Position numbers and translations under genes: made by a program. This document shows, piece by piece, positions 1-64,000 of a DNA stretch of 64,000 nucleotides. The notes beneath the pieces were generated by a model that worked only from the letters and a program-made list of their open reading frames with translations, made no database searches and had not been told where the DNA came from. The stretch lies in NCBI GenBank assembly GCA_002118135.1, contig BDIU01000084.1, positions 53,486-117,485 of the forward strand, read 5' to 3'. Origin of the DNA: Trebouxia sp. TZW2008 (Eukaryota > Chlorophyta > Trebouxiophyceae > Trebouxiales > Trebouxiaceae). How positions within the stretch are numbered: the first letter of the stretch is position 1; every line of letters starts with the position of its first letter.

Positions 1-315
1 TCGGTGAGTCATTCAGTAGTCATCATGCTGCGCGAGTCTTGCTTTACGCCAAGTCAGCAGCCGGCTATGACTTATCCTTTGCAGTTGACAGCGATCTTGC
101 CTTGCTGACGGAGCACCCTTGCCGCACACTACCTTCGAATGCAGAATTGCTGAGTGCGATCTGTTGCTGCGTGTTGAGTCGTTCCAGTGATAGTGCTGGC
201 TGTCCTTGTTAGGTCTGTAGCTCGCCGGTACATATCTTCAGCGCGTAGTGTAGTTGCGCGACCGTATACTTCAGATACAGCGTTGTTGTTGAGTGATCTT
301 TTGTGGCCGCCAAGT
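1..315. other. 5' flank of acetyl-CoA synthetase gene
   Basis: I see no convincing coding exon here. Short open frames exist on both strands but lack ATG starts or splice support. The stretch directly precedes the proposed ATG at 316, so it probably holds 5' UTR and promoter. Confidence 0.4.
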
Positions 316-3300
316 ATGAAGCGCGTGCAGGTCTTGGCAGGACACTTTGCAGGTAGGCACGCATGCACTGTGCGGCCGATCTTGGTTTCGCGATCTCGCG
401 TCTCCCTTGTCATTTATCTCACTACCTGTCAAGGCTCTACATACAGATGATTTTGATTTTGAGTTGTGCCTGCAGATCTCTCGCAGCAGAGCGGGCTGGC
501 TACCAGCCCAACCAAGGCTGAGGTACTTTTGCTTGCCCTCTGGTCAAGCAACCTTTCACCACAGCACAGCCATGGCACAGTCGGTGACATTGCCTTGCAG
601 GTGGAAGCAGAGCACTACGAAGCCAGGACAGGCATCAACTCCAGGAAAGACTATGAGCAGATGTACAAGCAGTCACTTGATGACCCAGCTGCGTTTTGGG
701 GCAAGCTTGCTCAAGATTATCATTGGCAACAAAAGGTAGAGCCATCAACATCAAAACTACTGCATGGCGCATGACACAAAGTTACATACAACTTTACTTG
801 GTGCATCTGGGATGGAAGCCTTATGCGTGAATGCAATCACCTGTACCTTTCAGCAAGTCACGCTGGTTGGCCAATACTGACATGCTTCAAACTCCTCATC
901 ACTGGCCAAGGCCTGCTGACTCAAGCTTGTGCTGATGTGCATCATGAATGAAACATGTCAGACACATCAAGGGCTTGTCCGGATATGGAGAAACACAAAT
1001 GCAGTCAAATTCATGCTATGATGCGCCCGTTGTAAATAGTTCAAGGGCAATACATCACCCTTTCCTCTGACACTGCAGTTTGAGAAGCAGCACATGAAGT
1101 CCAACTTCAACCGGGACAGTGGCAAGATTGCCATGGAATGGTTCCAAGGCGGCAAAACCAATGTTGCCTACAACTGCCTGGACAAGCACATCAAGGAGGG
1201 CCGCGGGGACCAGCCCTGCTTTTTGTGGGAGGGCAACGAGCTGGACCAGTCGCGGGTTATGACCTACAAGCAGACCCTGGAAGAAGTCAGCCGCCTGGTA
1301 TGATTGCACAGGCCTTTGGGATAGTAGTCAACTTTGTCCTTGCATTGTGTGCAGCACAATCATACCATTGTGTGCAGCACAATCATACCATTGTGTGCAG
1401 CACAATCATACCATTGTGTGCAGCACAATCATACCATTTGCTGGATGTTGCTGCACATCAACGCCGTGCCTAGCTTAGGCATCCTGTCATGACAATAATA
1501 TCTTTGATTGAAAACTCCAAGTGCATCTGACATTCTTGCAGCAGCAGGACTGTTGCTCATGACAACTGCTTTGGTTTAAGCAGTCAACAGACATGTGGCA
1601 GCAGCAGCAGCAGCAGCAGCAGAAGGTGCTTTGGCAATTCTGTAACAAGCCTGAGGTGACGGCAAACAGCAACTCTTGCACCTCAGCCCTCCTTGACGGC
1701 AGCAATAATCAACAGCAAGTCAGCGAGGGGTCAGCTCAGCACTATTCAATCACGCAGCTAGTGGAGACCTCACACTGCAGGGACATCATGACATCAGACT
1801 TTTGTGGTGTCATGCCACCTGCACGGCACACATCAGCGCTGATCATGCCATTGCATAGGGCATCTACAGCTGCTTTCAACAATGTTTGGCAATCTGCATA
1901 CTTCTGACCTACATGTATTGACTCACTCATTTTCTTAATCTGCAGGGCAACTGGCTAAGGTCTGTGGGAGTCAAGAAGGGCGATGCAGTGGCTATCTACA
2001 TGCCATTGATCTGTGAGCTGCCCATAGCCATGCTGGCCTGTGCCCGCATTGGTGCTGTCCACTCAGTGGTCTTTGGGGGGTTCTCAGCTGAGGCACTTGC
2101 CCAGAGGATACAGGACTGCAAAGCCCGTGTGGTGCTCACAGCGTCAGGCACCAAGCGTGGTGGCAAGATGCTGGGCCTGAAACAGATTGTAGACAGGTGA
2201 GCATCACCTGTTTGACCGACCCCCCGCTACCCCTTCCCTCTGTTTGCCCCCCCTCTCTCAGCATTGACCTGGTCTTACTGTGACATTGCAGCATTGCTGC
2301 AGGTCAATTGCTCAAGATCACTCAATGTAAGCCCTTCACTGGTGTATGCTTACGCACTGCAATGGAAATCTGCTCACTTCTACCATCACCCTCCTTTTCG
2401 ACTGTACAATCCACCCCATCTTTGGTCAACCAAATCTGAATACACATTCAAAATCTTGCTGCCACACTGTTGAAAAACGCTTTTGCTGTTGCGGTCAGGG
2501 CTTTGGGCATGACCAAAGAGAGTGGAGGTTTCAAGGTGGATGTTTGCTTGGTGTGGGACCATCCTGCCGTCCCCAAGGGCAAGTGCCCCTGGACAAATGG
2601 TAGGGATGTCTGGTGGCAGGAGCAAGTTGGCAAGCAAAATACTGACTGCAAGGTATGAGGCTTGCAAATGAAGCAGTGGGGCTGTGAGATGTACAGGACC
2701 GGCCATTAAACTGCAGAATTGAAGCTGCTTGGCTGGGAGCTTGTGTTTGCATGGCGTCAGGTTCAAAGTTGAAGTGGGTTGCAGCTGTTTTGTGAGCTTC
2801 AGGATGTTTGCCATGCGCCGTCAGCTTCAAACTGCCTGGCATTGGATTGCAATCTCAAGTAGCTTGGCATGTGTTGTGACACATGTCTGACTCAGCAATG
2901 CATCCAAGCGGATTTGCATTAGAAAATGAGCTTGAAGTTGTTTGGTATCAAGCAGTGAACCTCAAGCGGCTTGGCATTGTGCTGTTGCATTCATGCAAGT
3001 GTACTGGGATGCAGGTTGAGTGGATGAATTCAGAGGACCCGCTGTTCCTGCTGTACACTTCAGGCAGCACCGGCAACCCCAAGGGCGTCCTTCACACCAC
3101 AGGTCACAGATCATGCTTATGCTACTTCAGAAGTCCACATATAACAAATTATACACAAGCTTTGTCAACATAGTGCATCAGGAAAAGAGCAGAACAAATT
3201 CATTCATTATAAACGTGGGCTAGGCAGACTCAGCGGGCCCAACTAGGTACGTACAGAAGCAATCAACTGTCTCCAACGAGTTCGATCATGTGCTAAGCTA

Positions 3301-6300
3301 AACCAATAATATTGGACATGAAGGGCAGAGAGGGTCTTGTACACAGTTGACTACCAAGCATCTCTGGGTTTACCCTTGGCCTGGTCAAATGCATCAAAGC
3401 AGAGCAAAGGCTATGCTGTTCAGGGTCTCGACAGGAGTCCCTGTTGCCTGGAGCATTTGAGCATGCTGCCCTGAAGCTAAGTGTGTGCTGTTTTTTCACT
3501 AGAAACACATTTCGCAATTCCTGTTCATGGTTAAAAGAATGTTTGCTCCTGCATCACCACATCCCACAGGGTGAGGATTTGGCGACATGTTGCTGGCTTA
3601 TTGACTTGCAAATATGTACTTGCTTTTTTTGAAATCGACAATACAGGTCGCAACGCATGTAGGTGGGTACATGGCTGGAGTGACCACCAACTATGTGTTT
3701 GATCTTTAGCCAGGGGACATGTACTGGTGCACAGCTGACTGTGGATGGATCACTGGACACACCCATCTGACCTCTGGATCTTTGCTAAACTGTGCCCAGA
3801 ATGACATGCTTTGTGCAAACAACCTGGTTTGGAAACATGTCTTGCATTGTGTGCAGGCGGTTACATGGTCATGGCTGGAGTGACCACAAAGTATGTATTT
3901 GATCTTCAGCCAGGGGATGTGTACTGGTGCACAGCCGATTGTGGATGGATCACCGGTCACACCTACCTCACTTATGGGCCACTACTGAATGGTGCCCAGA
4001 ACGTCATCTTTGAGGGGGTACCCACTTACCCTGACCCCAGCAGATGCTGGCAGATTGTAGAGAAGCACAAGGTGAGTCGTGCGTTCAGAGCATGTGGTTG
4101 TTATGACGCTGATCTGCTTCAGCATCATCACTGACAAGACTCAGATAGCAAAGCAGACTGCGGGTCACAGTCAGCATGTCTGGCAAGTGCAAATGTGCAT
4201 GTAATGTTGCATCACACATATTCATCTGCAAATGGTTTGTCATGTGGTCCTGTCCCCTCACTCTAGAGAGCATGCAGACGTGGCTGCAGGAGTTTGTGAG
4301 ATATTTTGACTTTGTATACTGAATGCAGGTGCGCGTTTTCTACACAGCCCCCACCCTCATCAGAGCTTTGGAGGCAGCTGGTGACAAATTTGCCACCAAG
4401 AACGACCTTTCAAGTTTGAAAGTCCTGGGGACAGTCGGAGAGCCCATCAATGCCAAAGCCTGGAACTGGTATCACAAGGTTATTGGTGGCGGGAAATGCC
4501 CTATTGTGGATACTTGGTGGCAAACTGAGACTGGCGCCATTTTGTTGACACCTCTTCCAGGAGCCTGGAATCTGAAGCCAGGCTCTGCCACTTTACCCTT
4601 CTTTGGCGTACGTCCAGTGCTGTTGGATGAGAAGGTGAGGGAGTGCCAGATTAGGTGTACCCACGTAGACAAAATAGGCTTAATGCTGGAAGACAAGGTG
4701 TCCTGTTGCCCTTTACCCGTCCAAAAGCTGTTTGTGAGCATTCTCCTGCTGCCACATGTCTCAAAGGCTCTCAAGAGTCTTACGCTAATGCCATCCATGA
4801 ACCAGCATGACATTGCAACAGGTGCTGTGCTTCAATGCTGTCAAATATGCATCCACAATATGTCATGTGCTGTGCTACATCAGGTTCTGCACGTCTCATG
4901 GTGTGTCATCTAGCCCAGCCCTCGGCAGTTTTGCTTCAATGGCATTGCTGCAATGGACACGAGGTGCTGATGTGAGATGGTGGCATGAACAGGGCAAGGA
5001 GTTGAAGGGTGAGGTCGAAGGCATCTTGGCCATGAAACAGTCGTGGCCCTCTATGATGCGAACCCTCTACGGTGACCACAAGCGATACGAGGAGACATAC
5101 TTCTCAGCTTACAAGGTATGAGACTCAACAACACCCAAAGTCTGTTGCAGATCTGGTTCACGAAATGCACATTTCATCTTGAAGAATTGCACTTGTCAGC
5201 ATCATCATGATGTGCATCTGTTGCCTTGTTAGTACATCTGGCACTGGCAGCCATTCTTCTTCTCTGCATGACTCATCGTGAGTTGACTTGCCAATGCTAC
5301 AGATTGTTACACACTGCATGCCATGCATGTTGCCTGGACACTGTGCAGTAATGCGTCATGCCCACCTTGCAATGTTTTCTCTGACTGGTGTGCTATTTGT
5401 CAGTCTTGTTGCTTCACTGTTTAGATTCCCAAGAGTTGGGTCATTTGGGAGCGCAATGTAAACAAGGTATTGCTTCACTGCAGGGATACTATTTCTCAGG
5501 AGATGGGTGCAGGCGAGATGAGGATGGCTACTACTGGATCACAGGTGAACTGCTGCTGCTGTTGCCTCTGTCCCTGCTGTCTGCGTGCGCCATGCTGCTG
5601 TGGTCGCCTCTATTTGTGCCCTGTCTCTGTCTGGACTCTGCTGCTTTTCTTGACTCTGTGCGATGCTAACGTTCCTGCGTCTGTCCTGTCAGTTGCACCT
5701 GACCAGCGAACTTGAGCTGCATTCCTTGATCAATCAAAACAAGTCACAGATTACATGTGAACAGCTAACCTGAGCTGCATTCCTTGATCAATGAAAACGA
5801 GTCACACACTATATGGAAAGTCAAATGTGACTCATTGAGCTTTGTTGTGATGATTTCTTGACATACCTCTATAAGCCCTGCTGCTTGTTGGCTGTCTTCA
5901 GACTGTCTACAAACTAGCTCATTGTGACGCTCCACACCTTTGTATTTTGAACCTTGTCTTGAGCTTGGTTGTCGGCATATGCAGGCAAATGACTTGTGCT
6001 GTTGTCTGACAGATGTGCACAAGCATTTTGTGTCTCATTCTTTACAGATTCAGCCACTGCCTCTTGTCAGCTTGCATTTGTCTGCATGTCTGCAACACCA
6101 GCTGGCAAAATTAACGAGCTTTCTGAGTCCTAACCCTGCTGTGATTGACATGGACACAAGCTGCTGGAGAGCATGTGCAACAGGACAACCTGTTTCCTGA
6201 CAGCATTTGTCTCACCAGAAACTGCCATGGTCATTGTCCCTGTCATCATCACTGTTGTCATCACCGTGAACATGACAACCGATGTGATACAGGGCGTGTT

Positions 6301-7318
6301 GATGATGTGATCAATGTGAGTGGACACAGGGTAGGCACTGCAGAGGTAGAGGGCGCTCTTGTCTCACATGATGTTGTGGACGAGGCTGCTGTCTGTGGGT
6401 AAGTCACCCTTCCTGTCCCTGACTTGCTTCTCCCAAAAGCATGGAGGCATTTGAAAGATAAGTGGTCGCTCATTTCAGCTGTTGCAAGATGCACCTTTGG
6501 CTGTCTCTGTTGGTCCCAGCTGGTTGTATCTTTTAGTCTCTAGCATGCCTGTGCGTCAGGTACGTGCATGCACATGTGTCTGATGGTTTTGGTGGGTCCG
6601 TGCATGGTCTTCTTCTCAATATGCTGCTGATGCATAGGCGGCGTTGACTGTTCTGCAGCATCTCTGTGCAGTTCTCATGCAATGTTGTATCCTGATGCAG
6701 GATTGATCACAACATCAAGGGGCAGGCTATCTATGCATATGTGGTTCTGGCTGAGGGTACAAAACCCTCCCCAGAATTGAAGAAGAAGCTGAATGATGTC
6801 GTCAGGAACCAGATTGGGTCCTTTGCAGTCCCTGACACCATCCATTGGGCTCCAGGTCTGACTCAACTTACTCATGCTGACTTATGCTTGGTGACCATCT
6901 TATCTGTAGACGCACAAAGCAGCATAACTTTGCATCTCTTATCATCTTGTAGTTGATGCACGCTGCAGATCGCCTTCTGAAAGCTGTCACTGCACGTTTG
7001 ATCAACAATACGGTCTGCACTGATGGCAGACCAAAAGCTAAGCACAGATCAAGCACAAGTTGAGCTTGTGCCTGCTGTCTTGCCTGTTTGCTCTGAGCAT
7101 GTCATCTTGCAAGGTGTTGATACAGGCACCCTTGTCAGACAAGCAAAAGATGAGACTGCTTGCTTGCTGTCACAGGTGTTCCCAAGACACGGTCTGGCAA
7201 GATCATGCGCCGCATTTTGAGAAAGATTGCTAGCAAGCAGGAGAAAGAGATTGGTGACACATCCACATTGGCAGATCCTTCAGTGGTAGATCAGTTGTTG
7301 GAAACAAGAGGAAAGTAG
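316..7318 (+). CDS. ACS: Acetyl-CoA synthetase (AMP-forming), 13 exons
   Basis: Makes acetyl-CoA from acetate, ATP and CoA through acetyl-AMP (ANL adenylating family). Exons: 316-352, 476-735, 1079-1297, 1946-2196, 2499-2652, 3015-3102, 3857-4071, 4329-4634, 4993-5115, 5484-5544, 6293-6398, 6701-6855, 7176-7318. They sum to 2118 nt, 705 aa, usual for the family, and all phases agree. Visible motifs are the adenylate-forming signature [11 protein letters not shown] (about residues 321-331), [26 protein letters not shown] and the C-terminal [11 protein letters not shown], whose lysine is the conserved catalytic residue that acetylation silences in bacterial ACS. The last residues ([12 protein letters not shown]) match bacterial and plant ACS closely. 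Exon 1 (12 codons) is the least certain: it rests on a phase-1 junction giving GAT. The N-terminus could be a targeting peptide. Intron 6 holds a dead copy of exon 7. Confidence 0.95.
1344..1438. repeat. 23-bp minisatellite, four copies, in ACS intron 3
   Basis: Four near-perfect direct copies of a 23-bp unit beginning ATTGTGTGCAGCACAATCAT. Each unit contains the inverted pair TTGTG/CACAA and a CAG. It lies about 45 bp inside the intron. Confidence 0.9.
1598..1622. repeat. (GCA)n microsatellite in ACS intron 3
   Basis: About eight GCA units in a row, in an intron. Confidence 0.9.
3199..3300 (-). mobile_element. Non-LTR retrotransposon 3' end fragment
   Basis: On the minus strand the sequence reads [16 protein letters not shown] and then a stop (TAG at 3245-3243), which resembles the extreme C-terminus of LINE-type ORF2 proteins. 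After a short 3' region it ends in an AATGAATGAAT tail (plus strand 3199-3211), as LINEs with short tandem tails do. The stop and following 30 bp recur at 9360 and partly at 62279. It lies in ACS intron 6. Family assignment is inference. Confidence 0.55.
3645..3806 (+). pseudogene. Dead duplicate (echo) of ACS exon 7 inside intron 6
   Basis: About 150 bp repeat the acceptor and first two thirds of the real exon 7 at 3857. The decoded protein keeps [13 protein letters not shown], then an in-frame TAG, then [20 protein letters not shown]. The real exon reads [20 protein letters not shown]. The copy has no functional donor and the reading frame is broken, so it must be skipped in the mRNA. Confidence 0.9.
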
Positions 7319-8078
7319 AGTAGCAACAATTTTGTACAATGGGATTTTGCCAAGGCAGAGGTTTTCCCCAAAGAGCTGCAGTGTGTGTACGGTTTTGAAT
7401 AAGCAGCTGATGCTGGAATGTGCAATGTGTCTGCCAGTTTTGCGGCTCTTTGCTAGATCGCTAACGACAGGCTCTTAGAGCTTTTGTGTCTGAGCGTTGT
7501 GTGCAGGCTCATATGCAGGGCGAAATCTCCTGCAATAAATAGTCTTCGTATGTGTGTACGCTGAGCTGGGTGGATTTTGTCATTTCTTAGATTTCAATAG
7601 AGTATTTCATCAGCAAATCCAGTTTGGATGAGCAATTTTGTGTAAGCCAAAAATTGTTTCAGGTCAGAAACATGCCCGTGTGGATCATCCCTTGCACTTG
7701 CAACTGCAAAACCGCTTGCGCAATCTTCACACTGCTGCACAACATATGCTGCATAAATTAAATGAAGACTAACAAAGTGTCAGTGCGCTCTGCAAAGCTT
7801 TGGTGCATGATAGCAGCTGAGGAGTGCAGAGCTGGATCGCACTGCACGCAGCCAGTTGCAGAAAGCGAGAGTCACTCAAAGGTATTACGCCTTGACTTGC
7901 AAATGGCAAGGAAGTCGTGCAAGCGATCAGACAAATCATTCTTGGTAGAATTTCTTGGCAGCTGACTACTAACTTCCTTTGGGTTCGGAGCGAGTGCTGG
8001 CCCTGCTTTGACTTGGGCTCAGTGCAAGCCTTTACGCGACACCGTGTCATCAGACGCTCACGCTAAAGGCTCACAATC
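7319..8078. other. Intergenic: ACS 3' end and BTB gene upstream region
   Basis: No gene seen. It holds the 3' UTR of ACS and the 5' flank of the next gene. A TGTAA at 7641-7645, 323 bp after the ACS stop, matches the usual chlorophyte polyadenylation signal, but a single pentamer is weak evidence. Confidence 0.5.
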
Positions 8079-11000
8079 ATGCAATATGCTGTGACAGACG
8101 CCGCCGATCCTGAGCAATTGGTCCGAGATCTGCTGTCAACTACAGAAGCAAGGAGGCTGATCTGTGCGCACGTCCAAGCGAGTCTGGCCGAACAAGAGAC
8201 GCATGAACATGACGACAGCCACGAGCGACAGAGCCCTAATAGTCTTGAACAGCTGCTTGCAACAACGGATGTCCTCCGAGTGGTCCGCATCCTCTTTGAG
8301 GAGTGCCAGAGAGAGACATGCCGCTCCTCAGATACAACCCTGGCTTTGAGGGGCTTGGCTGATGACGAGCCTGTTCTCTTTCATGTTCACAGGTAATGCT
8401 GGACCTCACGTCTACTGCACACTGCGCTCAAGAGTACTGCTTGACATCATACCTATAGCACACTGCACTTAAGTTCACTGCTCGACAACACACCCACTGC
8501 ATACTGCACTCAAAAACATGTTGACGCAAACCACAAAGAAGCTGTCCTACATCTGCAGATGCATCCTAGCCGCGCGCTGTCCTTTCTTCCAAGCGCTCTT
8601 CTCGACAACATGGACAGAACCTGGCGCTGAGCAGATTGCTGTCTCTACTGAAGAGGTGTGCACAACATAGAAGGTTTGCATTTCACAAAGCTGATGAATG
8701 TGCACAAACAGCCACTGCTCTAAAAGTCCAGCAAACAGAAAAGGCAACAAGAACCAGAGAGAAGCATGACAGCATAGGCGTACTGGCCGGGTCGTACAGT
8801 CCCAGACATAGCTTGGAATTTCAGGGCCTCAACTCTCACAGCTATCACCTCCTTTCAGGCAGCCATGCTTGCACTGTATGCTCAGACATTTTGGAAGCTT
8901 GCATCAATGTTGATCTGACCGTTGCGTATGCTGATGCCAAAACCTTTCGGGCTGCAGGGTAGTGGAGCTGAAGCAATCTCACTAACAGCATGATGCTTGC
9001 TGTTCATGACTGCATGTACTCATGACTGCAACTGTTTCTGTCTGCAGTGTAGTGGAGCTGAAGCTACCTCAGTGATTGGGTACCTGTACACTGACAGCAT
9101 CAGCAATGTGGAAATGGAAAATGCAGCAGAGATCATCAGCCTAGCCAATCTGTGGCAACTGCCAGGTATGGTTCTGTTTCCTCAAAGCTTCTGCCATGTA
9201 CACTAGACTCAAACACCCACAAATTCACATCAATTAAGGGCTGATGCTGATTGACATCATCTGGGCTTGGCAGCCAAATGCTCAGATTTAGCTTGGTGCC
9301 CACAGGCCTGTCTGAGTCTACGCTGTTTTGGCAAATTATTGATTGCTCCAGTATGTACCTAGCTGGGCCTGCTGAGCCTGTCTAGCACGCATTTAGAATG
9401 AATGAATAGAGTGAAATATTTTGGCAACAATCGCTGCTTGCTCACTGCGCTTATGCCCATGACATGCATTGTATTACATCATCACATGCATGGTGTGTGT
9501 GCTCCCACTGCATGTCATGATGCTGAACAGTTGATAAGTTCTTCACTGAACCATTTTGCGCAGCAGTCATCAAGCATGCCACCCTGTGAAGCCATTCAAT
9601 GCTCACATGCCAAGCTGGCAATCAGCACATACTGTTTTGTCCTGCTCAATTGTACTTACAAGTACAATTGAGCAAGCGTTCAAGATCAGCATTGCCTCTC
9701 CTTGTGAATTTTGCAAGATGACTCTGATGTTACTTTGCGCCTTTGCAACTGATAGGAATTTGCTTGATGTGTGGCAAAGGGAGTGCAACAAACGAGTAAT
9801 GCAAGAACGGGACTTGTGACTGAAACACCTAGCTACTTTGCTAGAACATGTCATCTATCATACTTTTTGTCATTTTGCAGATCTGATAGACCTGGTTGTT
9901 CAACACCTAACAGAGGGCTCCTGCCAAGGCTTCAGACGCCCAACTGCACCTTCAGACAGCCTGTTGGGTGACATCATAGCTATGACAGCCTTTACTAAAG
10001 CAGCGCTTGATGGCAACATTGAGCATGATGCCCTCACAACCTTGTACCAGGTCTAGTTTGCGACCTTTGCTTGCATGCACTGTGGCCATGCACAGCACTA
10101 GCAGGCAGAGCTGCATTCAGTCTCTAGATTTCAATCAGGATCACCAACAATCTAATCATATTCCAAAAGCTTGTTGGCGATGCAGCGTGTAGCTGCAGTC
10201 AATACAGGGAACTTGCAGTGCCTGTGGAACATAGAATGTCATCATGCTCCTGTATATTTCTTGTTACAGCTATACTGCATATGGGATGTCTCTGATGTCG
10301 TAGACATGGAAGGCAGCTTTGTGTTGGCTTTTCGCATCTTCTTGCATTTCTGCAAGGGAAACAGGCGCTGCTTGTGCGGCAAGTGTTGCTGTCTGCTTGT
10401 CCATTGTCAAAGTCAGTTAAGTTGATGCCTGCCCAAATCTGCATTGATCTGCTCAAAGACGCAAGTGTGGCTGCATAGTATTGAGCAGGAGCCTTCTGCT
10501 GCTGCAGTCTTGCATAGCATGGCTTGCCAAGCATGCCTTGATGACCTGGACGACAAAGGCTTTTGCGCAGCTACCTGCCAATATCCGTAGTGATGTCAGA
10601 GCAAAGGTGATCTAGCGCATTTTGTCATTGACATGTCTGTCACCTCTGTAGCTGCTGTGGCTTCACACAATACAAGGCTGTATGTGCCCAATGATCGCCC
10701 TATACATGCTGGCTTGCCTGAAGCTGATGGCTCATGCAAACATAGGTTGCATGCGGCTTGGCCTGGCAACTCTATGCTGTACACCTTCTCAAAATGCCAT
10801 GTACTTAAAAACATGTTTATGCCAGCTAGACAAATGCGTGGACAGTAAGCTGCCCTAATAGTAATAGAAATCATTACATGTTCCAGCATATACTGCTTGG
10901 TATGTGTGGCACAAGTCCTTTGAGTCCTAAGCTGCCCTCAGGCAGTCCCATGTCAATCTCCTGTGTTTTGCGTACTATGCCAGCACTGACACAAGACAAA

Positions 11001-13897
11001 GGGAGTCTCAACTCATAACATGCAATGGTTCTTTTGCAGTCAAAGGCAATGCTGAATGCAGCGAGTGTCACAGGTTACGATATGCAATGGATGCTTTGCA
11101 GGCAAAGGCAATGTTGAATGCAGTGAGTGCTGTGCCTCAACTGGAGCAGGCAGACAAATTGCTGACTCGCCTTCCTCAAGCTAAGTGGGCTGCAGATATG
11201 CACACCTCTTCACGTAAGACTTGCCGTTTCCACTCCTATGCATACACAACTACTTCAGACAACTTGCTTTGGAAAACCAATGCGGCAGCAGACATGCGAG
11301 CGTCTACAAACAAGACCTGTTGTTTCCAAGTTTCTGCACATGCAAGAGATTTGCTGACTTACCACAAGCCGACTCAGCAGCAGACATGCACACCTCCACA
11401 TGTGAGACACACCCAGCCATGCATTATGTATATGCCACAGTTGCTTTTTGGTGGCGGTTGAAATGCTAGATGCAGTTCTCTTTCTCTCAACAGCATATGA
11501 GACAAACTCCTGGGGTTCTGCCCACCTGTGTTATTTGCAGTGCCTAAAGAGCACATGCAGCACTTGGACTTGATTTGTACATACCAGACATCACCAATTG
11601 ACTGTCAGAGTGCATCTTCAAGAACACCACATTTAGGCATAGCTCCTTTCTTGGGGCATCTGGCCTTGCTTTGGTCATTAGCGCGATGCTGATACGGGCA
11701 GAATGACAATGGTTGTCTTGGCAGGTGCTTGGAGAGGTAAAGTGTTGCTGTTCATTACACACAGTTACCTGTTATGCATGCATGCAGTTCTGACCAATTC
11801 AGTTAGGTATCTATGTTTGCAGGGGCTTGGAGAGGTGAAGTGCTGCAATTTATTGCGGAGAATTTCCCAAAGGTAGTGCTGACATCAGCTTTCATGGAGC
11901 GACTACAGAGTGGATGGTCCTTGGAGCATTTGCAGCAGATAGCAGAGGTAGTGAAGACAGAATATGGGGCGTCTAGGGCTGGCTATGCCCTAGAGGTTTA
12001 CCTGGGGTTGCAAAGGTTGCAAAGCAGTGCTGGCAATGGCGCCATCAGTGAAGCTGAGGAAATACGGGAGCTGCTAGATGGACTCAGAGTATGCTTCTCC
12101 ACATCAGTCTGGGACCACGCTTCTTGAGCAGCATTCAAACAGCGATACACACACATAATTGATGTTCCTGTTACAATTGCTGTTGACCATTAGCTGTCTC
12201 ATCAAATGTCTTTCCAATAAACCTTTCAGTTTGATTGATGCATAACGGTCCATCCACATAGCTTTTATGCAGATACGTTTGTGGACACTGTTTGACCCGA
12301 AAGCATCAGCGTCTGCAGTTATGCTTGTTCTGTTGAGGCTGTATGCTACTTGGTGCTCCACCTGATGGAAAATGCTGTGCTAACACAAAAAAAACAAACA
12401 TAAGCTAGCTGTACTGCTATTTGCAGGAACACTGTTGGAACTACATACTGCGTAATTGGCACCTACTGCAGCGTACGCCCACATACAAGGAAACCCTGCC
12501 CCAGGACCAGCGCAAGCGCTTAGCCCTAGAGGTCAAGGAAAGCCTGTCCCACATCACTACAATAGAGTCCCCAACTGACAAAAGCCAGTCTATGGGATTC
12601 AGTGTGCTATGGGATGCAAGCAACACCCAGCCCGATGCACAAGCGTCAGCACTGACGCCAGATGGGAAGCGGCCTGTCAGTAAGGCTACCGAGAAAAGAA
12701 GACAAAGACTGGCGGAAGGTGAGCTTGTTACATATGTCGACGCTGAAACAGCATCTACAGCATCAAGCCTCCTGCAAGCATAAGAAGCATGCAGGCATAG
12801 TTTGGCAAATAGTCTTTTGCAGTGCTGGGGCCTTGGGTCAATCCATGTCGACCATGCATCACTTAGTGTGTCTGACATGACGCTAGCACAGTCTGTGAAT
12901 GCAACGCATGCGCGTGATGCACACTGTCTGGAGCACATCAATTTTGCTCAAATGCAAACTTTGGCAACGCCACCACATGCTAGAGTAAGTCCTCTGAGCA
13001 AAGTTGTGCCCACAATGCTTGCTGTGCTCTGTTGCAGAGCAAGAGCATCGCAGGCAAGCAGAAGAGCGACGAATGTTGCAGCAACGCAGGCAGCAGACCA
13101 TCAAGGAGATCAGGCAACGGCAGGCAGCTGCCGCAGCAGCATCACCAGCAGCTATAAGGCCAGTCGCTGCACAGCAACAGCCCAGCAGCTCACACATTAC
13201 ACAGGGTGCTGCAGAGCAACCAAACAGCAGCAGTGGCGAGTCTCGAAGTCATGAGCAGCCAACTGCAAGCTTAGCTCATCAGTCTGGCAGACAGGCTGAT
13301 GACTCAGCTGACAGCTCAGTCAGCAGCAGGTACAGCTCTGAAACCAAAGGAAATGCTGGGCCCAGCTCCCAAACCACAGGAATGGCCTGGCATAGCTCCA
13401 AAACCACTGGGGTAGAGTCTGCTGCAAACGCTCAAGCTAGTAGGGAGAAACCCTCAGGGCCAAGGGCAGGGCTGAGGGCAGGCAGCCGGCAGAGCCCTTT
13501 GCAGCAGGCAGGTAGTGCATCTGATAGGCAGACCTCTGCAAGAGCAGGGCCAAGGGCAGAGCCTGGGGCAGGACTGAGGGCAGGGCCAAAAATGGAATCT
13601 GGGGCAGGGCTTACGACAGGACCACAGAAAGATGCAAAGCCACCAATGGAGTCAGGGACAGTTCGAAGGGTGACAGATTTTCAAGCAAGTGTCAGGGCTG
13701 GGCAAAGGGCAGACCTAGGGACAGGGCTTCAACTAACACCTGACACTGCAGCAAGGGCAAGGGCAGGGTCAAGGGCAGATGCTGATCAGCCAAGCTCAGG
13801 CACACCTTCTAGATCTGGCAGCTTCCTGAGGGCAGGCCAAGGAGCAAGAGCCCTTCAGAAGCGGAGACAAAGCGCAGACCAGCTACCAGACACTTGA
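8079..13897 (+). CDS. BTB/POZ-BACK-like protein with disordered repeat tail
   Basis: Proposed exons: 8079-8392, 8863-8958, 9053-9165, 9881-10050, 10365-10460, 10508-10606, 11102-11213, 11823-12088, 12427-12718, 13038-13897; 2418 nt, 805 aa, all phases agreeing. Residues about 95-175 look like the second half of a BTB fold (VLFHVHS, then GYLYTD and ISLANLWQLPDLIDL). Two later segments resemble BACK-type repeats (WLAKHALMTWTTKAFAQLP and AWRGEVLQFIAENFPKVV). The C-terminus has a basic coiled coil (about 520-550, RRQAEERRMLQQRRQQ) and a 250-residue Ser/Gln/Gly tail with degenerate RAG(L/P)RAG repeats. BTB proteins of this kind are often CUL3 ligase adaptors; that role is inference. Weak points: the donor of exon 2, and a 47-nt GC-AG intron at 10461-10507. 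Confidence 0.72.
8951..8985 (+). repeat. Echo of BTB-gene exon 3 acceptor
   Basis: CTGCAG followed by GGTAGTGGAGCTGAAGCAAT here is repeated at 9043-9072 as CTGCAG-TGTAGTGGAGCTGAAGCTAC, the true exon 3 start. The copy directly abuts the end of exon 2, so exon 2's donor GT lies inside the duplicated segment. Confidence 0.7.
9335..9410 (+). mobile_element. Non-LTR retrotransposon 3' end fragment, second copy
   Basis: LLIAPVCT-stop (TAG 9360-9362), then CTAGCTGGGCCTGCTGAGCC and an AATGAATGAAT tail (9397-9407). It matches the minus-strand copy at 3199-3300 in order and spacing. It sits in intron 3 of the BTB gene. Confidence 0.55.
9644..9673. repeat. Near-perfect palindrome in BTB-gene intron 3
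   Basis: GCTCAATTGTACTT, two bases (AC), then its exact reverse complement AAGTACAATTGAGC. The 14-bp arms could form a tight cruciform or an RNA hairpin. Function unknown. Confidence 0.85.
11025..11080 (+). repeat. Echo of BTB-gene exon 7 head
   Basis: TTTTGCAG then TCAAAGGCAATGCTGAATGC is a copy of the true acceptor and exon head at 11095-11121 (GCAAAGGCAATGTTGAATGC). The spacing is about 62 bp and the upstream TGCAATGG is also duplicated. Confidence 0.8.
11158..11410 (+). repeat. Three diverged copies of BTB-gene exon 7 tail plus donor
   Basis: The exon end around GCTGCAGATATGCACACC...GTAAGACTTGCC recurs twice downstream (about 11280-11325 and 11378-11410) as GCAGCAGACATGCGAGCG and CAGCAGACATGCACACC. 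The third copy ends in GTGAGAC, donor-like. I placed the exon end at 11213, but a later copy could be used. Confidence 0.65.
11724..11760 (+). repeat. Echo of BTB-gene exon 8 head
   Basis: GGCAGGTGCTTGGAGAGGTA here copies the true exon start GCAGGGGCTTGGAGAGGTGA at 11819-11838, about 96 bp downstream. Confidence 0.8.
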
Positions 13898-15286
13898 CAG
13901 CCTCTTGCATTACATTCAAAATTCTTCCATGCACAGAGCATCAATGCAATGCACCTTGAAATTTCGCTTGACCAGACAGCGGTACAGCCACTGCCAGCAG
14001 GAGACCAACAGATGAACAATTGTGTGAAGCGATGAATCAGATGGATGTATGTCATGACGCTTGGTTGCATAGGCAGAGAAGTGGGAAGGTTTGACAGTCC
14101 TGCAAGCAATCATCTGCACCTGATGCCTTTTACTAGATTTGCAAGTTGCTGACTATTCTTTCACTAGAAATTTGTTGTTTGCATTATTTTGTCTATTCTT
14201 TGCACTTGGCATCATGCTTCTATGTTCAGTTTACCATAATCATTAATCATTGAATGCTGCTCTGGCAAACAATTTGCGCTGTCTTCATTTCAACTGCGGC
14301 ATGCGCTGCGTGCTTGAACTTGGTACGCTACCATCATATTTGTCAATCCTGCTCAATATTTCAATGCCATGTGTGAGGAGTTAGCACCTCGCCATCAAGC
14401 CAGCAATGCTTTTATCCCATGCGCGCTCCATAACAATGGTTTCGGATGTCTAGCACGGCTCCCTCTTACGCGAGGGGTCATCGCTTCCGCACGGGATTTC
14501 GCTGCATTTCACTCTTGAGGACACCTTGGAACGGGCGCACCTGACGCTATTCGCATCAGAGTTGTTATGCTGGCTCTGTACGAAGTGGGGGGAAATGTAG
14601 CAGTGTGAGCAATTAGCACCTCGCCATCTAGCTAGCAATGCATTTATGGGTGTGCTTTCTACGTGGCATGGCTCATCAACGCTGGCTCCTGTCTGTTTTC
14701 CAGCAAAGGCAATATGCAGTGCTGTGCAACAGAGCACGTATGGGATCAAAAGCATTGCTAGCTAGATGGCGAGGTGCTGAATCCTCACACTGTTACATGC
14801 TGCATACGATGCCGAGGTCATGCTGCATTGCGCGGCACACACAATGATGCTCAGCGCTAGCTCAGCTGATGTGAGTTGCGTATGCACTATATTTCATCAC
14901 CTGTCTTGTAGAGACCGAAAATCATACATGACAATAAAACATTTTATTGAAGTGAAGCAAAGCAGCAGTCTGCTGACCGTCTCCAATTCAGATCTCCGAA
15001 GAGGCTGCAACAGTGGCATGTTACACAGTCCTGTGGACTACACTCAGAAAAAGTATCTCGGCAGCGGCACGTCTTGCTGCATATGTAGCGATTCCAACAC
15101 AGCTTCAGGCGGTGTTATTGTTGCTTTGCTATGAGCTCCTATCACAAGGGCCCAGGTGCAGTGCTCAGCCGAACTTGCATGCTAACATGTTCTGCGTCTG
15201 CAAATGAAATGGTGGTCAAACAGCACGTTGCACTGCAGCTGGGCTGGAGCCCAAAGTGTGAAATGCTTCATGCTTAAAGCTGCACC
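13898..15286. other. Intergenic region between convergent BTB and KCTD genes
   Basis: No coding exon is supported. It must carry both 3' UTRs. Its only clear structure is the inverted-repeat element at 14371-14790. Confidence 0.5.
14371..14790. mobile_element. MITE-like element: ~58-bp inverted repeats plus an internal third copy
   Basis: A motif of about 58 bp (GTGTGAGGA..AGCACCTCGCCATC..GCTAGCAATG) occurs at 14371-14428 (+), 14603-14648 (+) and, inverted, at 14733-14790 (-). The outer copies form long inverted arms around 304 bp; the middle and right copies form a second, smaller inverted pair. No transposase is visible. Non-autonomous element or structured non-coding RNA both remain possible. 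Confidence 0.55.
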
Positions 15287-16104
15287 TCACTTTGCTGCTA
15301 TGCAGCTTTGCCACACCTCCCAGCCTTCATAATTCAGGCGCTTCAGGTCCACAAGACTGCCAGTATCAGCCTGAGCAGCTTTGACCCAGGCGACGTCTTC
15401 AATGCGCCCTTTTCTATCAATCTTGTGGGGAGCGTATTCATGCGTGCTGCTGTGTCCATCATGTGTGTCGATCCTGATGTACTTGTACTTGTATCTGATA
15501 GGCTGAGCTGCTGCTTGTACAGCAGCCTGCAAACCTGTAGAATTTTGCCTGCTGTCAACGCCTGCTGTCAACCCGTAGAATTCTGCCTCAATTGCAGGTG
15601 CAAGCAAGGAGCTTGGGTCCAGATTTCTTGGTATGATAAAAGGCTGTTGAGTACGTGCTGTCCTGAGATACTGCAGGGCATGTCTGAACCCCTGCGGAGT
15701 ATGCGCCACGTCGAAGTGTGAAGCACAAGAAGCAAAACGGCAGAATAGCTGACACCCTGAAAGGATCGTTAAGCACTCCAATATCTGAAAGCATACCTCG
15801 CCATCACGGTCAACAAACACTTCTCCTTCAGGGGTGAGCATCAGTTGCCAATCCTCAGAGAACACTGACGTGAAGTACGTGTCTGGCACAGCTGTCAAGG
15901 TCGATAACGAAGTCGTATATTTGATGCCACCAACATTGAGCTTCACAAGTCCGGGAGTCCCTGAGCACACTTAACAGCTGCACGTCTGAGGGCTGCCTCG
16001 GCTTCTGCCTTGTCTGCACTGGACTGAAGTTGCTGCTGCCGAGCTGCCTGTAGCTGCTGAATCTGTTGCTGCAACTGCTGCAAGACCTCGTCCTCACTCG
16101 GCAT
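15287..16104 (-). CDS. KCTD-like protein (T1/BTB potassium-channel tetramerisation domain)
   Basis: Exons in transcript order: 16104-16098, 15960-15797, 15691-15287; 576 nt, 191 aa. The T1/BTB core is clear: LVKLNVGGIKYTTSLSTL, DTYFTSVF, VFVDRDGE, then FRHALQYLR. In the family this fold tetramerises or pentamerises, and several members are CUL3 adaptors. The C-terminal 90 residues are lysine/tyrosine-rich and unrecognised. The start is a 7-nt coding exon (ATGCCGA) spliced by a consensus GTGAGG donor to ACTCAG-like acceptor sequence (CTCAG); this removes a 137-bp intron that is itself open, Gln-rich and CAG-repetitive. If that intron were retained, translation would give a Gln/Ala coiled coil and stop. 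The long frame upstream of the T1 domain is closed, so splicing or an indel is needed. Confidence 0.75.
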
Positions 16105-16514
16105 GTCACCTCTGGTTGACCGACCCCGCACGTAGCACCCGCTGGGACTTCTAACTGGTACTTTGGCTACCCGCCTTAAGAAGATGTGTTCCGGCCTGTG
16201 ATCTGCTGCTTGGACTGCACGTATATGCTTGGTCAAAGTTGTCGAAGCGGGAGTGAGCAGCTTCGTGATCAAGCGGACTGTCGTGAATCCACACATTGGT
16301 AACTGGTGACTTGATATCAGCAATCAATTACCGATCCAAATCTTTCCTGAGCAACGGCCTCGACTTTCGGTACGATTGCAGCGCATTGCAAAGTATAGCG
16401 CGGCGTCACGAGCCGCAAGGACAAACGCGATTGCACCAGAGAACTGTTCAGCAGTTTCATGTGACGCGTGACTGGCGTTTTTGACGTGCAGCTTGTGAGT
16501 CGGTTTTACTGAAC
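16105..16514. promoter_or_regulatory. Divergent intergenic region, KCTD gene / paralogue A
   Basis: 410 bp between the two proposed start codons, transcribed in opposite directions. It should hold both promoters; no specific element is recognised. Confidence 0.4.
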
Positions 16515-18518
16515 ATGTTGAGGGGACCGCAATTAGCTCGCAAGAGTGGCAGTGGCGCAATCGGTTACCGCGATGATGCAAAGGAAGCTGAACAGAGCGA
16601 TCGAGAAGACGAGGTAAATGACGCTGCGGGTGCTGCAGCTGCATCCGAAGCCGGTGGCCATGTCGTTGACTATGGTGCGCACCGGGCATGCATCAGCTAC
16701 GCTGTGCGCTTATCAATGCTGCGTGCTCGTCTGATGTTCAGCATTCTTAGTACAACTTTTAGACAGCAGACATTGCTGTACAAGCTTGCCTGGCAGCGCT
16801 TATTTGCTGCAGTGAAAAGGGCCATAGTGCACGCTTGCTTACGTTGCACACTTTACCACGGAGGTGTCTTTGCAACATTACCGCGCCATAATCTGTGACA
16901 ACAGAACATAATCTATATGTGTCCCTGTTGGGTCTCTGAAACAGTAATCACAATCGATTGATTGTCGGTCAGGTGCTTTTCTTCAGGGTTATGAAGTAAG
17001 TATGGCATCAGAGCCAGATCGTGCACAGCATCTGCGCCATCAATTGGACACATCCCGGCAGAAATTATTGACTGAACTGAACAAAGGTGCAAGACGAGAC
17101 AAGGAGCTGGTGCAGTCGTATGAGCAGCATATTCAGGGTGTAGAGACAGGATTGCAAGACATTGTGCAGAGTCAGACAGGTACAGTGCTTTCTTTTGACA
17201 CCTGCTCTTGTTGCAGGGACAGTGCAAATGGGCACCAATCACTGCATTCTGACTGCAGCGGTTGCTGTAGGTCAGGGTAACGTGGTGTATGGACAATTGG
17301 TATCCAAAGCAGTTGTTATGATTGTGGAACCCTTAAGGCAGCCTGTCTGAACCTCGACACGAAGATCTTACAGTATATAACGTGCACCCGCAAGCATATG
17401 CTTACAAGCTCAAAATCTGTTTCATCTGCAGTTTATGTCCCGTCTTTTGCACAGTCAACAGCATGAGTTAACAGCAGTTAACAGCAACATTGCCCTCAAT
17501 CATGCTTGAACATCAGGCTTCTGTTTTATGACGCACACGACAAGCCTGCCTGGCGAGACAAGACTTGTGCCACACACGTGTCGCAAAGTAAGCTAGAAAG
17601 TGTGGTGATTATTACGGTGATTATGCTTGAACCATGGCGATGTCTGCTTAATCACAACAGTTGGGCGGGTTTGCCTACGTGCAACCCAGCAAGCATAATG
17701 GCACATTCCACACAAGTAGATGTTGTTTCTGACCTGTGGACGCTAATTGACTGCCTGCAGGTCAGGAGATTGTGCAGGCCATTACAGAACAAGATATGCC
17801 AGAACAATCATCCACCATTTTGTTTGTGTGCAACATTCTGCACTGGAAGCTGAGTCTTTTGCAGACATACATGCAGCGCTTCGTTTACTGTCAACTACAG
17901 TACAGATGCATGCCACATGCAAGATATGCTCTGTATCTTGGCAGCTCGTAGTTCGCCATGCATGTGCAGCTATATGATACATTGGCCATTTGCATCATGT
18001 CAGGATCCAGCGTGACACCTGAGAGCAGTGCTTAGCAATCTCATGCACACTCATCATCACCAACATCATCATGGACATGCATTTTAGTAACAGCTCACTG
18101 TCATGCCCCAATTAGGTGCATCTAAAATTGATGAACTACCTGCAAATGGGCCTGATCAACAACATTCAATGCAAGCGCATATCAATGATGAGAACACTCA
18201 AATACCTGCTCACTATCTGCTGTCTAGTCTTTTCACCCACACTGGTGAACACTTCGATGCTGTTGGTGACGAGCTGGCATCAGCCATCAAAGACAATTTG
18301 GTGACCGCAGTGCAACAACTAGGTGAGCTTTTTCTTGGCACACATGCGCAACAGCGATGATGCCATCACGTGAGCCTGAAGCTTGTGCAAATTATGCAAG
18401 TGTATCACATGTATCTGTAAGCTGCAAGTGGCGCCTGGATCCGGGATCTCTAGCTGACACTGCTGAAAAGGTAATTTGCACTACAGGTGAAGAAATAGTG
18501 GAGCACTTGCCGATGTAG
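16515..18518 (+). CDS. Small coiled-coil protein, paralogue A
   Basis: Exon 1 16515-16613 and exon 2 16987-17179 are well supported. Exon 3 starts at 17761 (GQEIVQAITEQ). A later exon runs 18115-18331, and the last is 18487-18518, ending EEIVEHLPM. The exon 3 donor is unclear: the paralogue's 33-nt exon would end here at AAG/ATATG, which is not GT, so exon 3 may be extended or the gene damaged. The N-terminus has an ARKS motif (PQLARKSGSG), then an acidic stretch, then a heptad-like coiled coil (RHQLDTSRQKL, ARRDKELVQSYEQ). Exon 2 is 193 nt, phase 0 to 1, exactly as in paralogue B at 21933-22125, with over half the residues identical. I do not recognise the family. Confidence 0.55.
17240..17258. 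repeat. Dispersed repeat core, copy 1
   Basis: CACTGCATTCTGACTGCAG (allowing one base) recurs at 28795-28812 and 48757-48773, each near GGGAA and a GAGCAGGGAC- or GTAAGGAC-like context. It may be part of a short interspersed element. Confidence 0.45.
17503..17600 (+). mobile_element. LINE-type C-terminal fragment (DKPAWRDKT tail)
   Basis: The frame reads [20 protein letters not shown]. The same peptide end is found on the minus strand at 55813-55840 and 21903-21932, next to a recognisable reverse-transcriptase tail in the former. It is a short relic in an intron of paralogue A. Confidence 0.55.
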
Positions 18519-18898
18519 TGGTGTGTGCTGCTCGCTTACAAGTTGGCAGAGCCTTCACAGACACTTGGGGGGCTGATTTCCACCAAATGTAAGATCCTCT
18601 ACATATTGAATTAAAAGCATCTGACCAGTCAACAATGCAGGAGTTTCAGAAATTACCACATAACATGTCAAACCTTATAGGAAGCACCCCCGCAGTGTTT
18701 GCTTGAGTGTGACATGGGTTGAGCTGACCTGGCAAAGTCACAAACCAAAATCATGCAGTTTAGGCCTTTGCATGTTGCTGTACATGTTTTCTGAGCTTTG
18801 GCAGAATGTGCTGATCATGTTAAGATCATAGTATCGTCTTTAGTACTGCAGCTAGCAAACACTGCAATTTCAAAACACAGTGTTACCAGTCTTCCCAC
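18519..18898. other. Intergenic or intronic stretch after paralogue A
   Basis: I see no gene. It lies between the stop of paralogue A and a minus-strand coding-like exon at 18899. Confidence 0.35.
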
Positions 18899-19065
18899 CT
18901 GGTCGATTTCCGACTGGGTGCCATCACCTGGCATCTGGGCTTGTTTCTGATGTTGTTCAGTATGTACTTTGAGGCTGGCTGATGTACGTATAGCATTTAT
19001 TGTTGCAACGGCTAGGCTGCGAACAGGTCTAGCTGGGTCGGATTCGTCAACATTGCTGACCATTC
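18899..19065 (-). CDS. Coding-like exon, possibly 3' part of paralogue B
   Basis: A 167-nt exon with acceptor AAG and donor GACCAG/GTGGGA. It encodes NVDESDPARPVRSLAVATIN and ends GDGTQSEIDQ. Composition and splice sites look real. Distance and strand fit paralogue B, but I could not connect them through matched phases, and no stop-bearing last exon was found. Confidence 0.35.
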
Positions 19066-20381
19066 CTTTAGTTGCAGTCAGAGCTGTGTCATGCTACATC
19101 AACGTTGCCTGTTACACGCAGACCTAAGCTAGCAACTTGACCGGACAACACCAGAAAAAGGCAACAGCAGATCCTCATGCATATGGTCAAATAGACAATC
19201 CAGCTCAGCATTTGTGCATGTACAACATTGTACAACGCAATTCAACACTTACTTGCTCCTTCACATGAACAAACAGTGCTGTTTCATTCACATTGCACTA
19301 CAGGTAAATGAAGAGCAGAATTTGTAGCAGTAGAAGCTGATGTGTGCTGTTTTCTTGGTAAGATGTTGTGCTCACTGCATTTCACGCCTAGTTCTGCGCA
19401 GCATGTTTCGACCCTGCACCTGAGCAAACTCCAGAATCCCCCACAAACAGCAAAACAGAAACAGTTGTGTAGCCCATGTGGTGCTTTGCCGGGAACTGTG
19501 ACAGTCATTTATTGGACAATCAGTCAAATATGTACTTGCTCTGGTGACATGCATTCTGAAAGTACTCTGACAAACAGGACTGCCGTCACTGCCACGTGAA
19601 CATGCATTGCAAACCTCAGACAAGTAGCACTGCTTTCACTACCACTGATGGAGTCTTAGTCAAGTCTGTATGTACTCAGTTGTACATACACTAGCTGTAT
19701 GTACTGAGACCACTGTGAAATGTCCATACTGTCAAAACTTCCTTCACGCTTGCTCAAGCAGGCAGGTGTTCCAACGAATGACACCCTGCACGTCAGCGCT
19801 GTACTTAGAAACAAAGTTTAGGAAGCCTGAAATCAAGAAATGTAGATACATGTTCATGTCGTAGGTCACAAAGCAAGTTGCCATAGCCAAAGACATGCAT
19901 ATGCAATAACATCGTCCACTTTTTCTAGCGCAAATGCTGAGTGTGTATGATGCAACTCCACACTGTCCTGCCACACACACATGTATACAAAACATGCAAG
20001 TGCACTTTTCTGATGCGTGTTGTCCTAGGCCTCACCTAGCTTAGGATTGATTCTGTCTCAATGAATCTCTGTATGTTCTCACCTGCAAGGCATGGTTAAT
20101 TGATTGTTCGGTTGACTGACTGATTGATTGATTGACCCTGTGTTGACCCAACAAGCTAAACTGTCTCAAGGTCAAGCAGTTCACAAATGCTGAGGTGCCA
20201 AATTCAGTTGATGGCAACCTGGCCACCAGCCAATGTGGCTGTCACTAACGTGCATGTGTTCGTGCGTCTGTGCATTCAAGCTGCAAGATAGGTCTGGAAG
20301 AAAAGAAAGAATACTTTTTGCCGTAAAGTTTGTCACACTTTTGTTACCAAGTGACAGTATTGACTTGCAGCTCTGCAGGAA

Positions 20382-20407
20382 CGCACACACACACACACAC
20401 ACACACA
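20382..20407. repeat. (AC)n microsatellite
   Basis: About 13 AC dinucleotides, in an intron of paralogue B. Confidence 0.9.
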
Positions 20408-20575
20408 GCAATGCGTACGGCAAACCACACATGCACTGCTTGTTAATACAGCAGCAGTGAGCAGACAACACTGTTGAACACTATATCTCCTGTAAGTGAC
20501 AGGGCTCATCAAGCAGGAAAAGCTACACAGATGGAAACTTAGAAAGAAACATTGCAGCACAATATGAAAACTTAC

Positions 20576-23079
20576 CCTGCCGATCAATAGCACGCACAAT
20601 ACTTTGGCCTGCAGCAAACACATTTCAAATGAGCCAACTGCATTTGAGACAAGCCATTTTTCCAATAAGCACCACAGAACATCAGTCCTTTCAATAAACA
20701 GTGTTTGGAAGGCTCATTGCGCAAGCTGAATTGGCGATTAAATTTGAATATCAGGAGACAAGGTGTGGACCCTGCTCATCAATTGTAATCACATCTGCAG
20801 ACAGATTTGGACCGCAAAACACGCATTTATTTCATGTTTGTGATGTTTGTCAAGAATATAATCAGCTTGTGGGAGGTGTGTGTTGCAAGGCCTTTGCACA
20901 AGGCTACTTCTGTGTGCAAACAAGAAATGCATAATGCCTTGAAATCGACCTATTGATGCCAGCACTGATATGCACATGGCCTGGGCAGACACAGACAACA
21001 AGCAACAAACAACAAAGGAAGAAGCAAAACAGGTTTTGGACTTACAAGAGATAGTGATTGCTGTCACAATACTCTGACCTGCTATCATTATGTCCTGACC
21101 TGCATAATACAGAAAAAGCTGTTGTCAAATGAGCAGTCGTGTCCGATAGATAGATCTGTCATGGCAATGACTTGAAATGCCAAGCAAAGTGGCGCATATG
21201 TCATTGACATTGACACATGGCCAGATCACTTGCCTTGCTGCTTTCAACTCAGATCACATAGCTTGAATCAAAGGATCAAAATTGTTTCTGCCAATCTTAT
21301 ACAGCATACTTTGCAGCTTGGGTCATGAGATCTGGCTGTCATGTCATTGTTGTTTGACCCTTGTTAGACTGCTTTGTTGGATTGATGCTGTGCATTGTTA
21401 ATGCGCAAAATATCTGGATGCTGCGAAAGCAGACTTGCCCTTCTGGATCAACAAAGCTTGCCATGCCGTCAAATTCACCAAGGCTAACACGGGATAACTG
21501 CCTTGCTTCGTTGACATCACAAAACAACTGAAGTGGCATCGCCAAACTCGCAAGTTGCCATGAGGGTGATGATGATGCATTCACACAACACAAAGGCAAG
21601 ACCCTTTTTTGCCAGAGCGTCGTGCCACACTTATTTGAGCCTCAAGAACTATAGTGTTTAACGTTAATGCAGGCAACATCATTGTCATTACTGATGTTAC
21701 AAAGTACTAGAACGGCATGTGCAAAGTCAACAAACTCATACAAACACCATGACGACCAACCTGATGCAGTCACACATACAGGAATGGCAATCATGCCGGC
21801 TTGCCACAGTTTCCTGCCACGCCTGATCAGTGATAATGGTAACTGATAACACCTTTCAGCGAAGGTGCTAGGCTAGGTGTGTGCAGCCCAACTCCTGTGT
21901 CACCAGGCTGGCTTGTTCTGAGCGTCACATACCTGGTTCAGCCTGAACAAGGCTTTGCACCTTCATCCCCAAGTATTGAATGCTCCTTTCATACGAACTC
22001 ACCAGCTCCTTGTCTCGTGCTGCGCCTTTATCAAGCTCAGCTGATAGCTTCTGTCTGGTTTCATCTAGCTGATGGCGAAGAGTCTGTAAGCGCTCTGAAT
22101 CTGACTCCATGCTTGCATCGTCGTCCTGTAGGCAGCCCAGCACCGCATCAGCAAAACCACATGATTTGTTTTGATGAACAAATCAGCATCTGTTTTTGCT
22201 TGAAATTCTTCCCGTCCATACTTTGCTGATACTGATGTGATGCACGTAATGTCTGTAAGCAGTCCGAGATTGATGCGATGCTTGCATCGTGGTCCTGCAG
22301 GCAGCCTAGCACTTCATCACTTACTTTAGCTGCATGATGTATTGTGATCAAAAAACTAGCATCTGTTTTGGCTTGAAAAGGCCATCGTCGATTTTGGTGA
22401 TAATGCTGTGGCGAATGGTTTTGAGCAGTGTGAGTGAGGGGTTGCGTAGCATCTGTGAGCGCTCTCACGCTCTCACTCTGGTGTCATGCTTGCATCGTCA
22501 TTCTGCAGGCAGCCTGCATCAGCTAGCGTTACTACACGCAATCACTCATGAATCATGCAGCAGAAGAGAATACAGTCTGCTTGACAAAATGAACACAATG
22601 CCGCTGCTGATGTTGAGGGAAATGGAAAAGGCAGAACAGAAAAATCAGAGTGTGAGCATCAGCGCTGTGTCTGATCACAGCCTGGAAAAAGGGTCTGACT
22701 GCAGCCAAGTGCCGAATCTATGAATATGTAACTTGATACAGCCATGTGGACATGATGTTCGTAATCTGATAGCGGCTCCTTGCGTAACAATTCCTCATCT
22801 ACTGTCATGTGAAAGCATGCAGCACGTTCCCATCACTCACACGCATGCAAATGCTGATGCATGACAATGTTGTGTGCCATGCACGCAACTTGAGGTCTTC
22901 AATCAGTCAGACTGCAAAGGTTGCAGCAAACAGCAGTCTGCGCTCACCTCATAATCTGAATCATCATCGTCTTCCTCCTCATGGTACTCATACTCTGCCA
23001 AATTGTAGTGAGAGACCCGGCTGTGTGTACTCTTACGAGCTGTCTGCTTTGTCCGAGGTCTGTCCGAGACTTCAGACAT
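20576..23079 (-). CDS. Small coiled-coil protein, paralogue B, with histone H3-tail mimic
   Basis: Exon 1, 23079-22948, encodes 44 residues: MSEVSD, then RPRTKQTARKSTHSR, a Tyr-rich linker (HYNLAEYEYH) and an acidic run EEEDDDDSDYE. RTKQTARKST equals residues 2-11 of histone H3, covering the Lys4 and Lys9 contexts. Exon 2, 22125-21933 (193 nt), is a coiled coil (RLQTLRHQLDETRQKL, ARDKELVSSYERS). Exon 3 exists in two forms of exactly 33 nt, 21078-21046 (QSIVTAITIS) and 20608-20576 (QSIVRAIDRQ), both with good acceptors and GTAAGT donors and the same phase. The 3' part is unresolved. A nuclear, chromatin-related role is inference from the H3-like motif only. Confidence 0.6.
21903..21935 (-). 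mobile_element. Short LINE tail relic
   Basis: 24 bp identical to 55816-55839, the end of the LINE relic in the glucosyltransferase gene (GACGCTCAGAACAAGCCAGC on the minus strand). It directly follows the exon 2 donor of paralogue B. Confidence 0.5.
22140..22515 (-). repeat. Two echoes of paralogue B exon 2 head
   Basis: The true start is GGGCTGCCTACAG/GACGACGATGCAAGCATG. Upstream in the transcript it recurs as AGGCTGCCTGCAG/GACCACGATGCAAGCATC (22303-22270) and AGGCTGCCTGCAG/AATGACGATGCAAGCATG (about 22510-22480). The near copy still reads SDCLQTLRASH; the far one meets a stop within about 30 bp. Confidence 0.85.
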
Positions 23080-23303
23080 GATGCTGAGCTGTGACACCAC
23101 CACGCAACTCAAGCAGACGGCCTGAGCAGCTAGATGTTATAACGGAGTCTGGCACAAATCGCTGAGGTTGGGATAGCTGGCGTTCGCCGAATTAAGATGA
23201 TTTGGCAACTTAACTAGCTGACCAGGGTTTGACCTGCTTCACGGCGGGTTGCAGAGCTTACGCTGCGAGAAGCAGCGAAAAAATGGATATCTGACGGCTA
23301 GTG
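23080..23303. promoter_or_regulatory. Divergent intergenic region upstream of paralogue B
   Basis: 224 bp between the ATG of paralogue B (-) and a small plus-strand ORF. No specific element recognised. Confidence 0.35.
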
Positions 23304-23606
23304 ATGTGTCACGGCAATACCGCCAAACACACGCCACTTATCAGCAACACACACTTTGCGTTTAGCGTCCCTCACAACTTTGCGAATCGGATCAAGAATG
23401 CTACGGTGACAATCCGGGTCAAATTTGCTGCAGCAAAGCTTCCTTGTCAGGTGACATTTTCTCCATCATTTTCTAGAGCTGCTGTAGTGCATCTTGCATG
23501 CAGTCTGGCATTGTCGGATGCAGACTGGCAGGCATGCTACATTGCTGATTGCAATGACCATGTCACAATCTTGAGTCAAACCACCGTTCAAGCTCATGCG
23601 ACATGA
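23304..23606 (+). CDS. Hypothetical small protein, 100 aa
   Basis: A single open frame from ATG at 23304: MCHGNTAKHTPLISN, then NATVTIRVKFAAAKLPCQ. An internal CAG/GTGACA could be a donor at the end of the first 49 codons, so this may be exon 1 of a longer gene. Divergent from paralogue B. No family recognised. Confidence 0.35.
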   Translation: MCHGNTAKHTPLISNTHFAFSVPHNFANRIKNATVTIRVKFAAAKLPCQVTFSPSFSRAAVVHLACSLALSDADWQACYIADCNDHVTILSQTTVQAHAT

Positions 23607-24200
23607 GGTAGAGTGGGGTTTGCTTGCATGTATATGTATAGCTTACTGCTTCAACCAGTGCTGTCTGCGATCGAAGCATACACTGATTGAAAATAGCATA
23701 CTGTACACTACAGCTTTCTTCCGTGATAACCTGAGAGAGATTGCATCTGTGCAACGACTGACATACAAGGCAGTCATCCATTACCTGGCGAACTTTGCGC
23801 AAAACATCCTGAATAACAAGCATTTTACAAATTTATCCTCATCACCACTTAGTCTAGTCTGCAAATGAGGTTCACAACCCAGCCAGATTCATTGAGAAGT
23901 AGTGCATTTGCTCAAGAAAGTACCGTGTGGCAGTGATCTGCCAACGCAAACCAAACCTCGACAATAAAATCTGTGCACGCTATTCTCCCAGCGTCTACAG
24001 CAACACACATCACCATCTAGCATGTCGCTTCAGTAAATGAAATACCCTCAAAAGCCTGATTTAGCAGGCCTGTTTTGAGACAGGCCTGCTGAATCGCAAA
24101 CTGCAAAAATTCCTGTGATGTTCTGCTACAAGCAGAGGCTTTTCTCTGCTCTGCTCTGCTCTGCCAGTGGATCACTTGTGGACATTTAGTATACAACGCT
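23607..24200. other. Unassigned region
   Basis: Open frames on both strands overlap here (for example 23563-23823 on the minus strand) but none has a convincing start, family or splice context. It contains the hairpin at 24058-24095. Confidence 0.35.
24058..24095. terminator. Strong hairpin downstream of membrane-protein gene
   Basis: Arms GATTTAGCAGGCCTGT and ACAGGCCTGCTGAATC pair over 16 bp with one G-T type mismatch, loop TTTGAG. It lies about 105 bp past the stop codon of the minus-strand gene at 24201. A 3'-end processing or stability role is a guess. Confidence 0.5.
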
Positions 24201-24869
24201 CTAGCGCTGCGCAGGATCAGCAACTACAACACTTTCACAGTTCTTGCAGTCACCACACACAGCTGCAACTGTGCCTGATTGCTGCCTACTCCTGATCTTA
24301 CCAATTACCCAGCAGGAAATATAGCAGACCAGACATACAAGGGCATGGCCAAACCATGCACCAAAAATCACAAGGCCGGCAAGTTTAATCCAAGGCGCTA
24401 GCCACAGCCATGACAGAAACCAGGCAGAAGGCCCTGACCAGCAGAAGGATGGGTAAACATATTCTGCCTTTTGACCCAAAAATGTTGTCCAATAGGCCGC
24501 GGTTGGCAACACAATGTGAAATGGCTTGATTCCATCCAGCAGCGACCAGCCCTTGTTTGCGCGATGGACAGCAAAAGAACAGAAGATGTATGCGTATGTG
24601 TACACGGCGGTAAGGGCAAGATGATAGTTTCGGACAAGGATTGCGACCTTTGCAAGATCGTCGGAGTCTGACTGGTCTGCTGCACACTTTGACCAGTGGT
24701 GCTTGGAGGAGTAGAGCGCCACATCTGTCAAACAGGACATGCCACAGACGCAAGCTAGGCGCCCACACCACTTGGCTGCGGTCTTCCAGCTCGCGATGCA
24801 GGAGACAGCGTCCGCCTGCAAGGCAACAGAGTTTGTTGCAAGAGGGTCTTTCGCGATGATGCAGCCCAT
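24201..24869 (-). CDS. Multi-pass membrane protein, 222 aa, single exon
   Basis: The longest intronless frame with an ATG in this region. The N-terminus MGCII is a possible lipidation site (Gly2, Cys3). Hydrophobic segments fall around residues 83-105 (ALTAVYTYAYIFCSFAV), 120-135, and two near 152-195 (FLSWLWLAPWIKLAGLVIF, ALVCLVCYISCWVIG). The tail is Cys-rich (CGDCKNC). I recognise no family. It is divergent from the gene at 25005 with only 135 bp between starts. Confidence 0.55.
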   Translation of the reverse strand: MGCIIAKDPLATNSVALQADAVSCIASWKTAAKWCGRLACVCGMSCLTDVALYSSKHHWSKCAADQSDSDDLAKVAILVRNYHLALTAVYTYAYIFCSFAVHRANKGWSLLDGIKPFHIVLPTAAYWTTFLGQKAEYVYPSFCWSGPSAWFLSWLWLAPWIKLAGLVIFGAWFGHALVCLVCYISCWVIGKIRSRQQSGTVAAVCGDCKNCESVVVADPAQR

Positions 24870-25004
24870 CTGTCAGGAGCAACGGTGCTGAAACGACATG
24901 ACTTGCGTATTGACACTGGTAGCAACTGCTTGCCGGATACATGTTGTGCTTGCATCCAGTCAACCATTCTTACGTCGATCACGGCATCACTGTCGGGGCC
25001 GGTC
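24870..25004. promoter_or_regulatory. Compact bidirectional promoter region
   Basis: 135 bp between opposed ATGs of the membrane protein (-) and the unknown gene (+). No motif identified. Confidence 0.35.
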
Positions 25005-26059
25005 ATGACGGAGGGGCTCGCAGTCGTCATTCTGCAGTCAAGCGCTCCCAAGGTGTATTGTAATGCACACAAGCAAAGCAAGCAGACACAGATACGCCTC
25101 CCTGATCAGCTGCACGCCGGAAGGCAATGGCAGGAAGCGCAGAAGCGACAGCTGCAGGTGACTAATGACAGACTAATAAGTGACTCGGCTGACCGCCTTG
25201 ATCAATACCAGCAGGAGCTGCACCTTTGCCTGCGGAAGAGCTGGCTACATGGACGTCAAACATAGAGTGCCTGCTGTCACTCTCAGGTGGCCGGTGACCG
25301 ACTACGTGCACGACGTAGTTCATCAAGTGTGGCAGGCTGTGAAAAGGAGTTCAGGGTGGTCACGAGACAAGACGTCGGGGAAGATAGCCGCGACGTTGTG
25401 CTACAGGTTGGACGAGTTGCCAAGAACTTACCAAGTCGGTGTTGAGGGTGGCTTTCCACGCCGGCTTGTCGCTTTGGCCGAGCAGACAAGCACGCTGTCT
25501 GAGACGCTTGCATATTTCCTGCAGATCTTCGCAGTAGACTATGCAAAGGTCTGCGTCGATGTCAAACACCCCGTGGAGCAGCACATACAGCTGAGAGAAC
25601 GATTCGTGAAACATCTGCAAGCTATCAAAGATGCATTTCTTTCAACACATGAAGACCGTACAGATCCTCAGAATGCAGCCAGGAGACGTGCTGCTGCTCA
25701 GGAAGCCCACAGGCAGAAAATGGATCTAGTCAGACAAGAACAGCAAGCTGCATATGTGGCAAAAGTGGCGGTGCTGGTTGAAAAGCTGCGCGAGGAGTCT
25801 GAGACTCCTGCCAGTCGTATTGTTTTGCATGGTGCCTTTGCGATCATTACCTGCTTGCACGGCATGATTCATTGGTGGCTGTGTTGCATGCAGAGGCACC
25901 GCAAACCAAGAGGCAAAGATTTGCACCTTACAATCTAGGTGAGGCTCGTCGCTATGCATGCGACAATTGCTTGACAAAGTGAAGCTGACAGTCGCACATG
26001 CTGCGCGAGACATCCTTCAGCTACTTCCATTTGACTCTGAGGCTACAAGACAGCTTTAA
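25005..26059 (+). CDS. Unknown Arg/Gln/Ala-rich coiled-coil protein
   Basis: A phase-consistent model has exons 25005-25157, 25287-25406, 25525-25816, 25894-25938 and about 25991-26059 (stop TAA 26057-26059). Introns would be short (129, 118, 77 and about 52 bp), unlike the long introns of the neighbours. The middle exon has the strongest coding look: QIFAVDYAKVCVDVKHP, then RERFVKHLQAIKDAFLSTHE and RQKMDLVRQEQQAAYVAKVA, a likely helical or coiled-coil region. An alternative is an unspliced 252-codon frame at 25180-25938, without ATG. The frame continues past TAA into the Cys-rich ORF downstream. Family unknown. Confidence 0.45.
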
Positions 26060-26116
26060 TGTGACCTCGATGAGCTTGCCATTATAGTCCAGTGCAGTCA
26101 GAAAGCTGTCCTTGAC

Positions 26117-26521
26117 ATGCGTGCTGGTTGTTCAGATTGCAAGGAAGGACCCATGGACAAGCGAAATCACAAGCCTGCCCCTAGCGTTGCTGTATGGCAG
26201 TGCGGCTCACAGAAGCAGTTTTGCCCCAAAGAGGGCTGCTTCAGTTTGTGGTGCCCCAACAGGTTTGATGAGGACAGTGATAGCGAGGAGGATTTCCGCT
26301 TTTGCGCTTGCTGTGAGCGGGAATTTTGTCCTGACCATGGGAATCCTGACTGTATCCATTGTGGGATGAGCTTTTGTGATGGCACAACCTGCCCATCTTG
26401 TGATGAGCCCTTATGCCCTAAATGCACTGGCGGTCATTTGGATCCAGGTGAGGATGGCACGCTGGAGTGGGAACGGCAAAGCTGGAAAGATGTTCAGAGT
26501 TACCTTCGGCCCTTTTACTGA
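26117..26521 (+). CDS. Cys-rich zinc-finger-like protein or C-terminal domain
   Basis: 134 codons from ATG 26117 to TGA-less stop after LRPFY (stop 26519-26521). It has repeated CxxC/CxxH pairs: CSDCKEG, CACCEREFCPDHG, CIHCGMSFC, CPSCDEPLCPKCTGGH, plus an acidic insert (DEDSDSEEDF). This suggests several zinc ions in a treble-clef or cross-brace fold. It is in frame with the preceding gene, separated only by the TAA at 26057 and 57 bp of open sequence, so it could be the C-terminal domain of one protein. Family not recognised. Confidence 0.55.
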   Translation: MRAGCSDCKEGPMDKRNHKPAPSVAVWQCGSQKQFCPKEGCFSLWCPNRFDEDSDSEEDFRFCACCEREFCPDHGNPDCIHCGMSFCDGTTCPSCDEPLCPKCTGGHLDPGEDGTLEWERQSWKDVQSYLRPFY

Positions 26522-27417
26522 AAATCTCATTTCAGTCAGCAGTTGATGTTGTCCGCGTATTCTCAGGGTACAATTGTTCTCGGTGGTTGTGCCATTCGCA
26601 TGCTGGTTTGATGCCCTGGCGATACTTGAATGCTGCTGTGAAAGGGTTGTTTGCAAGCTGTGTTTGCTCACAGTTTGGTGTTGATCTGGGCGCAAATGTA
26701 CAACATTGTGAATCTGGCAGTGTGCAAAGGCTTACAAACTTGTTTTGTTGACTGATTGAAAGTTGTGTGACACAGCAGTGTTTAGCACTTCAGCAATTTT
26801 GCAGTGTTTTTGTTGCAGGTGCCCGTCGACTGCTCAGCCACTGCCATCTAATGATTCATCATGGCGTGTTAGTCATGTAGATTTGGCATGCAGTGTCAAG
26901 CCCTTGTGGGTTGGGTCCAGCGTGGTCGAAGCTACTTTGTGAGCTTCGACCATGCTGGGTGATTGAATCTCCATGGTGTAAATTCCCACATTAAAAGAAG
27001 GTCGCTAGGACATTGCCCCAAGCTATGCATTCAAGCCACTTGAAGCAGGTGCAGAACTAGACAACACTGCGCGCATTTTTGTCAAAGTCGATTTCAAACT
27101 TTGACCTCACTGCCAGTATGCGATCCGTGCAGCCACGCAGCTTGCTCTGCCCCGCTGTCGTCCAAGTAATTATAAAGCAAAATGTGAACCACACAACGTC
27201 ACTGACACAGCTACTCAGATTGAAAGCGGTACGGTAGATCAAATCACTAGCGTACTTGACTGATAGGCAAAGTGAGATGTGACTCATGAGATGTCATGTC
27301 AAAGACTTTGACACATACAGATTGAAAAGACTAGTGAATGTACTGCAACACGCTCTGGGACTTGTGCGCATCTTGTAATGCAGAAGCACAAGGACGGCAA
27401 CTGCAGTATATTCAGTG
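26522..27417. other. Intergenic region between convergent genes
   Basis: No gene seen. It carries the 3' ends of the Cys-rich ORF (+) and SEC24 (-), with a strong hairpin at 26917-26958. Confidence 0.5.
26917..26958. terminator. 17-bp stem hairpin between convergent genes
   Basis: CCAGCGTGGTCGAAGCT, 8-nt loop, AGCTTCGACCATGCTGG; one mismatch (G-T) in 17. Placed between two converging transcripts, so it may act in either 3' UTR. Confidence 0.6.
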
Positions 27418-30400
27418 CTATGCCTTTGCAAGGACCGTCTTGTGAAGCTGTGTCATCCAGTCAACATAGCTCTGAGATTGAGCCATTTTGTCCTCTATCA
27501 GCAACTGATGCATATGCTGCTCTGCTGGTGATCCTGCAAAAACACCAAGCAATGTGCTCAAGCATGCTGTCAGGGTACAAGTTGGCAAAATGCTCATGGT
27601 AGAACATAACGACAAGCTTACAGCTTCACAGCTATGAGCTGAAAGCACAGAACACCAATAAAAAGCATCAGTGGTGCAAGACTCGATCAGAAACCTGCAA
27701 AGGTCTGCTGCCTACAAGCATTCCCTTGTAGGGCAGTGAAAGCCTGTGCAGTCAATGTGGCAAAGCAAGGTAAGTGAACAGCAGGCGCAGTATGGCAGAC
27801 AGAGCAGCGGTACAGTCTTGACGCCAGCAAATCAGCAAGGTCAACACACAGAAATGCAAAGTTGCTGGACAAAACCAAGATTTCGGACTCCACACAAGCA
27901 GGTCTTTGCCCCAAAACCCCTGACACTTGCACCAACATGCTACATACCATCACTCCTGATTGACTGCACTGCTGATCAGCAAGAAGGCATTCCATCATCT
28001 TATGCAGACTGACCTTGTTGGACCACAACGCACTGAGGGTGCACCGCTTGGCCTCTCCTCAGGTCTGTGACGAGGGCATTGACCGCATGCATGATTCACA
28101 AACTACTACTGCAGCAGCTTATGTAGAAGATCACCTTGCCGGACCACAAAGCACCGTGGGTAGACCGCTCGGCCTCTTCTGAGGTCTGTGATGAGGGCAT
28201 TGATGCGCTCTGATAGCTCCCGCCCTTTGCGTACAGGCTCCACTGACAGGGCAGCCTCCTGTGGTGGCGGCTGCTCCAGCTCAAACACCTGCTGGTGAAA
28301 ATTTTGCTCAGAAAAGAAAACAATCACAAGGCTATGCTATTAGGCATCACAATGTGAGCCTCTGTGTGGGGAGGCAGCCTGAAATGCTTGGACAAGTGAC
28401 TCGATCACACTATCATTGCTTTTGGTGTGACCATGGATCAAGGGCGCCGATGATGCCTTGAAATCAATGCCACTGCTTCTTGGTATGACTGTTGTGGTGC
28501 AGAGACAGTCTACTGACAGGGCAGCCTCCTGTGACGGCGGCTTCTCCAGCTCAACAAGCTGCTGCTGAAAGCTTGCTCAACTAATTCCATTGTCACTGTC
28601 ATTGCCTTCAATGTAACCATTGGGGGAATGCACTGCTTGCATTCATTGCCCATGCTTCTTGGCAGAAAGCTGTGGTCAAATTGTGCAGATGTTGCTTCGG
28701 GAGCTGAATTGGAACCAGAACAGTGACCTTTCAACGCAAGGACATTCAAAATAAGGACATTCTCATGGTAAGGACCATACAGTCGGGAACCAAGCACTGC
28801 ATTCTGACTGCAAGGGTACCTCAAAGTGAGGACAACTTGATGTAAGGACTATTGTCTTAGGATTCAAAGCAGATGCCACAAAGAGGGAATACTGTACTGA
28901 ACAGACAGCAGTGCATGATTGAGCAGGAGGATCACCTGTTTGAGGAAGGGTTGCTACCTGTATTGCGGGCTGACATGTGTGCCACAGCAGTCACACAAAG
29001 CATGCAGCCATCAGCAAACAAGAATCACAGCAGAACAATCACAATGCAATCAGCAGCATATGGATTGCAGACAGGAGCCGACCTGTTTCAAGAAAGGTTG
29101 GGGGATGTTGCGGCCCAGCCACAGCACCATGATGCGCCCATTGTCTAGCAGGTAGGCGGCGTTGTCCCGCATGACCATTGTCGTCAGGGGTATGCATGGC
29201 GGCCGCCCCACCCTGCACGACCATAATTGCTATTTCAGGCTAAGTCTGATGACTGCTGTGGAACTTTTTGACGCAGACAGACACTCTTGATAATTGTTCT
29301 TGCCAGCTGCATTGCTCTACTGCAAAATCTGCTGAACAAGTTTACTTGTGCAAAACAGCTGTGTGCAAATATGGGTGTTACCTGCCAGTGGCTGTTGGGC
29401 GGCCCCAGTCACCAGCAGGGTCGCTAACAGGGTACAGATTGGGGTGCAAGTATCGCAACAGCTCTGTGGTGGGAGCTGCCATTATCTCAAACCCGGCCAG
29501 GATGCGCTCGTCGGGTAGCACATCCCTCGCTCCGCCCCTCAGAGCACTGGACTTCAGCAAACCTGCATGAGGACAAGCTCAGTTCTCAAAGCCAACAAGA
29601 CTCCTGAAACAAGCTGCAATCAGCTCAGCAGCTCTGTAGTGGGAGCTGCCATGATCTCAAACCCCGCCAGGATGCGCTTGTCAGGTAGCACATCCCTCGC
29701 TCAACCCCTCAGAGCACTGGACTTCAGCAAACCTGCATGAGGACAAGCTCACTTCTGAAAACCAACAAGACACCTAAAACAAGCTGCAATCAGCTCAGCA
29801 GCTCTGTAGTGGGAGCACAGGCAACACATCTCTTGCTCCGCCCCTCAGAGCACTGGATCTTAGCAGACCTGCAAGTACAGAAGAGTTGGATCATTGCCAT
29901 GCTGTGAAAGCTGGCCAGGATTTGCTCAATGATAGCGGTCATGGGTGCTGATGAAAGTTAGCCAGGAGGTCAGCATACAATACACATCAGGAAAACAGAA
30001 AAAGTAGACGGTTAGGGAGGTAGCTACCTAGCACTCATGGTGAAAGAAATTGCAGGCTCCCTGGGTACAGATTCTAGGAGAAAGCACAGGAAGCAAAACA
30101 GCAGGGAAATGCTGTAATTTATAGCATGAGCGCACACAAGTTTCAAAGTATGTATTATGGGAAGAAAGAGGCGCATGGGAATACCTAGCACCCATATTGA
30201 GAGGTAGCGCAGGCTCTCTGGGTATAGAAGCTTGTTGTGTGGAAGCTGTCCCCTAGTGTTCTGCTTGTGCATGGTGCGGTACTCTTGCAGCGTCAGGTTC
30301 AGTTTGTGCTGCAGCAGCAAGCGAGATGGCCTTAGGGAAAGATACTATTGACCTGATCTGTGCCTGATGACTAAGCGTAAACAGCAACTTACAGTTGGTC

Positions 30401-33400
30401 AGAGGCCATTGCTGCAACATAATTGTCACGACATACTGCAGGCCTGCCAACCAAAGCTAAGTGCAAGCTGAAGGGATGAACAGAACGCACCGCTAGAGAG
30501 CTTCTAGTGTCATCAAGCTTGGCATGATAACTCTTTTCCACAGCCAGCTTGGCAAGCAGATTGACGGTTGCAGCAGCATCTACAGCTCTGTACATGTCTG
30601 CCAGATCTTGTACAACAGGCATCGCTAGCGTGTGTACCCTGCATGGGCAAAGGAAGGTTGACTGTTGCAGCAGCACTCACAGCTGTTTACATCTTGGCTG
30701 AATGTTGTACAACAGGCATTGCTAGCGTGTGTACCCTGCATGGGCAAAAGAAGGTTGACTATCGCAGCAGCACTCACGGCTGCTTACATCTTGGCTGATT
30801 GTTGTACAACAGGCATTGCTAGCGTGTGTACCCTGCATGGGCAAAAGAAGGTTGACTATCGCAGCAGCACTCACAGCTGTGTACATCTTGGCTGATTGTT
30901 GTACAACAGCATTGCTAGCGTGTGTACCCTGCATGGGCACAAGAAGGTTGACTATCGCAGCAGCACTCACAGCTGTGTACATCTTGGCTGATTGTTGTAC
31001 AACAGGCATTGCTAGCGTGTGTACCCTGCATGGGCACAAGAAGGTTGAATATTGCAGCAGCACTCACAGCTGTTTACATCTTGGCTGAATGTTGTACAAC
31101 AGGCATTGCTAGCGTGTGTACCCTGCATTCAAGTGTAGAATCTACTAATGGCTTGCTGATGTGACTTTTGAAGCAACACAGGAAAATCACAGCAGCGTTT
31201 CAAGCCTGATGCCACTCTACCAGGAGTTATGTGCCACTTGCCATCAGCATGAGCCCCACGTAGAGCCCCAAAGTCATACAGACCGTACTTGCTGAATTCC
31301 AGCTGTGATCTGGCACACTGAAACTCATGGAAAGGTAAGAGAAGCACTCAGATGCATGGTGCAACTCTGTAGGACAGGTAGAGTTTACAACATGCTCATT
31401 TGATGCACATTAAAGTTCGTGTGATCACACTGTGTGCAGTGTTGCACATTTTTGACATTCTCCTTCCTGCAATTGGGGTGGCTAGGCAGGTCTCATACAG
31501 AACATTTGTAGCAACTGCAGCTTAACTCTGAGCAGTATTCCATATGCAGAAATACTCCAGTAGCCATATTGTAATGTACCTGATTCTCCTCTCGCCGTTG
31601 GAAGATGAGAACAGGACTGCACACTGCATGTACGTGACGCTGCCAGTGAGCACACTCTCCTCATGCTTGATCTGGACTGCAAACGCTTTATCTGGATCAA
31701 CCTGCAGCACGCAGTTGTCAGCTGATACAACATATGTATCATTTCCTTCACAAAACCTTGCAACCTGAAATTGTACTTCGTGCAGAAGGCAAGATGATCT
31801 ACACTGATTTTTGGATCTTGAAGCTGTCATTCCTGCAGCAAGCAGTGGTCAGGCTGTCTGCCACATGCATAATATCTGACGCAAGCATAACAGCCTCAAT
31901 GCACATTGTCAGACAGCGTTCATGCAGAGAATTATGCCAGACATCGTTTTGGTCACAACCTATCCAACAGAAGGCCAGCGCACATGACATCTCACAGTCC
32001 CACTTCTAGTGTAAACTTGATGGCTACAGTATTGAGCACAACACATACCAATGTGCCTTGGCACAGCCTTGTCAGGCAAATGGCGCATACCTGAGGGAGG
32101 GACAGCAGATCTATGGAGCGGACAAAGAAGTGGCCATGGAACTGGGATATGCTGAGACCTTTGCTGCACCTCACGCGCATCACACCCTCCCAGCCTGTGA
32201 ACACATATCTGAAGTTTGTTACTGCCGCATAGCATAATCAGCAGTCAGTAAATATAATGCTTGCTCGCAAAAATGTGATGCTTGAGTTTGCTCAAGTGCT
32301 TGCACCAGGCAAATGGAGACAAACTGTGCGCCTTTGTGGTTTCAAATCTGCCCCCTGACACTGGTGTAAGAACAGGTAGCAGTTTCTGATTTAAAGTCAA
32401 GTCATAGCAGTGTTCACACCTGTTTGTCGAGCCAGATTGTGTTGGATCTCTGTCTGAAGCTTGGGTGCGTCCCTGGCAGGGTTGTAGCCAGGATAGCAGT
32501 ACACCCCGCCAGTTGTGTACTTGGCTAGAGCTGATAGAGACGCAAGATCCGTAAACTGCTGACTGCACAACACAGAAGCTGGCGTCAGCTTTGGCGGTGC
32601 AAACGTTGTCAGCCTTGCTAGTTCATGCAACTGTGCATGCTCTGCCATGCTCTGTGATTGCCATGGGAGTGAGACTTGACACAAAATAGAAGATGAAAAC
32701 ACCTCCCAGTGAATGTTGCTGATATAGAGATATGCAAACACTGAAAACACAATTAAGATGCATGGACCTCTCAGCGATGCTACCTGCCTCCAAGCTCGCA
32801 ATCAAACTTTGGAAGAATTTTAGCCGCAGTAGTGTACAAGATAAAGTCATCCTTTTCAATACCTGAATGAGAAGACGTCAATGCTGATTTGCGCCTTGCT
32901 GGCCTCTGCAGCAAACTTCTTGAAGAAGATGTCTTCTGGCACTCTCAGCCGGTGCTCGCTGTCTGTGTTGTACAGCGTGGGGTTATCTCGCTGCGTAATC
33001 TTGCCCACACCCACATTGGGTACTGACGTCTGAAACAGCAGCAGTTTGCCTCCAAGGGCCTCCATCATGAGATAAGCCGCTTGCAGAGCTGGGCCCATTG
33101 CACTGTCTGGCTGCAGCAAACACAGCAAACAGTGAAGTTCAGAGCACCCAAATCATCAACTTGGATCATGTGCGCATTAGGCACTGAAGTCGGAGGCAAC
33201 AGCAGCTTTTGCCCAACAGCCTGTATCATTAGGTAGACTGCTTGCAGAGCTGGACCCATTGCAGTGTCTGGCTGCAGCAAAAACGACACGTGGAGGGCAT
33301 TTGTGCAGGTACATGATTGATTCAATTACTGGCGCTAAGCAGGCTCTAAGACCAGATTGGCCATGCAAAGGGCTTGGTGATTGTTTGTGCAATCTAAATG

Positions 33401-36400
33401 CATGCGTGGCGAGTCTCAGGACCCAGCTAGTCACATGTGGATGCAGCCAGCCGTCTTCAAGCAGTCCCAACAGAGATAAACCTGGGGACAGCTGACGAGT
33501 CCTATCGCCTAAGGAATGCTTCAGGTGCCTGACAAAAGCTGGCGTGTTGTGCCGGCAACATCTGACAGGACTTTCTATTAATACCAAATCCCATTGCATG
33601 CCAGCAGTGGACCAGATACATGCACGCTGCATTTGCATTGATCATGCACATACACTATCGAAGGCCAAGAGGCAATTGTGCCAGTGTCAAACATGGCATT
33701 GACTGCAGCATAGATACACATTGTACAGCGTGCCTGCCGCGCACTGAATTTGCAAACATATTGCAGACATCAATGATGATGACGATGATAATGATGATGA
33801 TGACCATGACAATAACAATAACAATAATGGTAACTTGAAGGCAGTCTAGAGGTGATAAACAGGCGACAAAATTTCCAGCTCAAGCTCAGCAAGCTCAATG
33901 AGATGGGATTCACAACTGTGCGAGGTAAAATCCTTCCCAGCTTGTTGCACTCTGCAAGTACTCTGCGAAAGGTAAGCTCTTTCAGCTTTCTCTTGCAGGG
34001 CACAGCCATCGTGCATCAAACTGAGAAGTATTTTTGCTTGCAGACCTCATCTCCACAATATAAGCCTTGCATTTTTCAGAGCTTTGCTGCCATCGTAAAA
34101 ATTTGATCACAATATTCTGGCAAAACATCAGTGCAGACCCAGACTGCCATGGAAGCTGCACAGACTGCAATGTTTTGGCACAAATTGGCCTAGGCATAAT
34201 GCATTTTTTGACAGGTGGTTTAGAGGCGGGAACAGGCAACCTGTTTTCCAGCTCCAGCTCAGCAAGCTCATTGACTAGCATGGTATACTAGAAGGTGAAA
34301 GTCACAACCTTTTCTAGCTTGATGCACACTGGCTTCGCCTTGTGAAGGTGAGCATTCGTAGCTGCCTGCTTGCAAGGCACCGCCAGCTTGCACCAAGCTT
34401 AACAAAGCTTTGGCTTTCACCCCTTCAGGTTTCATGCTACTCAGTGAACTTGCAGAAGCTTTTACAGATTGTGCTTTTCAGAACATGCACAGTTCGCCAA
34501 CTTTATGCCAGGCACAGCCATCATCAAGCTGGGAAGAACTTTGAAGCATGAAAACGTTGTACCGTGGAGTTCACAGGAAGGCAAGTTTCACTCCTGTGAA
34601 CTCCACAATATAAAGTTTTCATTGTCCACAGCTCTGCCATCTTCGCAAAGGTCTGGGCAGAGTCGTACAGCAAAACCTCAGTACAGGCATTGACTGTCAT
34701 GGAAACCGCACAGTGTCTGGCTTTTGAAACAGTCAAATGGGCTTGCTATGTAGCTTGACCAAGAGTGAGCTATAGAGGAGCCTATGGACGGTGCAAGAAA
34801 ATCGGCGCTGTGGTGCACTAGGGGTGAAGCTTGATGCGTTGTGCCAGAGCTGACAGAAGTGCTGCCAGCAAAGGTGTTGGTAGACTTGCGCTTGGTGGGA
34901 CTGTCAACATACTATGGTTGTGCAACGGCAATGTAGAAGTGGAGACAGGCAACACATATCTCAGCAAAAGCTCAGCAAGATTTCTGAGCAGCATGGGACT
35001 CAACAGGCTGAAAGCCAAATCCTTCCTAGCTTAGTGCACACTGCATGTGCCTTGCGAAAGGTGAGCATTTGCAACTGCCTTGCGCAAGGCACAGACAGCG
35101 TGCACCAAGCTCGACAAAGCTTTGGCTTTCACTCCTTTGGGTTTCATGCTACTCAGTGAAGTTGTAGAAGCTTTTACAGAAATGTGCTTTTCAGAACATA
35201 AACCGTTCATCAGCTTTTTGCCAGGCACAGCCATCGTCAAGCTGGGAAGAACTTTGAAGCATGAAAACGTTGTACCGTGGAGTTCACAGGAAGGCAAGTT
35301 TCACTCCTGTGAACTCCACAATATAAAGTTTTAATTGTCCACAGCTCTGCCATCTTCGCAAAGGTCTGGGCAGAGTCGTACAGCAAAACCTCAGTACAGG
35401 CATTGACTGTCATGGAAACCGCACAGTGTCTGGCTTTTGAAACAGTCAAGTGGGCTTGCTGTGTAGCTTGACCAAGAGTGAGCTATAGAGGAGCCTATGG
35501 ACGGTGCAAGAAAATCGGCGGTGTGGTGCACTAGGGGTGAAGCTTGATGTATTGTGCCAGAGCTGACAGAAGTGCTGCCAGCAAAGGTTTTGGTAGACTT
35601 GCGCTTAGTGGGACTGTTAACGTACTATGGTTGTGCAACGGCAATGTAGAAGTGGAGACAGGCAACACATATCTCAGCAAAAGCTCAGCAAGATTCCTGA
35701 GCAGCATGGGACTCAACAGGCTGAAAGTCGAATCCTTCACAGCTTAGTGCACACTGCATGTGCCTTGCGAAAGGTGAGCATTTGCAACTGCCTTGCGCAA
35801 GGCACAGACAGCGTGCACCAAGCTTTGAAAGCTTTGGCTTTCACTCGTTTGGGTTCCATGCTACCCAGTGAGTTTGCTAAGCTTTTACCAAGTCTGTCTT
35901 GCAGAACATGAACCTTTTCAACCTCCTTTTGCAAGGCACCTCCAGCGTGCATATAGCTGGCAAAAGCTCTGGCTTTCACTCCTTTACGTTCCATGCTGCT
36001 CAGTAATCTTGCTGAGCCTTTGTTGAATGTACCTTGCAGAAGGTTGGACCTTGTGAAGTTGTAAAGCTTTTGTCTTTCATATCTGTGAACTCCACGGCAC
36101 GCACCTTGCCTCTTCCAAAGCTTTGCTGCCGTTGCACAGGTGTGTTCAGATTTGTCCAGCATCAGTATGCTTACTGCCATGAGAGTCAAAACATATGCAG
36201 CAAACCTAATCTTCCGGTGCTCTTGATTTGTATCTTGGTGAAGTGTGAGCAGTGGAGCAGCGTACAGTAGCAGTGGCAACAGATGTCCAGTCACAGCTCA
36301 GATTGCCCGTTGACTGCCATGAGACTCAAACCTGATGGCAGAAACATGCAATCTGAGCTGCTGCCGGACACCTGCTGCATTCAAGCTGTAGCTTGACCAT

Positions 36401-39400
36401 GTGTGGCCTGTGGACGACTCAGAGTGCATGCAACCTGACTTTACAAGTCAGCTTAAACGACACAGCTTGACGCTGTGCAAGAGCTTACACTGGTGCGACA
36501 GCAAAGGTGTCGGCCAGACTGTCCAGCAAAGCCTCGGCAGAGTCAGTGAATGCCACGAGATTCAAAGCGATGGCAGTCAGTAAGCGTTCTCAGCTGTTGC
36601 TGGACATCTGCTGCACCCAAGCTCTAGCTTGACCAAACAAGGGTGCATGAAGCTTAACCCTGTGATGTACTTAAGTGTGGACTGCTTATATGTGACCATT
36701 GCAGGAGCTTACAGAGGCGGTGACAGCAAAGGTGTCAGCCAGAATGTCCAGCACAATGTCAGAACGCTGACCTGAGACAGGTGCAAGATGTCCAGAGAGC
36801 CCTTCAGACATAGCTAAACAACGCGTGAGCTTTGGAGGGTGCAAAAAGACGTGATTGTGTGATTTATTCAACTGTGTTTTGCGCTTGAAACTGCCCTTCA
36901 GGTGTAGCTTGACAGAACGTGCAATGATGAGGTGCTTACAGAGGTGGTGGCAGCAAAGGTGTTTGCCAGGTTGTCCAGCAAGGCCTCCACAGCTTCCCTG
37001 CTCTCCTTCAAGTTCACTATCAGCTCATCTGGTACAGGCACAAATGGCTCATCCGTCTCTGCTACTACCTGAACACAACAAACATGACTTTTTCTCATTT
37101 CTGTCAATTGCTCAGGTTGCTGGACCATTTGAGACAGGTCTCAACTGACCAGCTTGCTGGGCCAGGTGACTTAGGCGAGAAAGGCTCATCTGTAGTTGCG
37201 ATCGCCTGACCACAAGACATGACAGCAGATTGAGGCATGTTTTGGGCAATCAAGCTGCTGTTTCACTAGCACAAAGGGCCCATTTGTCCCTGATACCACC
37301 TGGATGCAACGCCTGACAGCTGATTGGTTCTGCCATATGTCTATGTAACGCATTCCAACTTTTTGATCAGTGTAATGCACCGTGCACCGTTCTGCAGGAA
37401 AGCAACAAGACGCTCTATGTCAGAATCAACTTTGTCGAATAAAAAGAAACAGCAAAAATCCTACAGCATTTTCTTGCTTGACTTGCTGAGGCTTATGCAA
37501 GGGCACTGACCATCATTTGGGGGGCAGACGCGCCAGGCGACAGCTTGTAGAAGTGCAAGCTGGAGTCGAAGGTGATGAAGCCAACATGGGTGCGCTCCCC
37601 CCCTGGCAAAGTATCCAACGCGCCCTTGATGGCCTCTGCTATGGTGGGCAAGATTCCGGCTTGGACAGCTCGATAGGAGACATCTATGAGGAAGACGTAG
37701 GTTGGTGGCATTGGAGACCGGACCTGCAGCATTTGCAACAAAGTCAAGCAAGTTGTATGATCTGAGTTTATTGTGATGATAAGTACTGCAGTTGTGATGG
37801 AACATTGATGGTTACAATCCTGATCAACACGATGATCACCACAATACCAAGATTGGAATTCCAGTAGTAAAGTTTGGTAAGGATCTATTAGTTGGCAGCT
37901 AAAAGTCATGGGATGATGATGACCTTGGCTGCAGTCAAAGTCAAGCGTGGTTGGTTTTGAGTGCTTTTGATCAACAGAACAGATTCGTGATGCAGTTGCT
38001 CCAGAATCATTCAGCATTTGGCCATACCATGTACTCTTGCGGCGCAACAAATTCAACACTGCCCTGACTGAGTTCTGGTCTTTGGTGGTGATCCAGGCGT
38101 TTGCCCTGCCCATCTGTGGCGCAGAAGTACTCTGGCGGGCACTCGCACACCATGCCACAAAGATTGCACTGGAAACGCCTGCAGCACAATCTTTTTCGCC
38201 TGTGCTGATACTTGCCAGTAACAAACTTGCATACACGTACCTTCAGGTTTTGCTAGTGACAAGACAAATGGTCAAGCTGGCCCGCACTATTGCCTCAGTA
38301 TACCGGACACCTACATCTGGTTAGCATCACGCACGGGCTTGTACGACAGGGCTGTTAGCGCTACAACTTGGGCGCCTATGTTGTCATCTATATGGCACCC
38401 AGCTTCTGAGACTACAAGCCCAGACGACTGTTGCATTGTGCTTTATCATAGAGTTGATGACCACGCATGACACCAAAAATGGCACAACTGCATGTTTTGG
38501 GCTCAGAAGTTGACACCAAGCAATGCTGCCACAAGGAACAGAAACTCAGAAAAGAGTACAGAAAAATGCAGTCTGCAACATCAGGCAAGTTGTAGCCTTT
38601 GTCTAGGACAGCAGGGCTGATATGGGCACCTGCCATCTTCTGACCACTGCATGAAGGGGTTGATGTAGGTCCGGCACCGCCGACACCGGATGATGCCGTA
38701 GTTCTCTAGTTGGATGACAGGCAAGGGAGCGTCTTCTGGCGGGTCAGCAAAGGGATGGGCTATAGCTCCCAAAGGCAGCTGGAATCTGGCCCTCACAGCC
38801 TGCAACATAGCCTTGATCACGTTACCGCAATTTGCGCTTCTGTGGGTCAGGCTTGCAACACACTCAACACAAGCTTGCGTCATGCAGGTGCTGACTTTTT
38901 TTGTCATCATGTATATGCTTGTCAGACATATACAAGTCTGCCACAATGTGCAAAGCAACAATCACCTCTGGCAGCAAGACTTATGCTGCAGAAGCAGAAC
39001 TGACACATGGCGTAACACAGCAAATCATCAATCTTTGGGGTTAAGGCTGATGTGTATGTCTGGTCTTACAAAACATTCAAATCAACATACATCGATGGAA
39101 GTGATCATAGTGCTGTTTCAAGGCTGTTGATCTCTTCTTGACATGCACATCTGTAGCCTATTTGAATGATGTTGCTTTGCAAAATTTCCCTGCTCACGGA
39201 ATGTACTGCAAGTCAAGGTTCATAAGAGACATGAGCTACAAGAACATCTGCACATGCTGGCGCAGCAGTGTGCATGCTGCACATGTAATTGGATGAAAGT
39301 ACTCCTCCTTCCTTTAAGAGAGGCATGTTCACTGCTGGAGGCAAGGTGCACAAGACATTCCAAGTGATCGCCAGCAGGAAGCCATACTTGCTGTGCTGGG

Positions 39401-42344
39401 ATGGCATTACAGGTGAGGCGCAGGTATCTAGGGTTGGCATTGGCAGGGTAGATGGGTGTGGGAGGCGCCACAGCTGCCTCTGCAGCATCTCCTGTGGGTC
39501 TTGGAAACGATGCCAAGTCAACCCCTGCAGACCCAGCACAAATCTTCAAGCTGATTTGCAAAATGGCATTGAAGCAACTGCTCCTTCATTGTGGCATCCA
39601 AATCTCTGCCCAAAAAGAAGACAGGATTCAATAATGCAACAGCTTTTTTCGCTGCTTCTTCACATTATCTCTCTCAAGCAGGGTAAACAGTCACTGAACG
39701 CATCTCAAGTCACAGTAATGTAGCATCCTCCAACAGCCACAAGGTAAGAGTTTGAGGCAGCTTTGACCCCTGAGGCCCATGAAGAGTTATTGGGTCTTTG
39801 AAGGCATGAGCAACAGAAGGTGTGTCACCCTCTCCCACTGCTCAACTCAACTCAAAGTCACAAGTTTCTTGACATGCTGCACAGGACAGAGGCTGCCTTT
39901 GATCCTTGCCTTGTGGGGTTGAAAAGGGCTGATATTTGAGGAAACATAGAATAGGGTCGTTCCTTAGGAGTTTCAAGTTTTGTGCGTCGTCAAAACTAGA
40001 GGTCACAATGGTGTCCATTCAGCACCACCGTGCTTCTGCAGCTCCGTCTGTAGATGCAAACTCACAAGCGTGTGATGCACAGCACATGCAAGCATGGCTG
40101 CCACCTTGGCTCAACTTACCCACATCGCCTGGTTGACCAGGGGCAGCAGGACCAAGCGTGAGGGCCTCAAACTGATCTAACACTGCTTGGCTATGGGCGG
40201 GGCCATAGCTGGGGGGCAGTTGCGGCCCAGGCCCCCCAGGCTGGGAGAAACCCCCCTGCTGGGCCCCCCCAAAAGCAGGGGCTCTTGCCATGGGACGCGG
40301 GCCCCCTGGGCCTGGGGGGGCTGGGGAGGGGTAGAAGGAACCACCACCTGCGCCGCTGGTATCTGACCCAAAGGAACTTCCTCTAGATGGTGGCGCTCTG
40401 GGTTGGCCAAAACTGGGCACTGCAGCACCTGTGACAAAACAGCAAATCAGAACATGCCGAAAAGTTTGGCCCACGTTAAAAAAAAACAGGGCATGCATTG
40501 TGCACTGCAAGCCATGCTGGGCCACAGTGCAAAACACCAGCATGTGTGGTACAACAGCTACCTTTTGTTACAGAAGGTAGCTGCAAATTAGCCTCTTAAG
40601 CATGCGTCCCGCCAGCTTCATTGATTTGTGTGCAGCTTGGCAGGATTGTCTGATGATACACCTTTTTCCATGACTGATGCCAGTGTGCTTCAAGGACATA
40701 CCCAAGGGATGCAGGCCTATGCATTACATATGATTCATGTACGGCAAGGAAAGGTTGTGATCACCTGGTGGCGCCAACCCAGGCCGCCCTATGCTCTGCT
40801 GAGGGGGTGCAAAAGCAGCCCCCGGCCCCTGCTGCCCGGGCTGGGGGTACCCCCCAGGCAGGCTAGCCCCTGGAGGGGCCATTGGGGAAGAGCCCCCCAT
40901 GGTTGGGGGCCCAGGAGGCCGGGCCCCAAAGGCAGGTGCCCTTACCCCTGGGGGTCTTGGCCCTGGTAGCCCATTCGCAGTTGGCGGTGCAAAGCCTGTG
41001 GATTAAGGTGCAAAGTTTGAGCTTTTTTGCCTCGCTTTTGGGCTTTGTTTTGGCTCATGTGGCTTGTGTTTCCCAAGCAGATTGCGACAGGCAGCAGCAA
41101 AAACTACTTGGCTTGACTTTGATGAAGCTTGCAGGCAGCAGATGTGCATGAGGCAGGTGCAAGATCATGCTCGAGTCTCTGCTCCCTTGTGGTCTGTGCG
41201 TCATTCATAGCACTCTCGTTGCCCTGCTGCCACTGCAATACCTTCCCTGCCAATGCAAAAGCGGTATGGCGTGCAAATTGTCAAAAGTGCTCGCATGCCA
41301 TCGCCTGCTCTCTTTACTTTGCAATGCAGCTGTCAGATGTTCGCTATGATTGCTGTGCAACAGCAATGATATACGCTTCTGAGCCTGCTGAATGCCTACA
41401 CTCCCATGGAGTTCTGACTGCTTGGTAGACATGTCAGAGAACAAAATGCAGCACAAATGCATGTGAAGCAAGAAAGTTGAGTGCTTGACAAATACCTCCT
41501 GGCGCAGGTGGTCTGAAAGCTGATCCTGGTGTGCCTGCAGAGCTTGTCCTGACAGGCCCTGGGAAGCCAGGCACACCTGGGGCTGGAGGGCCTGCAGCAA
41601 CAAGCCCTGCTGAAGGCAGTCTTCAACTCAAGATGGCAACATAATCTGCTTGTTGCTTAACATTCGTCTGCTGACATGGCCAAGAGCTGTTGATTGACTA
41701 CAAGTGGGGTTTGTATGTTGTTGCTTAGTCACATGTTACGCCGGAGCACAGAGGTGCGCAAGGATTGATGTGAATTTGCTGAGGCAGAGTCTGTAAATGG
41801 CATATGATTGTTGCGGCGTTTGACGCCGTGAACGCCAACAATATTTGCTGAAACCTTCAGAGACAAGACCATGAGGCATGCACTCAGCTGAAGGTTGCAT
41901 GACAGAATGATTGATGGCAGGCAATGCAAAAGTGCCACAAGCGAGCAATAGGAAACACACCTGCAGAGTTAGGTCGGTTGGCACCAGGCGTGGCAATACC
42001 AGGCGCTGGTGCTCCTGCTAAGTTTGCGCTTGAGCTACGTCCAAAGCCTGCAGAATATGTGAGGCTTTGACACAGCCCATAGCAGACATGTGTCTCAGCA
42101 TATTTGCACAGGCTATACTTGGAAGCAAACCTGGTCCTTGGGGGTAAGGTCCATTACTTGCTGCTTGTTGTTGAGATGGTGGGCGGGAGCCTGCAGAGGA
42201 GGCGCATCAGCACAGTCAGGCCGAAAGCCCAGCGGTAGGTGTTGTTGTCGAGATGCACATATGCTTGTTTGACCTACCTGGAACTCCAAAACCAGGTTGC
42301 CGAGGGGGTCCGGGGTACTGCTGCCCGGACTGGAACCCCGACAT
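27418..42344 (-). CDS. SEC24: COPII coat cargo adaptor SEC24, 21 exons
   Basis: Binds cargo at ER exit sites as a dimer with SEC23. Exons in transcript order: 42344-42278, 42190-42131, 42047-41961, 41591-41496, 40995-40765, 40428-40120, 39524-39388, 38799-38630, 38178-38028, 37723-37511, 37068-36940, 33110-32863, 32562-32420, 32194-32091, 31701-31580, 30638-30491, 30308-30185, 29562-29382, 29212-29083, 28288-28135, 27533-27418. Sum 3120 nt, 1039 aa, like plant SEC24. Order of domains: Pro/Gly/Gln-rich disordered N-terminus (about 320 aa); zinc finger (RCRRC about residue 363, CNLC after it); trunk (YVFLIDVSYRAVQAG, GFITFDSSLHFY); beta-barrel and helical parts (FFVRSIDLLSLP, GERRIRVHTLAMPVV); gelsolin-like end (YLLDNGRIMVLWLGRNIP) and MHQLLIEDKMAQSQSYVDWM. 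Every junction keeps frame. Intron 11 is 3.8 kb of decayed exon copies. Confidence 0.97.
28009..28075 (-). repeat. Echo of SEC24 exon 20 tail and donor
   Basis: The exon end ...GACCTCAGAAGAGGCCGAGC...GTCCGGCAAG/GTGATC recurs 120 bp downstream as GACCTGAGGAGAGGCCAAGC...GTCCAACAAG/GTCAGT, a donor-like end. Confidence 0.85.
28500..28566 (-). repeat. Echo of SEC24 exon 20 head
   Basis: Encodes LVELEKPPSQEAALSV against VFELEQPPPQEAALSV in the true exon (28288-28135). It is upstream in the transcript and has decayed after about 60 bp. Confidence 0.85.
29620..29880 (-). repeat. Two echoes of SEC24 exon 18 head
   Basis: The true exon start reads LLKSSALRGGARDVLPDERI. One copy at about 29745-29625 keeps 110 bp with a stop created after LRG; a second at about 29873-29800 has an internal deletion. 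Both begin right after a ...CTGCAG acceptor. The intervals between copies share AAGCTGCAATCAGCTCAGCA. Confidence 0.9.
30005..30060 (-). repeat. Echo of SEC24 exon 17 tail and donor
   Basis: TACCCAGGGAGCCTGCAATT...AGTGCTAG/GTAGCT copies the true end TACCCAGAGAGCCTGCGCTA...GGTGCTAG/GTATTC, about 140 bp downstream in the intron. Confidence 0.85.
30639..31135 (-). repeat. 97-bp tandem array: five echoes of SEC24 exon 16 head
   Basis: The motif GCTAGCGTGTGTACCCTGCA (plus strand) occurs at 30624 (true exon), then 30721, 30818, 30914, 31011 and 31108. On the coding strand each unit has CCCATGCAG/GGTACACACGCTAGC, about 55 exon-like bases, then GCT/GTGAGTGCTGC, a consensus donor absent from the true exon (GTAGATGCTGC), then a 42-base mini-intron and the next acceptor. 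Confidence 0.95.
33165..33285 (-). repeat. Open-frame echo of SEC24 exon 12 head
   Basis: Encodes PDTAMGPALQAVYLMIQAVG against PDSAMGPALQAAYLMMEALG in the true exon 33110-32863, and continues KLLLPPTSVPN. It has an intact CTGCAG acceptor and no stop across about 105 bp, but I see no clear donor. Confidence 0.95.
33773..33836. repeat. Compound (ATG)n/(AAC)n microsatellite
   Basis: Runs of GATGATGATGA and AACAATAACAATAACAATAA in SEC24 intron 11. Confidence 0.9.
33960..36100 (-). repeat. ~714-bp higher-order tandem repeat in SEC24 intron 11
   Basis: AAGGTGAGCAT starts at about 34345, 35058 and 35771. Shared landmarks GAAGAACTTT (34531/35246) and GGGGTGAAGC (34821/35534) give periods of 713-715 bp. 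Two copies are over 90 percent alike; the third is partial and a more diverged piece lies near 33970. On the coding strand each unit carries peptides such as EVLLYDSAQTFAKMAEL and STNTFAGSTSVSSG that resemble the end of exon 11 (EALLDNLANTFAATTS). Confidence 0.85.
34564..34606. repeat. Perfect 15-bp stem hairpin (repeated at 35277-35319)
   Basis: GTGGAGTTCACAGGA, 13-nt loop, TCCTGTGAACTCCAC. Both copies of the 714-bp repeat keep the stem exactly. Confidence 0.85.
36460..36800 (-). repeat. Two echoes of SEC24 exon 11 tail and donor
   Basis: True end: LLDNLANTFAATTS/GTAAGC. At about 36790-36705 the strand reads VLDILADTFAVTAS/GTAAGC, and at about 36555-36485 LLDSLADTFAVAPV with GTAAGC. Both keep the donor hexamer. 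Confidence 0.9.
37230..37305 (-). repeat. Echo of SEC24 exon 11 head
   Basis: Encodes VVSGTNGPFVLVKQQL after a CAG, against VVAETDEPFVPVPDEL in the true exon 37068-36940. Exon 11 thus has echoes on both sides. Confidence 0.8.
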
Positions 42345-42808
42345 CGAGTTTGCACCAGCGTCGCGAAGACGATGCGGTCAGAGCGTTGGACTCCGGTCGT
42401 TGATCAGGTAATCAGCGAAGTTGCCAACTTGAACAATTTCCGCGTACGCAAAGCTCGCAGCGTACTTAGAGCTGGCGAAGATTGACAAACATCAGCGTTG
42501 CAAAGCGTAGATTGTCATTCGGTCGCGCGCACGGCTGCAATTCCCAATGCAAGCTCGTTCATGCGCGCATACCTGATGCTCTTCTTCCATGGCAGCAGAC
42601 GGTCAACTCAGCGGAACTCGCAGCGCTCCTGTGCGCGCGCGCAATCCAAGACTTGATTAGCGCGATTGATTACGTCGGCGCTGTCGATTGACCTAGACGG
42701 ATCGACGGAGTCGGTAGCAGAGATGGATCGTAGTTGACCGTGCATGCACATCAGACTCACAGTTGGTCTGTGACTCCGGCTGTCGCAAAGGGTTGCATCC
42801 GTCCCGTT
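42345..42808. promoter_or_regulatory. Bidirectional promoter region SEC24 / EMC1
   Basis: 464 bp between opposed start codons of two early-secretory-pathway genes. It is richer in CG dinucleotides (GCGCGCGCG at about 42632) than the introns, as expected of a promoter. No specific transcription-factor site is claimed. Confidence 0.6.
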
Positions 42809-45800
42809 ATGCGATCAGGGACCTGCTTTGGGCTGTTATTCCTTCTGACCGCCTCGGGGGCATTGGCAATCTACGAAGAGCAGGCTGGCGAGAACGATTG
42901 GCACTCTGAGTTTGTAGGTCAGCCCTTCCAGACAGAGGTGCTGCGCAGAGACCATGTCGTGGTAGCGACATCGCTCAACGTCGTAGCCGCGCTTCGACTC
43001 AACAGTGGCAGCGTCTCCTGGCGTCAGATCCTGCAGGAGTCCGATCAGCTGCAAAGCTTTACTGTGCTCACCAAACCCAGTGAAGTCGTGTCCCTCTCCA
43101 GCTCCGGCACCGTGCTGCGTGCATGGCGGTCAGATGATGGCGCCTTGCTGTGGGAACAGCAGCTTTTGTCAGGCACTGCAGCTGCAAGCGCTGCTGTCTA
43201 TACTCTTCCTGAAGCAAATGCTGGCAGCGGCGAAGGCATTGCTGTGGTAGCAGCAGGCACCATTCAGGTCTGCCTTATAAGGCAGCAAGTGTACATGCTG
43301 CCAATGCAGCTGGTCAATGAGCAGATCCTGACGTGCGTCTGGTCCACAAGCAAATCAATGCGTTGCTGCAGGTCTACTCAGGTGTGAAAGGCGCGCTGTT
43401 GTGGGAAGCACGCAGCTCGTCAACATGGCTGGGGGCAAGCAACCCCCTCATCACAGGCAGCAGGGAGGCTGGCAATGAGGCAGTCGGCATTGCTGGCATC
43501 ACTAGCAGGTGCCTTGAAAGGCTTGCACTTGTCAAAAGCCCCTGCATGAGAGCTCTTGAGCTCAATTGCAATGTAGCATGCAGCGGTGCCACCTGTCATG
43601 TCAGTGACAGATATTGTGCACCTTGTCAGCTCAGAAGCATTGACAAGGCTGCCAAAGCCAAGTTTTTGGACCTGCTGCACTGGGTTTCACAATGCCAAAT
43701 TAAGCATACAACTATGTCACCAAACAAGCCATACTCAAAACACACATTTGACCGGAATTGGGCAACATTGTGTGCGTCTAATAAGCAATGCAAAGTGTGA
43801 CGACCAATGTGTGATGTAGCGGCGCATTGGACGTTCTGCAGCTGTCACTGGCGTCAGGTGAAGTCCTCAGCAAAGCTGCACACAGCGTACCCAGATCTGT
43901 CAGCCTCGACCCTGCTGTGCTGCTGCGTGACAGCTTGGTAGCAGCTATCAGCTCTGATGGCCAGCAGCTCTGCTTTGCAAGCTCAGATGGTAAGTGCTTG
44001 TGCATGCACGTGTGTTGTGTGGGCAGTAGCTTGCATATCAGATCCAAGTGGTGGTGTGGCAGGGTTACATTTAATGACATGTATGACTTGACGATGTCTG
44101 TAGAGGCGCATTGTGCACGTCTTGCCTATGCCTTTTCCCGAACACAGATGTCCAGAGTATACAACATGCCTGGGGCGAGACTTTTGCACAGGTAACAAAC
44201 ATACGTGGCACATGTGGAAAGCCATTTGTCTTGTTCTTTGTTGCTGCTGCTTGCCTGAAGATCTCGTTTAGCTGTGATTTGGAGCTTCATCAACAGAGGA
44301 CACCACCAGCTTGAGCCTGACCTATGATGTTCGGAGCAGGCATGTTGGCTGGTACCATACAGGCCTTCACAGCATATTTGTGTTGTACGTTTACAGCAAA
44401 CCAGCCTGGTCTGATTCCAGCGCTTCATCACTGGCCATGCTGGTCACGCTGCTCAGAACAAGCAGCCTTACGAGACAAAGTCTTGGGTCACACAGTCTTC
44501 ATGCCTGTTCCAGAGTGTGGAACGCACTGTTATGTCTGATATATTCATTGTGATTTGTGCAGGAAACCAGCCTCTGACATGCAAGGCATGGTCAGACATC
44601 AGCCCAGCAATCAAGGACAGGCATCAGGGCGCCTTCCTGCTGCTCAAGTCAGACAATGCAATTGCTGTCAAGTTCAGCTCAGGAGTGCTGGTCATCAGTG
44701 TAGCCAAAGGCAGCATTCAGCATGCAACCTTCCTTCCAGGTGGCTATCAGATAAACTGCTTTGTCACCGCAGTGAAGGCGACTGGAGGCATTGCAGTGCT
44801 ATACAGTGCAGTGCGGTGCAGTGCTCAATTTCATGCATACACTATGTTCACAGCACAGCTGGCAAAGCTGAACACTGAGATAAAGTTATGTTTTCTGGCA
44901 CCCCTTCTGTGTGGCAAGCTGCTCTGTCATCTTAAGACACCTGTACAATTGTCCAATTTCAGTTGTCAACAGTGTTGTCTTGTGACTGCATTAGATGACA
45001 GCTTGGCTACAGAGCAAGAGCAGAAATGTGTACTTGCAGGTGCCACTGCTGTCAGCAATCAGCTCACCTCATCAGGCTCTAGTACAGTCGCAGTGGCAGG
45101 CACCACAAACACTGGCAGCATTCAAATACACATAGTCTATGTCGACACTGCACAGATCAGCCAGCAGGTCACACTCAAGGGCATCAGCCTGCTGACCAAG
45201 GACAGCGCGCCAATTCAAATTTCAAAAGTGTTCCACCCAGCAGGCAGAGCAGCGGCCAAGCCCTTTGTGGGTTTGACTGCTGAAGATGGGACAATGCTCT
45301 TCACTAAGGGGGAAGAAGTTGTATGGAAGAGGGATGAAGCGCTTGCTGAGGTGTCAGCAGCGTTGTTTGTGGACTTGCCGGCTGATGCAAAAGCTGGGGA
45401 CTGTGTCGATGCCAGTCATAAGCAGACAGGCATCATGGACCAAATCCAATCACAGATCCTGAACCTCAAGGTACATGTCAGACTTACCTTCTACAGTGCT
45501 TTTGCACTTGGACATCCTTTAAATGCTGGCAGATCTGCGCAGCAAGCAGTCTGTTCAGCCCCACATGAAGCTCAACATGCACCGTCGCTTGACAGGGTGC
45601 TTGAAACCTGTATGTGGGTATCATGCAAAAGCATTGGTTTTTTGTTCGCGCCATAAATGCTGTTTATAGTTAAAACAGTGATAATTTTCTTGCCAGTCTG
45701 CGGCTGCAGGAGCTCAAAAGTTCAAGGACAAACAGCAGTTTTGGCATACAATCTAAGCACCGAATAGCGATTTTGGCTTGTCTTTTCTGTTACCAACTCG

Positions 45801-48800
45801 AGACAGTGCAAATCTTAACTCTGTACGCCAGCCGCTGTTGGAGTCTTCCCTGGAACACAGCCTGTTTTTGCTCATGATTTGTAGATTGAAGCTCATGGCA
45901 TGCACCTTTGATGACACTGACCTGATTGCCCCTTTTGCATGCTGAAGCCATTTTGGAATGTGTTGCAGCCAGAGGAACAAACGCAGCTGACTCATCCCAA
46001 CATGGCCTCACTGCTGTTGATATAGTGGCAGCTGCATATGATTCAGCCAGAGGAGAAAGCATATCGGACTTTTGTTACATATCCTCAGGGATGATTTGCA
46101 ATGGTGAAATGAGAATGCATCAAGTCAGAAAGACTGCGCTCCTTTGCATGACCTCAGCTGTATTGCCAAATGGTGCAGGGACAGCTGAATGTGATCAAGC
46201 CAGAGGAGAAAGCTCAGCTAGCGCGGCTCAAGGCCAGCCTGAGTGACCGGCTGATGCCCACGCGAGACACCAATGGCTTCAGGAAGCTGCTGGTTGTGCT
46301 GTCCCGTGCTGGTAAAACCCCTTGTCTTGTCAATCACAAGCAGCATCAATAAGCACCTCAAAATTGTGAGAGTAAAGATGGCAATAGTACCAGCAGTGAT
46401 AAGTAGCATTGCGATGCACAGAATGTTTGAAAAAGTAGAATTGAGCATGACATGGCAGCATTGGTCGCACAGTTCAGACACATGTACGCAAGTCCAGAAA
46501 CGCCTGACAGGTGCAGAGAAACATCCTGTCAACAATGTTTGCCTGGTGGAGCTGCAAACACTTTGGTCTCACGTTTGCAGGCAGACTGCCAGGGCTGCAC
46601 ATCAGCGACGGCCACATCATGTGGTCCCTGACACACTCAAGACACCAGTCTCCTCAGCAGATTTTGCCGTGGAGGTCCTGTCATGATCTGCAAAGAGCGC
46701 CAGAGCTGCTCACAACTTATAGTGCAGCAACGCTGTCATTTGAACCAAGGGGCTGAAGCTGACTTGTGTCAATGTGCGCAGGCAAGCTGTCAGGGATGCA
46801 TAGTACGCAAGCCATGTCATGTAGTCCCTGACACACCCAAGACAGCAGGCTCCTCTACAAAACTTCCCATGGAGGTTATTTCATGACCTACAAAAGACCG
46901 CCAGAGCTGCTCACACTTCACAGCACAATTACTGTGACAGTTGTCTCAAGGCATATTGCAGCTGACTGAGGCCAATGTTTGCAGGCAAGCTGTCAGGGCT
47001 GCACAGCGGCGACGGTCATGTCATGTGGTCCCTGACATACCCAAGACACCAGGTCCCTCAGCACATACTGCCGTGGAGGTCCTTTCATGACCTGCAAAGA
47101 GCGCCAGAGCTGCTCACAATGCATAGTGCAGCAGCATTCAGCTCTTACAGCATTGTGAATGCACATTCTGGCAGGGAACTTGGCTCTGGGGACATTAGCT
47201 TTCCGGTCATTCAGGTAAAGCATCAACTCTTTGCCCTTGTGTTGCACTCACTGAAATTGGGCTTTTGCTGCATCACTTGGATACTGTTCAAAGTCACATG
47301 CAGTTCTTCCAGCCCGAGATTGCCACCTTGCAGCTGTTGACAGCATTCTCTAGTCAGCGGGCTTGCCCATCTCGCCGTCTTTGCAAAACACGATGTGCAC
47401 AGTCAGCAAGAAGCAGATTGATCTAACCGCAGACAGTACGTTGAAGTCACCTGTCTTGCTGCCTCCCATCCTTCCTTCACAGTGCTCATTGCAGGTTGCA
47501 CACTGAATCTCGTTGTCGTGATTGATTTCATAATTTGACACCTGTGCCCTTGCAAACGCAAGGTAGGTAACAGGTATGCCTAACCCTGTTTCTGCCATTG
47601 TGATGTCTCCGACCCCAAAGTCATGTTGGTTTCTGCAGCCTGGTGCTAGCAATGAATATTTTGTCATGCAAGAGACAAGCTGAACAACCCGTGCGCAAAG
47701 CATTGGCAGTGTACACTGTAGTGAGTATGACATCCTGCTGCAGGTGTTGGAGTTGCCACAACTGCTGCATGACAAGGAGGCAGAGCAGCATGTGTACCTG
47801 CTCATAGGGGGCAAGGGCGGCAAACGAGTGCAGCTGCTCCCTGACAATGTCCAGTCCAAGCAGCTGTTGCAGTCACTCTCTACTGACGTCTTCTTTTGGC
47901 AAGAAGATAAACCAGCAGGTACAAATGCAGAATTTTGTCACACAACTCCGCTTGGCCAACAGACAATCCAGCAGACATGTTACAAATTGTCATCTGTCAT
48001 CTTGAGTATTGGCAAGGCACGGCCATTTTGACAAACACCTGATGTGAACTAGCTGCATCAGTCATTGGCTGCTGCAGTTGCTGCTTGCCATGTTGTCACA
48101 AGTCAGCTCTGATGCAGCTTTCATGCAAGGGTTGTGTGGTTGCTGAATACTGGACACATCTCCATGCACGACATGATGCTCATACACAGCTTACATTGCT
48201 GTTCCAGTGCTGGTTGATTTGGTTCTGATGTCAGCATGCGCACTGGCTGATCCTCATGGCAAATTGATCACCATCAATGCAAGCATTTGAGCCTAAGAGT
48301 CTTTCAATCTAGTGTCCTGTGAGCAGGCAGCCTGACTGGATTCATATCAACAGGCAGAAATTGGCAGTGATGCAGCTGTGGTCCAGTGTGTTTGCCACCC
48401 CTGGTTGCGCACTGCTGGAGGTTGTGGCCCGCAATCCAGTGCACTGCGGCAAAGACGTGACTCACAACTGCACACTGTTGACTGTATGTTGTATGAGCAG
48501 GCACTTTGACCGGTTTCCACATTAACAGGCAGACGCTGGCAGTGACACAGCTGTGGTCCAGTGTGTTTGCCACCCCTGGCACTGCACTGCTGGAGGTGGC
48601 AGCCCGCAACCCTGCAGACCAGGTTTACTCACAAGCCAAGGTACATCTGCGCCCTCCTGCCTATTGTCAGATTGGTTGCCATATCCTGCAGTCCTCTCTT
48701 GACAGGACGCTCGACATAAAGTAAATCTTGGTGTCAGGGCAACGGGAATTCATTGACTGCATTCTGACTGCAGTGGTGTTTATGAGCAGGGACAGTCTCA

Positions 48801-51707
48801 TGCAAGGACGCTGATGGGACCAAACGCACTTGTTACTTCAAAGGAAAGTGCACATGCTTGCCAGTGGGTGTTCAGGACTATGCAAGAGGGAAGCAATGAG
48901 TTATCTCTAGATGCTCATCAGAACCTCATGTACCGTTGCAAGACATTTCAAAACAAAATCTTTGAGAGCCAGCAGCTTTTAGCCAGAAGTCCACAGCATG
49001 CTTGCCTGTCTGCAGCTTTTTAATACAAGAGCTTGGGTTTCCAGCACATCAGTCCCAGCACAATGGTTGTAGCATCAGCCTGCTTTCAGCCTCCTTGTAC
49101 AGGCATAAGTAGCCGCTCGAGCCTCACAAACCAATCTCTTTCTGCAGATCTTGGGCAATAAGAGCTTGAAGATCAAGTACCTGAACCCCAGCACAGTGTT
49201 TGTGGCCACAGGCCCGCCTCAGGGGCGGCTGACAGAGGATATCAACCCAGGCAGCACACTGCTGACTGTGCAGATCTTGGACACTGTTACAGGCGCCCCC
49301 ATACACCGCCAAGTTCACAAGGTAAATCATCAGCAGTGTCTTGACCTTGACGCTGTTGCTGCACCTTTGGCTTTGAGGTACACACACAGATAAGGCAATG
49401 CTGATTTTTTGCTGACAACGCTGTTGTTGGTGCTGTTGTCCATGCACATCTTGGACACTGTGATTGGCACCTTGATAGACCGCCAGGTCCACAAGGTCTA
49501 TAGAACAACTGTTGCCTGCAGGGTCGTCAAGGTCCAATGCATGCACAATTTGTGGAGAACTGGGTAGCCTGCCATCACTTTGATGTCACCAACCACAGGT
49601 GGAAGATGTCACGCATACTGTAGCGTTATCAGCACTTGCTGTCTGCAGGGCTGTCGAGGCCCAGTGCACGCGCAGTTTGTGGAGAACTGGGTGGCATACC
49701 ATTACTTTGATGTCACCAACCACAGATGGGAGATGTCGGTGCTAGAGCTGTATAACAAGGCGCAAGGCAATGTGACTATCTCTGACATGGTGTTTGGCAA
49801 GATCAGAAACAGCATGTCATCTTATGAGCCAGTGCCTGCTGAGGTGAGGCTTTCAGTAGAAGGTTGAGCAGCCTGCAAAACATGTGTTACATCTGTCAAT
49901 GATCAACCTGTTGATATGCAGCGTCTGCAGTGCCTATCTATAACTGCCTGCCTTCTCTTTGTAGCGACTGCAATCGATATCAACAAAATTTAGCATTGCC
50001 CTTGAAGCAATTGAGAACTGATCCATGCCGGTGGAATGCAGTGGCTGGTTCCCAGTTGCATTTTCCTTACTACAAGCATGTCCTTGGATTATGTTTGCTT
50101 CTATCATAAAGTCGCTTTTATTTTGCCCAATCACAGTTGTCTGGACATGACGGTATGCAGGTATTGAGGCAATCCTTCTTCATTGACACAGCAGTCAAGG
50201 CCATGGGTGTCAGCTCCACAATGCACGGCATCAGCAGCAAGTTCCTGCTGCTTGGCACACTGTCAGATCAGGTACAGTCCAACTGTCTGCACCGTCCTGA
50301 CAGACAGTGTTATGCAACGTTTTGGCAAGCTAGACCCTGCGCCGTATGCATCCCTTCAAGGTCGCCTATGATGCTCAAAGGCAAAGAATGACAATACAAG
50401 TCTGTATTGTTGCACAAACGTGGTGTCACATCCAGCCCAAATATATTTCTCATTTGTGGTCATCCCCAGCACATGCATATTGATGCATGTACATAGCTGC
50501 ATCTTTTCACAGCATGCCTGATTGCATGTGTATTCTGACAAAGGAACTGTACATAGTACACACAAAGCATGCATCAGCTTGTGCGCAGAATTCATGTTTG
50601 TGCGCTGCTCTGCAGGTGTATATGCTTGACAAGCGTCTGCTAGACCCAAGGCGCCCAATTGGCAAGCCCTCACAAGATGATCAGCTGGAGCAGCTCATAC
50701 CCTATCAGCAAGACCTACCCTTGGTGCCACTGCAATACGCGACACACAGCAGACAGGTTGCTCAGCTCTCAGGTGAGCTCATTTCAGTGAATTGCCATAC
50801 GCTCCATCTCCGTGACTTGTACAAGTTTCAGCATTGATTCTGCTGACTGTCAATTGCACATGCACCTGTGCTTTGAAATTGCAAGTGCAATGCTGGACTT
50901 GCCCTTGGTGTCACTTCAATATGCGACACACAGCAGACAGGTTGCTCAGCTCTCAGCTGATTTCCTTTGGTAAAGCATTGGTTCTGCTGACTGCCATCAA
51001 CACATACACCTGTGTTTTCAAAATGTGAGTGCAATGTGGGACCTGCCCCTTGTGCCACTTCAGAATCCTACTCATGGCAGACAGGTTGCTCAGCTCTCAT
51101 GTGCGTACATTTGGTGATTTCCCTCCAGTATGCTACACGCAGCAGACAGATCGCTCAGCTCTCAGGTCATTTGAATTGGTGCAGCTGCAATTTCACAAAA
51201 TGATATGCCCTCAAATGCCTGTGATGTCAGATCAGCTGAGAGGTTCAGTATATCACATCTGGCTCAAAACCCACTTTGCACATCAAATTGATATACTGGT
51301 CAGCTCTTACATCAAGGAAAGCTTCCTGAAACATCAATTGTTGCTGTGCCTTGGCATTGATTGATTGATTGATCAATGCCCGTGCAAACGCGAGGTCGGT
51401 GCCTTGGCATTGCAAGTGTGTGATGCGCCAATGCAGACAGTGGGCATGACGGAGAAGTGTAACAAGCATTTCTGTGATGCTCGCAGGCATTGCTACAAGT
51501 CCTGCAAATCTGGAGTCAACTTCACTCATGTTGGCATATGGCTTGGATCTATTTTTTGCAAGGATACAGCCCAATCAGGCATTTGATTCATTACAAGATG
51601 ACTTCCCATATGCGTTCCTGGTGTTGATTACCTTGATTCTGACTGGTGCTGTGCTAGTGTTCAAGCGCATTGATGATAAGTCAACTACACAGCGAAAGTG
51701 GTTGTGA
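42809..51707 (+). CDS. EMC1: ER membrane protein complex subunit 1, 14 exons
   Basis: Largest, lumenal beta-propeller subunit of the EMC insertase. Exons: 42809-43267, 43372-43508, 43820-43989, 44563-44739, 45040-45470, 46179-46311, 46985-47214, 47744-47918, 48501-48640, 49148-49321, 49649-49843, 50161-50271, 50616-50772, 51487-51707; 2910 nt, 969 aa, as in other EMC1. It opens with a signal peptide (MRSGTCFGLLFLLTASGALA) followed by IYEEQAGENDWH, like IYEDQVG..DW of animal EMC1. Later family marks are RVVATSL-type propeller strands, SGLHSGDGHVMWSL, VHAQFVENWVAYHYFDVTNH, LDPRRPIGKPSQDDQLEQLI and LESTSLMLAYGLDLFFARIQ. A single C-terminal membrane helix (FLVLITLILTGAVLVF) precedes a short basic cytosolic tail. 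An optional extra exon near 44150-44190 (DVQSIQHAWGE) cannot be excluded. Confidence 0.96.
45955..46080 (+). repeat. Two echoes of EMC1 exon 6
   Basis: GTTGCAGCCAGAGGAACAAACGCAGCTGAC reads QPEEQTQLTHP against KPEEKAQLARL of the true exon. A second at 46044 (TTCAGCCAGAGGAGAAAGC) matches AAGCCAGAGGAGAAAGC at 46199. Confidence 0.8.
46578..46984 (+). repeat. Two full-length echoes of EMC1 exon 7
   Basis: Acceptor-exon copies start at 46583 and about 46786 ahead of the true exon at 46985, a period near 202-205 bp. Copy 1 is open for over 170 bp (GLHISDGHIMWSLTHSRHQ, then LPWRSCHDLQRAPELLTTY) before a stop. Copy 2 meets a stop after about 16 codons. Neither shows the true donor at the exon end. 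Confidence 0.95.
48310..48455 (+). repeat. Echo of EMC1 exon 9
   Basis: GAGCAG/GCAGCCTGACTGGATTC..LAVMQLWSSVFATPGCALLEV copies the true exon (LAVTQLWSSVFATPGTALLEV, 48501-48640), about 190 bp upstream. One base is missing near its start, so it would shift the frame. Confidence 0.95.
48757..48773. repeat. Dispersed repeat core, copy 3
   Basis: CTGCATTCTGACTGCAG, matching 17242-17258 and 28797-28812. Confidence 0.4.
49440..49506 (+). repeat. Echo of EMC1 exon 10 tail and donor
   Basis: ATCTTGGACACTGTGATTGG...CGCCAGGTCCACAAG/GTCTAT copies ATCTTGGACACTGTTACAGG...CGCCAAGTTCACAAG/GTAAAT. Confidence 0.95.
49517..49615 (+). repeat. Echo of EMC1 exon 11 head
   Basis: CCTGCAG/GGTCGTCAAGGTCCAATGCATG then FVENWVACHHFDVTNHRW, against FVENWVAYHYFDVTNHRW in the true exon at 49649. 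The spacing is about 125 bp. Confidence 0.95.
50890..51168 (+). repeat. Three echoes of EMC1 exon 13 tail and donor
   Basis: The exon end CAGACAGGTTGCTCAGCTCTCAG/GTGAGC (50750-50778) is repeated at 50934, 51079 and 51144. The last ends CAGCTCTCAG/GTCATT and the second CAGCTCTCAT/GTGCGT. Confidence 0.95.
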
Positions 51708-52406
51708 CGAAATGTTTAGTTTACATAATATGAGCATGTGTAGTCATCACATCAGTGCTTGAGCTCTGCACAGCAGGAACCTGGCTACATGTGGCATATG
51801 GACAATCAGATGCAACCCATGGCTGGCCAGGCACGCGCAATTGCGCACCATGTAGCCTGGGTGTAATCAAGACTATCAGTATGCAATTTTGCTTCCACAG
51901 TCGCCAAAACTGACCTTCTGCCACCGCTTGCCAGCTGAACCGACGTGAAAATTTGAGCAGTCAGATAAGCCAGGCTCCCGAGGGGTGCCCGGCTGTAATT
52001 CATTTGGTGTCGGTAAACAAACCCACCCAGCACAAGATAAACAAATGGCATACATAATGCTGTCAGCAAGTGTGGAGTAGGCAACTGTGTATTGCTGGCG
52101 TTACGGCCTGGCCTTGCCTTCGAGCTAGAGTATTTGTCAGCTGCTTCCGGAACAGCTGACTAACGCTGTATGTGGTGCCTCTCTCCGTGATCTTGGCGAA
52201 GTTGCAGCTGACGCATGTTACTGCTGCATATGTCTGCAGTGTAAAGAAGGCATGCCGTCCTGGTTGCACCTGCGCGTTTCAGTCGTTAACATCGTGCATA
52301 TGTGTGCAGCTCCGTAGCTTCTGTATGTCTTGCTCGGCGATTGCGAGATCTTGTACCTAACGCAGTCTTCTGCAGCAATACCCTTACGATCGACGCTCTC
52401 GACAGA
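51708..52406. other. Intergenic: EMC1 3' end and glucosyltransferase promoter
   Basis: No gene supported; a hydrophobic minus-strand frame at 51806-52084 lacks other support. It contains a perfect 12-bp palindrome GCGCAATTGCGC at 51835-51846. Confidence 0.45.
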
Positions 52407-55400
52407 ATGCAAGCAAGCAACGAAGCGAGTGGAAACGATGATTACTTCTCTCGACGCGACCTGCACCCACGCACGGGTGACTTCGCTGCCTTCACTGGCA
52501 GGACTTCATCGTCAGATGTCAGTCCACGATCTGACTTTCACGAAGACGTTCTCTCCGGTTTTGACCGCCATCAATCGAGAGAAAGCCAAGACATGCCTAC
52601 AGAGGCAGATGTCGAGCTCGAAGGCGTGACTGCAGACGGAGGTCTCGCTCTGAATGTCGGGTTCGACAGCGCACGTGGTTCACTTGGGCGAGCTGAGCAG
52701 CATCAGAGCCATGTAAGAGGTTTTCTGTCACTTGCTGCTTCCTGCTCCTTTTGAACGTGTGCACTGGCTAAATGTGTACAAGCAGTGTGCCTTGCTGCCA
52801 CGTCGATCAAAGCACATGCAAATGGAAGTGCCTGCTGAAGCCTGTGTAAGACTTGCAGGAGAAGCTTGATGGTCAAGTGGCTGCAACACAGCCATACAAA
52901 ACAGCGCACACTGATCACCCACCCATCGGCAGATCAGAACCGCGCGTGGTGCCACCTCTGGCCATTGTGCTCATGTGCGCTGGTACTCGCGGAGATGTGC
53001 AGCCTTTCATTGCTCTGGGGCTGGAGTTGCAGGTGCTCAGCTTGACTGAAGTGCATCAGCATGCACCTGTATTTCTCAGTGCTTTCCACGCGTTGCTGAC
53101 ATGGCACTGATCTCAGTGGCTACAACATTTGTACAACCTGCTGCATATGCAGCTTTATATCCATAAACCACATCATGCAATTTTCTGATTCTGATGTATG
53201 CTGATGTCATGGTCAACACAGCTTTCTACAGCTTGCAGAGTGGTTGCGGGCTCTCTTGTTTTGCTTATAGCTGCTAGTGAAATTACATAGTCAATCTCTG
53301 TTACCTGGCTGTTGGCTGGTGATGCAGAAACATGGCCACCAGTGCGGCATTACACGCGGCCTACAGGAAGTTTGCATCCTCTTTCGGAGAAAACTGATGT
53401 GGCCAAGCATCTCAGCATTCAATCTTCATCTGACTGGTGACTGCTAATGCAGAAACATGGCCACAGAGTGCGAGTGGCATCACACGCGGCCTACAGGAAG
53501 TTTGTGACCTCCTTTGGCCTTGAATTCTACCCTCTGGGTGGCGATCCAAAGGTGTGGCAAGGTTTTGCTCTGTGCAGCTGCGTTTGCCAAGCAACATGGC
53601 AGTGCTTTGTTGCTTGTAGTTACGTTGGGTAATCAAGTCGAGATACTAACTTCACTCAGCAGTTGATATGCTGTTGACTTCAAATGAACAATGTGAATGC
53701 AGTCAGCATGTGTGATCAAACACTCTCTGGCTTCGTTGAAGGAGCAGGCATGTATGTTTGCTGAAAGCGCTGTCTGATTTTGTCTCAACAGAGGCGCCCT
53801 GACATATCGTTGTCTTGTTCAAGGTTTGCAAACAAGCTTGCTGCTGCAAACTGTGCAGGCACAGGCTTCATTGTTGCAGGTGATATTTGATTGCCAGGGG
53901 CATCATTCACCTCTCATCGAGCACGATCCAAGAAAGTCAAATGCTGCTGCAAGAAATCAGCATACGAAAGCTCTATGTTGCAGGTGCTGTCTGACTACAT
54001 TGTAAAGAACAGGGGCATCATGCCAGGAAGTGCTCGGGATGCATATGACCAGTACAGGGAAGTGGAAGCCATTGTGATGTCCACTTACAAGGCGTGTGTA
54101 GACACTGATGTAGAAGGCAACGGAGACCCATTCACTGCACAGGTGTGACTTTTGGCATGACCTTTGAGCTATGCTCTCTGGTGAGCATAGCTCAATTTTG
54201 ATGGCCCATGGCTCTTGCATTTTTCTACACTTGCCGTCAGAAGTACAGAGGTTTGCACTTATCAAAACAACTCAGCCTCTTGCATCCACGCTTTTTTCTG
54301 CAGCCCTGGCAAACTTTGATATTGACTGTTTAGCCCTCTTTCTGCCTGACTGCTTTTCTGTTTGCGACAATGCAGCCTTTATCCGGATGTAAAGAAGCAC
54401 AGTGTGAGCACTACATTGCAATCATAGTTGGCATTATTGTGAAATGTGGCTATGCAGGCTATCATATCCAATCCGCCTACATATGGCCACATCCACTGCG
54501 CTGAAAAGCTGGGCGTTCCTCTTCAGATGTTCTTCACCATGCCCTGGACCCCTACCAAGGTACTCATCTCTAAGCTACTCAATTCATCTGAAACAATTTC
54601 TAAACCACTTGGCTCAAGCCAAGCTATTCCAGTTGCATGATTATCAGCAGGACAACATCTTGCAACACTGCAGTCTGCTGGCAAAGATATTTGTCAGTGC
54701 GTTCAGATGCACTAGCATGCTTCAAGCAACTGTCTGCAAGCCTGTCAAAGGCTGTTTTGACCAGCTTCTGATTTGGGTCTGAAAAGTTGTCTTTGCCCCG
54801 TGTCATGTTGCCAGCTGATCCACATTCCAAATTTGCAGCAAAGCATGCACAGGATGAAGTAAGACTGCTGCAGTGCAGGCGTTTCCGCACCCGCTGGCTC
54901 GGCTGAATGCAGTGAAGGACACACGGGCCGCAGGCTACCGCAATCTGCTGTCCTACATGGCAGTGGATGAGTTCACCTACACAGGTATCTGACCTGCGCT
55001 TGCATTCCTGTCAAATGCGTAGTTGTCGTAAATGCCTTACATAAAACATAGCATAGCATGATGCCTCACAGGGATGCTTATTGGTTGTGGCCGTATAAGG
55101 CGCCACAATGTGCAGCTCACAATGGCCATGAGTTCAATCATTTGTGCATTCCTGTTGTACAGTCAGGCATGGTCAGCTTGTCTTCTCAGTATCTAGATCA
55201 TGATAGATAGCTCCTATTGCAGCCTCCTGCTGAGGACAATATTGCAGTGAGTCCATCCTGCATGCTCTAAATTTGTAATGCGGATTTGCATCCTCCTCAA
55301 GTTTTGCAACTGTGGCTTGATAAGGAGATGTACGTTAGTTCAGATCTACTGCAGATGTTGTAGTACAGAATCCAAATTTATGTGAGATGATGCTCATGCT

Positions 55401-58400
55401 GAAATCATGGTCACACCAGGCTGTTGCCCATCTATGCATCTCTAATTTGACTGCAGGGCTGGTGCATGTGATCAACAAGTTTCGGGTGAAGACGCTGGGT
55501 TTGGCTCCTGTGCGGTTGGGCAACAAGGGACCTCACCTTCTGGCAGCCCACTCGGTCAGTTGCTTCAACTCTTGCATTCATGTTGCAGTTCTTTTCCTTG
55601 GTCCTGGTATCCTGTCTGCCGAGTATGTGTGAGCAACCCCTTGACGGCTGACTCAGCAACTGAGCCTGCTCCTGCGCGGCTGGGCAGCAAGGGGCATCAG
55701 CTTCTGGCAGCCCACTCAGTCAGTTCTCACATCATGTTCTTTCATGAAGTAATAATGTCTACACTTTCCAGCAAGAGTGCTAGGTGTGTGTGTGGCTTAA
55801 GTCTTGTCTCGCCAGGCTGGCTTGTTCTGAGCGTCACTGGATGGACGTCTATTGTTCAACTTATGAAAGTCAGACAAAACAATGTCGTTCCAGATCTTTC
55901 TAGGCTGACTCTGGGGGGTTTACGCCTTTGACTTGACCACACAACATGACTTTGGGTGGTCTACAGTCTAATATCCTGCAGATGTGACGGTACCACCTAA
56001 GGCTCTTGTTCCTCAGTCGAGACTTCATGCAACACATCCTGCAGAGTGCCAAAACCTCTGCATATGTCCCTCAAAGATGTGCCACAAATGTGTCTCAAAC
56101 AGCTCATCAACAAGACAGACAGCGCTGCACAATATTTGTTGACTAGAGTTCAAGTCTCTGCCCCATACAACAGCACTGAAATGACAGTGGACTGGACTAA
56201 CTTTAAAAGGTGACAAAGCCCTTGCAGGCCAAACCTCAGCCTTGTGCAAACGAGCAAAAGCAGCACTTGCAGCACTTTCATTTATGCTGGGCATGTTCTG
56301 CTTTTGTGTTGATGATGTCAAAATTGTCAGCACTGGTGAGTTATTACGCTGACATTACATCCTTCAGGCTTGCAATTCTTCCTGCTTGGTCTGTGCAAGC
56401 CATTGCATGTTCTGACAGCGCAGCCAATGAGCGTCTGCATCCCTTGCGTGTATGCTGACACTATTGGCTTCTGCCTTGATACGCCTCCTGTCTAGTGCCC
56501 TTTTCTGCAGCAACTTTGAGTGATCATGTTGTACATGTGCCTCTTGCATTTCACTGGAAGCAGTTCTGGTGCCAATTAGACTTTCTGCTGCCTAAACATG
56601 TCTTGATGCCGGTTTTTCCCCAACAACAAAGAGCTCAGCTGTGTAAGTTGCCATTGTTCTGCAGGTGCCATTTGCATATTGCTGGAGTGAAGCGCTGGTG
56701 CCCAAACCTGCCGATTGGGGCGAGCACATCGACATTGTCGGCTACTGCTTCCTAAATGAAGGCAGTCACATGAAGTACCATGCCCTAAAAAAGTTACAGG
56801 AATTTCTGGCAACTGGTAAACCGCCTGTGTACATTGGCTTTGGCAGCCTGATGGTGGATGATGCCAAGAAGCTGACCAGAATCATCCTGGAAGCTGCTGA
56901 AGAAACTGGACAGCGAGTGTTGCTTTCAAGGTGAAAATTGCTGTAACTGTTGAAACATGACAACAACATGTTAAACAAGAATGATGTTGATGACTATCGC
57001 AATGACAGCAGTCACTGCAAGCATAGCATCATGTTGTTGTGATGATGCAATCAGGGGCAAAAAACAAATACAGTGCGCTGTCAGGCATGCTGCTGTGGCT
57101 TGACGTTCTTGCTAGACTCAAGTCTGAGTTGTGCTGTCTGAAAATCCTGAAATATCAAGAAAAACCAGATGCAACATAAGTTGCGGACACAGCACCAAAC
57201 AGTATCGGCTGTGGTTGGCTGTCCTACTTACATGCCAAAACACTGAACGAGAAAAAAGCCAAAACAAGGCCTAGCTTGCTGATAGTCACCTCTGCGCTCA
57301 TGCTGACTGCTGCTGCTACTGTCACTGCAGGGGTTGGGGCGGGTTAGGGGAGGGCTTTGACATTCCCAACACCGTTCTTCTTCTGGACAATGTGCCACAT
57401 GACTGGCTGCTCCCCCAATGCTGCGCTGTTGTGCACCATGGCGGTGCTGGAACCACAGCTGCAGGTTTGTTCCTCTTCTTTTCTCCTGGCTGCTGCAGAG
57501 CCACTGCTCTTCTTCTCTGCTAGCTGGTGTGCATGGCAGTGCTGGCACCACAGCTGCAGGTCTGTGCCTCTTCTTCTCTGCTTGCTGCTGCAGCACTGCT
57601 CCTCTTGTTCTCTCCTGGCTGCTGCAGAGTTTCTGCTCTCCTTCTCTGCTAGCTGGTGTACATGCTTGTGCTGGCACCACAGCTGCAGGTCTACCCCTGT
57701 TCTTCTTTGCTTGTTGCTGCAGCACTGCTCCTCTTGTTCTCTGCTGGCTCCTGGCTGCTGCAGATTTACTGCTCTTATTTTGTGTTAGCTGTTGTGCATC
57801 GCGGCCGTGCTTGCTTCACAGCTGCAGGTTTGTTCCTTGTTCTGCCTTGATTGATGCTTTCCACCAGGGGAGTTCTTTTTATGTTGGTGCTGTCTTCTTG
57901 TTGCAGAGACGCCTGAACTGAGTGCAAGCACTAATGGTTTAATAGTGTGTTCTCATTCTTTATCCTCAACAATTTTCATCACTTGGTCAGGCTCATTTGC
58001 TCTGTATGCTGTGCAGAGCTAGTTGCCGGCTGCCCAACAACAGTAATGCCTTTCCTTGGGGGGCAACCTGCACCCCGGATGGGGGTTGGCCCCTTCCCCA
58101 TTTGTCTGATTCCCATTTCCCGCGCTGTTCATGAGCAAATTTGGCTCATCTGCTGTACATGTTGTGCAGGGCTAATTGCCGGGTGTCCAACAACAGTCGT
58201 GCCATTCTTTGGGGATCAGCCCTTCTGGGGGGCGGCCTGCACCCGCATGGGGGTAGGCCCCAAACCCATCCCTATAGACAAGCTGGACACGCCTTCATTG
58301 GTTGCTGCTCTCAAATTCATGATGAAGCCTGAAGTGCAAGCAGCTGCTACAGAGACAGGCCAGGGCATCAAGCATGTAAGGCTCTGCCTCACATGTTGAT

Positions 58401-61400
58401 CAAATGAGGTAGCATGTCCACTGTGTGCAAGCATATAAAGCCTTTCTCAACTGTAAACAATCAACACGATAGCAGATTCACATTGTGTTAAAGCATGCCA
58501 AGTCCTGCCTTGAACCTCGCTGTGCCCTTCTGCCTAAAGTTGATATTTTCGGTTTCCTCAGATGCCCATCACGTGTCTTCAGCAACCTTGCCTAAAAGTG
58601 ATAGCGCTTGTTCATAATGGCTTAAAACAGGCTGTGGGAGCCTTCCACGTGCATTTACTCCTAGAGCAGATGCAAGCAAGAGGACCTTGAAGACTATTGT
58701 GACTCTGCTGTTGCCGTGTAGGAAGATGGGTAAAACAAAGCTGTGAAAGCTTTCCAGGCACATCTAGTCCTGGATTGGATGGAGGGCAGGGTGCCCCTGC
58801 ATTGTCTTCTGGCACTTGCATCAAGCAGTTACAAACAACGCTGACCTGTATAGCAGCAATTGAACAAGCAAACTCAAGGCTCTTGCATCTCCTGAATACT
58901 TGCTATGCAGGGGAAAGGACTGAAGAACGCATTTGAAGCTTTTTATGCGCATATACCCCTGGAGCAAACGGAAAGCAGGGTCCCTTGACTCGTTGATGTT
59001 GTTTTCCTGTTTGGGAAACCGGCTCAGAAAGGCAAATGCCTCTCAGCTGGCATGTGACCTTGCACATGTATACAACAATGCTGGTCCATGCACTGGATCT
59101 TTTTCACGGACATGTAGCAAGATGGGCTCAAGAAGGCTGTGGAAGCTTTGCGTGCACATCTACCCCTGGAATAAATGGAGGGCAGGGTGCTCCTGAAATG
59201 GCTTCTGGCACTTGCAACAAGCATTTGCAAACAAAGCTAACCTAAATAAAGTGGCACCTGACCAAAAAACCTGTAGGCTAATGCATGTCAGAAGGACATG
59301 CTGTGCAGGAGGACGGACTGAAGAAGGCATTCAAAGTGTTTAATGCACATCTACCCCTAGAGTGAATGGAAGGCCGAGTCCCTTGACTCATTGATGTTGT
59401 TTTCCTGTTTGGGAAAAGGCAGATGCCTCTCAGGTGGCATGTGACCTTGCACATGTATACAACAATGCTGGTCCATGCACTGGATATTGTTCATGGACAT
59501 ATAGGAAGATGGCTTGAAGAAGGCAGTTGAAGCTTTCCATGTGCAGCTACCCCTACAGCAAATGGAAAGCAGCTCCTGAAGTTTTGAGACACAGCAAATG
59601 CCTGCAACAGCTGGATGCATTTTGACTCTGAGGTTTTCTCTATAGGAAGATGGGCTCTAGAAAGCTGTGGAAGCCTTTCATGCGCATCTACCTCTGGAGC
59701 AAATGGAAGGCAGGGTGCCCTTGAAATGGCATCTGGCCGAACCCTGCTTTGGCAAGACTGACTTGTTAATCACATTCTGTTCTTGCTCGTGTGCAGGAAG
59801 ATGGGCTCAAAAAAGCAGTGGAAGCTTTCCACGCGCATCTACCCCTAGAGCAAATGGAAGGCAGGGTGCCCTTGAACTGGCATCTAGCCAAGCCCCATTT
59901 TGGCAACATTGTGTCAGAAACTGGGCGGGGTGTGGTAGGGCTTATCAGCGAGCCCATCAGAGGCTATAGAGAGGGCGGTAAGCACCAAAATGCCCTGCCC
60001 TTGCCTTGGCCTTGCTGTAATTTTGCACTCTTCTCGTCCTGCCCTTGCAGGCAGTCTATCTATCTGACTGTCTGAGATTGGGCAAGGGCTTATCAGTGAA
60101 CAGGTCAGGGGCTACAGAGAAGGCGGTAAGCACAAAACCGCCCTGCCCTTGCCCTGCCTTAGCCTCAACTTTGCAGTGCCATCATCCCAACATGCAGTCT
60201 GTCTATGTGTCTATCTGAGACTGGGCAAGGGGTGGTGCGGACTCATCAGTGAACCAGTAAGGGGCTAAAAAGGGTGGTAAGCACCCATGCGCCCTCTTCT
60301 TGCCCTGCCCTTGCCCTGCCCTTGCCCTGCCCTTGCCCTGCCCTTGCAGGCACTCTGATAGTTTGACGTCGGGAAACTTGTAATGGTTGATCTGATGTGT
60401 ATTGTCGTGAGTCCACGGTGCTTGTATCTGCCTGCTCATTCTTGAAAATGGCAGGTGTTATTGGGAATGAAACCACCACCGCAAGGTCTGGAATACAATA
60501 TCGATTCCTGCTCACATGCTCACTGATGCTGTGGTGATACAGGGTTCTTGGGGATCATCAAGGGGGTAAGGAAAGGTCTGGGGGGGGGGGGGGGGGAGGG
60601 GGGTGGTTCAGTGTACTATCTCTGGAAGGGACTGCCCCTGTCAGCAGCAGCAAATGATGTCACAGCCCATCCTGGGCTGTAGAAAGCAGCTAGTCCTTTG
60701 GTACTGTGATATTGCAGGATTTTAGGGGCCCATCAAGGGGGTGGGCAAGTGTCTTGGGAAAGGGGAGGGGGGGGAGGGACAGTGTGCTAACCCTTGAAGG
60801 CGCTCTCCCTGTCAGCAGCAGATGTGGGACTTCACGCTGCCAATGCAGGCTTGCTGCTGAAGACAGCCACCACTGAAAAGCATTGGTGTCAGACTGATGC
60901 TGTGATGGTACAGGATTCTTGGGGACCATCAAGGGGTTAGGGAAGGGTCTTGGGGGAGCTATGTACTACCTTTTGAAGGGGCTGTCCTTATCAGCAGCGG
61001 ATGTTTGGCTTCATGCCGCCAATGCAGGATTGCCGCTGAAGGCCACCAGTACTAAAAAGTACCAGTGTCAGATTGGGGCTGTGATGATACAGGATTCTTG
61101 GGGACCATCAAAGGGGTAGGGAAGGGTCTTGGGGGGGCTGTGTACTACCCCCTGAAGGGTCTGTCCTTATCAGCAGCGGATGTGGGGCTTCATGCCGCCA
61201 ATGCAGGACTGCTGCTGAAGACCACCACCACTGAACAATATCAGGGAGCAGTGAAAGGCGCCAAGTAAGCACAATTTTCAGAGCTATGCACAGCATGATT
61301 GCTATTGTCTGCAAGATGTCACTGCGACAATATCTTCAATCAGTCCTCTGCTTTGGCACATTTGCATCACTGCATTTGCATTACTGTATGTTTGCAGGCA

Positions 61401-62174
61401 ACAGCTGTCCTCTTTGGGCTGTGTTCTGAGTGCCCTCTGGCTCTCACTGTATGGTCCAGTCTGTTGATGTTTCAGTAGACCATTATTGGAGAAGTTACCG
61501 ATGCCCCCCAGCCAAGCTTGCTGCCTGACTGCTTGGGGTCCAACTCAAGCCATAAATGGGGCTTTTGCAGGGGCTGCATGCATGGCACCTCCACAAAAGG
61601 TGATCATGAAGACCACAATGATCTGCCAAATGAGCGCCCGCTTAGTCACGCAAATCTAGCAGCACAGCAGGAATTGAACCCTCTGGCAGAAGCTAGGGAA
61701 GAAGAAGCAGAGGAGGAAGATGCTGACGAGGAAGAAGATCACCGCTCGCCCTTCAAACGACGCTTTGGCGTCAAATTCACACATATCTCAGAGCACCTGC
61801 CATCCATTACGCATCGGTGGCCCAGATTCTCAAGAACAAGCAAGGAACAGAGGTTGAATAAGGACAACACTGACAGTGTATCAATATCAGCCAGTCAGAA
61901 GGAACAATCACCAGCAAAAGCACAGTCTTCAGCAGCGATTGCATCAGGCGACTCCGTGGCAATTGAACAACAGCCACAAGCCCAGTCATTGCTAACAGAA
62001 GGGAGTCAGTCAGCTGCTGCAAGCAGTGCAAAGTCAGGGCAATCAGCAGCAGCCCTATCACATGATCAACAAGGGCAGCCTGCAACAGCCCTGCCACATG
62101 ATGGCCAAGCGCAACGGGCAAGAAGCTCTGCAGAGATTCAACCTGGGCAGCTGTCAGATACACCAATACTTTAG
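52407..62174 (+). CDS. UGT80: Sterol 3-beta-glucosyltransferase (UGT80 type), 13 exons
   Basis: Transfers glucose from UDP-glucose to the 3-OH of membrane sterols. Exons: 52407-52712, 52859-53032, 53453-53551, 53984-54142, 54458-54559, 54879-54984, 55457-55554, 56665-56930, 57331-57464, 58170-58375, 59797-59977, 61093-61264, 61571-62174; 2607 nt, 868 aa. The first 130 residues are charged and Ser-rich. The GT-B catalytic part follows: [16 protein letters not shown] (mRNA codes [10 protein letters not shown]), [37 protein letters not shown], the UDP-sugar signature [25 protein letters not shown] and [11 protein letters not shown]-terminal of it lies a Gly-rich hydrophobic exon ([20 protein letters not shown]), then a 200-residue acidic and Gln/Ala/Ser-rich tail not usual in plant UGT80. 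All phases match. Introns 8-11 hold the densest exon echoes of the window. Confidence 0.95.
53325..53400 (+). repeat. Echo of UGT80 exon 3 head
   Basis: GATGCAG/AAACATGGCCACCAGTGCGG...GCGGCCTACAGGAAGTTTGC copies the true exon start at 53453 (AAACATGGCCACAGAGTGCG), about 125 bp upstream. It has a small deletion. Confidence 0.95.
54164..54195. repeat. Perfect 13-bp stem hairpin near UGT80 exon 4 donor
   Basis: TTGAGCTATGCTC, loop TCTGGT, GAGCATAGCTCAA, starting 22 bp after exon 4. Confidence 0.8.
55640..55730 (+). repeat. Echo of UGT80 exon 7 tail and donor
   Basis: CTTCTGGCAGCCCACTCA/GTCAGT (to 55725) repeats CTTCTGGCAGCCCACTCG/GTCAGT of the true exon end at 55554, with GGGCAGCAAGGGGCATCAG before it. 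Confidence 0.95.
55800..56215 (-). mobile_element. Degenerate non-LTR retrotransposon (LINE) 3' fragment
   Basis: Minus-strand frames read VLLYGAET then stop, [24 protein letters not shown], then, across frameshifts, a tail equal to [18 protein letters not shown] and the LR.ICG.SLRD block are typical of the region after reverse transcriptase in LINE ORF2 proteins. It lies antisense in UGT80 intron 7 and is plainly dead. Confidence 0.7.
56530..56600 (+). repeat. Diverged echo of UGT80 exon 8 head
   Basis: GTGCCTCTTGCATTTCACTG...TTCTGGTGCC resembles the true start GTGCCATTTGCATATTGCTG...GCGCTGGTGCC at 56665. Confidence 0.55.
57515..57835 (+). repeat. Three echoes of UGT80 exon 9 tail and donor
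   Basis: The true end GTGCTGGAACCACAGCTGCAG/GTTTGT (57444-57470) recurs as GTGCTGGCACCACAGCTGCAG/GTCTGT (57539), GTGCTGGCACCACAGCTGCAG/GTCTAC (57668) and GTGCTTGCTTCACAGCTGCAG/GTTTGT (57807). The period is about 115-130 bp. Polypyrimidine tracts with CTGCTGCAG lie between them. Confidence 0.95.
58000..58120 (+). repeat. Echo of UGT80 exon 10 head
   Basis: GTGCAGAGCTAGTTGCCGGC then [15 protein letters not shown] copies GTGCAGGGCTAATTGCCGGG then [15 protein letters not shown] of the true exon (58170), about 150 bp upstream. Confidence 0.95.
58600..59796 (+). repeat. Seven echoes of UGT80 exon 11 head
   Basis: Copies of AGGAAGATGGGCTCAAAAAA...GCATCTACCCCTAGAGC lie near 58625, 58727, 58910, 59115, 59308, 59503 and 59644, ahead of the true exon at 59797. 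They differ in length and decay; most have lost the CAG acceptor (TAGGAAG, TAGCAAG) or gained stops. Confidence 0.95.
60080..60290 (+). repeat. Two echoes of UGT80 exon 11 tail and donor
   Basis: The true end reads GGGCTTATCAGCGAGCCCAT...GAGGGCG/GTAAGCAC. Copies end at about 60126 and 60277, both with GTAAGCAC, about 150 bp apart. Confidence 0.95.
60297..60351. repeat. CCCTTGCCCTG minisatellite
   Basis: About five copies of an 11-bp C-rich unit, ending in CAG, in UGT80 intron 11. Confidence 0.85.
60540..61092 (+). repeat. Three echoes of UGT80 exon 12
   Basis: Acceptor-exon copies start at 60541, 60720 and 60912 before the true exon at 61093; the period is about 180-190 bp. The nearest copy is open throughout ([40 protein letters not shown]) but lacks the donor. 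The farthest has a run of 17 G (60580-60596). Confidence 0.95.
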
Positions 62175-63010
62175 CGCTTAAGCCAAAGACCATCAAGACA
62201 AGCAACCAACAATAGCCTTGGACAGGCTTTTGACCCCTGTGCCATAGTAGTTAGCACTGTATCTGTACAGTATGCATGCCTAGCTGGGCCTGCTGAGCCT
62301 GTCTAGCACAAGCATACAGTGTACGGCAGCATCTGATTTTTCTTCGCAGACTATGCCTTCTGCTTTGGCGTTGCATGCAGCTGCCATCACTGTAGCTGCA
62401 GGCTGTGCTGAGCAGCTTAAAAGCATGTTAGCTTAGTAAGCTTTTATTACATGACATTGCATGCTGAGAGGTATGAGGGATTACAGAAGAGAGTATATGC
62501 TATCACGGTGGGCGTTGACAGACACCAGCTTTGCTATCTTATGCATCACACGTTTTTGTAGACACTATGGTGTTTCTTTTGATGCACTTGGTGCTTGTGC
62601 CTGTCATGATTGTACTGCAAGAGCGCAGCTTGCCCATTGCGTACTGCAGTTGAGCAGCATCACGAGCTGCTGCGTAGCATCAAGTGAGGTACAACACACT
62701 AAGTCTTGTCTTTGAGTGGATGGGCAAGATTTGGATGATGGCAAGGAAGGCTGTGAAGTAGAGTCTGTATTTCACACTTCAAGCTGTGTTCATCACGAAT
62801 GCAAGATTGACCAAAACAGCAAAATAATGTCATCATACGGGACTGTGACATGATGCACACTAGCGATGGCTAGTACTATAGTGTTTGCTGCCGAGCCGCT
62901 GTTGCTTCATTGTGCCAACATAGCATTTGCCCTGATGGCTGAAGCCTTCTAGGACGACGTATAAAGCACATATTGTTGTGATCTGACGTGAGCTGTGTCA
63001 AACACCATAA
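62175..63010. other. 3' flank of UGT80 and unassigned sequence
   Basis: It contains CTAGCTGGGCCTGCTGAGCC at 62280-62310, the third copy of the LINE 3'-end motif seen at 3199 and 9335. Beyond that I see no supported gene; an 84-codon frame at 62461 has no other evidence. Confidence 0.45.
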
Positions 63011-63190
63011 ATGATGGCTGAACCTGAATCATCGATGAGCATCATTACCCATGCTAAGTGCATCCCAGACATTGCCACTTTTGGACCAGATGTTTCAATC
63101 TCATCTGATTTGATCCAGCTGCTCGGCAAGCTGAACTCAAGTCTAGCTAACAAAGGCCGTGCCATTCATTGGCTAAAGAAACTATTTTGA
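63011..63190 (+). CDS. Possible small protein or first exon, 59 aa
   Basis: Opens MMAEPESSMSIITHAKCIPD and ends GRAIHWLKKLF. Composition is protein-like, but no homologue or splice partner is visible. It may be the last or first exon of a gene beyond the window. Confidence 0.3.
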   Translation: MMAEPESSMSIITHAKCIPDIATFGPDVSISSDLIQLLGKLNSSLANKGRAIHWLKKLF

Positions 63191-63254
63191 ACCATGCTGC
63201 TTTGGTGGCCAAAGGCTGTTGAACACCTGAATGCCTGATCTGCCTAGCAGCCTC

Positions 63255-63375
63255 GTTGATGGCCAATTTGAATTTGCTAGGTTTGCTGGGCTTGTCTGCA
63301 TGCGGCCCTGTTGCTGATCATTTTGCGTCTGTTGATTTTGTCTGCATGCTGCCCTGTGGACTATCATTTGGATTC
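63255..63375 (+). repeat. Two tandem copies of a ~56-bp unit
   Basis: TTGTCTGCATGCGGCCCTGT...TGCGTCTGTTG and TTGTCTGCATGCTGCCCTGT...TTCTGTTG follow one another. Confidence 0.75.
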
Positions 63376-63429
63376 TGTTGGGTGGAGACAGCGTCCTGAC
63401 CAGTTGGTGGCTTGGCTGCTGATGATCTT

Positions 63430-63940
63430 AACTGTGAGCTGTTAGCTCTTAGTGGGAGTCGGGCAGGAGGCCTCCTTGCTCGCACATCAGCTAGCCTTTC
63501 TGCAGCATCAGCACAGAAGATAGGTACTGTTGAGCATCAGGCATGCAAGATCCTCCATAGCAGTGGTACCAACAAGTGATTGTGAGGTGTTGGCTCTTGG
63601 CAGAAGTCAGGCAGGAGGCCTCTTTGTTTACACATCAGCTTGCTTTTCTGCAGCATCAGCTTACAAGACAGATACCGTTGAGCATCAGGCATGCAAGACC
63701 TTCAAAGCAGTGCTGATAATCCTGGTTGTGAGGTGTTGGCTGTTTGTAGCAGTTGGACAGCAGGCCTCTGCGCTCGCAAATCAAATTGCTTATCTGCAGC
63801 ATGTAGAACAGTCACCCTAGATCATTGGGCATACAAGACCTTCAAGTCAGGAGTGATGATCTCAGTGGTGAGCTGTTAGCTCTTGGCAGGAGTCGGGTGG
63901 GAGGCCTCTTTGCTCCAACATCAGCTTGCTTTCCTGTTTA
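63430..63940 (+). repeat. Four diverged copies of a ~150-bp tandem repeat
   Basis: GAGGTGTTGGCTCTTGGCAG...GGAGGCCTCTTTG...CATCAGCTTGC...CTGCAGCATCAG recurs at about 63435, 63580, 63730 and 63868. Each unit includes a CTGCAG, so this may be an echo series of an exon lying beyond the window. Confidence 0.75.
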
Positions 63941-63943
63941 AGA

Positions 63944-64000
63944 TACTTTTACCTTTTTACTCTATAAAGAAAAAGAAAGGCGGATAAAAAGGTAAAAGTA
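63944..64000. repeat. Perfect 16-bp inverted repeat at the window end
   Basis: TACTTTTACCTTTTTA (63944-63959), a 25-nt spacer, then TAAAAAGGTAAAAGTA (63985-64000). It could be a hairpin or the terminal repeats of a very small or truncated element. Confidence 0.8.

Follow-up and report, generated by a model that had tools for sequence, protein, structure and literature searches.

Decayed direct copies of exon edges in Trebouxia introns as probable debris of small local duplications

Small tandem duplications, and the gain of introns through them, are already known. Internal gene duplications are reported to be frequent (PMC4974935, PMC3443670), and in the RdRp of potato a duplication across an intron-exon boundary yielded one new intron, the splice signals of which came from the parent copy (PMC4974935). 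Among short insertions in the human genome, small tandem duplications made by break repair are reported to be the most frequent (PMC8355091, PMC5730883), and introners, or transposon-made introns, are agents of mass intron remodelling (PMC9860276). The introns of Trebouxia sp. TZW2008 hold a feature that we call an echo, i.e., a same-strand copy of an exon edge within the adjoining intron, often including the splice site. The echoes resemble the potato case in that the duplication crosses a boundary and the splice signals are inherited; unlike its single new intron, however, existing Trebouxia introns hold decayed extra copies, on both sides and recurrently (PMC4974935). They resemble break-repair tandem duplications in being short, direct and local, although the latter are fresh and abutting, whereas the Trebouxia copies are older, mostly spaced, and too diverged for breakpoint signatures (PMC8355091, PMC5730883). 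Mass remodelling of introns is shared with introners, but a dispersed family finds no support here, the copies adjoining their own exon with next to no matches expected from other loci (PMC9860276). In the literature searched, mostly titles and abstract openings with few subscription papers, the density, two-sidedness and age gap of the echoes are undescribed.

The material comprised a window of 64,000 nt and 19 self-chosen stretches elsewhere in the genome. Exons were RNA-free gene-finder predictions made for this analysis, from a run with a stronger exon penalty; at least one of them seems to have an overlong end. Window exons were assigned to genes by their neighbouring exons. Two gene models (EMC1 and sterol 3-beta-glucosyltransferase) were checked against solved structures; among 10 hand-picked exons of the 58 bearing echoes, eight matched a Pfam family at E<0.01, seven of them over the Pfam cut-off, and two had no family match. 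The window contained 38 non-redundant local direct repeat pairs, 22 of which carried exon sequence in one copy only. They touched 19 distinct predicted exons (ACS, one; BTB gene, two; 22-kb gene, one; SEC24, EMC1 and UGT80, five each), close to the initial annotation's count of at least 20 exons in six genes with intron echoes. These features are as follows.

3857..4071, plus strand: ACS exon (AMP-binding; Pfam AMP-binding, E 5e-12), parent of the upstream echo 3670-3813
3670..3813, plus strand: ACS acceptor-side echo, 82% over 144 bp, distance 200, with an in-frame stop
9048..9165, plus strand: exon of the BTB gene (putative name from the initial annotation); echo 8945-8981, 86.5%, distance 90
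11823..12088, plus strand: exon of the same putative BTB gene; echo 11718-11756, 82.1%, distance 98
22003..22125, minus strand: exon of the 22-kb gene; echo 22251-22378, 75%, distance 169
28135..28288, minus strand: SEC24-model exon; donor-side echo 27993-28082 (80.4%), acceptor-side echo 28509-28579 (84.7%)
29382..29562, minus strand: SEC24-model exon; echo 29615-29816, 91.6%, 170-bp unit in 2.1 copies
30185..30308, minus strand: SEC24-model exon; donor-side echo 30025-30071, 78.7%
30491..30638, minus strand: SEC24-model exon; head repeated in a 97-bp array, 30570-31128, 5.8 copies
32863..33110, minus strand: SEC24 trunk-domain exon (Pfam Sec23_trunk, E 7e-19); echo 33175-33284, 79.5%
46179..46311, plus strand: EMC1-model exon; echo 46029-46060, 87.5% over 32 bp
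48501..48640, plus strand: EMC1 exon; echo 48320-48437, 82.4% over 119 bp; exon and echo give separate tblastn matches
49148..49377, plus strand: EMC1 exon, aligning to solved EMC1; predicted end seemingly about 54 nt overlong (true end probably ~49323, where the match stops); echo 49443-49497, 80%
49649..49843, plus strand: EMC1 exon, aligning to solved EMC1; echo 49510-49610, 84.2%, with a tblastn match
50616..50772, plus strand: EMC1 exon, aligning to solved EMC1; donor-side echo array 50896-51115, 69.6%, distance 184
53453..53551, plus strand: UGT80 exon, aligning to solved sterol 3-beta-glucosyltransferase; echo 53291-53387, 78.4%
55457..55554, plus strand: UGT80 exon; donor-side echo 55668-55725, 87.9%, distance 164
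57331..57443 (predicted end), plus strand: UGT80 exon; donor-side repeats 57523-57858, 85.7%
58170..58375, plus strand: UGT80 exon; acceptor-side echoes 57990-58061 (81.9%) and 58057-58101 (82.2%); echo tblastn match
59797..59977, plus strand: exon near the UGT80 end; repeats upstream (58906-59755) and downstream (60085-60315); echo tblastn match

In tblastn searches with the protein model, exon and echo were matched separately for two exons each in EMC1 and UGT80, and the ACS echo 3670-3813 gave an alignment with one internal TAG. Apart from itself and its own exon, the ACS echo had matches at two places in paralogous genes. The three ACS paralogues each carry different echoes, which argues that duplication was recurrent; in the one ACS case compared, one paralogue has the intron without the echo and another has no intron. 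The echoes sit in introns whose outer sites serve the exon.

The pattern held in the window and in the stretches elsewhere in the genome, in the orientation of the parent exon, as the initial annotation had supposed. Self-alignment of introns against their flanking exons revealed a sense exon copy in the adjoining intron in 56 of 538 sampled exon-intron pairs, 38 of the 56 lying outside the window, against one antisense copy in 538 and 0.02 sense copies expected from 130,464 other-locus pairs. About 1 in 10 exon edges has a decayed copy in the next intron, and 70 of 269 sampled introns (26%) harbour a portion of a local direct duplicate that can still be discerned. Across 25 chunks of 10 kb (the 19 outside stretches and 60 kb of the window), matches within 1 kb numbered 246 direct and 47 inverted, versus 0 and 2 after a single dinucleotide shuffle per chunk, and covered on average 12.7% of the sequence, these densities being those of the Trebouxia genome alone. 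The median copy distance was 148 bp (interquartile range 106-182), with 114 of 139 pairs at 60-200 bp.

Two classes of echo had been claimed, along with a copy on the intron side, and both claims held: the 58 edge echoes comprise 32 acceptor-side and 26 donor-side ones, and 54 of 55 single-edge echoes lie on the intron side of their own edge. Eleven further echoes have no predicted edge, and two contain both exon edges. The 'exon' at 2428-2473 of L009, which breaks the side rule, may be an echo itself.

It was indeed found that the inner copy becomes intron and decays. In the polarised test (seven echo-exon pairs, three ACS paralogues), echo-derived changes were distributed 18/16/18 by codon position and exon-derived changes 2/0/15 (p 1.6e-4); with one echo per exon, the figures were 15/13/13 and 2/0/13 (p 5.4e-4), and for the ACS echo 3670-3813 they were 7/2/3 and 1/0/7. 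Since echo changes are even over the codon positions while exon changes are nearly all in the third, the echoes are dead sequence, drifting neutrally. In the coding part, 26 of 29 indels are not multiples of three, and a stop codon or frameshift interrupts the aligned part of 26 of the 68 echoes. The copy distance is a multiple of three in 22 of the 68 one-sided pairs (chance level), as against 9/9 pairs wholly within exons (Fisher p 1.2e-4). Disabled in 26 of 68 cases, evenly changed, and containing both edges in only 2 of 57 edge-bearing cases, the echoes are unlike mutually exclusive exons. The unpolarised data for all 68 pairs, with 336 third-position changes versus 286 ± 11 and 9 stops versus 15.4 ± 3.8 under a neutral echo, had hinted at coding constraint, a candidate that was dropped in view of the even polarised changes; disabled echoes show the same third-position bias. 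That echoes were 'born diverged' was likewise unsupported, third-position changes being similar in echo (18) and exon (15).

Overall, the echoes are probably the debris of genome-wide small local direct duplication, harmless at junctions and mostly of an older cohort. A mutational process would make such duplications anywhere in the DNA, presumably in tandem, by error-prone repair of staggered breaks. Those breaking the protein would be lost, and one lying over a single exon-intron junction would be harmless while the outer site, judging by the protein, is spliced; because splicing uses that site, the exon edge and splice site of the inner copy would turn into intron and drift. The exon half would seem over-represented because selection holds its partner fixed, so that such pairs can be recognised for longer than intron-intron copies, a reading that simulation supports. 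Most visible events may belong to the older cohort, in which the intron half would often have faded and the copies appear spaced. Near-identical pairs are in fact rare (5 of 139 at ≥92% identity), most being 70-90% identical. A constant-rate tandem model was rejected, its simulation not matching the spacers, the short intron overhang (of 13 edge echoes at ≥86% identity, 8 end 2-13 nt beyond the splice site) and the scarcity of young copies; simulated older events fit better, although they reproduce the data only approximately. Of the simple tandem-duplication model first offered, local direct duplication with a kept outer site and a neutrally decaying inner copy is supported.

The spacing could also mean that the copies were spaced from the start, by local templated insertion, in which a break end is extended by 30-160 bp copied off a template no more than ~200 bp away and is then rejoined. 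Such an origin would suit the 100 of 139 pairs with spacers >5 bp (only 39 have ≤5 bp, abutting or overlapping), as well as several pairs at 88-97% identity with sharp ends and unrelated flanks. Nonetheless, it appears unlikely, as spacer remnants were found where tandem duplication predicts them in 18 of 53 spaced exon pairs versus 4 of 53 on the opposite side (35 of 53 having none at p<0.05 on the predicted side), and in 14 of 22 pairs without an exon part, taken on the better of two sides. The bias towards direct orientation (246 versus 47) also speaks against it, and simulated old tandem copies yield similar spacers. In free-end alignment of intron flanks, control identity was already ~0.70, leaving little room to discriminate.

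Junction-bearing pairs number 68 versus 39.5 ± 4.9 under random placement, and 26 of the 58 edge echoes extend no more than 13 nt beyond the splice site, as might result from copying tied to splicing or transcription and specific to exon edge plus splice site. This is quite improbable, since 54 of 139 pairs lack exon sequence (42 intron-only, 12 unassigned) and show the same pattern. Furthermore, DNA outside annotated genes carries similar repeats at no lower density (coverage 18.4%, against 10.7% for introns and 13.2% for confident exons), and a copying special to junctions is not supported. Detection bias itself predicts an excess, the simulated detection ratio rising from 1.0 for young events to 3.0 at u 0.20 and further at 0.25-0.30; random placement, combined with an exon half that decays more slowly, can account for it. 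Pairs with both copies touching exon were 8 versus 21.8 ± 3.6 under random placement, in line with a filter by selection, but those wholly within exons were not depleted (9 versus 7.8 expected). As for the putative ratchet of net growth, the median length is 569 nt for introns with repeats versus 350 nt for the others, but a longer intron is also likelier to contain a repeat.

It is to be noted that echo splice dinucleotides are intact in 31/33 and 19/24 cases versus 68% in the control, and that echo acceptor scores are close to those of real acceptors, bearing out the idea of a store of strong decoy sites. Together with the unpolarised third-position excess and a simulation in which echoes decayed at 0.4 times the neutral rate, which matched the identity spread better but overstated the short overhang, this could indicate that the echoes function as alternative or mutually exclusive exon ends maintained by selection. 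Such a role is highly improbable given the even polarised changes, the frame-breaking indels and the frame-free distances, and the dinucleotide excess is not significant (p 0.17) where the junction lies ≥15 nt inside the match. An assembly artefact from haplotype or strain chimeras is hardly credible, with most pairs only 70-90% identical, unconstrained change specific to the echo, stops or frameshifts in many echoes, and pairs in 17 of 19 outside stretches.

For the debris of local duplication we tentatively suggest a wider meaning: a past pulse, now largely over, could have remodelled this lineage's introns and been a main route of their growth, leaving ~16,000 exon-edge echoes (extrapolated from 46 one-sided pairs in 190 kb outside the window to 68.5 Mb). 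Many of these, having near-real splice sites, might form a standing stock of decoys and proto-exons, which the spliceosome would have to pass over. Intron growth without transposons is poorly resolved, and the echoes tie small duplications, a known mutation class, to intron length. They also make the choice between near-identical neighbouring splice sites, and the fate of decoys, directly testable in one genome.

The analysis covered 254 kb of the 68.5-Mb genome (527 contigs), namely the window and 19 stretches, each of 10 kb and spread over 14 contigs, whose positions were picked blind, without looking at the sequence. The 19 stretches had a GC fraction of 0.49-0.53; for comparison, the genome of Trebouxia strain A48 is 69.1 Mb with 49.7% GC, according to its report (PMC12712428). 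Exons and introns were predicted by a custom-made gene finder, trained on the exons of the window; over the 254 kb, the 306 confident exons that it returned had a median length of 167 nt, and the 269 introns one of 378 nt. The UGT80 model and a solved sterol 3-beta-glucosyltransferase could be aligned over residues 67-484 of 490. For the EMC1 model and solved EMC1, the alignment covered residues 17-130 and, after a single weak stretch, 555-854 of 856; in addition, 8 of 10 echo-bearing exons tested matched a Pfam family at E<0.01.

When 25 chunks of 10 kb were each compared with themselves, direct matches within 1 kb outnumbered inverted ones by 246 to 47, and together these took up 12.7% of the sequence on average, while one shuffle per chunk left 0 direct and 2 inverted matches. 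The initial annotation had claimed that exons are copied, in their own orientation, into neighboring introns, and proposed that introns be compared with their flanking exons against mismatched pairs. When this comparison was run on the sample at a cut-off of at least 36 bits, 56 of 538 exon-intron pairs had a same-strand exon match in the exon's own adjacent intron, 38 of them outside the window, and only one had an antisense match; the expectation from other-locus pairs was 0.02. The upstream and downstream classes of the annotation were indeed both recovered, in equal numbers (28 acceptor-side, 28 donor-side). Among 139 non-redundant local direct pairs, found in the window and 17 of the 19 outside stretches, 68 carried exon sequence in one copy only, and 57 of these included a predicted exon edge, the other 11 being without one. 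The copy lay on the intron side of its edge as claimed, left edges being echoed to the left in 22 cases and right edges to the right in 32, with a single violation and two echoes holding both edges. Exon-edge echoes, i.e., diverged direct copies of an exon edge inside the adjacent intron, are thus a real observation.

The suggestion that echoes store decoy splice sites was also borne out, since 12 of the 32 acceptors and 8 of the 26 donors in echoes scored above their own real site. By matrices trained on the predicted sites themselves, the median donor score was 3.1 in echoes, 5.0 at real sites and 0.6 at random intronic GT; the corresponding acceptor medians were 6.0, 6.6 and -0.6. Splice dinucleotides seemed to be kept more often than the control (31/33 and 19/24 versus 68%, p 0.001), an effect that weakened to p 0.17 when the match had to extend 15 nt or more beyond the junction. 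The first of these counts is that of the echo acceptor AG, which across the window and outside stretches L005-L022 was intact in 31 of 33, above other AGs of the same alignments, with a significance that varies with the required margin.

The acetyl-CoA synthetase (ACS) gene of the window has two paralogues, on contigs C107 and C44, with their own, different echoes, at other exons and on both sides. The window echo at 3670-3813 was not found in the corresponding C107 intron, which measures about 365 nt by match coordinates versus 754 nt in the window. It is to be noted that the C44 paralogue lacks the intron that holds this echo in the window gene, and intron presence therefore varies among paralogues. 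With the paralogues as outgroups, seven exon-echo pairs were polarized, leaving 21 changes without a direction. Echo-derived changes fell at codon positions 1/2/3 as 18/16/18, and exon-derived changes as 2/0/15 (Fisher p 1.6e-4), some of the latter counted twice because two exons each belong to two pairs; when each exon was paired with a single echo, the split was 15/13/13 versus 2/0/13 (p 5.4e-4). In coding parts, 26 of 29 indels were not multiples of three. A simple neutral simulation gave a weaker third-position excess and more stops than the unpolarized set, and the third-position bias was alike in disabled and undisabled echoes. Echoes are dead copies.

The idea that copying is special to junctions was not supported. 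Local duplication is not confined to exon-intron junctions: local repeats cover 18.4% of sequence outside annotated exons and introns, 10.7% of introns and 13.2% of confident exons. Against random placement of the 139 pairs, those with exon in one copy were in excess (68 versus 39.5 +- 4.9), as expected if exon halves stay recognizable longer. Simulated junction duplications were detected as readily as intron-only ones when young (ratio 1.0), but 1.2 and 3.0 times as readily after 0.15 and 0.20 substitutions per site, respectively. Pairs with both copies touching exon were in deficit (8 versus 21.8 +- 3.6), which selection on proteins would give. Intron-only pairs numbered 42 versus 54.5 +- 5.6, and unassigned pairs 12 versus 15.3. 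Pairs wholly within exons, mostly in repetitive coding sequence, showed no depletion (9 versus 7.8 +- 2.6); their copy distance was divisible by three in 9/9, versus 22/68 one-sided and 16/54 exon-free pairs. Other repeats in the window were as follows.

1343-1438: a perfect 23-bp minisatellite of 4.2 copies, from which a 33-base query found no other site in the genome
34221-35948: a 713-bp unit in tandem at 89% identity, far longer than the usual 60-200 bp
33840-36041: the span in which additional, diverged copies of the 713-bp unit occur
60543-61264: an array of about 175-179 bp, its successive copies predicted as exons, which may be the UGT80 3' end or another gene

The annotation's model, in which tandem duplication across a junction leaves an inner copy that becomes intron and decays, stood as to the decay, but several features do not fit simple tandem duplication. 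Abutting or overlapping copies make up no more than 39 of the 139 pairs. The copy-to-copy distance was 60-200 bp in 114 of the 139 (median 148), and the spacer 30-140 bp in 71 of 104 pairs with a positive spacer. Spacer remnants occurred on the tandem-predicted side in 18/53 exon pairs versus 4/53 on the other side, and in 14/22 pairs without exon, where the better of two sides was scored. Among edge echoes of at least 86% identity, 8 of 13 stop 2-13 nt beyond the splice site. A constant-rate tandem model was rejected, as it gave a fraction of 0.37 at 88% identity or above versus 7/54 observed, and too large an intron overhang. Models restricted in age (0.12-0.4 or 0.2-0.5 substitutions per site) came closer in spacers and short overhang, with too few high-identity pairs; slower-decaying echoes better matched the identity spread, with short overhang too frequent. 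Only 5 of the 139 pairs reached at least 92% identity. Since constant birth with later loss cannot leave young pairs rarer than old ones, this scarcity suggests a past pulse, or else the collapse of near-identical copies in the assembly.

Tandem duplication is an established route to new introns, as reviewed in PMC3443670, and the potato RdRp gene is described as containing a duplication that crosses an intron-exon boundary (PMC4974935), like the Trebouxia echoes; this places the echo mechanism among those of a known kind. Of two genome papers on Trebouxia, one has the word 'intron' a single time, within a reference, and the searched main text of the other does not contain it. As far as the literature searched shows, what is new here is the density of the echoes, their two-sidedness, their decay and the age gap.
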